Below, in pieces: positions 1 through 64,000 of a stretch of 64,000 nt of DNA (position 1 is the stretch's first letter; every line of letters starts with the position of its first letter). The notes below the pieces were generated by a model that saw only the letters and a program-made list of their open reading frames with translations, was not told where the DNA came from and searched no databases. Source of the DNA: Ditylenchus dipsaci (Eukaryota; Nematoda; Chromadorea; Rhabditida; Anguinidae); assembly GCA_004194705.1 (NCBI GenBank), contig SADC01000007.1, positions 62,001-126,000 of the forward strand, written 5' to 3'. A program made the position numbers and the translations under genes.

Positions 1-329
1 ATGTACGACCTCATCATCGATAAATATGCCTTTTTAGGCGAATACTTTTTAAATTTTCGATTTATTGTATCGATATACATAGTCCTTTACTTTTAAAGCG
101 AGATTGTTTCATTTCTCTCATCTTCGAAGCCACGAAAAATTAAAAAATTAATCAGTGATAACCTCGAATCAGGTAGTTATTTTTATACTCGACCTGGACC
201 AGAGGTGTGAGCATACATCAATTACTACCTGGACTAAGGTCGGTAAGCCAACCAAAATAAATAAAAGGCATTTTCATAATAAGCGTGTAATAAAATAAGC
301 AATACAAAAAAATTGACGTTACTGTCATA

Positions 330-519
330 TACAGTCAACTCTCGATATAGTGTAGGCTGGGGGACCAGAAAAAATCTACACTGTATCGAGGGTTACACTA
401 TATCGAGGGTACACTATAAGCCAGTTTGGCTTAGAGCTGACTAAATAAGGTTGAAAAAATATACACTATATCGAGATCTACACTATATCGAGGGTACACT
501 GTATCGAGAGTCGACTGTA
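330..519. mobile_element. Short Tc1/mariner-type MITE built from 'ACACTATATCGAGGG' words
   Basis: Ends TACAGTCAACTCTCGATA and TATCGAGAGTCGACTGTA are inverted copies of each other, starting and ending at TA. The interior repeats the word ACACTATATCGAGGGT several times. A second, 5'-clipped copy of the same element lies at 40645-40810. No coding capacity. Confidence 0.8.
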
Positions 520-612
520 TCACCAAATATATATCACCATCAAAATTCCGATGGTCGGATACCTGGACGGGGCCACTTCCACTGGCTTAGGGTTCAGTCC
601 TGGCCTCGCTCA

Positions 613-865
613 TACAGGGTGGCGCAAAAAATTCGGACACCTTTAAAAAGTTGGCGTACGTAACCCCTTGCCCGGTCGGTTTCCGATTTTCGGGTGGGAA
701 GCACTCGGAAACCTCCACAATAACGGTCGGATGTGATGAACAACACAAGCACAGAGCTCCTAGGTAGCTTAACTACTGTCATCGATTTTCCTGGGGAAAT
801 CGATGGGGCAAAGAGCTACCTACGCAAAAAATTTTTAAGTGGCCGCGTTTTTTGCGCCACCTGTA
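613..865. mobile_element. MITE with ACAGGGTGGCGCAAAAAA termini
   Basis: Terminal inverted repeats ACAGGGTGGCGCAAAAAA and TTTTTTGCGCCACCTGTA enclose about 250 bp. A diverged copy at 14537-14788 shares the interior (for example GGTCGGTTTCCGATTTT, GAGCTCCTAGGTAGCTTAA, CATCGATTTTCCTGGGGAA). Confidence 0.85.
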
Positions 866-1983
866 TACTAGGTAAGGGGCCACTTAGTCCTGAGGCTGCC
901 TGGCCGTGAGCTATTGGCCGCTTGGACCCGTTCATCTACTACCACCCATTGGGGAGGGGTCTTTTATAGTGAATTTTTGATACTTTTTTCAAAATAAAAC
1001 TACCTTTTATCAATTTTTTTCTGTTGCTCCTGAATAGCTGAAATTGCCACAGAAATCCGATTGACAAAGCAGGATTTTTATTGGTTTAGAAACGTATCAA
1101 ATTTTATTTTAGACGGCGAAAGCCTCAACAAAAGCTTTTTCGGTGGTGCCTCCCAACTTCTCAATCAATTTCAGCGGCTTTATAGAGAGCTTTTTGTTTG
1201 TTGTGTGGTATCTGTATTGGTTATTTGCTTCGGAGTGGTGTCTCTTGTATTGTCATTAATTCTCTTGCGTGCATTTTATTGATTGTCATTGAAATAAACT
1301 TGTTTACTTGTCATTTTCGGGCTCCTAAAACATGGGGGGCATCTACGTCATCTACATCTCCGAATGTCACTGGCCATTTTTTGAACCCCTAAAGATCTTA
1401 GAATTGTCTATAAAAAATGGCCATTACTCTGAAATCTAGGTGGAAATTCGGCCAATTTCTTCGTTAACGAGCTGCTAGCTACCTGCCTTTGGTAGCCTGA
1501 ATACTTAATTTTGCTTGCCAGACTTGACGTTCCACCCTCTCTTACCTACTTGATCTACAGTCTGCATGGGAATGCCAGTTTCTTCTATTATTTTCCACAG
1601 GATAAGGGCCATTCATCTTTAGGGGCAACATTTTGGCTTCGTTCCCCCTGCTTTTTTTTTAAATGCCTTGTTGCCCCTGTTGTTTTGAAGGTTTAAGGCG
1701 ATCATGTTAACTATATCATGGTTAAGGCGATCATGTTAACCATAATTTAAACTACTGATTTTCACCATCCAACTTCCATTAATCGGCAACCAAGCATGTT
1801 TTTGAAATTATTTAACTTGAGTTGAATACTTTGAGGCAATTCTAGCTTCTAGGGAGGTGAGAATTTTTTTAACTCGCAAAGTCACTTTTATCGTAAAAAA
1901 TATCGAAAATTAAAAAAACTGAAACTAACTGGGCACTTCTCCTAAAAAAGTACCGAAAATACTTTAGCTCCTGGTTTTTTTAG

Positions 1984-4900
1984 GAACTGACTGGTTCCAA
2001 CGTCGCCTCGATTGTCAACAAGTTGGAAACGGATGAGTGCCCTCCAACCTATCACAACTTAAACAAGTTCACTAAAGCTTTCCAAGGCATAGTTGACTCC
2101 TATGGTATTGCCAACTATAGAGAGATAAATCCAAGTAAATTCCACCCTTTTTTCCAAATTCCTCAGTCATCGTAATTTAGCTCCTTGGACCATAATCACT
2201 TTTCCGTTTATTTTCGCTGTAATGTTTGGAGACACAGGACATGGACTCATTATGCTCTTAGCTGCTGCAGCCCTTATTGCTTTTGAGAAGAAAATTGAGA
2301 CTGCAAAAATTAAGGATGAGGTTTGGATTCCTTCTATTTTTGAAGACTTGCTGTGATATTTTAATTTCCATGTAGATATTCAACACTTTTTACGGCGGTC
2401 GATATGTCATTTTACTCATGGGAGCATTTGCTGTCTACACTGGCTTCATTTACAACGATTTCTTTTCCAAATCGCTTAACTTGTTTGGCAGTGAATGGCG
2501 CAACCCTTACCCGCAAGTTGTTTTTGGTTGAAAAAGTCTGAAATACTGTAATTGATAGTTCTTTTAAAAAAATGCCTTGGCCGTGCTGTTGTTTTTTGAA
2601 ATCATTTTTGAAAGGATCGAAAATTGAAAATTCTCGGCAAATATATGAAATTTTTGGAATTGGTCGGAATTTATGAAATTTGTGAAAACTGTTGATCTCT
2701 GCGATTTTCCAGTCAAATTTTATTTTTTGACCAAAGTGTAGCCCTGGATTTTGGCTTTTAATGAGTTTTTTAAAAAGTCGGAGGAAAATTCGTTTGAATA
2801 AAGAATTTTTTTCTGAAAAATTCCCCTTGAAACTTCATCCAACTCATTGGTTGAGTTGATGGCTTGCTAAAAAAAAACTAAGATCCAGCGCTACAAGATA
2901 GTTAAAAAAATTAAAATCGATTATAAAATCACCGAAAACAAAAACTTTAAAAAATTTGCATTTCATTAATAAGTAGCTTTTTGAAATTTTATTTTTATAA
3001 CTTTTGCTCTTCCAACTGTTTCATACTACCAAACTTTATAAATAACGAAAAAATTAAGCCTTTTCAGAATGAAAACATTGATGCCGATGCTTGAACAAGA
3101 AGAAAAAACTAATGGTGTTCTAGCTCTAGAACTTGATCCACTCTACTCTTTTCGTCACGATAACGTAAATAATTGTTCTAAAATTATTCTTATTTTAAAT
3201 TCTAAATTTAGGGCCTTATCCATTTGGTAATATTTACAAGTTGTTTTACAAATAAAGTGTAGGAAGAAAATGTGTTTTTGTTAAGGTGTTGATCCAGTGT
3301 GGAATCTAGCACTTAACCGACTCAACTTCCTTAATCCTATGAAAATGAAGTCGTCCATTATAATCGGCATTTCACAGATGTTTTTCGGACTAGTTTTGAG
3401 TCTTCTCAACCATTTGTAGGTCCATTTTTTTCCAAACGATTTCGGCAATTAGAAAATGGGGATCTTTACCCTTGTTACATAAAGATTCAAAAAATCTCAT
3501 TAAATCTCATAATTTTATAAAAATGAATACAAAAGTAAAGGCAATTTTGACATCATTTCGGCATCGAAAAATAGGGCCTATTGTGGTATGTAGAACTCTA
3601 GGACCAGGGCCCTGTTTTTCAAATAAATTGATTTTTGAAGACCAATTATCGGTCAAAACCGAGTTTTGAAAACCAGCTTTAGCCTGAGCTGAGAAACCGA
3701 TCCCAGATTTGCTTCAAATCCTAATTGTTGCAGGCATGCTGGCTCTTACGTGGATGTTTTCTTTGTGTTCATTCCTCAGATTCTGTTCCTGACCCTCATA
3801 TTTGTGTATTTGTGCATTCAAGTAAGCAAATTATAGCTACTTTTCAAGCATCTTAACCCTAATCTAGGTAATTCTCAAATGGGTGTTCTTTTGGGTACAA
3901 CCCGGCTATATTTTGGTCAGTACTATCCTGGCTCACATTGTGCTCCCTCCCTTCTGATTGGTCTGATCAGTATGTTTATGTTCAAAAGCAGGAACAGGGC
4001 ATGGCTCACCAGGATGACAAGAAACACTGGGAGGAGAACGACCAGTGTTATCTCCAGTTGTGGTATCCTAATCAAGTAAATTCACTTTATTTTGTTCTTT
4101 TTTGCTAGTAAATCAACTTGTTTTCAGGACAAGGTGGAAGCTGCCTTTATTTTAATTGCAGTTGCTTGCATTCCAGTCATGTTGTTCGTGAAACCAGCAA
4201 TCATGTGGTTCAGAGCAAGGAATGGTCAACAGGTGTCCAGTGGACATGGAGGAGGGCATGGCGGTGACGGCGAGGTGGGTAAAACATTTTTTATTTAGCA
4301 GTGAATTGTTTTTAATTTAACACAAACAGGTATTTTAATTTGAAAAACGTCAAAAAATTTCGAAAAAAATGGGTAAAAAAGAGTCTCTAGATGCATTTAT
4401 TATCAGAAGTATTCATCGGAAACATCTTTAAGGTAAGAAAGGGGAGGGGGCTTGAGAGTTAGAGATGCGCGCACTCTCTTACCTTAGAGACCAATCACTC
4501 GAAAGTGACTCTGGATGCATGAAAAATGTATGCATACTACAGTTTCTTTATGCGGTAGGCCCCAGTTAACAAAAATATGTTCGAACACTCTTTTAAGGTA
4601 TCTGGATACCCTTTTAGGATGGCTTACCTTAGTCCCCCAAGGCAAAAAATCAAAACTTTCAAAAAATATTTTTTTCCGGAAATGGTTTTCCGCCACCTAA
4701 AAACATGTTTTCTGTACGTTAAAGATGCTAAAACACACGAAAAAGTGGTTAAAACCGATTTTTGTGAGAAGTTCTTATACCGTACTTTAGCCCAGACGAC
4801 TAGTGTTGCGCTGCCCCGGGAATAAAAAGCGCCGGCCTGCGCTGAGAGCTAACAAATTTAACCCATTTTCACCCAAATTAATTTTTGGAAAATCACAAAT

Positions 4901-7900
4901 TTTTCTTTGAGCTGAAATGGTCGTTTTCAGAGGTAAAATGGTTGGTTTTATGTTTTTCAGTAAAAAAAGGTTAAGATGATAGTTGTGGATCGAGATTTCG
5001 ACAATTTCTGAAATTGGGTTTATGTCCTTTGTTAATTTATTGTTAATTTATCATACAGTAGAACCTCGTTATAAGATACACCCAATATAAGATACACCTC
5101 GTTATAAGATACACCTGGGTCCGGTCCCAAGTTAAATAACTCCCGTCAAATTACCCCCCTATATAAGATACACCTCGTTATAAGATACAGCTGGGTCGGT
5201 CCCTGGGTGTATCTTATAACGAGGTTCGACTGTAAATACAATCACGCAACTAAAATTTAAAGTACAAAGTTAAGCATATGTAATTCACATTCCATATAGT
5301 CTGCTGAACCTACAAATTAATCAGTAAAATGACAAAATTGACGTTAGATGGTTTGATTCTTGCAAAATTACAAAGAAATTTTAAATAAAGTGACTGGATA
5401 TAAAAATTTCAATTTTGATCAGATAAAATTCACAGTATTGGTAAATTTGGCTACGAAAAGTATTGATAACAATATTTAAACTACTACCGAAAATTTGCGT
5501 GGATTATGGATTTCTTTTACAGTTAGATCAGATGCATAAAACTTCAAAAGACCACATTTTTGTTATTTTCATAGACTTATTTTCTAAGTGCATGGCGTTT
5601 GGCTAGTTCAATTTCAGTCATGTCACGCCTCACAAGGAGGTTTGATTGTGTATTAGCTAAGTTAGGGAGGGGCTTACGAAATGAGTAGAAGAAGGTGTAA
5701 CGAGATTCTTTGCTGGTAAAGTGGACCTTGATGATTCTGGCCTCCCATTCTTTTTCTGGCCATGTCGTCTCAATTTCCATAGACAGAGGTCACCAGCCAC
5801 TCCAATCTCAGTCGCAATGGCTCTCACAAATGTGTGTGTCATTGTTAATAGTTTTGTCTTCATTCCCATCTCTGGCATGCGTTCAATAATAACAGTGCAG
5901 CTTTTCTCTTAGATCTCAGCTATCAACTGCCAGAGAAAAGATTTTTTTTAAATATCGTCTAGACCCTCTTTGTTACTTTCATTGGAGACCATGTCATTGT
6001 TTCCAGCTCTTCTTGCAACTTCTTATTTCGGCTATCTAATTTATGGAAGACGAGAAGAAAATCCCGAGCTTTATCTCTAGCTTGTTGATAAGGAATGCAT
6101 TCATTTTCAGAGAATGTAGTCAGATGAATGTAGTCATAAATTTTCGATAACACACTCTAGATTTGCAAACAAGCATAACTTTTGTTTTTATGGCGACAGT
6201 GTTCTAAAGATAATGTGCGATTTTAATCAACTTCTAATGAAAGTATAAAATTGATTTTTTGGTCCAAACTGACTTGTTCATTTGTACTTTTGCACAAAGA
6301 TTTATATGTTTAATGATTCGTGAAAGACACATCTGGAAGCCAAAACGTAGAGCCGAAAATCAAAAAAAAAATTCAGCTCATAAAATTGAAAAATCGGAGA
6401 GAACCAAACCATCAAAATTTACGCAGACTTGCAATACACGTGGGCACATATAGGTTAAGTCAGTGCAGGCGTTACTGCTAGGGCTTGAAACTCAAAATTT
6501 TAGAGCAAAAGAACATTTGGTCAAAAATGCCATTTTATGTGATGGCTATTGGGTTTGGAGAACCAAAAAAAAAGATTTTTACGTGAAATCTCGAAAAATT
6601 CTGAAAATTCAAGGTGTCAAAAAAGATCAAATCTTCAAAGGACCATAAAACTTGGTAAGCTCGGTGTACCAACAATTGGACAAAAAATCATTTTGTAGGA
6701 AAAAATACGAGTAATGACAAAATTCTGGCAAAAAATGTCAAAAAAGTTTTTAATGTGATACTTGGACATGCCCACTTAATTTTTTTTGATTATCGCCTCG
6801 AGCTTAATTTTCATACCTAAATCTAGCCAAAATAACTGAAAATGATGTATATGCTTTTTCAAAAATCCCTGTCCTTAAATCGAGGTTTTGCTTTTTTGGC
6901 TCTACCCTGTTTCGTCCCAAATTGTTTCCGCCAAAATTCGTTATAGCCAAAAACGTTACATTTTTAATTAATTAGTTTGCTACATATGGCTTTTTAACTA
7001 ATTTTGTGGATATTCTCATTTACAAGTTTATACTCAAATTGATGCTAGAGAGCACGGCTACATTTTGCGTGTAAAGTTGTAAATGACCATGTCTGCAATA
7101 TTTGCTGAAAACCGTAAAATTTCCGGAATCCTGGACTTTTTTGAGAACTTTTGGGGTTTTTCAGCAAATATTGCAGACATGGTCATTTACAACTTTATAC
7201 ACAAAATGTAGCCTTGCTCTCTAGCATCAATTTGAGTATGAACTTGTAAATGAGAATATCCACCACATTAGTTAGAAAAGCCATATGTAGAAAACTAATT
7301 AATTAAAAATGTAACGTTTTTGGCTATAACGAATTTTGGCGGAAACAATTTGGGACGAAAAGGGTAGAGCCGCTTTTTTAATGATGAAAGTGCATGACTT
7401 TTAAAAAACGATCGGCAAAATCGGAATCCGTGCGATATTTTCAACCAGACTGTCAAAATAAAACTGGTAAATAAGTTTCAAAAATCGGACTAAAAAAAGT
7501 GTCGGACCCTAGGTGGGAAAGAACTTTTTGGGGTGTCATTAAATCGAGAGTCGACTGTAATAATTTTAATAAACGACGTTTTGAGAGGTTGGTGCTGGCA
7601 CCAAATTTTTTTAATAGACCAGTCAAATTGAGCAAATTCTAGTGAAATTGACTGGAATTCCGTTAACAAACTGTTCAATACCGCAATCCTGTTTAGAAAC
7701 ATCAAGAATTCACTCTCTTTTTAACTGTAGCTGGAATTTTTAGTTCAATTTTGGAGATGTAATGGTCTACCAAGCCATCCACACCATTGAGTTTGCCCTT
7801 GGTTGCATTTCCCATACAGCTTCCTACCTGCGTCTCTGGGCACTGTCTCTGGCTCACGCACGTTTGTTTTTATCACTAATTAGCCAAAATAGTTTTAATT

Positions 7901-8262
7901 TATTGCAGAATTGTCAGATGTGCTGTGGACGATGGTTCTCAACAAAGGCTTTGCCCAACCAGGTGTTATCGGAATGGTTGCCAACTTTGTGATCTTTGCA
8001 TTTTTCGGCACAATGAGTGTGGCTGTTCTGGTGCTTATGGAAGGATTGTCCGCTTTTTTGCACGCTTTGCGTTTGCATTGGTATATTTTGCTGGCAAAAA
8101 ATTTATTTTTAGAAATAATTTTTTTATTTTCAAATTAGAAAAATAATCAACAAAATTTGCAGGGTGGAGTTTCAGTCAAAATTCTATATAGGCACAGGCA
8201 TTCAATTTGAACCATTCAGTTTCCATCAAATTATTCGAATTCACGAGGGAATGGATGCATGA
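1984..8262 (+). CDS. V-type proton ATPase 116 kDa subunit a, C-terminal two thirds (5' end outside window)
   Basis: Membrane (V0) a subunit of the vacuolar H+-ATPase, which forms the proton half-channels beside the c-ring. Twelve exons read: 1984-2134, 2181-2320, 2376-2516, 3068-3164, 3212-3226, 3286-3415, 3734-3821, 3868-4075, 4128-4274, 7744-7861, 7909-8080, 8163-8262 (TGA), about 502 residues. Family hallmarks in order: [21 protein letters not shown] then [41 protein letters not shown], and [16 protein letters not shown], which contains the Arg essential for proton transport; the end reads [13 protein letters not shown] then VEFQSKFY. The 340 or so N-terminal residues must lie upstream of the window. 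Exon 5 is a 15-nt micro-exon. The frame breaks at four homopolymers (A 3072-3075, G 3211-3213, T 3911-3914, G 3997-3999). Codons are otherwise well conserved, so I read these as sequencing errors; a recent pseudogene is the alternative. Intron 9 (3.5 kb) is full of repeats. Confidence 0.94.
2517..3733. other. V-ATPase introns 3 and 6
   Basis: Introns at 2517-3067 (551 nt) and 3416-3733 (318 nt) are AT-rich; I see no gene, RNA or repeat boundary in either. The exons between them (3068-3415) belong to the V-ATPase entry. Confidence 0.6.
4384..4830. repeat. Partial copy of the TTCG-hairpin repeat (family A)
   Basis: Contains TCACTCGAAAGTGACTCTGG, GATGCATG...CATGCATAC and TGCGGTAGGCCCCAG, the hairpin-rich segment found at 10170, 20690, 24470, 31685, 33845, 51440, 62290 and 63420. 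It lies inside V-ATPase intron 9. Confidence 0.75.
5054..5234. mobile_element. Tc1/mariner-type MITE made of 'ATAAGATACACC' words
   Basis: Inverted ends TACAGTAGAACCTCGTTATA and TATAACGAGGTTCGACTGTA with TA at the borders. The interior repeats CTCGTTATAAGATACACC about four times, the last copy inverted, so nearly the whole element can fold back. It lies in V-ATPase intron 9. Confidence 0.85.
5577..6153 (-). CDS. Unrecognised minus-strand ORF cluster inside V-ATPase intron 9
   Basis: Three overlapping minus-strand reading frames give protein-like text: 6153-5959 (ends with [14 protein letters not shown]), 5878-5657 ([13 protein letters not shown]..., [10 protein letters not shown]) and 5780-5577 ([14 protein letters not shown], [18 protein letters not shown]). 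Composition is charged and balanced, unlike the AT-rich chance ORFs around it. They could be exons of a nested gene or a decayed element. I recognise no family and cannot place splice sites with confidence. Confidence 0.25.
6893..7375. repeat. Long, nearly perfect inverted repeat (fold-back) in V-ATPase intron 9
   Basis: Arms of about 215 bp (6893-7110 and 7157-7375) separated by about 45 bp. Examples of matching text: CCAAATTGTTTCCGCC with GGCGGAAACAATTTGG, and ATTGCAGACATGGTCA with its complement. No coding capacity. Confidence 0.9.
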
Positions 8263-8379
8263 GAGAAGTGTGAAGCTAATATTCTAAAAAACTGGCCTAA
8301 TTTAATTTCTAAGAAGGTCTTGTCTATTTAAAGTAATACCTAATTTGACAAATTGTGGCCTAAAAACCAGGAAATGACA

Positions 8380-8385
8380 AATAAA
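8380..8385 (+). terminator. Candidate polyadenylation signal of the V-ATPase gene
   Basis: AATAAA about 118 nt after the TGA at 8260-8262, the first canonical hexamer downstream. Confidence 0.5.
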
Positions 8386-10957
8386 GAACTGTTATAATAT
8401 CAATTGTAGAAAAATCACAAACTTCTTGCTTCCCGAAATTTCTTCTTCATTTTAGAACTTTTCAATTTTAAAAAAAAAATAATTTTTTTTAATCTAAGCC
8501 TGTGAACGTGTTGGCCTGAGCCGAGTAGGCCGTTTTCCACGATCCTTGCTATATAAAAAGAAAATATCGTCTCTTTGAAATCCTATCTTGAGGATATTCT
8601 GCAAGCTGCTTCTTTTGGTGAGTGGAAAATTTCAGACTAATGCAAGAAATCTGTAAAGTGAGCTCAACGGCCCGGACTTACAAAATAATATTCGGGCTGA
8701 GCCTGAAATTTTCACGCCTGTCTTAAACATCATTTTTACAACTGATATTTTTCTTAACTAACCATGTCAGGACTGTCATAGTGACCACATCGTTTTTTAT
8801 TGGACGGCGTCTGTGTACTGCATTTAATTTTTTTAAATTGAGGCCGTCGTATCGTCCTATCCTAAAAACTTTTGGGCTGCACCAACCGGATCATGGTGAC
8901 GGCACCAATAATGAGCCGAAAATGTGGGATCTGTGCCTGATACCGCGATTTTTTTCACCATTGCCGAGCTCAATCCACAAAATTTTGAGTAATCGCCAAG
9001 GTGGCGCGACGCCCTAAAAATCGGTGCAATGGCTGTGACCAAAATTTAAAAGACCAAAAAAATAAATATGAGAGCAGCCGAGTCCACCCTCACCACTATT
9101 AATTCATCCCTGAGGAACAATAATTTTAGCTGCCGACAGAATTTTTCATGCCGCAAATGTGAGAATAGGAGCCAGTCACAGAGCAAAATTATGGAGCAGA
9201 AAATATATTCCAAATTATTGACAAAAGCCTGCAAACGCCCACAGCTGTGGAATTATCCTGGGAATTTTGAAATAAAAGCAAAGTCATGACCCTAGACAAC
9301 AAAAAGTTGTAAAAAGCTTAGTAGCAAAAAAGGAAGAAGGAGAGAGAGTTGCCAAGTTGTTAGTGGCAATATGTTCACGCCCCCCCCCTCCATCTTGTTT
9401 AGGGGCATCTCTTGCAAATTAGGCGTCCACAACTCAATTTGCGCTTTGCCTGGCCTTCTTCATTTGGGTTTAACTCGGTTTTAAGCTAATTCAGCGAACT
9501 AAAACGTCTATTTAAGAGGAAATAAAATGTTCCTAGTCTGCGGAAACTACTATTCTTTTCTCAATTTATTTTTTGTCTATGTAATAGATGTTTTTGAGAA
9601 TAACGTTTAATTTGCACAAGATGTGCCAGGGTTTTTATGTAAACAATAATCGGCTATGTTCTAGAACGGCTATCGATTTTTGTTTTGGTCTTCCCTGTCG
9701 TTATTTCGCCCTAATCACCCTGCTGATGTTTTTGGCTTTTGCGCAATGTAGATCAGCGCATGCTAGGATGGACTTAAAAATGTTTTTCTTGCTTATTTTC
9801 AAAGTTTGGAAACATATTCGAGTCCGTCCCTAATATACGCTGGCCTACCCTGCGTCTAAGCCAAAATCTGGCGATATTTGGCATTTTAACCGCTGCCGAA
9901 ACGGCTAAATTTGTCGTTTTAACCTCGGCGAATATGGCACATTTCGCCTTTTAACCGCGTGCCAGAAACATCTATATTGCTGTTTTTACACAGCTCATCA
10001 TTGTTTGAGTATATCCCGGCTATGATGGGCTTTAATGTGGATGACATTGATGCGCCGCGTAATGAATAATTTACGGGGGATGAAGATTTGGACGCTACTG
10101 TCATAAATCCTCATTCCCCCCCTCCAAAAAGCTAATGTAATATACCCTGTAATGTCTAAGGCAAGTGAGTGCGCGCATCTGTAACTCTCAAGCCCGCAGG
10201 CTTGGAGTTGAGATGCGCACACCCACATACTTTAGACACAAATCACTCGAAAGTGACTCTGGATGCATGAAAAAGCATGCATACCAGAGTTTATTTATGC
10301 GGTAGTCCCCAGCATTCAAAACTATGTTCAAATCTTTTTTGGTCTTTTAGAGATGTACACGTACCCTCTTAGGTTGAGATAACTTGGTCCCCCAAGGCAA
10401 AAATGCAAAAAAATTTCAAAAAATGCTAAGAAGTGTTCTCCCACTAATTTTTTGTTGTTTTTTCACGTTGAAAGTAGCTAAAATACCCTTAGGATACCAT
10501 TTGAGGCATTTTCGGGCCAGGGGGATTGTGTACTTTAGCCTATTTTTTTCCAAAACTTCAAAAACCATACTTTTTTTGAAAAACTTTGAAATTAGTACGG
10601 GTTGTCCTGAGTCTAATGCCTAGGGCTAAGGGCTAAGCCTTATTCCTAAGCCTAAAAATTATTGGTGGGAGGGGAATATATTAGAGTAGCGCCAAGAAAT
10701 CAATAGACTTGATCAGAATTAGGTGTTTTCTGCTGTCTATTATCATTTCTTGTTGTTATGGATGTGAATAGAAGAGTTGATGATTTATCGAGAGTTTGAA
10801 TATGCGAATGTGTCTAGAAATATGGATCAACACTTAGAAGATCAAAATGAAAATTGATTAGAAGAAAAATTAATAAAAGGGCAAATTTTACCGTTTCCGC
10901 CGCGCTTAAAATGGCTAATTTGCCGTACTCCTAACGCTGAAAACCCTTGGTCTCATC
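8386..10957. other. Intergenic DNA with repeat fragments
   Basis: No host exon recognised. It includes a family-A hairpin fragment (10170-10390). Text near 9735-9860 (GATCAGCGCATGCTAGGA, GGCCTACCCTGCGTCTAAG) recurs inverted near 15345-15430 and in part near 60445-60470, so it is an interspersed repeat. Short ORFs here carry no recognisable motif. Confidence 0.5.
10170..10390. repeat. TTCG-hairpin repeat (family A) fragment
   Basis: GTGCGCGCATCTGTAACTCTC, AAGCCCGCAGGCTTGGAG, GAGATGCGCACACCCACAT, TCACTCGAAAGTGACTCTGG and TGCATGAAAAAGCATGCA follow one another in the order seen in the other copies. The central GC hairpin is shortened here. Confidence 0.8.
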
Positions 10958-13580
10958 CAGTGTTTTCATAAACGAACACGAAATCAATGCGAAATGAAAT
11001 CAAAGCGAAATTTCGAAATGAAATGAAAACGAAAACGAAATGGGTCTCAAAACGAAATGAAAACGAAATTTCGTTTTCGTTTTCATTTAGTTTTGAAATC
11101 GATTTCGTTTTCGTTTTCATTTCATTTTGAAACGATTTCGTTTTCGTTTTCATTTCGCATTGTATTTCGTTTTCGTTTTCATTTCGTTTTCGTTTTCCTT
11201 TCGTATTGAATTTCATTTTCGGTTTCGCTTTATATTATGGTTTCTTTCTATAACTTCTGGTATTTTTGCAGGCGATATAATTTCATAACTTGAAACTCAT
11301 AATTGGTTCGCTGGATAACTAAGCTGGATAACTAACTATTAAGCTCTCAATCTCTATATAGTATTCGGGTCTGCTGTGTGTCTCTATTTTGAGTAGCCTG
11401 GCTGTGCCGGTTATAACCTGTTCCTGAGAAAATATTATCAGGCAAATTTGTACTTATTTGAAAGCTCTTTTAACGGCTGAGGACCTTTGACTTTCAGATT
11501 CAGAAATTGCTGTGAAAATTTTGAGATTTTGCTATTTAATGTTGAATATTGGTGTTTTTTGTGGAAGTCTCATGAGTGGTACCGTCGTGACCACTATAAC
11601 TTTATTGAGGAGTATAGCCAGGAGAGAGGTACCCAGGTGGAGGGTAGACGGGAGGGGTAGGCAGGAGTGTAATAGGCAGGAGGAGAGTAGACAGAACAGG
11701 GGCACACAAGAAAAGGTACTCACGCGGGGTAAGTGATAGATTTCTATTTATATAATAAAATTAATTTTATCAAAATTTCAAAACACGGTAGAGGCGCCAG
11801 TAGGCGCCTGCTGCCTTTACTATATATAATAATTCAAACAGTATCCTCGATTTGTCTTAAATGCTTAAAACCGTAATTAACCACCCTACGCCAATACATT
11901 TCCTTTATAACGCTTTATTCAGCCGAAACCGAAACGAAGCAATAAAGACTCATTTCTCGTAACAATAAGAATTTAAATACTCTATTAACTGAGAATCTAG
12001 TAGTTGACAATCGGTTCTGTTACGATGCCTTGCCGTTGCCAAATCGCATTGAGAGAAAACTCTTTCCACTGGAGTGTTGGTGCCAGTAATAGCCAATATC
12101 TCAAGAACCAACTTTGCGATGTCTTTTCCCGTCCTAAAAAATGCGTCAAATATTGAAATTCTTTTTCCGACTGAATTTTGCAAATTACATCAAGAAATAT
12201 TTTCGCCAGCTTGTAAACGGTCTCGAGGAACTGAAAGAGGGAGGTTAGATTATGTATAGTGGTCAGACGACTAACAACAGTTTGTTCAACTGATGGATGA
12301 GCCCACTTTTTTTCACGTGCTATGGCTGTCACACTTCCGCTGATTTCTAGAAAGCATTCTAGTACTGTTACGTAAGAACCCCATCTTGTTTTGCAAGCAT
12401 CAACCAGCGTATTTCCTGTCGCTCTCTCCAGTGCCTAGTAGAATAAATTTGGTCATGAAAACTTTTAAAGATTATTATACGTTTGAAGCTTGCGGGGATC
12501 TTTTGAATTTGCCGATGAGTGAAAATAATATCTTGAAGGCAGCAGACTGAGTTACACATTGCTTGAAAAGTTATGGATGCGCGATAAGGCAATTTACATA
12601 AGCGGCATTTGACACCTTGTTTCACAAGTTCAACACGATTGACTAACAGTTCCTTCATGCATGAGAAACTGTTTGGCATCTAAAACAGCCAAGGTAGATC
12701 ACAAGAAAATGAGAAAACTAAAACCTGGATATTCGAGTTCAAAACATGAAGCAGTTTCTTCATTAAAGGATGCAACATGAGGTTGATTGATAATGCTGGG
12801 ATCAAGCACATCAGAAAGCGCACTTTGAGCTTGATGGATTCTGGAAAGATACAGTGACAAATGCAAGCATTTAAGCATCTTTGAAACTCACAAGTACCTT
12901 GTGTTGAGTTGTTTCTTGGTAAGCTTAGATCCAATCTTCTGAGAAGGCTGTTCTTGATCGGGATGTGCCATTCTCCAGTGCCTTTTAAGATTTGGAGCAG
13001 TAGTGGAAGACTTGTTTACCTAAAAAGTTCAGTAATTATCACCACAAAGACGCAACACTGATAATTGTACGAACCATAAAGCATTTTTTGCATCGGACAA
13101 TGGTCTCTTTTGCCATATTTCTTTCTTCGAAAAAGTTGTTCCAAACCGCATCTCGTTGACGACCCCCTCTTTTTTGAGACTGCACGGCGATGAGCTGATT
13201 GAGTCCATTCAAATGTTCTGTTTCACTTAGCCTAAGCAGAAATTTGTTAATGAGAGTGAAACATGACGAAAAGAATCTAAAGTATAGTAAACTTGAAGAA
13301 AATAAATGCAGGATAAAAGTGAAAACAAAAACGAAAACCATTTCAAAGTGAAAAAAAAACGAAAACCATTTCAAAATGAAAAGAAAAACGAACTCCAGTT
13401 CAAAATGAGAACGAAAGCGAAATCGAAAACGAAATGAAAACGAAATCGAAAACGAAATGAAAACGAAAACGAATTCGTTTTCGTTTTCGCATTCATTTCA
13501 CATTGCCATTCGTTTTCGTTTCGTTTCGCAAATTCGTTCGTAAACCCGATTTCGTATTCGTTTTCAAAAACACTGAGACT
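10958..13580. mobile_element. hAT element with (GAAAACGAAATG)n subterminal arrays
   Basis: Ends AGTGTTTTCATAAACGAA and TTCGTATTCGTTTTCAAAAA...CACT are inverted relatives. CTCATCC occurs immediately outside both ends (10952-10958 and 13581-13587), consistent with a target duplication. Arrays of GAAAACGAAATG-like words fill 10990-11220 and 13310-13560 in opposite orientation. Between them, on the minus strand, lies a hAT transposase. Confidence 0.85.
11950..13180 (-). pseudogene. hAT-superfamily transposase (BED zinc finger to dimerisation domain), probably decayed
   Basis: DDE-type DNA transposase of the hAT superfamily. Reading leftward: a BED-type zinc finger (DAVWNNFFEE, IVRCKKCF, then across a likely intron LKRHWRMAHPD at about 12970-13010), a segment with CKTRWGSYVTVLE (about 12370), and a C-terminal dimerisation motif (LAITGTNTPVERVFSQ, ATARHRNR, near 11960-12080) ending in a stop at 11950. 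These pieces sit in different frames, so the gene either has introns or is broken; homopolymer error, common in this window, would also do this. It is the best candidate for the transposase mobilising the element that encloses it. Confidence 0.85.
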
Positions 13581-14012
13581 CTCATCCCTACCCTCCTTCC
13601 GTTGTTTTGGGACATTGCTTTAAGCATAAATATGGAAAACGTCCCACTGCCATTGTTTATGGCCGTTTTTTGTCTTATTTGAAACACTAATGACCTCACA
13701 TCTACACACCAAAAATTTACTTGAGAAAAGTGGGAGAACCATAGAAACTTTGTCTTGTATTATCTTGAGTTACTTAGCTTGCCATTTAAAGTGTTAAAAG
13801 CAAATCCACTTGGTTTGTGGGCGCTCGCTTTTTAAATTCTGCTAAATAATGAATTAGGTTATCCATTTCAAGTGTGCATTATTAGTATTTCTGTTTTGGG
13901 TTCACACCCGGCCAGGAACTCCTTTCACCAAACCGAATTTGTGGAACTTACCGGAAATGTGATGTTTTTGTTATATTAATTAAAATTGTTCTATTGCTTA
14001 CTTTTTGCAATA

Positions 14013-14033
14013 ATTTTTTTTTGTTAAAGAACA
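14013..14033 (+). promoter_or_regulatory. Trans-splice-acceptor-like site at the CAT start codon
   Basis: A T-rich tract ending TTGTTAAAG lies 4 nt before the ATG at 14034. There is no room for a normal 5' UTR exon, which suggests spliced-leader addition. Inferred, not proven. Confidence 0.5.
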
Positions 14034-17000
14034 ATGTGCTCTCAATTGAACTATTTGCTAACAAAACTCGACTTTTTAATCGACAAATACAAACGTCAAA
14101 AAAGGTTGGATGGCGAGCATCTATTTCATTCGGAGTGGAATCGTCGGCTTGGGGCTTGCAGTGTGGCAGCTATTTGTATGTTTATTTGTTTACAAAAAAC
14201 GATTACACCATCAGGCAGCTCTGAAGTTTTAGTTTCTAATGAGCTACCCTTTATTGCATTATGTTTTAAAATGTAGTAAAAACGGTGAAATTATGAACAA
14301 AATTATTTTTTTTAAATTGATACTTTTATTTATTTTTGTTCGACATTTATCAGAAAGAGTCGCAACAAATAATACCTCGTAAGAAGTTATAATCCAAAAT
14401 CCGAAATCCAAATTCAAATTTATTTAATGTCAAAACAAAAAAAGTTTTCTACTAAGCAATTTTGCTTGTCATTTTTTTGTCATTTCTGGTGGAACGTCTT
14501 CTTCAACAGAATAACGGCTGAGAATTAAGGAATCTTCAGAGTGGCCCATAAAAATTCGGCCACCTTAAAAAAATTGAAGTACGTAACCCCTTGCAGGTCG
14601 GTTTCCGATTTTTGGGTGGCAAGTCCTCGGAAACCTCCTCAACAATGCCGGCTGTGATAAAGAGAAACACCACAAAGCTCCTAGGTAGCTTAACGAGTGC
14701 CATCGATTTTCCTGGGGAAGAGAGATGTGGCAAGGAGCTACCTACGCAAATTTTTTTCAAGTGGCCGCTTTTTTTGGACCACCCTGTACACTCTGTGAGA
14801 ACAAGCTTTTTTCATTTCTGAAACCAAGACCGTACCACTTGTTGTTCCGGTAAAAATTTTTAAAATTAAAGATCACTCGCTACATACTATAACTTTTCAT
14901 ACTGACATCTGTCACAGTAAATTTTTTCATCGTCTTGCAGCGAAAAAATAGGATTCCGATCGAAAACAACATGAAAAAATGCAAAACAAATAATTACAGT
15001 AGTTCTGCATGACAAAACTGGGTTGACTTCGGAACTCATGCTGTTTCCGGAGTCATCTATCTGACTCCAAAGTCATCGATTTGACTCCGAAGTCAACGAT
15101 TTTGACACCGAAGTCAAGCGTGAGTTGGGGAAGTCTGAGTAGGCCTTTAATAATTTGTTTGTTTTGATTTGTTTAAAGAAAAAATTCCAGAATTTCGGAT
15201 TTACTCTCTTATTTACAAATTCCCGTTTCCCGTCGCGATTCCCGAAATTTTGGGATTCCCATTCCCGTTTCCCGCAGGAGCAATTTTTTTTCAAATTTCC
15301 ATTCCGTTTCCCGCCCGGACCCCAAACTGCCAAGCCTACTGTTTATCTTGTGCTTAGGCGCAGGGTAGACCAGCGTATGTTAGGACACACTCAAACTCGT
15401 TCTGCGAACGAACAAAAAGCAAGAAAAACAAATTCTCGATAATATACACCAGAAGTTTTTTAAAATTGTACCCATTTTTTGTACCCAGTCATAATGTGTG
15501 CCCAGTCGTTGGCCTGTCTAAAATGAAATTTGCGTCGAAAAAGTAAATTTGCCGTTTGAAAACACCTTCGAAAATTAACTAAAGTTTTAGCCGGAACAAT
15601 GACACTTTCACTCACATTTTACGTAGTGCTTCCAAAACTACTTGCCAGTTTTGCCAATCGAATGGTTCTTCCATTGTCACCACCTTTTGCGGCCTTCGCC
15701 CTAGCATTCGTTATATTTTTTTTGGCTGGCAAGTCTTATAAGGTGGCTAATTTCACCTATAAATCTATTCGATTTCCAGCATATCAAATGTCCTTTATAT
15801 CCGAGCAGATTCCAAGAGCTGTCTTCTTTACAACTTTGCCTACTCCACCCACAGTGAAGCATTTGCATTTGTGGTTGGTTGGAGTCAACTGATGGACTGG
15901 CTGGCCATATTGACTGTTCTGGTGCACAATATTTCGGACAGTGTGGTATATAGAGCCAAATTCTGTGCTCAAAATTAACTTATTGTATAATCTAATTAAC
16001 TTTTTCATTAGAATTTGCTTTTTCACAACATCATTGAGGACAACCTCAAAATGGACTGGCTGAGGTATGAAAATGTGTTTGGCGCGTCATCACCATATCA
16101 AATGTCCAATGTTGTGCACCCCTCGATTGGTTTGCGTTGCTCATTGTTTTGATTTCTGGGGCTCTTCTTTGCTGCAGCTTACGGGTCGGTTTTAAATTGG
16201 TATATTTTATAAATAAAAAATTTACAAGAGTCAAACATTTATGACCCTACTCCAATCAGACCATTCATAGTAAAGCAAACCAAAGAAACGAGAAAAGTAA
16301 GTAAAGTTATCAAAAAAAATATTTGTCCTATTTTATCGATCAGAACTTCGAGTTAGGGTTAGCAGCTTCGGAGGGTATCGCCCTTAAAGACCATGAAACT
16401 TGATGAGCACAGCAATTTGCGGAATTTGAATTCGCGCGGACCACCCTAATTTTGTCCATAATGTTTTTGAATTAATTCTTTTGTGTGCAATAAAAATTTG
16501 AATTCCATTTATGAGTAAGTTTTTAACACGCTGTCGCATAAATAGTTACGACGCAGTGAAAGTAGTATAAGTCGTCTTATCTGCCAGAACGTTGCTCGAC
16601 TGGCAATGTCGAGCAACGTTGGGCTCGACTAGTGAACTATGTTTTAAAAAATTTCACACGCAAACAAAAACTATTTGTAAAAATTATTGACAAAATTAGG
16701 GTGGTCCCGCGCGAATTCAAAACTTCTAAATTGCTGTGCTTATCAAGTTTTATGGTCTTTTAACTAGAGATGGGCATTTGCGTTTGCCCAATACCAATAC
16801 CAATATTTTTTGGCCCTCTCTAGACCCAATACCAATACCAATATTTCAAAGATGTGAACCCCAATATATTGCCCAATACCAATATTTTTTCAAAAGTCTA
16901 TTTTTTCACCAAAATATTGAAAAAAATTCCCTAATTCAGTCTAATCTCGATTTAGTAACACACTGGAACTGATTTTTTGGCATGAAGAAACGAAACTTGA

Positions 17001-20000
17001 TCTATTTCGGTTTTTATTAGGTTATTAGTTGAAATGTGCTCGGAAATCGAATAATCGAGCAATTTTTAAACTCAAGTTTGTACGAATTAAATTTCGGACG
17101 ATCTGAATTTCGGACTAATTAACATTGGGCGAACTGATTTTTGGACGAAAAATTAATGTCATTGCACCAGCTGTCGAATGTGGAGAAATCATTTGAAATA
17201 AATCTTGTTATGGTGTTGCACAATTGTGGAAAAGAAAACTCGATTTTGTTTAAAAAAATCACTTCTGGGTAAGAACTTCTGACATTAGTTTTTTTAATCA
17301 CCAAAAAGTTTTGAGTATAGGAAAGTATTTTCGTTAAAAGGGGTGTGTAGTTCAGGTCCGGCATATTCAAAAATTTTGAGCGGAAAGCCGTAAAACATAT
17401 TTCTTATGAAATTTATCTCTGTACGAGAATACTGCTCCAGCATTGACCCTTCTAGACAGAGCTCCGTGTTCCCTCTTTCTCTCAATCCTGGTAGAATATG
17501 CTTTAGCAATAAACATAAAAAATGTCGCTTCTAGTTGTAAGAAGTTCCAAAATTTTAAAATGAGTTTCCTCCGAAGTCATGCTGCAGTTGTTTTATTTGC
17601 CTTACAAATTTTCAAAATATTGATGTAGTGATTCAGAAAATTGTGAGACTGTTGATATTTGCTGATGAAGATGGTGTTAAGAAGAAAAACAAATTTGTTC
17701 ACATTAATTTTCCGCTCGAGATAACTTTTTAAATATTCCGGACCTAAAGTACACGTCCCCTTCAAGTTTTTTCTTCGAAAAAAGACAATTTAAGTGAATC
17801 AATGAAATAATAATAAAAAAATTTGTTTAATGTCATCCATTAGGCCAAAAAAAATGAGAAAATATGAGTGAAAATTTGAAATTTCCATTGGAAAAATTTC
17901 ATTATTTAGCACCCAATATCTTTGCCAAACCCAATACCAATACCAATATTTTCGAAAGTCACCAACCAATATCCCAATACCAATATTAACGCCTTTATTT
18001 GACCCAATACCCCAATATCCAATACCAATATATTGTTTTTCCCATCTCTACTTTTAACAATGTAAGAAAATTTTGCAGTAAACATAAATGTTTTTTGGCT
18101 ATCTTTAGTGCGCGCGTAGTCCCACGTGGATCCTCTGCACTTTCCGACCAATCCTTTGTGCCCCAATTTTTTTGCATCTACAGGGTGTCCAACAGTCATG
18201 AGCATTTTGCCTTTTTGTAAATTCAAAAGGGCAAAAAATTTGCCCTTTTTTCGCCCTAAGCCTTTTCTTTAATTTTAATTGCTAATTCTTGAGATTATAA
18301 TTTTCTAGTGAAAATAGAGAGAGAAAATTCATACACGCAACATATGTGGTTAGATATGGTTCGTAAAAAGAAAAGGCGCAAATTCGAACAAACTTTAAAA
18401 ATGTCTGTGTTTTATTCGATACAAGGGAGAGCATTTTGACCTTTTGCCGAAAAATTTGCCCTTTTAAAAAAATTGCCTCCCCCCTTTGCCCAGACAATTG
18501 TTTGCCTTTTAGGCAAATTGCCCTAAAAGGGCAATTTGCCTAAAAGCAAAAAATTGCCTTTTTAGGGTAAAAAAAAATTGCCTTTAAATTTTTTCGCCCT
18601 TTTGCCATTTTAGTTTACAAAAAGGTAAAATACTCATCCCTCGTGTCCAATAACAATACGGACACTTTTAAAGTTTGTTTGAATTCGCGCCCTTTCTTTT
18701 TACGAACCATATCTAACCACGTATTTTGCATGTATGAATTTTCTCTCTCTATTTTTACTAGAAAATTATAATCTCAAGAATTAGCAATTAAAATTAAGGT
18801 ACTTCTTCCGTTGGGGGACAAAACTCAATTTTTTATTTTCATTTTTCGTTCGTTTTTTTAAGTTATTTTTTCTGTTATTCACTTTTCTTATGGTTGTTTC
18901 TGTAATCTCATTCTGTTATTTTCAGATGGAAGAATTGCGTAATTTCACTCTCGAGAAGCCATATTTCGAGTCATATTTCTGACTTTGTTTGGCGTAAAAA
19001 ATTAATGGACCAGATATTATGTTCCATTTATGGTCCCAGATTGCTGAATTGTATAAAATTTGAGTGTTTAATAAAATTGAGTTTTGTCCCCCAACGGAAG
19101 AAGTACCAAAATTAATTATTTCCAAATAAAAATTAACGTTTAACAGACAAGAAAAAATACGTTGTTGGATTATACCGTTGTCGTATTGCGTCTCCTGTTT
19201 TTTCTTTAAATCCTCTAACTCAAAAGTTGGTCTATTAAGTGTAATAATCATTGTAGCTAAAGCTAGATTTAAAATTGTTGGTTGGAAACCCCGAAAAAAA
19301 TTTGAGATTTAACCGTTGCACGGAAGTCCTTGCCAATTTTTTTTTAATCTGTGTGTTTTTATTGGACACCCTGTAAGGTCCGTCTTTGTATGGTATTTTG
19401 CATGTGTGGGTGGTTGGGTGGATAGCCATTTTGTGTTCAAGACTGATTTTTTGCCGTGTTCAGCAGACTCATGTGAGATATTTTACCGGAACACTGAAGT
19501 ACAACATCTTATCTTTCTTTTAAGCACAGACGCGTAAAATTGAAGTAACTTCTGAAAAAATTCCTTGTCCTCCAAACTGGAGATAGTTGATTTTGGCTTG
19601 GACTTTGGTGGATTTTTTTGTTCATGCCTAATTTCCTGCTAATTTTTGCGAACTTAAGTCAGTTAGTTCACAGGAACCCATAAGTAAAACTTTGTAGCTT
19701 CTTTATAAGCACAAAAGCGTAAAATTTAAGTTGATTCTAACTCATTTTCGGTTGCTTTCCAAACTGGAAATGGTCGATTTTGTCTCGGACTTTGGGTACC
19801 GTATTCACTGTATTAACCCTAGGACTACAAGATTTTAAATAATTTTTTAAAATTCTTTTAGCTTTAAAAAACATGTAGTTATGGAGTAAACATTTTTTAA
19901 ATTATAAATTAATGTCTGAAGAACATTTTTGTTTTTAAAATTTTTTTTCAACCCGCTTTTTAACATGAAATAAATTAAATCTTCAAAAAACTAGCATCTT

Positions 20001-23000
20001 TTACCGGTAGGGTCAATATGACCCAGACTAATTATTGCCAGTTTCATGCTGATTTTACTGTTCATTGAACATGGATGTGTAAAACTTTATTGTAGCATTT
20101 TCAGCGCTTTTTCTGATGTTATCGATGGTTATCCAATAAGATCAAAGTTTTCTAAAAATTAAGCCATTTTCTGAACGATTATTTTTTCCACAAAAACTTT
20201 TGGCTTGAGTTCAGAATCCCTTCCCCACGAGGAGTGCTCGGATGAAGGATATAACCTCATATTCGTGTTTATCGACCCCGATTTCATGATTTCACGCGCG
20301 TTTTTTTATCTGAGAATTTTTTTTCGAACCACAGGGTTTCATGGTTTTTTAGTCAAATTTTGCAAAATTGAAATTGGCGCCTTTTGAACTTCAATGATTA
20401 GGCGAAAAGTTTTGAATTGGCAGGGACAACCGTTGTTGGAGACGGCAATGCCCCTTATAAAAAAACGAGCATGAGTCTGACCCGCCTTGTCAAATTTACC
20501 ATATATTTAAAAAAATTTGATTTAAAATCGACAATTTTGACAATAAAAGTTTTTACAAAGTCACCCTGGTATCAAAATGTCTTCCAGCACGGTAAGGGTA
20601 GACCGTCTAGTAAGACATCAAAATTTTATGAAATATTTTATTTACACTTATTTATTAATGCATTAATTAAATGCAAATAAATATACTCTATATGCATTTT
20701 TGAAAAAGAGTCTTACTCGGAATCATGTCTAAGGTACGTGGGTGTGCGCATCTCAATCCCAAGCCACCAAGCCCCGTGCTCCCCCTAAGGGGCGCAGGGG
20801 CTTGATGTGTTAGAAATATCCCATTGGCGACGAGCATGCCCTCTAACCGCAATTTTCGTTGATAATGGCTCATCTGGCTCATCTCTAAATTTGAAAATTT
20901 TAAATTGGCGCCTTCTGAATTTTGAAGGGATTAAGGCTGTATAGGGAGGGGAGGGAATAAAAGGGCCACTAATCACACAAGGCCTACTAACAAGAAGATA
21001 TTGAACAAACTTTTGAATGCTGGGACTACCGCATAAAGATACTCTGGTATGCATGCTTTTTCATGCATCCAGAGTCACTTTCGAGTGATTTGTGTCTAAG
21101 GTATGTGGGTGTGCGCATCTCAACTCCAATCCCCCAAGCCCCTGCGCACCATTCGGGCCCACTCACTTACCTTAGACATGATTACGAGAAGTACTCTAGA
21201 TCATAAAATGCATATAGAGTCTATTTTTGCCACGGCCCAAGTTGAAAAAATGGTAATATATTGGAAGAATTCAAAATTTACCTTTTTAATGTTCTGCCAT
21301 AAAAGTACCGTATTTTCTCTATTAAGTCCACCCTCTCTAATAACTCCCCCTATTTCGACCCCATATCTCAGCCTAAGGAAAATTTTTGTAAATCTGTTTT
21401 TTGCGTTTTCTTAATCACCACGATCTTAGTTGATTCCACTTTTTAGATTTCGGTCGGGCATCCGAAAATCTCAAAATCGAAATATTTTTTTTCCGATTTT
21501 TTAAGGGTTGAAAAATAACTCCCCGGGGGACTTACTACAGAAAATACGGTAGTCCTTTTATTACCTCCCCCCCCCCCTATACAGCCTTATTCCCTTTAAA
21601 TTTTTTAAATTTGACTGAAAAACCATAATTCGAGCCCCCCCCCTGTGGCTCGAATTTTTTTTCTCATAATCAAAAAAACGTGCGGCTTTCTCATGAAATC
21701 GGAGTCGAGAAACACGAATATGACGTTATCTCCTCCATCCGAACAATCCTCCTGGGGAGGGATTCGTCACTGCAACCAAACTTTTTAGTTTGATGATGCC
21801 AAAATCAAGCGCAAATTTTATATTTCAAATCAAGTATTGCAGGATGTTAGTAAATTCATTTCTCTACCAGATGCATTTGACAGTTTTTTTTCATGAAATA
21901 TTCATTAAAAGAGGGGGAAAAGCTACTTAGGTTTGCGCTCGGTGGCGCAGTGCGTAAATGTTTGCGTTTTTGGCCCAAAATGGTGTTGCAGTTTCGATCC
22001 CACGTGTGGCATGCTATCTATTTTGCTTGTTTACCAGTTTTAGAGGTAATTAGACTTTTTGACGCCAGATTCGGAATCAGCTACCCAAATTACTACTAGA
22101 ACTGGTCAAACAAGCCAAAATGAATAGCATGCCACCACGTGGAATCGAACCTGCAACACCATTTTGGGCCAAAAAATGCAAACGCTTACGTACTGCGCCA
22201 CCGAGGCCACTTTTTCAAACCTAAGTAGCTTTTCCCCTCCTTTAGATACAGCTTTTTTGAAATTGTCAAGTCATGCCAAAAAGTGGCTAGATCTCGATAT
22301 TTTTGGTCATTTTTCGGCATGATTTGACAATTTTAAAAGACTTTATCTTGATGGATATTCGATAATTTTTTTTGTCAAATGCATATGGTAGAGGAATAAA
22401 TTCACTACAATTCTACATTAATCTTTTTCAATATCAAAGCTGCGCTTGATTTTAGCCTTATCTAATTTAAAAAAAATTTGAAATAGCAAAAGTACCCCCC
22501 CCCCCCCAGAAAATGTCTAAATTTAAAGAAAACTTTGATCTCATTGGGTAACCATTGATACCGTCAGAAAGAGCTTTAAAAACTCTACAAAAAAGTTATA
22601 TACTTCAATATATAATGAACAGTAAAATCAGCATAAAGCTAGCAATAATTAGTCCGGTCATATTGACCCCACCCGTAGACATGATTCAAATTAGTAATCT
22701 TGATCAAAAAATACATATAGAGTCTATTTTCTCGGTTTCTCAGATTCTCCCAAGCTTTATTTTGTTTTTTCTCATTCTTTTTATAGCAGCTCGCCTTTTC
22801 CCAAGAGTCTATCTTATTCTTAGTCGTTAAATTCATTTCTCGCCCAATTCCGTTACCTGATATTGCAGAAAATGCGCAGTCTTTTTACTTTATTTCGATA
22901 ACGTTGGTTTGAAACACGTGATGTGGAAACAAATAAAAAAACAATCAAGTGTAATTTTTTAAAGTAAAGAGATTTTTGGGTGAAAATCGAAAATTTAATA

Positions 23001-26000
23001 AGCGAACTGGTTGAGCTTGCCGAAATAAAGAAAACGCAATAAAAGCTTTACAGAGTATTAAGAATAATTGTTGACATACAGACCCTAAAAGTTAAGAGAG
23101 GCCGCTAATAAGAGAGAGCACGGGGTCAAAATTTATGTCCGCTTTTGTTGGCGCCGATTGGCGCCTGTTGCACCCTAGTTTTATAATACCACAGTTTAAT
23201 CTCGATAAGGCCACGCTATAAATGAAAACTTTTCTTTGGGAATTAGGATAAGACTTTTCGTGTAAGTTCACTCTCGGTGGTCTTATATTGAGAGTGGACT
23301 GTACTGTTTTCGAGAATGACAGATAATCAGGGTTTTCCAAAGGAGTGAGCTCTGATTTTAGGGGGATGTGAGGTTCGAACCTTAGCTATACATATATGTT
23401 ATAGGTTTTGATCACCATCTCTGTGGTCTTTCTAATTTCTGCCCTATTCACAGTCACTAGTACTACAGTTGTTGCCTTGCTTCACAATATTGCCCATCTG
23501 CGGGTCAACTATTTAGACGTTCCGGAAAGTTTTGACGAGGTTAGTTCGAAAAAATGTGCCCAATTTTTAATCTTCAAAATAAGCAATTTCAGTTGTTCAA
23601 TTCCTGCTGCTTTTTCCTTCTCGGCTTCCTAGCAATCGAGTCCTTGAGCTTTTTGGCGGATGAAACAGAGCAGCCGGGCAAAGTGATCCGTCAATTTTTA
23701 AGTGTTCAGTCAAATGCAATTGCCTGGTCACCTTTTTGGCGCTACTCTCTTTCTTCCCGTTCATCTATAGAATTTCTTTCACTGAGGACACTGTGCTCCC
23801 AGTGGTATTCAATTCTATCAGCATATTCTCGGCCAGGTTGGTTTAGACCATGAATATAGAAGTTGTAAGCAGTGCTGTAAATGGCACCGGTGCGGTGCCC
23901 GGTGCCGAAATTTTAGAGGTCGGTGCCCGGTGCGGTGCCCGGTGCCGAAATTTCAGAGGTCGGTGCCCGTGCCGAAATTTCAGAGGTCGGTGCCGAACCA
24001 GTGCCGCACCAGCAAGTGGTATGTATCATACCCGGCAAAAGCTAACTAAGTTATAATTCGCCTCGAAACAACACAATTATGTCGATAACATAGTTCATTT
24101 TTGCAATTTAGCTGAAAAAATTCAAAATTAAATTGATAATTTTTTTAACATATATAAAAAAATGTCCGGTGCGACACCGGCACCGGCAGCACCGGCTCCG
24201 GCACCGGCACCGCCGGTGCCCGGTGCGGTGCCCGGTGCCGAAAATTTGGAGGTCGGTGCCCGGTGCGGTGCCTGGTGCCGAAATTTTGGAGGTCGGTGCC
24301 CGGTGCGGTGCCCGGTGTCAAAATTTTCTAGGCCGGTGCCCGGTGCGGTGCCGGTGCCGAAATTCCAAAATTTACAGCACTGGTTGTAAGGGTAGACCGT
24401 CTAGTAAGACATCAAAATTTTATGAAATATTTATTTACACTTATTTATTAATGCATTAATTAAATGCAAATAAATATACTCTATATGCATTTTTGAAAAA
24501 GAGTCTTACTCGGAATCATGTCTAAGGTACGTGGGTGTGCGCATCTCAATCCCAAGCCACCAAGCCCCGTGCTCCCCCTAAGGGGGCGCAGGGGGCTTGA
24601 TGTGTTAGAAATATTCCATTGGCGACGAGCATGCCCTCTAACCGCAATTTTCGTTGATAATGGCTCATCTGGCTCATCTCTAAATTTGAAAATTTTAAAT
24701 TGGCGCCTTCTGAATTTTGAAGGGATTAAGGGCTGTATAGGGAGGGGAGGGGAATAAAAGGGGCCACTAATCACACAAGGCCTACTAACAAGAAGATATT
24801 GAACAAACTTTTGAATGCTGGGGACTACCGCATAAAGATACTCTGGTATGCATGCTTTTTCATGCATCCAGAGTCACTTTCGAGTGATTTGTGTCCAAGG
24901 TATGTGGGTGTGCGCATCTCAACTCCAATCCCCAAGCCCCCTGCCCCCGAAGGGAGAAAGCCCCGAAGACACAAATCACTCGAAAGTGACTCTGGATGCA
25001 TGAAAAAGCATGCATACCAAAGTTTATTTATGCGGTAGGCCCCAGTATTCAAAACTTTGTTCAACATCTTCTTGTTAGTAGGTCCTGCGTGATTAGTGGC
25101 TCTTTTATTCCCTCTCCCTCCCAATACAGTCCTTATTCAAATTTTTCAAATTTTTATTAAAAAAGCATGATACACTCCCTGTGGTTCGAAATTTTTTTTT
25201 CTCAGATTAAAAAAAAACGCACGGCTTTCTCATGAAATCGGGGTCGAGCAACACGAATATGAGGTTATCTTCTCCATCCAAGCACTCCCCGTAGGTGAGG
25301 GATTCGTCACTGCAACCGCCAACTTTTTACGCAGATTCCGAAAATATTATCAGAATATGTCTTTTGAAAAATCTCATGAAAAACATAAAAATTGACCAAA
25401 ACATTCATACCGTATTTCCCCCACATGCCCTTTTTCTATTCGAATCGTGATGCTGTCATTGTATTTGGTTACTTTTTCTGGACAGCTAGTATACAACTTA
25501 CTGCTGAGACGGTAGCAAAGACAGTATGCTACATTTTGAGTGGTATGTTGCCGAATAACTATCTTTAAAAACCCAAAACAACAAGGCATAACACAAATAT
25601 CTTAGAGAGGCACGTGAGGAAAATACAGCATGAATGGTTTGGTCAGCTTTTATGTTTTTCATGAGATTTTTTGAAAGATATTTCGATTCTGATAACATTT
25701 TCGGATTCTTCGTAAAAAGTTGGCCAAGGGATGTATTAACAGATGAAAAATTATCAACAAAAAGTGCGGTTAAGAAAACAAAACAATAATAGTCAAAAAT
25801 CCCACGCAACATGCACCCTCCCTTCAAATTCTAAATTCACAGTCAAACTTAAAATATTGAATTATGAATTATGAAATTTAAGAGTGATTTGAAAATTTGA
25901 AAAAACACTCACAAGTAGGGTTGTCGAGCGCTCGAAATTTTTGAGTCGGGCGCTCGATTCGACATTCGAAATTTTCAGCGTCTTCGCCAGCTCATTAATG

Positions 26001-28741
26001 GATTTTTTAGAAATAAATTAATCGAAACCATGGTTAATCGACCACACATGACCACTTTACCACACCAAACAAATAAGCGGTCAAAAAAGAACTACCATTG
26101 CTTGTCCATAGTTGTGCTTGATCAAACGGCGCAGATACGGAGACTCTGAGATCGAAAAGGGCAAATTAGAATCCGCAATAAAATTAGCCATGTCGTTGGT
26201 TAATAGCTGGCTCTGCTGCTTGGAATACCCTGGACTGAATAGAGTTACAATCGGCTCCACTCTGACTTTTTTCGCCTCGGAAGGTCCCAATTCTTTGTTC
26301 GCTAAATTTTTCTTGTGCCTTGCCAATTTCAGGTGACCCGAAAGATGAGTTGTTGATCCACTCTTTGGCAGTGTAAGCTCATCACCACAAGTGCAAATAG
26401 CCTATCCACCGACTTTCTTGAACGATTTCCAAACTTCGCTTGGCATTTTTCCAAAACAAGAAAAATTCACAATTACATTCTTTTTGTGTGCTGCAAGTTC
26501 CAAACTATAACTCGAACTCGAAATTCGAAAGCATAATTCGAAATTTTTTTGAGCGCTCGAAATTCGAAATTGTTCGAACTTTCGAGCGAAAAGTTCGAAA
26601 TTGAGCGCTCGATTCGACAACCTTACTCACAAGCAAATCGACCATGCTGAACACAAACCCGAAGTCAGAATTTGGTTTTTTGCGAAATTATCTCCCGCTG
26701 TATTCTCGACATGCCTAATTTAGCTGTCCATTTTTCAGATACCTGATGAATGTAGGATCGATATGCGGACTGGCCTCCGCTGTGTTGTGTGCCTACCTTC
26801 CAACTACTCGTATCGTGTGTGCCTTGGCTGAGGATCGACTTCTGCCTTTCCAATCTTCGAAGTGCAAGTTGAATCGATTGCATGGAAAAGGTGGCTCTCC
26901 TCGACTGGCTGTTTTGACCACTGTGTTTATCGTCTGCTTGTTGGTGGTCTTAGTCCCCAAGCCGTTGATGGTCCAGTTAATACCGCTCAATCTGTGCTTT
27001 CGTCTCTTTTCACTGGTTAGTTTTAGGTATCGTCAAATGTATCTCTAAATGAACCGAAACCATTTCAGGCATTTCTAGTCTTCAAATCCAACTTCGCCTC
27101 TGAAAAGTCATCTCAGTTTGTGACACAATCACTGCCCGCCAAATACAATCGAATGAGGCATTGTGGCGTGTCTTCAATGACCAACTCCAACTCAGCCGCC
27201 TCAAGTTCAGATGTGGAGGATGGACGTTCAGAATTCTCTTCCAATGGTGACATAGATGATGAGGGCATGCGTCTGTTTGAGCAAATGTGCCAGCTGACCA
27301 ATCTTACAAACTGCCACGATTGCAACTATGGTGCCATTGGAGAGGTTTGTTATTTTTGTTATAGGTTTGAGGTTTGTCAATTTTGATGTTTTTATAAATA
27401 TAATGTCTATTTTAGCCAACTGAATCATCCGGGTTGCTGGTACCACCATCTGGTATTTCAAACAACAATATGCCTCAGCATTACTGTGCTACTTCACAGG
27501 TCAATTTTTTGGGCTATGAAAAAATTTATTCTTTGCAGCCTGTATTTTTCAGAATCTGCTTTCACAGATCGATTCAGTTTCTTTTTATCTTACATCCCCT
27601 ACCCTCCCCGTAGTTAATGATACTTTCATGTAGGCAACGGCCTAAACCAAAGGGAACCAAGGGAAGGTTGTGTTTTTGACACTATATACCGAGTAAATTC
27701 TCATCGCAAGATAAGCCGATCTGTAAAAAAATTTAAAAAATGATCTATAAAAAAGTTGCAGGCAGATAAAGGTCTCTAAAATTTTTGGGACACTCTCAAA
27801 CACTTATTTTTACAAGGGATTAAACATTTGCAAAATTGACTTGACCCCTTTCTATCTTTAAAAATAAAAAAATCGATACTTTATTTTCTAAATCACACTG
27901 ACTTTAAATAAGGGTTATTTAATTAATGGTAAAAACTGATAAATATAGAAAAGCGAAAAAAATTAAAAGCCAACTTTGTCTGCTACCATTTTTAATTTCT
28001 CCATTGTTTCAGAACCGACACTTGCCTAGAGTGCACAACTGCCTGACCTCACCATGTGCATCGAGTCTCCAAATTTCAGCTGCATGTGGCCCATCCACTC
28101 ATCGGCCCACTTCCACATTTACGACACCAAAAGTGTATGTGCTAATCTGGACATGGTAGCGGCGGGCGGTGTTGGCCCAGAATACTATCAGAACGCATAC
28201 TCTTGCACTTCTCCTCATGGTGATACTTTTGCAGACGCTGAGAGTGCCGAAAAGATTGCTCACAAATTGCTTACTAGTTTTGTGATCCTGACTGTGTTGG
28301 TGGCCATTTCACACAAGATTTTACGGGAAACAGTCAGTTGTTAAGACAATCTTTCCACGGTTAACTGTGTGGACAACCTGATATTTTAGAAGGAGTATGT
28401 GCCTGTTCTTGCACTCATTTCAGCCGTTTTGGGCCTTCTTCTGTCTCTGGGATAATAGTGCAGATATTCAGACTCAAAACAGAGGATGATTACGGTTTTG
28501 CAGCCAATAATGTGAGCAGCACGCCGCCGGAAGAGACCAGGAAAAGGAGTAGATGGCAGAGTGTTGGCTGTTTGTTGTCCATGTTCCTGTTGATTCAATT
28601 GCTCTTCCAATTCCCATTGATCAAATATATGTTGGTTGTAGGATGGATATGCTTGGGTAGGTAAACTTATCCCTAGTGTAATTATGGTCATTTTTAGGAT
28701 TCGTGATGTATTCCATAAGTGTATGCAAGAAGAAGGTCTAA
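14034..28741 (+). CDS. Cationic amino acid transporter-like protein (SLC7A / CAT family), complete
   Basis: Predicted plasma-membrane or lysosomal amino acid permease with about 14 TM segments, about 762 aa after frame repair. Exons: 14034-14175, 15591-15732, 15780-15945, 16012-16199, 23405-23539, 23593-23836, 26739-27015, 27069-27344, 27416-27499, 28013-28332, 28390-28656, 28698-28741 (TAA). Family-like landmarks in order: NRRLGACSVAAI|SGTMTL (TM1), SPPFAAFALAFVIF (TM2), STHSEAFAFVVGW (TM3), DWFALLIVLISG, GFLAIESLSFLADETEQPGK (the CAT 'GFD...EE..NP' segment), YLMNVGSICGLAS then TRIVCALAEDRLLPF, and LGFVMYSISV near the end. A hydrophilic Ser/Asn/acidic insert of about 200 residues (about 445-640) precedes the last four helices, making it longer than typical CATs (620-660). 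Frame breaks fall at C 16119-16122, T 23695-23699, CC 28052-28053 and G 28449-28451. Divergent, so substrate is unknown. Exon 2/3 junction and exon 4 end are my choices. Confidence 0.87.
14537..14788. mobile_element. Second copy of the ACAGGGTGG MITE
   Basis: Same interior as 613-865 (GTACGTAACCCCTTGC, GGTCGGTTTCCGATTTT, CTCCTAGGTAGCTTAACG) with more diverged ends CAGAGTGGCCC and GGACCACCCTGTA. Inserted in CAT intron 1. Confidence 0.85.
16384..16763. mobile_element. TTAA-flanked fold-back element
   Basis: TTAA on both sides, inverted ends AGACCATGAAACTTGATGAG and CAAGTTTTATGGTCT. Inner arms share GAATTCGCGCGGACCACCC and its complement. Same terminal type as the elements at 34555, 55217 and 59988 (AGGACCAT...ATGGTCCT). 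TTAA targets are typical of piggyBac-like transposases. CAT intron 4. Confidence 0.8.
16765..18050. mobile_element. hAT MITE with CCAATACCAATA words, 8-bp TSD
   Basis: Perfect TSD CTTTTAAC (16757-16764 and 18051-18058). TIRs TAGAGATGGGCA and CCCATCTCTA. CCCAATACCAATACCAATATT words fill both ends in opposite orientation. A second copy in the opposite orientation is at 48954-50408. No transposase seen inside. CAT intron 4. Confidence 0.93.
18179..19375. mobile_element. TA-flanked Tc1/mariner-type element
   Basis: Inverted ends CAGGGTGTCCAA (18181) and TTGGACACCCTG (ending 19373), with TA on both sides. It is split by the nested hAT element at 18193-18642. Inner arms share CTCAATTTTTTATTTTCA-like text and CCCCCAACGGAAGAAGTACC with its complement. 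No intact transposase ORF. Confidence 0.8.
18193..18642. mobile_element. Nested hAT MITE with AAAAGGGCAAATTGCC words
   Basis: TSD GTGTCCAA (18185-18192 and 18643-18650). Ends CAGTCATGAGCATTTT and AAAATACTCATCCCTC. The interior is made of inverted 'AAAAGGGCAAA/TTTGCCCTTTT' words. Because it duplicated part of the outer element's end, it inserted later. Confidence 0.88.
19376..20009. other. CAT intron 4 sequence without identified element
   Basis: AT-rich; two diverged stretches resemble each other (GACTTTGGTGGATT and GACTTTGGGTACC, CTCCAAACTGGAGATAGTTGATTTT and TTCCAAACTGGAAATGGTCGATTTT), suggesting an old local duplication. No exon found. Confidence 0.5.
20594..21235. repeat. Family A repeat, copy 1 of a near-identical pair
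   Basis: Starts GGTAGACCGTCTAGTAAG and runs through CATGTCTAAGGTACGTG, the GC hairpin, TACTCTGGTATGCATGC, and TCACTTTCGAGTGATTTG. It matches 24391-24945 almost base for base; most differences I can see are homopolymer lengths. It holds two hairpin modules in tandem. Confidence 0.9.
21306..21551. mobile_element. TACCGTA MITE, 'AACTCCCC' version
   Basis: Ends TACCGTATTTTCTCTATTAA and a TACGGTA terminus; terminal words TAAGTCCACC/TAATAACTCCCC. The core (AATCTGTTTTTTGCG, GATCTTAGTTGATTCC, CGAAAATCTCAAAATCGAAA) is shared with 53496-53742 and 61795-62057, but the terminal words differ. Confidence 0.85.
21937..22010 (+). other. tRNA-like (pol III A/B box) sequence, left arm
   Basis: A-box-like TGGCGCAGTGCG at 21943-21954 and B-box-like GTTTCGATCCC at 21991-22001, spaced as in a tRNA gene. 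The acceptor stem does not pair well, so this is a tRNA-derived SINE head rather than a tRNA gene. Confidence 0.55.
22132..22207 (-). other. tRNA-like (pol III A/B box) sequence, right arm
   Basis: Reverse strand shows TGGCGCAGTACG (22200-22189) and GGTTCGATTCC (22151-22141). It matches the left-arm copy; the B box here is the better fit to consensus. Confidence 0.6.
23140..23190 (-). repeat. Repeat head AACTAGGGTGCAACAGGCGCC
   Basis: On the minus strand, AACTAGGGT followed by CAGGCGCCAATCGGCGCC matches the heads at 30785, 48205 and 49261. It lies next to a TTATATTGAGAGTGGACTGTA element end (23270-23300). CAT intron 4. Confidence 0.6.
23870..24382. mobile_element. GC-rich hAT MITE with GGTGCCCGGTGCGGTGCC words
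   Basis: Perfect TSD GTTGTAAG (23862-23869 and 24383-24390). TIRs CAGTGCTGTAAAT and ATTTACAGCACTG match over at least 12 bp. Both ends consist of GGTGCCCGGTGC words, giving strongly GC-rich flanks around an AT-rich centre. About 510 bp, no coding capacity. CAT intron 6. Confidence 0.95.
24391..25090. repeat. Family A repeat, copy 2 of a near-identical pair
   Basis: Same as 20594-21140, with longer G runs at several matching places (for example AAGGGGGCGCAGGGGGC here against AAGGGGCGCAGGGGC). After the shared part it continues into an inverted hairpin module (TCACTCGAAAGTGACTCTGG, GCATGAAAAAGCATGC). Confidence 0.9.
25327..25727. repeat. Fold-back inverted repeat
   Basis: Arms of about 110-120 bp (GCAGATTCCGAAAATATTAT / ATCTCATGAAAAACATAAAA on the left, inverted on the right at 25610-25727). 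Minus-strand ORFs across it look like by-products of the arms. CAT intron 6. Confidence 0.8.
25916..26625. mobile_element. hAT element fragment with CGCTCGAAATTCGA words, 8-bp TSD
   Basis: Perfect TSD CTCACAAG (25908-25915 and 26626-26633). TIRs TAGGGTTGTCGAGCGCTCGA and TCGACAACCTTA. About 710 bp, carrying a minus-strand transposase N-terminus. CAT intron 6. Confidence 0.94.
26081..26410 (-). pseudogene. hAT transposase N-terminal fragment (BED-like finger)
   Basis: The minus strand reads ICTCGDELTLPKSGST, HLSGHLKLARHKKNL, then NFIADSNLPFSISESPYLRR, the last being the usual hAT motif after the BED finger. The zinc ligands look like C-x-C ... H-x4-5-H rather than C-x2-C. Only the N-terminus is present, so the element is non-autonomous. 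Confidence 0.8.
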
Positions 28742-30784
28742 GCTATACACAGTCGAGTCTATATTTAATATGCACCCTTCAAATTCGTACCCGCCTCGTG
28801 TTCGACACTTTTTACCCCGATTTTCGAATCCTTTACTTAAGCAACTTTTTCAGTCCAGTCCGAAAAATCGCAAGAATTCTGTTTTTTTGACGATGGCTTC
28901 TGAGAAAGACCTCAATTTTACAATCTAGACCAAACTTGATTAAGGTACACCCTTTTGAAATTCAGGTATCCGTTAAATCGAGTGAGATTGCAAGACAGAC
29001 CCATTTATCAAAAAAGTAACCTGCGAAATAGGAATCCTTGCGGTTTTAGGGCTAGAATGCCAAATCAGCTTCACCAAAAGACTTCAAAACCAAGGTGAAG
29101 AAAGTGTCAGACACCAGGCGACAACGAAATTGAGGGGCACATTAGATCGAGACTCGAATGTAAGAACAAATTCGAAAAGTATACCGGTATGTAATGCAAA
29201 TAAATTTTATTACTTAATAATTTGCGAAATGTAAATAAACTCGACCAGTATAAAAATACACAATCCTCAAAAATATTAACGTCACTTTTGACTTTGTAAG
29301 CAGGCTGTATGGTAAGAGCCATTAAAACATGACCATGTGGTTTTTTTGACAGTATAATACGAACTTATGGTTATTAGTTAACAAGTAACAAAGACGCTGT
29401 GACGAACTTACTATTTCAGCATACTTCAGCACATTTTATTACAACAACTAAACTGGAATAGGCCCTTTAAAGAGGCAAAACAGTGCATAGATGTTTTGCC
29501 CTTTTTTACATTTGTCAAAAAAGGCAAACTGCTAGTTTTGCCTTGCCCCCCCCCCCCTATTCATTATTTTTGCAAATTTTTATTGTACAGTGGAACTTCG
29601 AAAAAGGGGACACCCCTTGGTAACTCCCTAAGATGTCCGTTTCACGGGGTGTCCGTTTATCGAAGGTACGGGTTTCCGATTCGACTGTTTCCGCTTGTGA
29701 TTTACACTTACACCTCTGTTATATAAAATAAATAATAACGCAGATAACAAATCGAAAAGAAAAAATTACCAAAAACGTAGATTATCAAGAAAAAAGGGCA
29801 CAAAAAAGCAAACATGACAACAACAAAAAATTTAATGAAAATTTGAAAATTTTAGAAAATCACTGAAAGTTATTATTTACACTTGTTCAACTTTCTGAAA
29901 AAGCAGAAAAACAGAGCTACACCTGTGATCTAATCATTGTATCTGATGCAGTTTTTCGTGCTCTATCACGCGATATTTTTATTTTCAGAATATTTTATTT
30001 TTGTGAAAATTACGAAAACTATGCCACAACCACCTGAATTTTCGTCTAGAAGCCTCTAGTTTTCGGTATGGTTTTGGTGTGAAATTGTTTTGGCTTGAAT
30101 TTTGTGATATTTGCTTGTTGACTTGTGAGTCTTTGCACTAGTTCTGTAGCATTTTTGTTGCAGATCATTTTGATATATTGTCAGCAAAAATTTTCATTGA
30201 AAACCCGACAGGGAGTACTCTCCAAATTTCGATACCAGGAAACCTCTTCTCCTGTAATTTCTGAGTGACTTCTTTTAGATTCTTGTGCTAATTTTTGACC
30301 TATGTTGTTGCTCTTCAATTTCTCTACAAGTATTGAGCAAGCATCGAGCAGATAAAAGGCCAGAGTGCAAAAATTTCCCATGCTTTTAGAAAAATCGTAA
30401 ATTTCTCAAAATGGTCTTATTTTATTATTTTAATTTTTTACTTACGATAATATTTTTCAATGTAGGCAAACGACATACCATCAGAAAGCTCAGACAAAGG
30501 ACTTTCTTATGAGCATAAAATAAAATGCTGAACTCGATAAGTTCACTGCTCACCAGCCTGAAGAAAAAACCGCCCGATTTTCAATGAGTCTCTGTGAGAA
30601 TTGCGGTAATTGTGGGCATTGTACTCTAGCGAGGTGGCCTGATTTTGCTATATTCGTGCTCAGAAGGTCTTTTACTGCCAGGTAGTCGAACGTTACAGTC
30701 GGGAATTCTAGTGTTAAAAAGCAGCTGTTGAAAAACAGAGCCCCACAGCGTGTCAGCCCTTATAATTCACGTAAACAATATTTT
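28742..30784. other. Intergenic DNA 3' of the CAT gene
   Basis: No exon recognised. Tc1-type end fragments (ACAGTCGAGTCTATAT near 28748; ATTAGATCGAGACTCGAATGTA near 29141, which pair as an inverted repeat) bracket 28745-29162. A 'GGAACTTCGAAAAAGGGGACACC' type MITE end lies near 29588. A minus-strand ORF at 30181-30381 has no recognised motif. AATAAA at 29199 is the first hexamer after the CAT stop but is 458 nt away. Confidence 0.5.
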
Positions 30785-31560
30785 TAACTAGGGTCTGCAG
30801 GCGCCTATCGGCGCCTATGCCGTTCGGAAACATTGGTAGTTCAAGCACTATTCCTGTGTTTCGGGAACATTAGTGGTTCATTTAAAATAATAGTTCGGGT
30901 AGATTTATCTTTTGAGTGCGTTAATGGTTAGGCTAGATCATCCCCCTACCTGTTAACCCACCTACTCTACCTTGCATACCCTTGCCTATTCTAGGCTTTC
31001 TTCGTCTATCCTCGCCTATTTTCGCCTACCTCGCGTACCCTCGCCCTAGCCTTACCTTTTTTCACTTATTTCGCTTATCCTCGCCAACCCTTGCATTTCC
31101 TCACCTATCCTCGCCTACCTCGCCAACCTTCGCCTGTTAAGTCTACTATAACGTACACCTGACCTGGTCCCAGGGTGTACTTCATATCAAAATTTGATTG
31201 TAGAGATTACACCTGAGCACTTAACTATCCTATCTGGCTACCTATCCACCCTAAGTGGCCATTTACCCACCCTACCTGGCAGAAAAGTGGGCTTGAACAC
31301 AAAAATCCACCTTAAACCCAGGCTAAAATTCACCATCACCAATTTGGGGGGCAAGGAAAACTTTTTTTAGAAGCAACTTCGAAAGTAGCCAAGATGTTGT
31401 TCTTCAGGGTTCCGCAAAGATATTTGACATAAATTCACAAAAAATGGCAGAAAAGTGGGCTTGAACAGAAAAACCCACCTTAAACCCAGGATAAAGTCCA
31501 CCATCACCAATTTGGAGGGCAAAGAAAACTTTTTTTAGAAGCCATTTCAATTATACGTTT
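30785..31560. repeat. Interspersed repeat: CAGGCGCCTATCGGCGCC head plus TCGCCTATCC array and duplicated block
   Basis: Head AGGGTCTGCAGGCGCC..., GTTCGGGAACATTAGTGGTT, CCACCTACTCTACCTTGC and a short TCGCCTACCC array, in the same order as at 48205 and 49261. Two copies of a block with AGAAAAGTGGGCTTGAACA / CCACCTTAAACCCAGG follow at about 31280 and 31447. Confidence 0.75.
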
Positions 31561-31684
31561 TTGCGCTCAAATGAGAGAAAAAATGTTGAACTTGAGGGTT
31601 CCGGAAAGATATACGACATTAAATTGCGAAGTTTTCAGAAAATTAGCCTCGAACCCAAACCCTTTTCGGTCGAAAAATCAAAGA

Positions 31685-32196
31685 TGTTGAACATAGTTTT
31701 GAATACTGGGGCCAACCGCATAAATAAACTCTGGTATGCATGCTTTTTCATGCATCCTTTCGAGTGATCCTGCATTCCTGCATCCTTTCGAGAGTCACTT
31801 TCGAGTGATTTGTGTCCAAGGTATGTGGGTGTGCGCATCTCAACTCCAAGCCCCAAGCCCCTGCGCGCCCGAAGGGGCGCAGGGGCTTGAGAGTTAGAGA
31901 TGCGCGCACTCACTTACCTTAGACATGATTCCGAGAAGTACTCTTGACCATAAAATGCATATAGGGTCTCTTTTTGCCACGACCCATGTTGAAAAACATG
32001 GTGAGACAGCCGAAGAATGGCCAAAAAAAATTGACTAAAAAGTGGCCCCCTATTGTTCCCTTCCCCTCCCAATACAGCCCATAATCCCTTTAAAATTGCT
32101 TTTCCAGCCTTTTTACGACAAAATTATTACTTAAAAATGATTTTTAGATACTCTGAAAAAACTTGATTTTGGGGGGGGGGGGTTAAAGCCAGTAGG
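31685..32196. repeat. Family A repeat copy
   Basis: TACTCTGG/GTATGCATGC hairpin, TCACTTTCGAGTGATTTG, GTGTGCGCATCTCAACTCC, GC hairpin GCGCGCCCGAAGGGGCGC, GAGATGCGCGCACTCAC, CATGATTCCGAGAAGTACTC, then AGTGGCCCCC and a poly-G tract at 32171. Confidence 0.85.
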
Positions 32197-32810
32197 CATA
32201 CCTGCACGCTGAGAAAAATCGGCGCTGGGCGCCACAATTAATTCGGCGCCGGTCGTCGGCGCCGGCGCCGACGCCTAAAAGAGGAAATACGGCGCCAGGC
32301 GCCGGCATCAAGCCATGTTTGTAAATAAAATAATAGAATGTAACAAAGACTAATCTAACATTTCATGTTTTTAAATAGAAATTTTTTGTATTTGGAATAG
32401 CAACAATTATGAGAAATTAAAAATTTATCATGTTGCTGTTATAAACAAGCATTGTTTTGCTTTTTAAAAGTACTGGGCCAGTGGAGCTTTTTCTGCCGGC
32501 TGTCAACATCTTCATCAGATAGTGGAGAACATCAAAAAAAAAGCAAAAACCGGTGATGAAATTTTGTGATTTACATGTGATAAACATAAAATAAAAATTA
32601 AAAATAAATAAAATAAATAATAAAAATTTACTATAAGATTAAAATAACTTGTCTGCAAAAAAATCTGAGAAAATTTTGAATTTACTAAAACATTGTCAAG
32701 ACAGCTGAAATCTTAACATTCAGGCGCCGGCGCCGCAGCTGAAGTGGCGCCGGGCGCCAGCGCCGGCGCCCGACTGTTAAGATTTTTTAGCCGGCGCCCG
32801 TGCAGGTATG
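32197..32810. mobile_element. hAT MITE with GGCGCCGGCGCC words, 8-bp TSD
   Basis: Perfect TSD CCAGTAGG (32189-32196 and 32811-32818). TIRs CATACCTGCACG and CGTGCAGGTATG. GGCGCC/GCCGGCGCC words fill both ends; the centre is AT-rich. About 614 bp, inserted into a family A copy. Confidence 0.95.
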
Positions 32811-32818
32811 CCAGTAGG

Positions 32819-34010
32819 TCCGATTTTTCGGGGGGGGGGGGGGGGTATAAGAAAGTAGCTTTTTGGGGGGGGGGGAGGTATAAGCCAGTAGCGTCAAAAA
32901 TTTTTTAAAAGCATCTTTAATTTCACGTATTTCTGCTTAAAAGAAAGCTAAGATGTTAAACTTGAGGGTTCCGGAAAAATATCAAAGGTCAAATTTCAAA
33001 AAGTAGGCAAAAATCAGTCTTGAACACCACAAATTCAGAAAAAGTGTGACGGACGGACGGTCAAGACCCTCATGTCAAGACCCAAAATTAATGACACAAA
33101 TATGACCGGTGGTACCTTTTTCTAGTACCAAAATACTTATTTCTAGTACCAAAATTTCAATTTTTTTGAACTTTTCTCTTTTTCTCGTCACTTTGTAGGT
33201 ACACTTTTAATTTTTTTAACTATCGTGTAGCCCTGAATCTCAGCTACTCAACAAGATATCTTTTTTCAGTAAAAGATTTAAAAAACGTGAGAGTTAGAGA
33301 TGCGCGCACACACTTACCTTAGACATGATTCCGAGAAGTACTCTTGACCATAAAATGCATATAGAGTCTCTTTTTGCCACGGCCCAGTTGAAAAACATGG
33401 TGAGGCAGTCGAAGAATACATATATTTACTTTTATATTGTTCTGCCATAAAAGTGGCCCCTTTTATTCCTTCCTCTCCAATACAGCCCTTTATCCCTTTA
33501 AAATTCAAAAGGCGCCAATTTAAATTTTTCAAATTTTGACTAAAAAACCATGATACCCCGTCCCCCTGTGGTTCGGAATTTTTTTTTGTCAGAACCAAAA
33601 AAACAGCCGGCTTTCTCATGAAATCGTGGTCGAGAAACACGAAAATGATGTTATCTCCTCGATCTGATCAGTCCCCGTGAGGGGGGGGGGGGGGGTGGAT
33701 TCTATACTGCAACCAAAGGCATTATTTTGAGTTTTAGTCAATAAAAAATCGAGTTTTCGGACTACCCAAAATTACTTTTTTAGACCGTTTTTAAAGGGAC
33801 TTAGGGCTGTTTTGGGGTGGGAAAGGACCGAAAAGAGGGCAATTTGTTCCAAAAAGGAGGATGTTGAACAGTTGTTTTGAATACTGGGGCTACCGCATAA
33901 ATAAACTCTGGTATGCATGCTTTTTTATGCATCCAGAGTCTCTTCCGAGTGATTTGTGTCTAAGGTATGTGGGTGTGCGCATCTCAACTCCAAGCCTGCG
34001 GGAGAAACAC
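32819..34010. repeat. Family A repeat fragments with poly-G termini
   Basis: Poly-G runs at 32831-32845 and 32863-32877 followed by TAAGCCAGTAGCGTC (an element end), then family A hairpin text at 33290-33470 (GAGATGCGCGCACACAC, CATGATTCCGAGAAGTACTC) and at 33880-34000 (TCTGGTATGCATGC, GTGTGCGCATCTCAACTCC). Confidence 0.75.
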
Positions 34011-34079
34011 GAATATGCAATCGGTCTTTAAAAATTCCCCTCAAAAGTGGGTCAACCGTGGAGGGACTAAGCAAAGTCT

Positions 34080-35093
34080 AGCCATTTCGGGATCCCGCCG
34101 GGATCCTGTTCAAATTTCGGGATTTTTTCGTTTTTTACAAGAAATCATACACATAAATTGCTCTATGACTGAAAATACCTTCAGAAATATTTTATTGGCC
34201 CATCTGTCACATAAACGACGTCATTGATAGCTAGGGATCAAATACAATCAAAAGGTCGTACTCTAAAAGGTTATTATCTTTTATGTTTTTAAAACATTGT
34301 TATTGATGGAAAATTGGAATTAAAGCAGAATATGTTATCAAATAACATCCTGAACACGGTTCGGTCTTACCTAGGGTTGGGTGATGGGAATATTCCCAGG
34401 TTATTCCCGGTCTGAGTCTTAGATACGGACCGACAATGAAAAATCGGTTCGAATCTTTTCGAAAATAAACATTTTGACTGGAGTAAAAAATCCCTAAGTG
34501 ACCCAAAATTGCCCAAAATTATCTTTTTCCAACGTTTCAGCACCTGAATCATGCTTAAAGGACCATGCTCTTTACGCGCAGCGACATGCGCAAAATTCGA
34601 ATCGGCGGGGACACTTCTTTTTCGTCTCAAACTTTACTCTTTGGAGTCGTTCGCCATTACTCCAAAGAGTACAGTGCGAGACGAAAGAGAAGTGTGCCCC
34701 GCCGATTCAAATTTTGCGCATGCCGCTGCGCTCAAAGAGCATGGTCCTTTAAAACATGTTTTTAAGTGGCGGTTGACATTTTTCGATAAAAAAAAATTGA
34801 CCGAAAATTGACCTTTTGCTTGATGGGCCAAGGTAAACCAACCTGAACGGGTATCCAGATATTCTGAAAAATATAACCACCGTTTTAATGGTATTATATT
34901 TTGATGAAGATTTTGATGTATTCTTTAACGATTTTGATTGACTAGAAAATTTGCCATTCGGATTTCACAAATTTCGGGATCGGGATTTGAGAAATGATCG
35001 GGCGGGATTTTGGGACGTGATTTTGGCCAAAATCAGGGCAGGCGGGACGGGACCCCGCCCGGGATCCTGTCCCGATGCGGTCTCTAATTCTGA
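34080..35093. repeat. Repeat with GGGATCCCG-type ends
   Basis: The left end (TAGCCATTTCGGGATCCCG) and right end (GCCCGGGATCCTGTCCCG) are inverted relatives, like the GGGAC-word elements at 35579 and 42437. No clear TSD found, so the boundaries are approximate. Confidence 0.55.
34555..34752. mobile_element. Short TTAA-flanked palindromic element
   Basis: TTAA on both sides, TIRs AGGACCATGCTCTTT and AAAGAGCATGGTCCT. Arms carry GCGCAAAATTCGAATCGGCG and its near complement, so most of the 198 bp folds on itself. Confidence 0.88.
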
Positions 35094-35578
35094 TACGCTG
35101 TGGCCCGGTCAAAAAAATTTAGCGCCGGCGCCGACCATAATTTTTAATTGGCCCCGGCGCTGGAACAACACTGGTTCTAACATTCCCTGAACTGTTTACA
35201 AAATATTTGATGATAAACGTAAATGTATCCTTTGCATTTTGCTGTCTCTGCGAAAATTGTATTTGAGACTTTACAAGCAATTTCAAGTTTGGTTGAAATT
35301 GGATTTGTCCTGGTAGGAACAGGCAAAAAAAAGAATTTTCCCGGCAGATTTATTTTTTGAGTTTGTAAAGTGTGTTAATTGACATGTATTTCGCTGTTGC
35401 TCATCAGTTTGTGTTGAGAATTTTACATTAGAATCTTCATATGCGTTTGAAGGGGCATTAGGCGAATTGCTCCACGGCGAATCGATTCACAAGTGAATTG
35501 ATCCACAGGTGAATTGATCCACAGTGAATTAATCCACAGTGAATTGATCCCAGTGTGGGGAATACAGTTAATTTTAAC

Positions 35579-35874
35579 TATAGATGGCAAATAGCCTATT
35601 TCGGGACGGGACGGGACAAAATTTACTTTAAAAAATTTCGGGACGGGACACCGGGACGGGACAATGCCTAAAAACCCTTCGGGACGGGACGGGACGTCCC
35701 GATCCATTAATAAGGGAAAAATAAAGGAAAAATGAAGGAAAAATCGAAAAATCATTCCGGGACGGGACACACTAGAATTTTTTTCCGGGACGGGACACCG
35801 GGACGGGACAAGCCCTAAAATCCCTTCGGGACGGGACGGGACGGGATTCCCGTCCCGTCCCGAGGCCATCTCTA
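35579..35874. mobile_element. Nested hAT MITE with GGGACGGGAC words
   Basis: Perfect TSD ATTTTAAC (35571-35578 and 35875-35882). Ends TATAGATGGC and GGCCATCTCTA. The body is GGGACGGGACACC words. The long minus-strand ORF across it is a product of the repeats. Confidence 0.93.
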
Positions 35875-36129
35875 ATTTTAACTGGATTTTGAAAATAAGT
35901 TAAAAATAACTGATTTGAAAAATAGTTAATTTTAACTGATTTTAAATATTAGTTAAAATTAACTGAAACCCAAATCCAGTTAAAAATAGTTAAAATACTT
36001 TATCTTTTTGCTTCTTTTGTCTTTTTTGGTACTTTTCGGTGTTTTTAGTGCTTTTCTCGTGCTTCTCATGGTCCAAAACTTCCAGGATGACTAGTTACAG
36101 TCATAAAAGAAGAAAAAAATTTTTGCCTC

Positions 36130-36192
36130 GTGCCAGACTCGAACTCGAGCAAAAGTTTTTTTTTGCCACCCTTCACCACTAGGCCATAGAAA
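36130..36192 (-). other. tRNA-like sequence in left arm of the 35551 element
   Basis: Reverse strand shows TGGCCTAGTGG (A box, 36186-36176) and GAGTTCGAGTCT (B box, 36146-36135). Paired with the + copy at 36388. Confidence 0.55.
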
Positions 36193-36387
36193 CTCATCTC
36201 TGAGAGAGATCATTCCGATAACATGTATTAACATGGATTTATTTTGCAAAATATCAAGCAATTTCCTGTTTGTACAACTGTCTCAAGTGAATAAGTTTTG
36301 CTGCAGTTAATGGATGCAAGCACACTAAAGCGAGAAAATAAATCCATGTTAATATATGTTATCGGAATGGTCTCTCTCAGACATGAG

Positions 36388-36456
36388 TTTCTATGGCCTA
36401 GTGGTGAAGGGTGGCCCAAAAAAAAAACTTTTGTTCGAGTTCGAGTCTGGCACGAG
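36388..36456 (+). other. tRNA-like sequence in right arm of the 35551 element
   Basis: TGGCCTAGTGG at 36393-36403 and GAGTTCGAGTCT at 36437-36448. The poly-A tract between the boxes breaks any normal anticodon arm, so it is not a functional tRNA. Confidence 0.55.
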
Positions 36457-37564
36457 GCAAAAATTTTTTCTTCTTTTATGACTGTAACTAGTCATCCTGG
36501 AAGTTTTGGACCATGAGAAGCACGAGAAAAGCACTAAAAACACCGAAAAGTACCAAAAAAGACAAAAGAAGCAAAAAGATAAAGAATTTTAACTATTTTT
36601 ATCTGGATTTGGGTTTCAGTTAATTTTAACTAAAATTTAAAATCAGTTAAAATTAACTATTTTTCAAATTAGTTATTTTTAACTAATTTTCAAAATCCAG
36701 TTAAAATTAACTGTATTCCCCACACTGATTGATCCACAAAAATTTGTCTCGGCAAGAAATTTTTATTTAAGGATTCTGTTATCGAATTTTGTTTTCTAGA
36801 AACCCTTTTTTATTTCAGCACTAGGTAAATTTCTCGAGGTTTAATCCTTCTCAAGGTAAATTAACCCTCCGAATTTTCGAGGTATTAGGTTCCGATCCTG
36901 GTGGTAGCAAACATTATCGTTCCTCGAATAAAAGTCATAATCTAGTTTTAATGAGAAGAGTAAGTTTCAGAGTGGGTAGGGGAACCCCTGGTACCTCCTT
37001 TGAGTGGAGGTCCACCTCCAAAATCCAAAATTTTTGAGTTGGCTGAAAGTAATTGAAAATCATCGTACCTTATCCAGAATCGTGACCTGGACACGAATTG
37101 ATAACGCTAAAACAGCGACTTCACTTACAGGAGCCCCAGTTCTGGAGTAGTTTCGGATCCCTTAGGGTATGGAAGTGGTAGTACCAAGAAGTACCAAGTT
37201 TCTGGATAGTGGTGCCTAAATGGTAGTACTCTGTCGATTATTTTTATCTCAGACTATTTTTGTAGTGCATCTGACCATGTTGGTAGCTGGATTATCTCGA
37301 TATCCCATGTACTAACAAAACTCAGTAATCGTCCACTTGGATCAAATTTTTTACGTTTTTGGGTTCTAAAACTTATTTTCTGCACTAATTCGAGCATTCT
37401 GGACAAGCACTTGGTTTGGTTGGTGCATGGATTATCCAGTATAACCAAGGTTGGATTATAGAAATATATTTTAAATTGTGAGAGTCTTTCACAGAACAAA
37501 AAAGACTAATTATACAACCCTCACAAAAATGTTTTCGTGGATCAGCCATACTTAGATGATTACT

Positions 37565-38205
37565 AACTGGTGGACAATAAGTTCCCGGACAACTTTTGAG
37601 CTCACTTTTTAAAATAAAAATTTAACGCTGAGAAAATTCCAAAAATAGGTTTTGTAGCCCTGAATCTCCTCTTTCAAATGGCATATTGCTTTCAGCTTGA
37701 CTATTTTGGAAAAGTCACCATTACCATTACAGAATGATTTTTGAAAATCTGAGTGTTGAGATATGCCCTTTTAGAAAAAATCAATTTCTTGTAAAAATGA
37801 CCACAATGAAAGTTTTTGTCAATTTTTCGGATTTTGGTCATTTTTTCAAGAAATTGATTTTTCCAAAGATTTTCAAAAATCATTCTGTAATATGTGTTTT
37901 GTAGCTCTTGAGCTGCGCTACAACAAGGTGATAAAATTTTGTAGTGACGCTCAAAATTCAATGAAACATTTGACCAGTTAAAGTGATAAAATTGTTGGTG
38001 ACCTTCTCAAAATGACCAGACAAGTGTTTGGAGCCAAATGGTGACTTATCCAAAATAGTCAAGCTCAAAGCAATATGCCATTTGAAAGAGGAGATTCAGG
38101 GCTAAAAAACCTTTTTTTTTTTGGAATTTTCTCATCGTTTAATTTTTATTTTTAAAAGTGAGCTCAAAAGTTGTCCGGGAACTTATTGTTCACCAGTTAC
38201 AATTA
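37565..38205. mobile_element. Fold-back element with TAACTGGTGGACAATAAG ends
   Basis: Inverted ends TAACTGGTGGACAATAAG and CTTATTGTTCACCAGTTA, inner arms GTTGTCCGGGAACTTATTG and complement, GGCATATTGCTTTCAGCTTG and complement. No coding sequence. Nested in the 35455-38545 composite. Confidence 0.85.
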
Positions 38206-38670
38206 TTCGGATTGCAGTAGTCAGCTGGTTCCTTTAAGAAATGACTGAAAAACCTATGCATGACTAATACGTGAGTGTTAATAGCCACAATAGCATCAAC
38301 TACGTACTAAAAATAGCCAGCAAGAAGTAAAAGGGTAGAAAAACAGAGTTAATATTGTGGCCCTTTTTTTACCGGTCCCCTTATTGCAGCCCCTTTTCAC
38401 CATGTACCGTGTAAGAAAAAAACCATATACCCAAATAAATTTCGTGCCGAGACAAATTTGTGTGAATCAATTCACTGTGGATCACTTGTGGATCAATTCA
38501 CCGGTGGATCAATTCACCGTGGATCAATTCGCTGTGGATCAAGGATCAACATAAACTCCAGTGGACCCCAGAGATCATAAGACTTTACGTTGTGAACTTT
38601 GCTCACCATCCTCCCTCTGGCTGAACCACTCGCTGCTACCAGAAAAGTTTATGAAGGAAGAGGCAAAATG

Positions 38671-38743
38671 GTGCTGGCAGGAATCTAACCTGCAGCTTTC
38701 AGTTTGCCCGGCTGATGTGCTACCATTACACTACGCCGCCACC
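38671..38743 (-). other. tRNA-like sequence (probable SINE or tRNA pseudogene)
   Basis: Reverse strand has an A-box-like TAGTGTAATGGTAGCA, a perfect 5-bp T stem GCAGG...CCTGC around TTAGATT, and a D stem GTGT...GCAC. The acceptor stem pairs at only about 5 of 7 positions. It is the most tRNA-like of the six candidates here. Confidence 0.45.
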
Positions 38744-38849
38744 CCTTCCTTGTTTTCCTAGAGGCTTATGTATTTCGGGTCTCTTTAGAGAACCAAGGTG
38801 AAAAATCCTTACAGAATTTCAATAATTAGGTAAAAAATTTTGACCCTAG

Positions 38850-39075
38850 TAGCGTATACCCCCTCCCCCCAATTCCTAAAAAATTCTCCTTCTGAAACCT
38901 GAGTGAAAAGTACCCAAATATATGTCCAAAACCCAGAAAAAATGCGTAGCACAGTTATTAGTCACAACTTCTACCCCGGGCCTGAGGGCTAAGCCTGAAC
39001 TTGTTGTTTCAATGGCTAGTTACAGCAATTTTTATAATAAAAATTTTGAGGAGGGGTGTTCTTTAATAGCGCCAA
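38850..39075. mobile_element. Short family A-type element with CTAGTAGCG and poly-C ends
   Basis: Left GACCCTAGTAGCGTATACCCCC and right GGGGTGTTCTTTAATAGCGCC are inverted relatives of the 51006 and 60352 ends, with AAAATTTT-like text on both sides. About 220 bp. Confidence 0.6.
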
Positions 39076-39787
39076 AAATTTGAATTGGTAAGGAAAAATT
39101 TAGAACAGGTGGCCATGGTCTTTTAACCCATCTCTGCCTATGTGTCCCAAATTTCTTTCTGGTTCATTGTCCCACACCAGGGATGAGCTTTCGCGTCTAT
39201 TTATATATAAACTAGACTTTTGTTAGACGCACTTCACGTCTAGATAAAGTCTATTCAGCTGAGATAAGTCAATTTAGACGTACGGCTATTTTAGACGTAA
39301 AGTCTATTTAGACGTGAAGTCTAACAGAAATTTATTTGAATTTAGCTTTTTTTATACCACTTTTTCGTGTTCTTGTTGTTTAAACAAGTCAAAATAATAT
39401 TATGGCAATCAGCACAAGTAATAAATACTCTTGCTTCACACTTTATTAGTCATGAGCAGTGTTTGCAAATCCTGTGTAACCTGAATAATAGAACTGAAAC
39501 TTTAAATTTATACATGCAGATCCCCAAACCAGGGCTGATTACCAAATAGTATAGTGAATATCCACTTGAATGTCGTACCTACTAGCATCGAAATTTCGCC
39601 CCTGCAGTAATGTTAAGCGGACATTTATGTTTCTGAAGCATTTTAGAGTCAAAATGGTATTTTAAGCACACTGAGGGCAATAAACCTCTGCCAAGAAGCA
39701 TTAAAACCCCGAAAAAAACAAATTTAGCCCTGTTATTTGGTTTTTTTCGCAGACTTCAACATTAAATATTTTTCAACAAAACAATCT

Positions 39788-41060
39788 TCACACCCTACGA
39801 TCCATCGAAATTGACTTTTTCTTGAAACCACTCAAAAAGTCAGTTGTTCCGTTTTCGTATAATATGCTGTTCACAATGGATCCGTATCTGCGTCCGCGTC
39901 CGTAAACGCAGGCCGTAAAACGGTCCGTGTATTTCCACACAAAACGCACGTTTACGGAGACGAAGCCACTTCTTTTAGCTAGTACAACGAAAACCTGAAT
40001 TAGATTAATTTCATAAATATAAAAGGGATTTAGTGAAACTCTAACTTGTTCAAACAAAGGCGGAGATATCTTGAATGTCCCATCAGCATAAATCTTCTTG
40101 ACCATTCCCATCCATTGCTCATAGCTCTTCCGGCCAAAGATGAAGATTCGGCTTTGATTGTTTGATCATAACCTGAGTCTGCTGAAAGCCATCCATCTAG
40201 TTTACGTTCGGTCACTGCTTCGTAGATAGAGTATGAGTGTGGAATCACAATGCTCTGTAAGCCAAATAGATTTTTTGGAAAATACTCGAACATCTAACCT
40301 GAACATTCTTTGGATTTTCTGACGGTTTTCAATCATCAGCATCTGTGCGGACTCTTTGAATTCCTCGTTTTCTTGCTGCTACTTTCGGAAGATTGTCTCG
40401 GATACCAGATGTGCGAGACTGATTTCGGCTATTTCACCGGTACGCCTGATGAAATTCGCTACAATTTCACAAGAAATGTTTAGATTTAAGAATCTACCAT
40501 AGTTGTAGAAGTTGCTAACTGCTTCTCTTCGTTTCTGATAGCTGCAATTGCGATATTGGATGGATCTGGATCGCAACCATGTCCTGTAACCATCCTGAAA
40601 GACTTTTTCCAAACTACAAAATAACATCTAGTACAAAATAACATCTAGTCTCGATACAGTGTAGCTTTACATTATATCGAGGGTTACACTATATCGAGGG
40701 TACACTGTAAGCCAGTTTGGCTTAGAGCTGTCTAAATGAGGTTGAAAAAATGTACACTATATCGAGATCTACACTATATCGAGGGTGCACTGTATCGAGA
40801 GTTGACTGTATAAACAATTTACTTGCAGAAGGCTCATCCACAAAGAACCAAGCTCTGCCTTTGCATCCGTTGGTTTTTTTGATCACAGTCTGTTGAAACC
40901 TTTCCATGATTGATTCCTCTTATCGGCCGCTGCTTATAATACAACCTTCCATCGTGAAAGAATTTCTTGTTGCCACAATTTGAATTTAAAGAATTAGGCT
41001 TAGCAAGGAGAGCGTCCATCTGAAATAGTAGCAGTTGCCCTACAAAAGTGACAAACAAAT
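39788..41060 (-). pseudogene. FLYWCH zinc-finger / MULE transposase-like remnant
   Basis: Minus strand: a FLYWCH-like stretch (FFHDGRLYYKQRP, later CKGRAWFFVDEP, about 41000-40840) followed leftward by pieces including SIYEAVTERKLDG (about 40230) and KKIYADGTFKISPPLFEQ (about 40100-40050), the 'DGTFK..P..F.Q' signature of MULE transposases. The pieces are in several frames and interrupted by the Tc1-type MITE at 40645-40810, so it is dead or badly fragmented. FLYWCH-MULE combinations are known in nematode genomes. Confidence 0.7.
40645..40810. mobile_element. Second copy of the ACACTATATCGAGGG MITE
   Basis: Same text as 330-519, including CAGTTTGGCTTAGAGCTG and GAGAGTTGACTGTA at the right end; the left end is clipped to CTAGTCTCGATACAGTG. 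Interrupts the FLYWCH/MULE remnant. Confidence 0.85.
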
Positions 41061-41065
41061 TTCTT

Positions 41066-41205
41066 GCAGTAGAAAAATGACCGGTAGAAAAATGTCGCGG
41101 TAGAAAAATGTCGCGGTAGAAAAGTGTCCGGTAGAAAAATGTCCGGTAGAAAAATGTCGCGGTAGAAAAATGTCGTAGGTAGAAAAATGTCTTGTACCCA
41201 TAAAG
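41066..41205. repeat. Tandem array of GGTAGAAAAATGTCGC, about 7 units
   Basis: Units of about 17-18 bp alternating ...ATGTCGC and ...GTGTCCG. Flanking sequence does not match the unit. Confidence 0.9.
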
Positions 41206-41539
41206 ACCAATAGGCGACAGTATGCGAGGAATAATAAGGCAATGAGGTCGCTAAAAATAAAAATAATCTGTTTTTGAACGACTTTAAAGAATTTCTGAGG
41301 GAATTTTCAGCAAACTTAAAAAGAGATTCGACTTGGGAATCAAAGTGTTTAAAAAAGTGACAATAAAATTATTATGAAGCTATAAGAAGGTTATGATCGG
41401 GTCCTTGACCCTTTTTGTTTTGTGAGGGTGTGCGAAAAGTCGTAGATTTGAAAAACAAATGCTTAACATAATTAAGGGACGAAGAATAGTAAAGATGCTA
41501 GCCCTAAAATATGTGAGAGACATTGCAGCTCCAGAACCT

Positions 41540-41900
41540 GGTCAAAGGTAAATCGATTTCCCTGTCGACGTTGTTGATGTTTTGGAAGACGAGTTAGAAA
41601 AGTATTCATCCACCGCTGGATTCGACATTAATTTACTAAAATTCTGGAAAGACAACGAGAAGGCAAAAAGCCTACTGAATGCTACATAACTAACAAAAAA
41701 TCAAAAATAAATAGGTCTATCCCATCCTGTCAAGAGTAGCCCGAGAAATACTGTGTATTCCAGCGTCTAGCGCATCTAGCGAAAGGGCGTTTTTTTCTTA
41801 GGGGTTAGTTGCAGCAGACCTTAGGAATCGTTTGACCAGTGAAAAAACATCGTCGATAATTATGCTTCGATCTATGCACTATGATCAAAACAATTTTTTT
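41540..41900 (+). pseudogene. hAT transposase C-terminal remnant
   Basis: Frame pieces VDVLEDELEKYSS, FWKDNEKAKSLL, YPILSRVAREIL, CIPASSASSERAFFS, then a stop, then GLVAADLRNRLTSEK. This is the hAT dimerisation domain broken by frame changes and a TAG. It lies inside the 39178-44682 element and may be what is left of its own transposase. Confidence 0.82.
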
Positions 41901-42436
41901 ACAATTATTTAAAAATCCAGTTAATGCCAATAAAGTGTGAAGCAAAAGTATTTGTTATTCATGTTGATTGCCATAATATTATCTTGACTTGTTTTAACAA
42001 TAAGAACAACTTTAAGTAAGAAAAAATGGTTAATTTTTCATATTTATAAAATTTAATTTTTAGGGTATTCAGATGGATATCCACCTGACGCAAGGAACAC
42101 CTACGTCACGAATTGGGACCGGAATGAGTAAAATTGTATTTTCGGTCCTAACAAACCCAATTCCATACACAATTTCACCTATTTTGTTTTTTTCAGATTA
42201 TGCAGATTGATATCCATCTAACCCAGGGAGAAACTACATGAGGTTTTGGGTTCGGGTGGGTAAAATCGCAGTCTCGATCATAACAAACCGACAAAACAAC
42301 AACATAACAAACCGACAAATACAAAGCAAACTTGACTAATAAAGTGTGAAGGAGAAGTATTTATTACTCGTGCTGACTGCCATAATATTATTTTGACTTG
42401 TTCAAACAACAAGAACACAAAAAGTGGTATAAAAAA

Positions 42437-43569
42437 TAGTGATGGAAATATTCAAATTTCGGGACTACCAGGACGGGACTTTTAGAAAAAAAATTTCGGG
42501 ACCGGGACCGGGACTTTTCAAAAATTTCACCGGGACCAGAAAAAAGTCCGATCGGGACTGTAAAAAGATAACCTTTAAAAAATTTGTAAATACTCTATTT
42601 TCTCAAATTTTGCGGCTTCTCGATTTCGAGGACAGGAAATATAGAAGATATGCATGGAAACAATGGGAAAAAGTTTCTGATCAAAAAATTTCAAAAATTG
42701 AATTTTTAATTTTCCGAATTTTTTCGGGCTATCCTGTATATTAGAGGTATGCACGGGATTGGGATCGCTCTCGAATCGGGAACCGCATTCCGAGGATTTT
42801 GATGTTGAATCCTGATCTCGAATCCCTCCCCATCGATTTTGAAAATCTCGATCCCGAAAATTGCCAACCCCAATGAGCATTTTAAAAATAATTTTTGGCC
42901 AGATAATTTTTGTTTTTACATAATTTTGTGGTTTTCATGCTAATCCCGATCCCGAATTCTTTTAAGGCCTCAATCCTGATCCCGAAATCTCTCTCGGGGC
43001 GAAATGCACACCTCTACTATATATGTCAGCATAGAGCGAATACTTTACATCGCTGTTTTTGTATTTTCTTAGTCCAACGAGCTCTACTGATCTCTTTTTA
43101 TGTTTATAGTTAAGCGCTCAAAAATTTTAAAATTGATCTCCAGTTTTTTGGATTTTGGATGTCTGAAAATTGAACGGCCGGCTGCATAATTAAATCAATA
43201 ATTAATATAGATTGATTAAAATCGAAAGTTTACTTAGAACTAAGTGTAAACAGTTCACTCTTGCACCATTTGTAAAGAGTTTACTTTAAACCCTCTTTTT
43301 TAGTTCGATAAGAAACAAACTCAGGCACAAACAAGAGTGTAATAATCATATGAGATCTAAAAACGACAAAAATAGACAGGAAAAAAACAAAAACCGCAAA
43401 AATTCTGTTGTAGGAAAATTAAATAAAAGTCCCGAATTTTTTCAAATTTTCGGGACCGGGACCGGGACTTTTGTTTCAAAATTTCGGGACCACCGGGACG
43501 GGACTTTTGCCTAAATTTTCTTCGGCGGGACGGGACTTTCGGGACCGTCCCGTCCCGCTTCCATCACTA
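42437..43569. mobile_element. hAT element with GGGACCGGGAC words, 8-bp TSD
   Basis: Perfect TSD ATAAAAAA (42429-42436 and 43570-43577). TIRs TAGTGATGGAA and TTCCATCACTA. GGGACCGGGACTTTT words at both ends in opposite orientation. Inside is a further CGGGATTGGGATC-type segment (42750-43015). No transposase found. Confidence 0.93.
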
Positions 43570-43673
43570 ATAAAAAAGCTAAATTCAAATAAATTTCTGT
43601 TAGACTTTACGTCTAAAATAGACGTACGTCTAAATAGACTTTATGTCTAAAATAGACGCACGTCTAAATAGAC

Positions 43674-44596
43674 GGTTATGGTTATATATTCCGCCGCGTA
43701 TATTCCGCCAACATATATTCCGCCAGCGTATATTCCGCCAACATATATTCTGCCAACATATATTCCGCCACATGCATGATTTATGTCTCAGGTATATGTG
43801 TGTGGGCATCTTAACCGCCTATTTTGCCTAGAACGATGTCCTGAGTTCATTAGTGAAGATCAAAAAGTAGTTTTCTGTCGCCAAATTTTCATAGTGTACT
43901 CAAGCCGTCTAGCTGGACATCCACATGGAGGAGGGAAAACTACCTCAGTTTCTAAGGTGTTGATAAATTCATGCCAGGTTTTGCATAAGTTGAAACTAGA
44001 TTCTACCAAAATTGTGGTTTTACCCACCTCGAGCCCAATAATTGGACCAGGCACCTCCTGGTCGGGTGGATATCCACCTTGATGGTCTGAAAAATTAAAA
44101 TTTAGTTGAAATTAATAACTAACCCTTGGACCTTAAAATTGCATAGGGAGTCGGGTTTGTTAGTACCGAAATTGAGATTTCCCCCATCCGGAGCGAAAAA
44201 CCTTGTGTAGGTATCCCTCGGTCAGGTATTTATCTTCCCAGATGGCCTAAAAAACAGTTCAAATCAATAACAAACCACTGTTCCAACCCTAAACTTTTCC
44301 GACAAAACCGAAAATTATGCCTATGGCTATACTCTGCCTTTCACTATGTCATTCATAGCTATGTCTATGACTCTGCGCTCATGAATTTTGAAACACCGCT
44401 GCAAATCATGGATGGCGAAAACGCAAAATTTCCCAAAAAAAAGTTTTTTCGGGTTGCGTGAATTCAAACTGCTGCAAAATGCATGTGGCGGAATATATGT
44501 TGGCGGAATATATGTTGGCGGAATATATGTGGCGGAATATATGTTGGCGGAATATACGTTGGCGGAATATACGCGGCGGAATATATGACCATAACC
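43674..44596. mobile_element. hAT element with ATATTCCGCCAAC words, 8-bp TSD
   Basis: Perfect TSD AAATAGAC (43666-43673 and 44597-44604). TIRs GGTTATGG and CCATAACC. About six ATATTCCGCCAAC words at the left face six GTTGGCGGAATAT words at the right. The target was the TAGACGT-word region of the outer element. Confidence 0.94.
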
Positions 44597-44714
44597 AAAT
44601 AGACTTATCTCAACTGAATAGACTTTATCTAGACTTGAAATGCGTCTAATACAGTCTATTTAGACGCGAAATCTCATCCCTGTCCCACACCTCATGTAAC
44701 GAAGATCTCAGATC

Positions 44715-45213
44715 TACAGTGCGTATCATAATGATAGGAAAACACGATTTTTTGCAAAATAGTTGAGTTTTTTGTTCAAAAAATTTCTACTTTTCAAACA
44801 CAATGTTAAATTACATCAAAGATAGATACAATAAAGATACATACATAGAAATCGACACTTTTTTGTTGATGGTCATAACTTTTTTCGGAATAATCAAAAA
44901 AAAAAGAGTTTGACCTACCAAGTTGTAGCTAAAATTCAGAGCTTACATTGTAAAACTGTTATTCATGCAAATGGTTATGTTATTGAGTCAATAAACGTGT
45001 TTTTACGAAAAGTTCCTATCATTACGATACGGCATTTTTTCGGTTTATCGGGCGTAAAAAATTTCCACTCAAGACAAACCACTTTTTTTTATTGCGAATA
45101 GCATGATTTTGATGTAATTTAACATTGTGTTTGAAAAGTAGAAATTTTTTGAACAAAAAACTCAACTATTTTGCAAAAAGTCGTGTTTTCCTATCATTAT
45201 GATACGCACTGTA
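44715..45213. mobile_element. TA-flanked MITE immediately upstream of NUF2
   Basis: Inverted ends CAGTGCGTATCATAATGATA (from 44717) and TATCATTATGATACGCACTG (to 45211) with TA on both sides. Arms extend about 110 bp (CTTTTCAAACACAATGTTAAA and complement). Its right edge is about 100 bp from the NUF2 start codon, so any promoter must lie in it, in that gap, or further upstream. Confidence 0.93.
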
Positions 45214-45284
45214 TACGCTTCAAACACCGTCAGATTTCCATATTTCAATCCACGTTGTCTGCATTTTTTTAATTCCCTTATTTA

Positions 45285-45312
45285 CTAATTTAACTTTTCA
45301 GCAAAAATAAGT
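45285..45312 (+). promoter_or_regulatory. Trans-splice-acceptor-like site at NUF2
   Basis: TTTAACTTTTCAG ends at 45301, 11 nt before the ATG. It is a strong acceptor with no upstream coding exon, consistent with spliced-leader addition. Confidence 0.55.
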
Positions 45313-47420
45313 ATGTCTCAGACAAATATTGCTGTAGAGCTGCGAACTATTGTTGACTTCTTTACTTCTGAAGCTCCGGCGCTAAAAGTTACAGCAGAAA
45401 TGATCAAAACTCCGACCGTAAGCTTTCAGCTTTTCTGCTCACCACCCGTAATAATTTTTATGTATTTTACAGGCCGACAACATTCTCCGCCTGTACTACT
45501 TTCTGTGCGATCTTATTTTCGACTTCGAAGGACGTGAGATTTTCGACAGCAAAAATGAAGTATACGGTCGCGCTCTCATGATCATTCGTGTTTTCGATTT
45601 TCTGTACGGGGTTTTTTAAAGGGGGGGGGGCGTGAACTTGTACGGCTACCTTTTGACATCGACTTCTTTTACCTTTTTTATATATTTTATTTTCTCATCT
45701 CAGATGTTTTCACACCGTTTTGTAGCTCAGATTTTTTTCGATTGAGTGGTCAAACACCCTAATAAATGCGCGCATCTCTAACTCTAAGTAAAAAACTAAG
45801 TGTGATCCTCAGACTTGGTTTTTTTAGTACGGAGTCGCTGTGATTTCAAAATATATGATAAAACGGTAAAAAAATGTCAATGTCAAAAGGCAGCCGTAAA
45901 AGTTCCCCCTCTTCTCTCTTAAAACCATACCTGACTGATTAAAGATTTCTTATTTAGGAGTGGTCTCTTCACCGACATTCTGGATGGCGAAGGGGACTTC
46001 AACTACACGGATCTGCTACTTCCTGAACCTTCCAAGACTCGTTATTTCTTGGTGCAGCTTATCAGATTCTACAACTTCAAGTGTGATCGCCAGCGTGAAG
46101 TGGATATGGTTGCAAATGAATTGGTTAGCTCAATTTTGCATTGTCATAACCCGAAAATTCGTTGTATTTTTTCAGGATGAACGCCGCCGTGATGTGGAAG
46201 CGGAACGGGTCTTTGAAAGCAACACTCAGTCGCAGCTGGAACGTGAGCGTGAAACACAAGAAGGAGTTCGCAAGAAGAAACTCGAGGTGGGCCTACTTGA
46301 CTTGCATTTTATCATCTGATTTTTCATTTCGCTCACAGTTGACCACAAGATCCAATGAGCTTGAGAAGGAATTCAAAAACATCCAGGCTCAGCGAGATGA
46401 CCTGAAGAGAGAGTTTGAGTCCAAGAAGCAAAGAAGCGAGACCCAGAGGAAGAAGATTGTGACTTTTATAAATTTTCCCTTGCTAGGTGATTTGATTCTT
46501 TTGTTTAGGAAGAGCTCCAGTCTGCGATCACTGAAGCAGAAGAGAAAAGCAAACGCCTGGAAATGAACATAGTATCCTCTCCCGATCGTATAGTCAGTGA
46601 CATCGAGAATATGGAAAAAGAATTGCAAGATCTCAACAGGAAGCAGACGCAAGTGGCGTAAGTTTTTCTTACATTGTTTTGTTTTTTGATTCACATTTTT
46701 AATTTAGTCAGGATTGCCGCAAGTTGGAGCGAGACCTTGGGAATCAGTCTGTCTCTAAGCAAATAGTAAGTTGTTTTTGTGTCATCTTAACGTTGAGCTC
46801 CTCTTGACTTGTCCAACTTTAGGTGGATCACTTCGTTGACGAGCTGAAGCAATTGGAGCACTTCCAGGACGAGCTCTCTGAATACCGCCGTGTGGAGGAC
46901 CAAAAGGCTCAGGACCTCAAGGACGTCGAAGTCAAAGCTCTCGCTATGGAGCAACAGCTGGCCGAAATGCAAGCAGAAAATGAGACTAAACTTCGTCAAC
47001 TTGCCGACAAGCAGCAGACAGATGAGCGCAGCATCGGACTCCTTATTCAGGAAAAAGGCCACTTGGAAAGGTTTGATGCTTTTTATTTTTGATCCTTTTT
47101 TTTAATTCCATAATCCGAATTTCAGCGATCTCAAGGAACTGTCTGTCAGGGTGAAAAAGGCTAAGGAAGAAATGCGCACAACGCAGCAACACCTCAAAAA
47201 GAAAGAAAAGGATCTTACGACCATCGGTGAAAAGTTTGATGCTGCTGTAGAAAAACTGAAGGAGCAGCATGAGTTAATCCAGAATAAGGTTGGTGGTTAT
47301 ATATTTGATGTTAAGTTTCAATTCTTGACTTTCTCGTTTTAGGTTGACAGAGAAGAGAAGATCGTGCAAGACACTTTGAAGAAAGCAGCCGTCTGTACTG
47401 GTACCCAGAATTTTCAGTGA
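45313..47420 (+). CDS. NUF2: Kinetochore protein Nuf2 (NDC80 complex)
   Basis: Outer-kinetochore subunit that pairs with NDC80 to bind microtubules. Ten exons: 45313-45417, 45473-45559, 45958-46123, 46176-46286, 46339-46458, 46509-46657, 46708-46765, 46823-47070, 47126-47288, 47343-47420 (TGA), about 427 aa against about 460 in vertebrates. N-terminal calponin-homology-like region (VELRTIVDFF, LYYFLCDLIFDFEG, GDFNYTDLLLPEPSKTRYFL, LIRFYNFKCDRQREV), then Glu/Lys/Gln-rich coiled coil from about residue 115 to the end, with the family motif IVSSPDRIVSDIENMEKEL near residue 200. Start chosen because it gives the conserved N-terminus and follows an acceptor-like site. Joining exons 2 and 3 needs one A fewer in the A run at 45551-45555. 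Most introns are 50-57 nt; intron 2 (398 nt) contains repeat text and a poly-G tract. Confidence 0.92.
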
Positions 47421-47447
47421 ACGATATGATGTTTGTTCTGATCACAC

Positions 47448-47453
47448 AATAAA
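47448..47453 (+). terminator. NUF2 polyadenylation signal
   Basis: AATAAA 28 nt after the stop codon, a normal distance for a compact 3' UTR. Confidence 0.75.
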
Positions 47454-48204
47454 AGATTTCTTGAAATATTTTATTGTGCTTTTTTGAAATCCTAGCCTAA
47501 GGACAAATCTTATAGATGAGGACGTCTGCGAGCTCTGCCTCAAAGGGTATTAGAGACCATAAAAATATATAATTTGAACATAGTTTTGAATACTGAACCC
47601 TACCGCTTAAAGAAACCTTGGTATGGCGAATTCACTACCCAAAACCTGGGGCGGTAGGAATAAGCTTTTCTACCCTTACCTTTACCTTCATCTTTAGAAA
47701 CAAGCAAGCTGAAAGTAAGTACTGAGAGGTAAAAACCATAGGGGGGGGGTGTGATGGAATTTTTACCTTGCTCCCGAGCAGAGTAAAATTTTTTACCTTT
47801 AGCTAAAAACTCATTTTTCCCAACCAACAACACTTCCTTAAGTAAATTTAGGGTGCTAAACACGAATTTTAAGTAATTTTTGCGGTTTTTCTGTAGAAAG
47901 AGGTGTTTTGGCAAACATCCTTTTTTGCACATGCTTACTAATTTTAAGCAATTTTTTGTATCCTTTTTTGAAAAATTGTAAGCTTTCACTACGACTTGAT
48001 AAAAAAACAGTCACAAATGAAATTTTTTAAAGGGGGAGGAAACTTTATATACCGTAAATTCTTTAATAAAAGGACACTCTCTAATGAACCGACACACTCT
48101 AATTAACGGACATGTGTGCGAAGGGGTTGAAAAATAAAAGGACACTCTCTAATAAACGGACACTCTCTTATAAACGGACACCACAAATTTTATTGAACAA
48201 ATAC
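47454..48204. other. Intergenic DNA with a truncated TACCGTA MITE
   Basis: TACCGTAAATTCTTTAAT at 48050 begins a stretch of TAATAAACGGACACTCTC words to about 48190 without a matching right end. A minus-strand ORF at 47600-47989 is Lys/Phe-rich and unrecognised. Confidence 0.55.
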
Positions 48205-48850
48205 AACTAAAACTAGGGTCTGCAGGCGCCTATCGGCGCCTATGTTGTTCGGGAACATTAGTTGTTCATGTACATTAGTAGTTCGGGTAGATTTATCTTC
48301 CGAGTGCGTTAATGGTTAGGGTAGATCATCCACCTACCTGTTGACTAAGCTACTCTACCTCGCCTACCCTCGCCTATCCTCTCACCTGCTCTTGCCCATC
48401 CTCGCCTATCCTCGCCTACCCTCACACATCCTCGCCCATTCTCGCCTACTCTTGCCCATCCTCGCCTATCCTCGCCTACCCTCACACATCCTCGCCTACC
48501 CTCGCCTATCCTCGCCTACCCTGCCCATCCTCGCCTCTCCTCGCCTACCCTTGCCCATCATCGCCTATCCTCGCCCACCCTCGCCTATCCTCGCCTACCC
48601 TCGCCCATCCTCGCCTATCCTCGCCTACCCTCGCCTATCCTCGCCTACCCTCGCCTATCCTCGCCTACCCTTGCCCATCCTCGCCTCTCCTCGCCTACCC
48701 TTGCCCATCATCGCCTATCCTCGCCCACCCTCGCCTACCCTCGCCCATCCTCGCCTATCCTCACCTACCCTCGCCTATCCTCGCCTATCCTCGTCTACCC
48801 TCGCCTATCCTCGCCTACCCTTGCCCATCCTCGCCTATCCAATTTCGATT
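48205..48850. repeat. CAGGCGCCTATCGGCGCC repeat with long (TCGCCTATCC)n array
   Basis: Head at 48205-48245 as in the 30785 copy, then about 490 bp (48355-48840) of 10-bp TCGCCTACCC/TCGCCTATCC/TCGCCCATCC units. Higher-order blocks recur (CTCGCCTCTCCTCGCCTACC appears twice), implying segmental expansion. A 175-aa ORF here is a by-product. Confidence 0.9.
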
Positions 48851-48953
48851 ATACGTGATTGTGCTTAAAAGGAAGCCAAGATGTTGAATTTGAGGGTTCC
48901 GCAGAGATATTCGACATTAATCGGCAAAAACTGGCCAAAAATTGGGTTTAAAC

Positions 48954-50408
48954 TAGAGATGGGAACAAACAATATATTGGTATTGGGATATTGGGGTATT
49001 GGGTCAAACAAAGGCGTTAATATTGGTATTGGGATATTGGTTGGTGACTTTCGAAAATATTGGTATTGGTATTGGGTTTGAGAAAGATATTGGGTGCTAA
49101 ATAGTGAAATTTTTCCAATAGAAATTTCAAACTTTCACTAATATTTCCTCATTTTTTTCGGCCTAATGGATGATATTAAACAAGTTCTGACTCAGAAGTG
49201 ATTTTTTTGACAAAATCGAGCTTTCTTTTCCACAGTTGTGCAACACCATAACAAGATTTACTAAAGTCTACAGGCGCCTATCGGCGCCCATGTCGTTCGG
49301 GAACATTAGTGTTTCGGATACTCTCTGTTGTTCGAGTAGAACATCCACCCAAACTGTTAACCCACCTACTCTACCTTGCCTACCCTCATCTAGCATCGCC
49401 TATTCTCGCCTACCCTCGCTTATCCTCACCTATCCTCGCCAACCTCGCTTATTTCGATAATATAACGTACACTTGATCCGGTCCCAGGGTGTACGTTATA
49501 TCAAAAATTGACTGTAGAGGTTTCACCTGAACACTTAACTATCCTATCTGGCTACCTACCCACCCTAACTGGCCATTTACCTACCCTACCTGGTGGAAAA
49601 GCTTGAAAACAAAAATCCACCTTAAATCCAGGCTAAAATCAACCAACACCAATTTGGTGGGCAAGGAAAATTTTTTTTAAAGCAACTTTAATAATACGTG
49701 TTTCTGCTTAAAAAAACAAAGATGTTGTTCTTGAGGGTTCCGGAAAGATGTTAGACATAAAATTGCGAAAACTGGCCAAAAATTGGTTGTAAAACAATAA
49801 ATTCATTAAAAGTGTGACGGACGAATTGCCACCTGTTTTGAATTGTCCCCCGCCAATTCAAAAATTTTCGCCTAATCATTGAACTTCTGTACGGATTTCT
49901 AAGCTTGCTTTCTAACAAAACAAGGCCTAGAATTTAATTTCAGGTATGTTTGTGTTAGAAACCAAGTTGAAAAATCCGTGCAGAAGTTCAGTGATCAGGA
50001 AATGTTTTTGAATTGGCGAGGAACAACCGCTGTCTGAGACGGCAATGGCCCTTTAATTGGTTCGAAATTCAGATCGTCCGAAATTTTATTCGTACAAACT
50101 TAAGTTTAAAAATTGCTTGATTATTCGATTTCCGAGCACATTTCCATTAATAACCTAATAAATACCGAAATGGATCAATTTTCGTTTCTTTAGGCCAAGA
50201 AATCAGTTCCAGTGGGTTACTATATCGAGATAAGACTGAATTATGAACTTTTTTCAATATTTTGATGAAAAAATAGACTTTTGAAAAAATATTGGTATTG
50301 GGCAATATATTGGGGTCCAGGACTTTGAAATATTGGTATTGGTATTGGGTCTAGAGAGGGCCAAAAATATTGGTATTGGTATTGGGCAAAGGCAAATGCC
50401 CATCTCTA
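48954..50408. mobile_element. hAT MITE with ATTGGTATTGGG words (reverse copy of the 16765 element), 8-bp TSD
   Basis: Perfect TSD GTTTAAAC (48946-48953 and 50409-50416). TIRs TAGAGATGGGAA and GCCCATCTCTA. The interior matches 16765-18050 in reverse complement (for example AATCTTGTTATGGTGTTGCA). It is interrupted at about 49261-50052 by a CAGGCGCC-head repeat and a block ending GACGGCAATGGCCCTTTAA. Confidence 0.92.
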
Positions 50409-50442
50409 GTTTAAACCGGAACATCCACCTTAAATCCACACC

Positions 50443-52165
50443 TGAGAAACCAATGAGTTTTGAGCTTGTCCGGGCAGTTCAAACCCGTTCACTTTTCAAA
50501 ATCCACTGTTAAATAGCTCATTTTGTAGCTGAGATTCTTTTGTTTTCACCATTATAAAACATCAACACCGACTTTTTTATAAAAGTGGCTCAAAATTGGG
50601 TCTGAAGTTAAAAATAGGAAAAACTCCACCTAAAAAGCAACTGACTTGAGAGCTTGTCCGTACCAGTTCGAGACCTTACACTTTTCTAACATCACTGGTT
50701 AATAACTCATTTTGTAGCTGAGATTCTTCAGTTTTCACCATCATGAAACATAAACGCCGACTTTCTCTATAAAAGTGGCTCAGAATTGGTTTGAAGTTAA
50801 AAATAGGAAAAAGTACACCTAAAAACCCACTGAGTTGAGAGCTTGTCCGGGCCAGTTCGACCCTTTACACTTTTCTAACCTTACAGGTTAATAGTTTATT
50901 TTGTAGCTCAGATTCTCTAGTTTTCACCATTATAAAACATCAACACCGACTTTTTATAAAAGTGGCTCAAAATTGGGTCTGAAGTTAAAAAATAGGAAAA
51001 AGTACGGCGCTACTCGGTTATACCCCCCCCCCCCAAAAAGTGCTACTCGGGAATACCCCCCCCCCCAATCCTAGGAGCTACTCGGTTATACCCCCCCCCA
51101 AAAATCAAGATTTTTAGGAGTGGTCAAAACACATTTTTAAGCAATAATTTCGCCATAAAAGGTCAGAAAAGCAATTTAAAAGGGATTATGGGCTGTATTG
51201 GGAGGGGAAGGGACAAAACAGGGGCCACTTCTATAGTGCCTATAAGTACCAAAGAGTATTAATTCTCTAAGCAGTAAAAGCGCTTTCAAACCCAGCCACT
51301 TGTGGTGCACGTAAAAGTATAAGCACTCGAGCTGATCGGGCCGATCAGCCGGGTGGATCCTGCTGGTTGTCCTTTAACTTTTGGATGGCTGAGCCTCTGG
51401 CTCGTAGCCCCAGGCCTGAAGAGGGGGAAACCCTTTTCGGTCGCAAAATCGAAGATGTTGAACATAGTTTGAATACTGGGGCCTACCGCATAAATAACTC
51501 TGGTATGCATCTTTTTTCATGCATCCAGAGTCGCATTCGAGTGATTTGTGTCTAAGGTATGTGGGTTTGCGCATCTCAACTCCAAGCCCCCAAGCCCCCT
51601 GCGCCCCCGAAGGGGGCGCAGGGGGCTTGAGAGTTAGAGATGCGCGCACGCACTTACCTTAGACATGATTCCGAGAAGTACACTTGATCATAAAATGCAT
51701 ATAGAGTCTATTTTTGCCACGACCCGAGTTGAAAAACATGGTAAAGCAGCTAAAAAAAAGTGGCCCCTGTATTATTCCCTTCCCCTCCCAATACAGCCCA
51801 TAATCCCTTTTAAATTGCTTTTCTGGACCTTTTATGGCGAAATTATTGCTTAAAAACGTGTTTTGACCACTCCTAAAAAACTTGATTTTTGGGGGGGGGG
51901 ATATAACCGAGTAGGTCCGATTTTGGGGGGGGGGGTATTACCGAGTAGCGTCAAAAGTACACCTAAAAAACCACTGAGCTGAGAGCTTGTCCGGACCAGT
52001 TCGACCCCTAAAACCTTTCAAAATCCACTGTTCAATAGCTTATTTTGTAGCTGAGATTCTCTAGTTTTCACCATTATAAAACATCAACACCGACTTTCTT
52101 TATAAAAGTGGCTCAAAATTTGGTAAATAAATTTGGTAAATCATAAAAAGTGTGACCCACCCGAC
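50443..52165. repeat. Tandem repeat of about 190 bp, split by a family A insertion
   Basis: Units containing GAGAGCTTGTCCGG, TAGCTGAGATTCTTTTGTTTT or close variants, and ATCAACACCGACTTT start near 50460, 50651, 50841 and 51978. The fourth unit resumes after the 51006-51952 insertion. Confidence 0.85.
51006..51952. mobile_element. Complete family A element: 8-bp TSD, poly-C/G ends, TTCG hairpins
   Basis: Perfect TSD AAAAGTAC (50998-51005 and 51953-51960). TIRs GGCGCTACTCGG and CCGAGTAGCGTC, each followed inward by C or G runs of about 9-14. Inner arms TAAAAGGGATTATGGGCTGT and complement. The middle carries GTATGCATC/GATGCATCC, TCGCATTCGAGTGAT and the hairpin AGCCCCCTGCGCCCCCGAAG. This copy defines the ends of the family whose fragments recur through the window. 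Confidence 0.9.
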
Positions 52166-53393
52166 CCAAATACTATATAGAGATCAATCATGAAACAAAA
52201 ATTTTTTATCTTTACTAACATTTTCAAGGCTAATTTTGGGCGACGGTGAATTAATCTACACCTAATTTATCTACATCGAATTCATCTACATTTTGGCATT
52301 CTGTTTGTGACACTACAAATTAATTTTGCTTTTCTTACGAAAATTCTAGTAACGGCTCTGACTCTAAAAGATCTTTGGCGGTCAGATTATACTTTGTAGG
52401 ATGTACTGGAAGTAAGCCTTATTCATTACTTTTCAGAGTAGACGTATGTTTTGTTTTACCAAGAATGTTCCCTAGTATCACACTTAAAATGGTCAACAAA
52501 AACAAGCTTAGCTACGCGAGTGACGGTAAATTTTTCCCACAGAAACAAGTCTATTGGAAAAGCAGCCTCGCCTTTTGTCAAACAAAATATAATCGCCGGA
52601 AAGAATTGCTTATTGGCGTCGTTGGTCATCGAATGAGTCGATATGCTTTTCCAGAGTATAGTAGATCGCGTCCAGTTTGACTGCTGCATTATAGTGATGT
52701 CGCTTGCGACTGCTCTTTGGAGTAGCTTCGTCGCTGTGCAGCGACAGTCCTCTTCAACAATAATTAGCTACTAAAAACCAGCTGGGACAGTACGTCAAAC
52801 AAGGAACCTAACATTTTCATTATTTTTTACCGGGTGTCCCAAAAGTACCCGACGGATTTTCAAAGCCTTGTTTCTAGTAAATCCTGAAATTATATCTCTT
52901 CTCTTTTAATACCACTTTTTAGCCCTGCATCTCCTCTTTCTAACGGTATATAATATGCCACTTTCTTTTTTTCGGACGAAGGAAGACTCTTTGAATTACC
53001 TACTGATTACAAATTATGTACTTGAATTTTCAGGGATTTTAGTCGCGTATTTAATACGTTAACAATAAATAAAATAAATAAATAAAGTTGAAACACTTGT
53101 TTTGACCTCGTACCGAGTCAAAATTTTCTTTGAACAAAAATTTTCGGTTTTTGTTAGATGATGAAAATTTTTCGCTGGCGCCTTCGTCGCCAACATGTTG
53201 AAAAATGAAAGGACCCTCTCTAATAAACGGACACACTCTAATTAACGGACATGTGTGCGGAGGTGTTGAACAATATAAGGACATGTCCTTTTATTAAAGA
53301 ATTTACGGTACGCACCTCCTAAGTCGCAGGTTTATTTTTTTTATACCCTATAATTTACAAGTTGGGTGTCGAAATGACCCTGAAACTTGTGGC
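52166..53393. other. Intergenic DNA with repeat fragments and one unrecognised ORF
   Basis: A + strand ORF at 52375-52680 (101 aa, contains TYNRRKELLIGVVGHRMS-like text) has no motif I know. TAATTTATCTACATCGAATTC words near 52255-52295 resemble the GTGAATTGATCC family. A truncated TACCGTA-type MITE with TAATAAACGGACACACTC words spans about 53205-53310 and ends TACGGTA. Confidence 0.45.
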
Positions 53394-53495
53394 CAGTGTT
53401 GTCCATTTGGCTCGCGCGAGCCAAACGAAAGACCGAAAATCGCATGATCTAATGAGCAATATAGGTTCGAGCCATATGGCTCGCCTTTATTTATA

Positions 53496-53742
53496 TACCG
53501 TAAAACCTCTATTAAACGGACACCTTCTAATAAACGGGCACCCTCAAGGACCTATATCTCAGCGCAAAAAAAAATTCTGCAAATCTGTTTTTCGCGTTTT
53601 CTTGATCACCTCGATCTTAGTTGATTCCGCTTTTCAGATTTTTTCGAGTACCCAAAAATCTCAAAATCAAAATATTTTTTTTTCGATTTTTTAGGGGTTG
53701 AAAATTAAACGGGCATGCCCGTTTAATAGAGGTTATACGGTA
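53496..53742. mobile_element. TACCGTA MITE, 'AAACGGACACC' version
   Basis: Ends TACCGTAAAACCTCTATTAA and a TACGGTA terminus (TAATAGAGGTTATACGGTA). Core AAATCTGTTTTTCGCGTTTT, GATCTTAGTTGATTCC, AAAATCTCAAAATC shared with 21306 and 61795; terminal words ATAAACGGGCACC are its own. Confidence 0.87.
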
Positions 53743-54128
53743 TGCGAGCCAATTGGCTCGCGTACTGGTTTTTTTAAAGCGAGCGAACACGAGTCAAAAC
53801 AATACGCGCCGTTTGTATCGCGAACCATTTGGCTCGCAAACATAAACTAATGGTTCGGTTCGCGCTTTTTATGTGAGTTTTGAACGTCAATTTATTGTTA
53901 AAGACAATAAAAGAATAAATAAATTGTTACTAGCTTAATATCTGCGAAAAATCAGTCAAAAAATTGAAAAAAATGAAAAATAAACTAGATTTAAGCTTTA
54001 TTTTTGATTAAACACTATTATCCGCGAGCCGAACCATACGCTTATTTCAGATGCGAGCCAAATGGCTCGCGAGCTAGAAAGCTCTTGTCACTTTATTCTT
54101 TAACTTAGCGAGCCATATGGCTCGCGAG

Positions 54129-54762
54129 AGGGGTGTCGAGCCCTCGAAAATTTCGAGCCCTCGGCTCGACGGCTCGACACGGCTCGAAATTTTTCGAGGG
54201 CTCGGCTCGAAGCTCAAAAGACTCGAATATTTTTCATATTTACATTGATTTTTTGAATTGCCGCTAAAAATATTGACCGTAAATTTCATAAATTTTATTA
54301 TACATATTCATTGGCAACGCTTTTTTGTACGCTATTTTTTCTCTTTGCTAAACGCTTCATTGTTCAGGTAACAATGCCAAGCAGCGTGTGGAATTCGAGA
54401 GTCGGTTTTGTCAAGATTAGTAATAAGACAGTGTGCGCTTGCGGAGAAGAGCTGAATTTGAGCAAAAGCGGTGCAACTTCACATCTCTCCAGGCACTTAG
54501 AATCCACAAGGCACAAGGAAGTTTTTGAAAGAAGCAGCTGCCAAGAACGAAAAAGAACGGGACGAAATAGTTGATTTATTGTTGGAAGAAAAAGTTTGAA
54601 TATTGTATTTAAATTTTGTTGGTAAAAATTTATTGAAGCTTGAAGTTTGAAGATTTTGAGGGCTCGAAGCTCGAAATTTTTGAGGGCTCGGCTCGAAGCT
54701 CGAAAAAAAAGTCGAGCTTCGAGCCGAAAGCTCGATTTTGAGCCCTCGGCTCGACAACCCTG
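54129..54762. mobile_element. hAT element fragment with GGCTCGAAGCTCGA words
   Basis: CTCGCGAG flanks both sides (54121-54128 and 54763-54770), with one extra base at the right border. Ends AGGGGTGTCGAGCCCTCGA and TCGGCTCGACAACCCTG. It is a relative of 25916-26625 with the word CGCTCGA replaced by GGCTCGA. Contains a BED-like finger ORF. Confidence 0.87.
54374..54574 (+). pseudogene. hAT transposase N-terminal BED-like finger
   Basis: Starts MPSSVWNSRVGFVKI, then VCACGEELNLSKSGATSH and LSRHLESTRHKEV, then stops. It aligns with the minus-strand fragment at 26330-26410, including the C-x-C spacing. No catalytic part follows. Confidence 0.75.
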
Positions 54763-55499
54763 CTCGCGAGCCATACGGCTCTCCAAGTTAGCTATTTGGC
54801 GAGCGAGCAGCTCGCGTGCTTTAGGGGGCGCGAGCTGCTCGCTCGCAAACGAGCCAAATGCACAACACTGCTCTTGGCCATCCAACAAGAATAGCAGCGC
54901 AGGCTTTAACACCTACTGAAGCTTGTATCTAGGGTAAAATAGACTAAATTTCCGAAAATTGATAGTTTTTGAAGGGTTTTCATTGACTGGTTTTTTTTGA
55001 TATTTTATGACCTTTTTATAGGTCACACCTTTCATATACAGGGTGTCCCACGAATTTTTTCACTTTGTTTTTAAATTATTGTCAATTTTTTCAAGACATT
55101 TGACAACGAGTTCGGTCTCATTAGAAATCTTGGCGAAAAGCAATTTTTATGGTGTGAAATAAGGGGTATATAAGTTTAGGATAAAGAGATCATGAGATTA
55201 GGATAAGAATTCCACATTAAAGGACCATTGCCGTCTACGGCCACGGAAATTTGGACTTTTTGAATTGGCGGGGGACAGCTAAATTACTGCGAAAATATTT
55301 TTTGAATTATTTTTTATTTTCATTTTTAAGTTATAATTTATGTGTATTGGCCGAAGCGAGTCTTCCAGAACTATAAGTAAGTTGTAGTGCAGTGGCTGTG
55401 TTAGATCTTGTCCGATCTGGCAATGTCAAGCAACGTTAGGCTCGACTAGGAGATTGTTCAAAATTTTTTCCAAAATTTTAATTGGGTAATATTTAAGGC

Positions 55500-55910
55500 T
55501 TTACATAGCTTTGACAATTAGATAATTCGAAAAACGCCTATTTGAATAATCAGATACTTCAAAAAGATGATATTACGCCAATTAAGATAGTTCGCCAATC
55601 GCTTATTTCGTTTATAATACGTTTTGACAATCGGATGATTCATATTCAGTATATTTAACTAATTTACATTTCACCATAGCACATATTTCGACAATACAGT
55701 GCGCAGACGTTGGGGAACACAGAAAACTATATGGCAAAGTTAGTGATTGTCGAAGTAGCTTTCGGTAAATCATCCGATTGTCAAAACGTATTATAAACGA
55801 AATAAGCGATTGGCGAACTATCTTAATTGGCGTAATATCATCTTTTTGAAGTATCTGATTATTCAAATAGGCGCTTTTTGAATTATCTAATTGTCAAAGC
55901 TATGTAAAGC
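55500..55910. repeat. Near-perfect hairpin, arms about 160 bp
   Basis: AGCTTTGACAATTAGATAAT, ATACTTCAAAAAGATGATAT and CGTTTTGACAATCGGATGAT on the left occur inverted on the right. Confidence 0.9.
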
Positions 55911-55924
55911 CATATTTAAACGTG

Positions 55925-56560
55925 CCCGCTAATCTGTGAAAAATGCCTGCTAATCTGTAAAAAATGCCCGCTAATTTTTGAAAAATCGCCCGCTAATTCT
56001 ATTTCTCGTCATTTTCAGTCAAAATTTTGCGGAAATTTAATTTTTTTCCATTAAAAAATAACTTGGATTGGTCATAATCCCACCCCGGAATGGCCAGAAG
56101 CCCCTGAAAGTTGGTTTTTTGGGGGTTTACTAAAGGGGGTAAACTTTTTGAGAAAATTCGATTGAGCGGATCAGAATTCTGGTCAGATCGGCTGAATCGC
56201 TCAGAATTTCGGGTTTATGGTGGTTTTGAGTGGTTCAGGGTAGAGTTATGGGCGATTTAGCCCATCGGACTGGAATTTTGATCCGCTCTATCGAACTTTC
56301 GCAAAAAGTTTACTCCCCCTTTAGTAAACCCCCAAAAAACCAACTTTCAGGGGCTTCTGGCCATTCCGGGGTGGGATTATGACCAATCCAAGTTATTTTT
56401 TGCCGGAAAAATTTAAATACCCGCAAAATTTTGACTGAAAATGACGTGAAATTGAATTAGCGGGCAATTTTTTAAAAATTAGCGGGCATTTTTCACAGAT
56501 TAGCGGGCATTTTTCAAAGATTAGCAGCATTTTTCACAGATTAGCGGGCAAAATTAAATA
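55925..56560. repeat. Fold-back with GCCCGCTAATCTGTG words and a shared 'GGAATGGCC' core
   Basis: Ends made of GCCCGCTAATTTTTGAAAAAT words in opposite orientation. Core CACCCCGGAATGGCCAGAAG, GGTTTACTAAAGGGGGTAAA, CGATTGAGCGGATCAGAATT is also found, diverged, at 57180-57540 and 59480-59720. Confidence 0.87.
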
Positions 56561-56677
56561 CCACCCATTTTAATTTGTGAACAAAAAATTTAAAAATATT
56601 TTCGCAGTAATTTAGCTGTCCCCCGCCAATTCAAAAAGTTCAAATTTCCGTGGCCGTAGACGGCAATGGTCCTTTAA

Positions 56678-56866
56678 AGAGAATATGTTGTCGATGCCCT
56701 CCGAAAAGTCAAGAACTTTGAGTGGTCCGTCGAAAATGCAAACAATTTCTTCGAACAATTCTACCAAAGGACATTTGACAAAACAACTATTCACCGCCAC
56801 TTGCCAAAAACGAAATCTGGGAATGCCTTTTTTATCGCTACAAATATTTTGTTAGTAGGCCTATAG
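56678..56866 (+). CDS. Unrecognised exon-like ORF 3' of the TTAA element
   Basis: An open frame beginning REYVVDALRKVKNFEWSVEN and continuing NNFFEQFYQRTFDKTT, IHRHLPKTKSGNAFF, stop TAG at 56864. Composition looks like a real globular protein; a splice donor (TTGTTAGTAG) follows. No start codon in frame; the TTAA insertion may have split its gene. No family recognised. Confidence 0.3.
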   Translation, partial: REYVVDALRKVKNFEWSVENANNFFEQFYQRTFDKTTIHRHLPKTKSGNAFFIATNILLVGL

Positions 56867-57054
56867 GTCTATGCTTCAAATCTAGGCAGTTATTTATTTG
56901 CTGAAAACTACAAACCGAGTTCGATAATGTTATGATTGCTTTATCTGCTGGTAGCTGTGGTCGTTTTCGGAAATATAGACTAGACTGTAACACAACTTAC
57001 TGTTGTATGGATTGCAAAGAGTACGCATACTACTATTACAAAAAAAAATTAAAG

Positions 57055-57545
57055 GATATGGATTTTTTCTGGTGCAAAAAGATTATTTTTGGTGCAAAAA
57101 AGCTCTTTTTTGGTGCAAATTGAATCTTTTTTGGTGATTTGTGCAATTTAGGTCAAAATAATGCGGTAATTCGATTTTTTGAATCAGAAAATAATTTGGA
57201 TTTGTCAGAATCACACCCCACAGTGGTCAAAAGCCAATGAAAACTGGTTTTTCGAGTTTACTGAAGGGGATAAAGTTTTTGCGGAAAAGCGATTGAGCGG
57301 GTGAGAATTCTAGTTAGATGGCCACACTGAACCATTCTCAACCGCTTTGAACCACCCTAAGCACTGATTTAGGGTGGTTAGATACTGGTTCGGTGCAGTT
57401 TAAGATAGTTTAGGGTGGTTTTAAGGTGGTTGAGAATAATTCAGTGTGGCATTCTGGGCGCTTTAGCCCAGCTAACTAAAATTCTGATGCGCTCAATCGC
57501 TTTACCGCAAAAAGTTAATCGCCCCTTTAGCAAAGTATCAGATGT
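57055..57545. repeat. Fold-back with TGGTGCAAAAAA words and the 'GGAATGGCC'-type core
   Basis: Words TTTTTTGGTGCAAAAAAG at 57070-57125, then a diverged core (CACCCCACAGTGGTCAAAAG, GCGATTGAGCGGGTGAGAAT) with inverted arms (AGGGTGGTTAGA, ACCACCCTAA). The right end seems truncated. Confidence 0.65.
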
Positions 57546-57572
57546 GTTTCAGATAATGTAGCGCCTAAAAAT

Positions 57573-57779
57573 GTGTTTCTTATACAGGAAATGCCTGCCA
57601 ATGGGAATCCACTAGGATCGGGTGACCAAGGAGATGGCGATGGTATATTGAGAACTTCGCAATTACCTGAGCTCGATCAAGTCGACGTAGGGCCTATTGA
57701 TCAAGAAGTGAATTTTGCGGCACGCGATGTGCAAGATAGTTTGTGCTATTGGTTTAATAATGAGGGAAGAATGAAGTAA
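57573..57779 (+). CDS. Unrecognised short acidic ORF
   Basis: An ORF containing MPANGNPLGSGDQGDGD, LPELDQVDVGPIDQE, and a stop after NEGRMK. It follows a TTATACAG acceptor-like site, so it could be a terminal exon belonging with 56678-56866. No known motif. Confidence 0.25.
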   Translation: MFLIQEMPANGNPLGSGDQGDGDGILRTSQLPELDQVDVGPIDQEVNFAARDVQDSLCYWFNNEGRMK

Positions 57780-59200
57780 TCGATATCTATGTATCTATAT
57801 TTGTTTAAATTTGGACATATCGATTGAATTATGTCGACGATTATTACAAAATTTCTCAAATTCGTCAAATAAATGTCTTACAAATTTGAATAATTTAAAC
57901 CATAACTTAAATATTGCATGAATAGTTGTGGCGGACGCATTGAGATATTAACCAAGAAAAAAAGTCCGATGCACGATGTCCGGTCCGAAGTCCGGTCAGA
58001 CTGTATGTGAGAATCGGGTTAGAACAGGCCAGAGCTGCAGAACAGTACGAGATGTTATCTATGGTGTATTGATTCGCTTTTAAGAAGGTTCGAGAAGGTT
58101 TGAAATTCCGCTTTTTCGCCGCTTTTTTAGAAACGAAATGCTGCTTTTTCCACTTTTTATCACCTCAAAATGCCGCTTTTTCTCTCATTTGGGTTGGCAT
58201 CTCTGTTGCCAATCCTGAAAATGTGTTTTCTCAACGCTAAACATCAAAAGAAGCACAACTGAGATGATTTTGGGCATTTTTGGGTGAACTACACATTGTG
58301 TACTTTAGCCAAATAAGGTTTCGGAACTAAAAATCAGATTTTTAAGAACTCCTGATGTCTAAAAACAACTTTTTCTGATTAATCACCCCAAAATGGCAGC
58401 TCCATTTATAGCTCAAAAAAGGTTAGAAAATTCAAATCGAAACAAAAATTTGTGACAAAGAAGCTGTCCATTTCTAGGTATTATATGTTTTTAAAAATTT
58501 AGTTAGACTGTAAAAATTATTTCTAGCTAATATTTTACTATATCAAGTACTAGATATTAATGATGTCTGTTTGTGTGTATTCTGACCAAATTTTTGATCA
58601 TAGAACATCCAGCTAGTTGTTGACCAAAGGGACAAACAGAAAAGAACAAAGAAGTCCTCCGCTTTTAATAATCACACAGCCTCCAAGTGGATTGGGACTC
58701 AATCTCGAAATATTTCAATAAGACCGGTTGCTGGAGGAACAAGGAAGAAAAGCTAATCCAATAAAGCCCACATACTGGAACTAAATTGACTGAAGTAATG
58801 TGTGGCTATAAAAAGAAGAATCTTCAAAGCTATTAGGAAAGCTTCACATTTTACCTGTTGTTGAGAGTATTTCAGTAAAATTTGCTTTGTGTTCAGGTAC
58901 AATTTTGCAAAGATGCTTTGCAGATTGTTAGTGAATTACACTTTTGAGTTGGATTGTCGTTTAGGGTTCCCGTTTCTTGATTTTACGGCTGGTCCTGCTT
59001 GAAATATATTTTAAGGAGGGGTTTCACCTATTTTTTATTTCCTGGATTTATGTCGAAATCTTTATTTCTTTTATTATGACATCAAGCACTAAATGATACG
59101 ACCGCTTTACTTCCAAAATACGCAATGTATTTTTTGACAATTCTTATTTCTGCTTTAATATAAATGCGAAAAGTGAAACTTTTTTCGGCATGCAACCAAC
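57780..59200. other. Intergenic DNA, nothing assigned
   Basis: AT-rich with scattered short ORFs; I see no exon, RNA or clear element boundary. Confidence 0.5.
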
Positions 59201-59930
59201 TGGCCAGCGGAAAACTCACCAATGCAAAAGACTCGTCAACGTCGAATCTTGCCAACAGCGAATCTTGCCAACGCAAAAACTCGCCCACGGTGATGCTCGC
59301 CAGGGCCAAAACGGGCAATACTTTGTACCAGATTCACTTTTTTTTGTACCAGATTCACTTTTTTCTGTCACAGATTTCCTCATTTCTGTCACAGACTTGG
59401 TTCTCGACACGAAATCCACAATTTTTAAAATTTTTTGTGTGAAATTCAGGGGTGGGCAAAGACCAGATGGCTGGAGACCCACTCCGGAATGGCCAAAAAG
59501 CCAAAATTATTGGTTTTCCGGGGTATACTAATGGGGGGGGGGGTAAAGTTTTTGAGAAAAATCGATTGAGCGGATCGGATTTCGGGTCCGATGGGCTTAA
59601 TCGCTCACAAATCCACCCTGAAATGCCCAAAACCATCATAATGCTGGAATTCTGAGCGATTAAGCCCATCGGACCCGAAATCCGATTCGCTCAATCGATT
59701 TTTCTCAAAAACTTTACCCCCCCCCCCATTAGTATACCCCCGGAAAACCAATAATTTTGGCTTTTTGGCCATTCCGGAGTGGGTCTCCAGCTATCTGGTC
59801 TTTGCCCACCCCTGAATTTCACACAAAAAAATTAAAAATTGTGGATTTCGTGTCGAGAACCAAATCTGTGACAGAAAAAGTGAATCTGGTACAAAAAAAG
59901 TTTTGCCATGCCAAAACTCGCCGATGGGAT
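59200..59930. repeat. Fold-back with CCAGATTCACTTTTTTTTGT words and the 'GGAATGGCC' core
   Basis: CTTGCCAACGCAAAAACTCG-type words, then TTGTACCAGATTCACTTTTT, TCT(G)TCACAGATT, CTCGACACGAAATCCACAAT, then core CACTCCGGAATGGCC, GGTTTTCCGGGGTATACTAA, poly-G, CGATTGAGCGGATCGGATTT, all mirrored to about 59900. Confidence 0.85.
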
Positions 59931-59987
59931 ATTTGCCAACGATAAATTCGATTCAAGAGTTCCCTATGGCCAGTTTCGATACGGTCG

Positions 59988-60341
59988 TTAAAGGACCATA
60001 GCCGTTGCCGAGAACGAGAATTTCATACATTCGAATAGCACGGGACACTTTTTATTGTTTTTTTTTATTGTTTTTCAATAAATTATTGTTTTTATTGTTT
60101 TTCGAATGAAGTTACATATATTGAGAAAGGGAAATAAGTTAATTGTTAGTGCAATGGTAAAGGGCGTCAATCGGTCCAAATTGCTTGTGTGTTCGATTCC
60201 AATGCCGGCTTTGCCTTTTTCATCATTTCATCATCAGTTTACTAAAAAATATTCCAGGATATTTTGGCAATAAAAGTGGTGTCCCGCGCGCATTCAAACG
60301 TCTGAAATTCTCATTGTCGACAACCTCTATGGTCTTTTTAA
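59988..60341. mobile_element. TTAA-flanked element containing a tRNA-like sequence
   Basis: TTAA both sides, ends AGGACCATAGCCGTTGCCGA and a TATGGTCT-type right end. Same terminal type as 55217 and 16384. Contains the tRNA-like sequence at 60138-60212. Confidence 0.75.
60138..60212 (+). other. tRNA-like (pol III A/B box) sequence
   Basis: A-box-like GTTAGTGCAATGG (60145-60157) and consensus B box GTTCGATTCC (60191-60200). No convincing acceptor stem. Probably the head of a SINE. Confidence 0.55.
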
Positions 60342-60351
60342 TCGAATTTTC

Positions 60352-60592
60352 GGCGCTAGTAGTGAATACACCCCCCCCCCAAGCATCCTACCTTTAAAAA
60401 ATGCTGTAACTACCCTTGCAAACAACAAGTTTAAGCTTAGCCCTTAGGCCTGGGAGTAGGCCAGCGTACGGAAGTTGTGACTAATGAAGAGTTTGCGCAC
60501 ATTTTCCGGAGTCTGGGACATAAATTTGGGTACTTTTTACTAAAGTAAAAAAGGTGAAAATCGTTGGGGGGGGGGTATTCGCTACTAGCGTC
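60352..60592. mobile_element. Miniature family A element
   Basis: Ends GGCGCTAGTAGTGAATAC + poly-C and poly-G + GTATTCGCTACTAGCGTC, flanked by GAATTTTC and GAATTTTT (7 of 8). 241 bp, lacking the TTCG hairpins. Confidence 0.8.
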
Positions 60593-60730
60593 GAATTTTT
60601 AGTTGACGAGTTTTTCGTTGGCGAGTTTTGCGGTTAGCGACTTTTGGCGTTGACTTTTGGCATTTGGCGTTGGCAAGTCGGTTGCGTCCCTTTTTTCATT
60701 TTGCGAAATGTCGATGTGTCAATTTATTAA

Positions 60731-60749
60731 TTAGTTTTAGACAGCAAAT
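60731..60749 (+). promoter_or_regulatory. Trans-splice-acceptor-like site at the secreted-protein gene
   Basis: TTAGTTTTAG ends at 60740, 9 nt before the ATG at 60750. Confidence 0.5.
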
Positions 60750-61547
60750 ATGGCTTATTTTAACGTCCTTCTATTTACGCTACTATCAACTGTAACAGTT
60801 GCGTATTCCTGCAACTGTGGCAGGTAAAACTTTTGAAAAAAATGTTCAATCATGTCTTGGTATTTATATACATATAAATGGGGCTCGCAGGTTCGAAAAT
60901 TTCAAAATTAGCATTTTTGTTCGAGAACCAGCAAAATCGCTACAAAATTACTAAGCAATTTGGATTTTATTGCATTCTTAGGAATAAAAAATCACAGCTT
61001 GAGGTCAAAATCAGCAACTTACAAACCCTTATACAAACTCTGAAAAACTGCTTTAACCAGAATTTTTTTGTTCAGCCCTCTTCCTCAAGATCCTTTCGAT
61101 CCTTTGGGCGTTTGGCATCAACGGGTTTGTTTGGCTAAGGTATTGTTTACAAACAAGAATTTTCAGCACCTTGACTGTGGAATCCCCCCATTTGCATATA
61201 GATTGCCACAGGATGCTCAGGCTAAAATACATGCTATTTGGATTAAATATGAGGCTGGAGATGACTGGTAAATGGTTAAAATTACTCAAATACCTGGTTT
61301 TAAACTATAACAATATGCATTTTGCAGTGAGGAGGAGCAGGACGCCACCCGAGAAGTTATTATGGGAATGACGGACGATGCCCGTATGGCTGCCTTCAAA
61401 GGTGTCTGTGGACCAGGGTTTTTAAAGAACGAGTCCAGCAGTGTGCGCGATGAGTTTCATAAAGTCTGGTTTGATGAGAGCCTGTCCATAGACCAGAAGG
61501 AGGCGGAATTTAAAAGATTAGCTGGGCTTCGACTCACCGGCTCATCG
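60750..61547 (+). CDS. Secreted SXP/RAL-2-like (DUF148-type) protein, 3' end unresolved
   Basis: Exons 60750-60823, 61076-61267, 61328-61547 (162 residues so far, splice phases agree). Starts with a signal peptide (MAYFNVLLFTLLSTVTVAYS). The mature part has six Cys and reads CGIPPFAYRLP, AKIHAIWIKYEAGDDC, FKGVCGPGFLKN, VRDEFHKVWFDESLS, KEAEFKRLAGLRLTG. This order of LP...I..IW..Y..G..C, FKG.CGP.FL and EF..VW.D..L matches what I know of nematode SXP/RAL-2 (DUF148) secreted proteins. A donor GTAATT follows 61547; reading through instead ends at 61646 in repeat-like sequence. I infer one or more further exons beyond the repeats or the window. Function in the family is poorly known. Confidence 0.75.
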
Positions 61548-61794
61548 GTAATTCAAAGAGGGGTATCACAAAAATTTGGTGTTTTTAAATCAAAAGCCTC
61601 TGTTTCAGATATTTTATTTTCTCATGTTACACCGTCTTGTAGCTGAGATCTTTGTCTATCTGTATCTGTATCATTTGTTAGGTCGCATTTTGTAAATTTT
61701 TGTGAAATCGTGTTTAAACGACTCCTAAGTAATTTTTAACTTGCTTGTATTTCGCTTAAAGCTATAAAAAGCTGTTTTCGACCCTATTAGCGAA

Positions 61795-62057
61795 TACCGT
61801 ATATTCTCGATTAGAAGGCCCCTCTCTATTAGAAGGCCCCTCTCTAATAGAAGGCCCCCTTGAGGACCTATATATCAGCCTAGAAAAGAAATTCACGAAT
61901 CTGTTTTTCGAGTTTTCTTAGTTAGCACGAGCTCACCTGATTCCACATTGAAATTTTAGTTGAGCACCCGAAAATCTCAAAATCGAAATATTTTTTTTCC
62001 GACTTTTTTAGGGTTGAAAAATAGAAGGCCCGGCCTTCTAATAGAGAATATACGGTA
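61795..62057. mobile_element. TACCGTA MITE, 'AGAAGGCCCC' version
   Basis: Ends TACCGTATATTCTCGATTAG and a TACGGTA terminus (TAATAGAGAATATACGGTA). AGAAGGCCCCTCTCTA repeats three times at the left and inverted at the right. Core as at 21306 and 53496. Confidence 0.9.
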
Positions 62058-62456
62058 CCCCCCCCCCCAACAAAATTTTTTTCAAAATCAGGTTTTAACC
62101 ATTTCTAAGTAATTCTTATGCGCTGAAAACCATAAAAAGGTGTTTTCGGGCAATTTTTGACCTAAAAAGTTGATTTTTGGAAGAAAAAATTTTTTTGACC
62201 AAAATTTGACTTTTTGCCTTGGGGGACCAAGGTATTCTACCTCGTTTTGTCACTGGAGCTAGGCAAAAATAGTCTCTTAATGCATTTTTGATCAAGAGTC
62301 TCGCTCGAAATTATGTCTAAGGTAAGTGAGTGCGCGCATCTCTAACCAACCAAGCCCCCTGCGCCCCCTTCGGGGGCGCAGGGGGCTTAGTTGCTTGGGT
62401 TGAGATGCGCACACCCACATACCTTAGACACAAATCACTCGAAAGTGACTCTGGAT

Positions 62457-63428
62457 CAGTGATGTTTTGTGTACACATGTAAACGCTCAAATGTTTTGTT
62501 TTGCGGTTACATTTTTGTAAACAAATGTACACAAAAGATTTCGAGTTTTTGTTTTTGAACATTTATAAAAATTTAAATTTTCTCATTTTCATTTCTGTAC
62601 ACAAATGAAAATCGGGAAATTTTTGTGTACGTTTGTGTACACAAATGAAACTGAAAATATCTTTGTTTACGTTTGTGTACACAAATCAAATGTCGAAAAA
62701 GTTTGTGTACGTTTGTGTACACGAATGAAAATCAGAAAATGTTTGTGTACGTTTGTGTACACAAATAAAAAGTCAAAAAGTTTTGTGTAGGTTTATGTAC
62801 ACAAATAAAAACTCTGAAAATTTTGTTTATGTTTGTGTACACATGGAAAAAATATTGTACACAACACAAAACAACAATGTTTTATTGCATTAACAATGTG
62901 TACTATACTAATTAATTACAAAAACATTCTTTCTCGGGATATTGTGCACGATAACGAGTCATGTTAGAAGCTCGATCTCATTTTTGGATTTCAAAACCCG
63001 GATAAGAACATAGAGTTTTCACATTTATGCACTTTTATGAGTTTTTTTACCAGTATTTTGCTTTTTATTGTGTCGCGTACAATATTTTTTCCATGTGTAC
63101 ACAAACATAAACAAAATTTCAGAGTTTTTATTTGTGTACATAAACCTACACAAAACTTTTTGACTTTTTATTTGTGTACACAAACGTACACAAACATTTT
63201 CTGATTTTCATTCGTGTACACAAACGTACACAAACTTTTTCGACATTTGATTTGTGTACACAAACGTACACATAAATTTCCTGATTTTCATTTGTGTACA
63301 GAAATGAAAATGAGAAAATTTAAATTTTCATAAATGTTCAAAAACAAAAACGAAATATTTTTTGCTTTCTTGTGTTTACAAAAATGAAAATTTTTCGTAC
63401 ACAAAAATTTGTAAAGAAAACAACACTG
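62457..63428. mobile_element. Palindromic hAT MITE with TGTGTACACAAA words, 8-bp TSD
   Basis: Perfect TSD CTCTGGAT (62449-62456 and 63429-63436). Ends CAGTGATGTTTTGTGT and a CACTG end. About six units of a 37-40 bp TTTGTGTACGTTTGTGTACA repeat per arm, arms nearly perfect complements over about 370 bp. It inserted into the hairpin of the 61780 family A element. Confidence 0.95.
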
Positions 63429-63744
63429 CTCTGGATGCATGAAAAAAACATGCATACCAGAGTTTCTTTTTGCAGTAAGCCCCAGCTAACAAAACTATGT
63501 TTAAATCCCATATTTTTAGGACTCTAGGTACCGTTTTCAGGTGGTTTACCTTGGTCCCCCAAGTCAAAAAGTCGAATTTTGGTCAAAAATTTTTTTTTCG
63601 CAAAAATCAACTTTTAGGTCAGAAAATGCCCGAAAACACTTTTTTTATCGTTTTCAGCGCATAAGAATTACTTAGAAATGGTTAAAACCTGATTTTGAAA
63701 AAAAATTTGTTGGAGGGGGGGGGTGGTTATTCGCTACTAGCGCC

Positions 63745-64000
63745 CTTTTTTCTAACACTTTTCCACATGAAAAATCAATTTTTGAGAAAAAAATGTTGAT
63801 CAAAATTTGACGAGAAACTTGATTTGCCTTGGCCCGCAAGGCACAAAGTCAATTATAAGACAAATTTTTTTACAAAAAATCGATTTTTTACGTGGAAAAG
63901 TGTTAGAAAACAGTTTTTTTTTATCGTTTTAAGCACATAAAAATTACTTAGGAGTCGTTCAAACACGATTTACAAGAATTTACAAAATGCGCCCCCTCAA
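63745..64000. other. Repeat-derived DNA at window end
   Basis: Text at 63890-63990 (AAAATTACTTAGGAGTCGTT) is the inverted counterpart of 61685-61775, so an outer element encloses 61680-64000 or further. Confidence 0.6.

What the first reader, a model, noticed from the sequence alone, without database searches (positions are those of the whole stretch)
16765..63428. A crowd of hAT-type MITE families, each built from its own short subterminal word
At least fifteen elements have matching 8-bp TSDs, yet the families share little sequence. Each fills both ends, in opposite orientation, with its own short word: CCAATACCAATA (16765, 48954), AAAAGGGCAAA (18193), GGTGCCCGGTGC (23870), CGCTCGAAATTCGA (25916), GGCGCCGGCGCC (32197), AGTTAAAATTAACT (35551), GGGACGGGAC (35579, 42437), TAGACGTAAAGTCTA (39178), ATATTCCGCC (43674), GGCTCGAAGCTCGA (54129), TGTGTACACAAA (62457). 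hAT transposases are known to bind subterminal repeats. What is unusual here is how extreme and how varied this is within 50 kb. One reading is rapid co-divergence of transposases and their binding words.
Basis: partly seen in the sequence, partly recalled or inferred. Interest (0 to 1): 0.85.

Follow-up and report, generated by a model that had tools for sequence, protein, structure and literature searches.

The report
Transposons with switching zinc-finger binding words
This genome is crowded with jumping genes of the hAT kind whose two ends are filled with many copies of one short DNA word, and some related families appear to have changed that word at nearly all its positions together with the part of their own enzyme that probably reads it.

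Summary
The elements are real. Exact 8-bp TSDs in 12 of 17 window candidates; a TIR+TSD scan gave 28 hits (22 distinct elements) at the true offset and 0 at ten shifted offsets; 19 of 29 genome copies not chosen by TSD are exact (three of them by eye). Correction: words mostly run in the SAME direction at both ends (23 of 40 elements; opposite in 9). Transposase-bearing hAT elements carry such arrays too (21 of 32 loci). In two groups sharing TIR and layout the word differs concertedly: TCGA followed by A, G, C or T; and TCCCG, TCCCA or TCCGG. At 25-31% background divergence the diagnostic base changed at 30 of 32 sites between word classes and 0 of 33 within one (base picked after seeing the alignment). 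BED-finger nearest neighbours share the word in 20 of 20, which linkage alone predicts too; enrichment at Hermes contact positions is weak (P 0.04, 0.19). Best reading: arrays are BED binding sites that switch with finger specificity. Binding was not tested. That hAT fingers bind subterminal words is known; seven searches listed no report of concerted switching.

The parts
   Evidence: CAGTGTTTT at both ends; word AAAACGAAA 21 of 24 window copies near its ends; C-terminal piece matches Dimer_Tnp_hAT at E 0.0053, below cut-off; no matching TSD found
16765..18050 (.). CCAATA element 1, TSD CTTTTAAC, words in direct orientation
   Evidence: 20-mer of the word 214 times in the genome, pattern read backwards 0
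18193..18642 (.). GGGCAAA element, TSD GTGTCCAA
23870..24382 (.). GGTGCC element, TSD GTTGTAAG
   Evidence: boundaries; TSDs of other copies
25916..26625 (-). CTCGAAATTCGA element (group A class 1), TSD CTCACAAG, retains a BED finger fragment with one stop on the - strand
32197..32810 (.). GGCGCC element, TSD CCAGTAGG; TIR CATACCTGCACG is not hAT-like
35551..36727 (.). AGTTAAAATTAACT element, TSD ATTGATCC, TIR CAGTGTGGGGAATA
35579..35874 (.). GGGACGGGAC element 1, nested in the former, TSD ATTTTAAC
   Evidence: boundaries; TSDs of other copies
39178..44682 (+). TAGACG element, TSD TCCCACAC, with a broken hAT C-terminal domain and nested elements that split its right array
   Evidence: window 41733-41798 matches Dimer_Tnp_hAT E 3.4e-6
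42437..43569 (.). GGGACGGGACTTTT element 2, TSD ATAAAAAA; relatives L009, L014, L017, L036 enclose hAT domains
42742..43016 (.). CCCGATCCCGAA element nested in the former, TSD 7 of 8
43674..44596 (.). ATATTCCGCC element, TSD AAATAGAC, TIR GGTTATGG (not hAT-like), words in opposite orientation
48954..50408 (.). CCAATA element 2, TSD GTTTAAAC
53394..54870 (.). GGCTCGCGAGCC element, TSD 6 of 8, hosts the next
54129..54762 (+). GGCTCGA element (group A class 6) retaining an open BED finger
   Evidence: BED at 54401-54538; arrays; TSD CTCGCGAG by eye; one search used edges one base to the right
62457..63428 (.). GTGTACAC element, TSD CTCTGGAT
   Evidence: boundaries; TSDs of other copies

Best explanation
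These are hAT-superfamily transposons and internally deleted derivatives (MITEs). Shown: short TIR, 8-bp TSD, and at each end an array (roughly 100-450 bp by eye) of one family-specific word; transposase-bearing relatives in the same genome carry the same kind of array. Inferred from known hAT biology: the words are binding sites of the transposase's N-terminal BED zinc finger, many fingers of an oligomer docking on many words to load and pair the ends, and MITEs keep the words because they borrow the enzyme. Shown in two groups of related elements: TIR and array layout are kept but the word differs at nearly every copy by one diagnostic base (TCGA+A/G/C/T; TCCCG, TCCCA or TCCGG), and each word class has its own BED finger type. 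Inferred: finger specificity and word change together, either by selection on the whole array or by one matched unit spreading through it; a possible driver is escape from the many MITEs that compete for the same enzyme.
For: TSDs and controls. Arrays against shuffles: 39 of 40; left end's best right end is its own in 26 of 40, and 10 of the 14 misses go to an element with the same or a similar word. Elements enclosing a hAT domain with TIR, exact TSD and word array at 21 of 32 loci (best placements read by eye, the second-ranked one taken at L021 and L026; several are one family: L009/14/17/36, L021/25, L022/39, L037/38). hAT C-terminal domain E 2.9e-17, 1.5e-16, 4.6e-16 in L021, L023, L026. 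Group A: all three columns in which classes 1, 2, 4, 5 have four different letters show one pattern up to complement (706 of 100000 permutations reach this); a fourth slot agrees in class-2 copies L045 and L060 and is out of phase in the others. Group B: diagnostic base changed 11/11 (L019), 10/11 (L062), 9/10 (L063) with 27-31% of other bases changed, and 0/11 in each of L010, L011 inner, L027 with 25-28% changed; TCCGG elements changed another base at 8-9 of 10-11 sites. BED class against word class: nearest neighbour agrees 20 of 20, 0 of 5000 shuffles. Hermes base-contact positions (PMC10368747 section 7) differ more between classes in group A: 0.68 against 0.38, P 0.041. Published: motifs of four hAT proteins match subterminal regions of their own elements (PMC8097297 passages).
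Against: Array and finger lie in one element, so concordance also follows from descent. Word classes were assigned by eye and diagnostic bases and slots picked after seeing the alignments. Independent switches are few (7 classes in each group; class 5 of group A rests on L055 alone, classes 3 and 4 on two copies each), and no tree was built: the groups rest on TIR and finger similarity. Contact enrichment is not significant in group B (P 0.19; 0.060 for -1/-4 alone) nor in its TAGTGTTGG subset (P 0.20 and 0.21); other positions vary too. The group A finger is a weak zf-BED match (E 0.032, below cut-off), the group B finger hits no zf-BED (best another zinc finger family, E 0.054), and two further transposase pieces hit no Pfam family. 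L027 mixes CGGGAA and CGGGAT units. L050 (of 20) and L061 (of 15) have a finger and no array in the fetched stretch.
Confidence: 0.7

Rival explanations
1. Neutral concerted evolution: units within an array and between the two ends are homogenised by gene conversion, slippage or gap repair after excision; a new variant unit spreads by drift, and the finger differs only because lineages diverged.
For: Array and BED are physically linked, so they agree by descent (cannot separate this). Both ends of an element share the word.
Against: Layout and spacers stay aligned without gaps over about 55-75 bases in group A while the diagnostic base changes at slots on both strands; slippage should change layout, though gene conversion need not. 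Contact positions are more variable in group A (weak).
Confidence: 0.2
2. Ordinary satellites or low-complexity DNA that happen to lie at element ends.
For: Some words are short and AT-rich and occur elsewhere singly.
Against: In the three families tested genome-wide the arrays lie inside TIR-bounded elements with TSDs; the CCAATA 20-mer occurs 214 times against 0 for its reverse.
Confidence: 0.02
3. Mutation bias (for example CpG decay) turned CCCG into CCCA in a whole lineage.
For: CCCG to CCCA is a CpG transition, and all 11 sites changed in L019.
Against: CGGG, CCGG and TCCG outside the changed words remain in L063 (by eye); group A shows all four bases at the slot and TCCGG differs by C to G.
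Confidence: 0.03
4. Some window families are not hAT: ATATTCCGCC (TIR GGTTATGG) and GGCGCC (TIR CATACCTGC) may belong to another superfamily with 8-bp TSDs. This concerns two families and does not exclude the main reading.
For: Their TIRs lack the CAGNG/TAGNG start; no transposase for them was looked for or found here.
Against: 8/8 TSDs and the same array architecture.
Confidence: 0.4

Closest known systems
Hermes (hAT, house fly) and its BED-bound subterminal repeats
   Same: BED finger at the N-terminus binds short words scattered in the ends; 17 and 14 AAG(T/C) motifs at left and right end, mostly in one orientation per end near the tips; base contacts by Q64, S66, N67, R70 just before zinc ligand H71 (PMC10368747 sections 7-8)
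   Different: Hermes words are scattered 4-mers; here dense arrays of longer words, dozens of different words in one genome, and related elements with replaced words
CGGBPs and hAT-19-type fingers (Yellan et al. 2021)
   Same: Related hAT fingers bind different motifs; motifs of four hAT proteins match subterminal regions of their own elements (PMC8097297, abstract and passages)
   Different: That work measured binding of mostly domesticated proteins; the passages seen do not describe concerted replacement of words in sister elements
Ac/Ds, Tag1, Tol2 (plant and fish hAT)
   Same: Need about 100-200 bp of end sequence for transposition (PMC10368747 passage); the Ac word AAACGG is recalled, from no call
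   Different: I recall one main word per element and no series of sister elements with switched words; not checked by a call
Galileo / Foldback (P superfamily)
   Same: Long inverted ends with several binding sites for the transposase's THAP finger (title and start of abstract in a listing, PMC3688188)
   Different: Other superfamily and other finger

Membership tests
hAT superfamily | 8-bp target site duplication | tested here: met
   12 of 17 window candidates exact; 19 of 29 genome copies not chosen by TSD exact (and three by eye)
hAT superfamily | Short TIR starting CAGNG or TAGNG | tested here: met
   Met in most elements; not met in 43674-44596 and 32197-32810, which are therefore not filed as hAT members here
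hAT superfamily | Transposase with hAT C-terminal dimerisation domain | tested here: met
   PF05699: 150 scored of 2005 candidates in the genome; inside TIR/TSD/array elements at 21 of 32 fetched loci; window 39178-44682 E 3.4e-6; window 10958-13575 E 0.0053, below cut-off
hAT superfamily | N-terminal BED zinc finger | tested here: inconclusive
   C/C/H/H finger near the 5' end in groups A and B, but Pfam zf-BED only E 0.032 in group A and no zf-BED hit in group B; 11 zf-BED matches in the genome from 150 scored candidates
hAT-type MITE | Non-autonomous, ends shared with an autonomous element | tested here: inconclusive
   GGGAC and group A window elements have transposase- or finger-bearing relatives with the same kind of word, none shown to be intact; others not tested; 25916, 39178 and 54129 keep coding fragments and are deletion derivatives rather than strict MITEs
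Subterminal transposase-binding repeats | Transposase binds the word | not testable with these tools
   No binding data for these fingers

The most novel reading that the evidence does not exclude
Within single groups of related elements in one genome, hAT transposases have repeatedly changed the DNA word they read, and nearly every copy of the word at their ends has been replaced in step within a fixed array layout (group A has used TCGA followed by A, G, C and T). Residues at -1, -4 and -5 before the first zinc-ligating histidine set the word, so the genome is a natural table of BED-finger recognition, and the switches are driven by escape from the element's own MITE parasites.
Probability: 0.4. 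Interest if true: 0.85.

Novelty: new variant of a known kind. Interest (0 to 1): 0.74.

Why it matters
How a transposase changes its end sequences, when both ends and many sites must change with it, is an open puzzle. Here sister elements that differ by one word letter at nearly all sites, with different fingers, give directly testable before-and-after pairs, and a set of paired fingers and words from which a BED recognition code could be read. It also suggests a reason for the great number of MITE families in one genome.

Tried and rejected
Protein database search with the group B finger: no candidate. PDB sequence search with a piece of L020: no match. Counts of single words as a test of confinement to ends: uninformative or negative for short AT-rich words. 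Satellite explanation rejected for three families by boundaries and TSDs. Contact-position test: weak and reported as such. No element was accepted around the hAT domain at L012, L013, L015, L016, L018, L024, L029, L030, L031, L033, L040 (11 of 32 loci; L015, L030 and L031 had candidates without a hAT-like TIR that I did not count).

Rows dropped: of the 20 loci L041-L060, L044, L050 and L053 (no TIR upstream of the finger) and L054 (disrupted) were left out of the end alignments; L044 and L053, which have partial arrays, were used in the nearest-neighbour test, L050 and L054 were not. L031 (finger as in L034) was left out of both. L048 and L049 were left out of the consensus for one-base deletions. 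W54, L041 and L034 were left out of the slot analysis because their layout differs. In the nearest-neighbour test 20 of 22 rows are scored; L055 and L034 are single members of their class. Of the 15 loci L061-L075, 13 have an array; L075 has a few GGCGGCCAA-like units without a TIR seen (by eye) and L061 none; only seven fingers, one per word class, entered for each group.
Full report
WHAT WAS CHECKED. The whole window was read. It is G000:C7:62001-126000 of a 227-Mb assembly. TIR and TSD placement for 17 candidate elements gave exact 8-bp TSDs for 12. A scan of the window and 28 fetched loci (TIR start motif, TIR >= 9 of 12, TSD 8 of 8) found 28 hits, which are 22 distinct elements because some loci overlap, and none at ten shifted offsets. 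To avoid choosing by TSD, 29 genome copies of three window families (10, 9 and 10 with both ends matched) were taken from DNA searches and only their edges were fetched. The script placed both TIRs in 25 and found 16 exact and 19 at >= 7 of 8; of the 4 with a variant TIR, three are exact by eye and one is not, which makes 19 of 29 exact and 22 of 29 at >= 7 of 8. Mismatched pairs reached 7 of 8 in 3 of 600.

ARRAYS. In 40 elements (15 window, 25 from loci; the latter were found by TIR and TSD) the fraction of end sequence covered by 6-mers present three or more times exceeded the maximum of 100 dinucleotide shuffles in 39. The left end's most similar right end among all 40 was its own in 26; 10 of the 14 misses went to an element with the same or a similar word, the other four are the element with a nested insertion, CCCGAT, L011b and L015b. 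In DNA searches with 30-bp flanks, other copies end near the TIRs: none beyond 8 bases in GGTGCC, 5 of 38 main copies beyond 8 in GGGAC1 (C906, C107 twice, C1353, C1337), 7 matches beyond 8 in GTGTACAC; C1346, a redundant contig, matches through the flanks in all three. Only the best 40 candidates were scored in each search.

TRANSPOSASES. PF05699 gave 150 scored matches of 2005 candidates in the genome. Of 32 loci fetched around such matches, 21 have an element with TIR, exact TSD and word array enclosing the domain (read by eye from the best placements). Their words include ACCGGTTAACCGG, CGGGAA, TGGGATT, GCGGCTA, GGCCCGGGCC, ATGTGCCC, ATGAAAATTTTCAT, GGGACGGGAC, GTTCGAACG, TGCGAGAT and ATATCGCGAT. 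So the words are not a MITE peculiarity. Pfam finds the hAT C-terminal domain in the C-terminal pieces of L021, L023 and L026 and in window 41733-41798, below cut-off in the GAAAACGAAA element, and nothing in four other pieces. Many frames are broken and no copy was shown to be intact.

CONCERTED WORD CHANGE. Searching the genome with the finger of window element 54129 gave 150 scored matches (of 245 candidates); I fetched 20 stretches. With the L027 finger there were 70 matches, of which I fetched 15. In the first set 17 have TIR and array upstream, two a partial array without TIR, one none (by eye). In the second set 13 have an array, one a few units without TIR, one none (by eye). Group A elements start TAGGGTTGTCG and align without gaps for about 55-75 bases, yet TCGA is followed by A in one class, G in another, C in a third and T in a fourth at corresponding slots; a further class uses CCGG, and two more (GGCTCGA; TTCGAACG) have other layouts. 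In class consensus strings all three columns with four different letters show one pattern up to complement; 706 of 100000 within-column permutations do so. In group B the base that distinguishes TCCCG from TCCCA changed at 11 of 11 sites in L019, 10 of 11 in L062 and 9 of 10 in L063, and at 0 of 11 in each of L010, L011 (inner) and L027, although the other bases differ by 27-31% in the former and 25-28% in the latter. In six TCCGG elements another base of the word changed at 8 or 9 of 10-11 sites while the CpG base changed at 2-4. The classes and diagnostic bases were recognised by eye first, so these numbers describe how uniform the change is; they are not blind tests. 'Group' means shared TIR and similar finger; no tree was built.

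FINGERS. Group A fingers fall into the same classes as the words: nearest neighbour agrees in 20 of 20 testable, within-class differences 3.8 of 29 on average, between-class 12.1. In the Hermes crystal structure base contacts are made by residues 1, 4, 5 and 7 before the zinc ligand H71 (PMC10368747 section 7); which histidine of the present fingers corresponds to H71 is my assignment. At these positions the classes differ by 0.68 on average against 0.38 elsewhere in group A (P 0.041) and 0.61 against 0.45 in group B (P 0.19); for -1 and -4 alone P is 0.032 and 0.060; in the TAGTGTTGG subset of group B P is 0.20 and 0.21. In group B the TCCCA elements have F at -6 and V at -1 where TCCCG elements have V and S/T; TCCGG elements have V at -6 and V at -1. 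The finger is more divergent than the C-terminal domain in all six pairs compared (four elements).

INTERPRETATION. Shown: hAT-type elements with uniform family-specific arrays, and concerted difference of the word between related elements. Inferred: the word is the finger's binding site and both switch together. The published finding that motifs of four hAT proteins match subterminal regions of their own elements (PMC8097297 passages) makes the first inference likely. The alternative, neutral homogenisation with finger and word linked by descent, is not excluded; the conserved layout speaks against slippage but not against gene conversion. The MITE-escape driver is conjecture.

NOVELTY. Subterminal binding words are a known hAT feature. 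Seven literature searches listed no paper whose title or shown abstract reports concerted word replacement among sister hAT elements. I saw sections and passages of PMC10368747, the outline, abstract and passages of PMC8097297, the outline and abstract of PMC2872659, and otherwise listings only, so this is a limited check; Repbase was not available.

Noticed in passing
G000:C1346 against the window contig C7: C1346 repeats C7 in reverse with unchanged spacing: hit coordinates sum to 332744 at three places over 82 kb, so the assembly is redundant here and genome counts are inflated.
   Followed up: partly
window 48300-48850, also 30960-31140 and 49370-49450: CCTCGCCTACCCTCGCC-type minisatellite, each time after a unit with GGTCTGCAGGCGCCTATCGGCGCC or a close variant (near 30790, 48218, 49270); looks like a repeated mobile unit of another kind (by eye).
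   Followed up: no
window 20585-22700, 24400-25320, 31700-32190, 33296-33980, 51180-51930, 62260-62460: Repeats with variants of ACTCTGGATGCATGAAAAAGCATGCATACCAGAGT and long inverted arms (by eye); the GTGTACAC element sits in one of them.
   Followed up: no
window 34087-35084: GGGATCC-like words at both ends of about 1 kb without a clear TSD (best 5 of 8).
   Followed up: partly
window 2-8 kb, 23.4-28.7 kb, 45.3-47.4 kb: Exons that look by eye like a V-ATPase a subunit, an amino-acid transporter and a NUF2-like kinetochore protein; introns end in TTTTCAG-type sites.
   Followed up: no
L067 and L070: Two elements with similar GGGTAACCCGCGGG words and the same helix SVSTLIRHLKQH but somewhat different starts (TAGTGTTGGGGG and TAGTGTTGATGT).
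   Followed up: no
L075: A distant finger (35% identity to the query) with a few GGCGGCCAA-like units upstream and no TIR seen; possibly a further word class.
   Followed up: no
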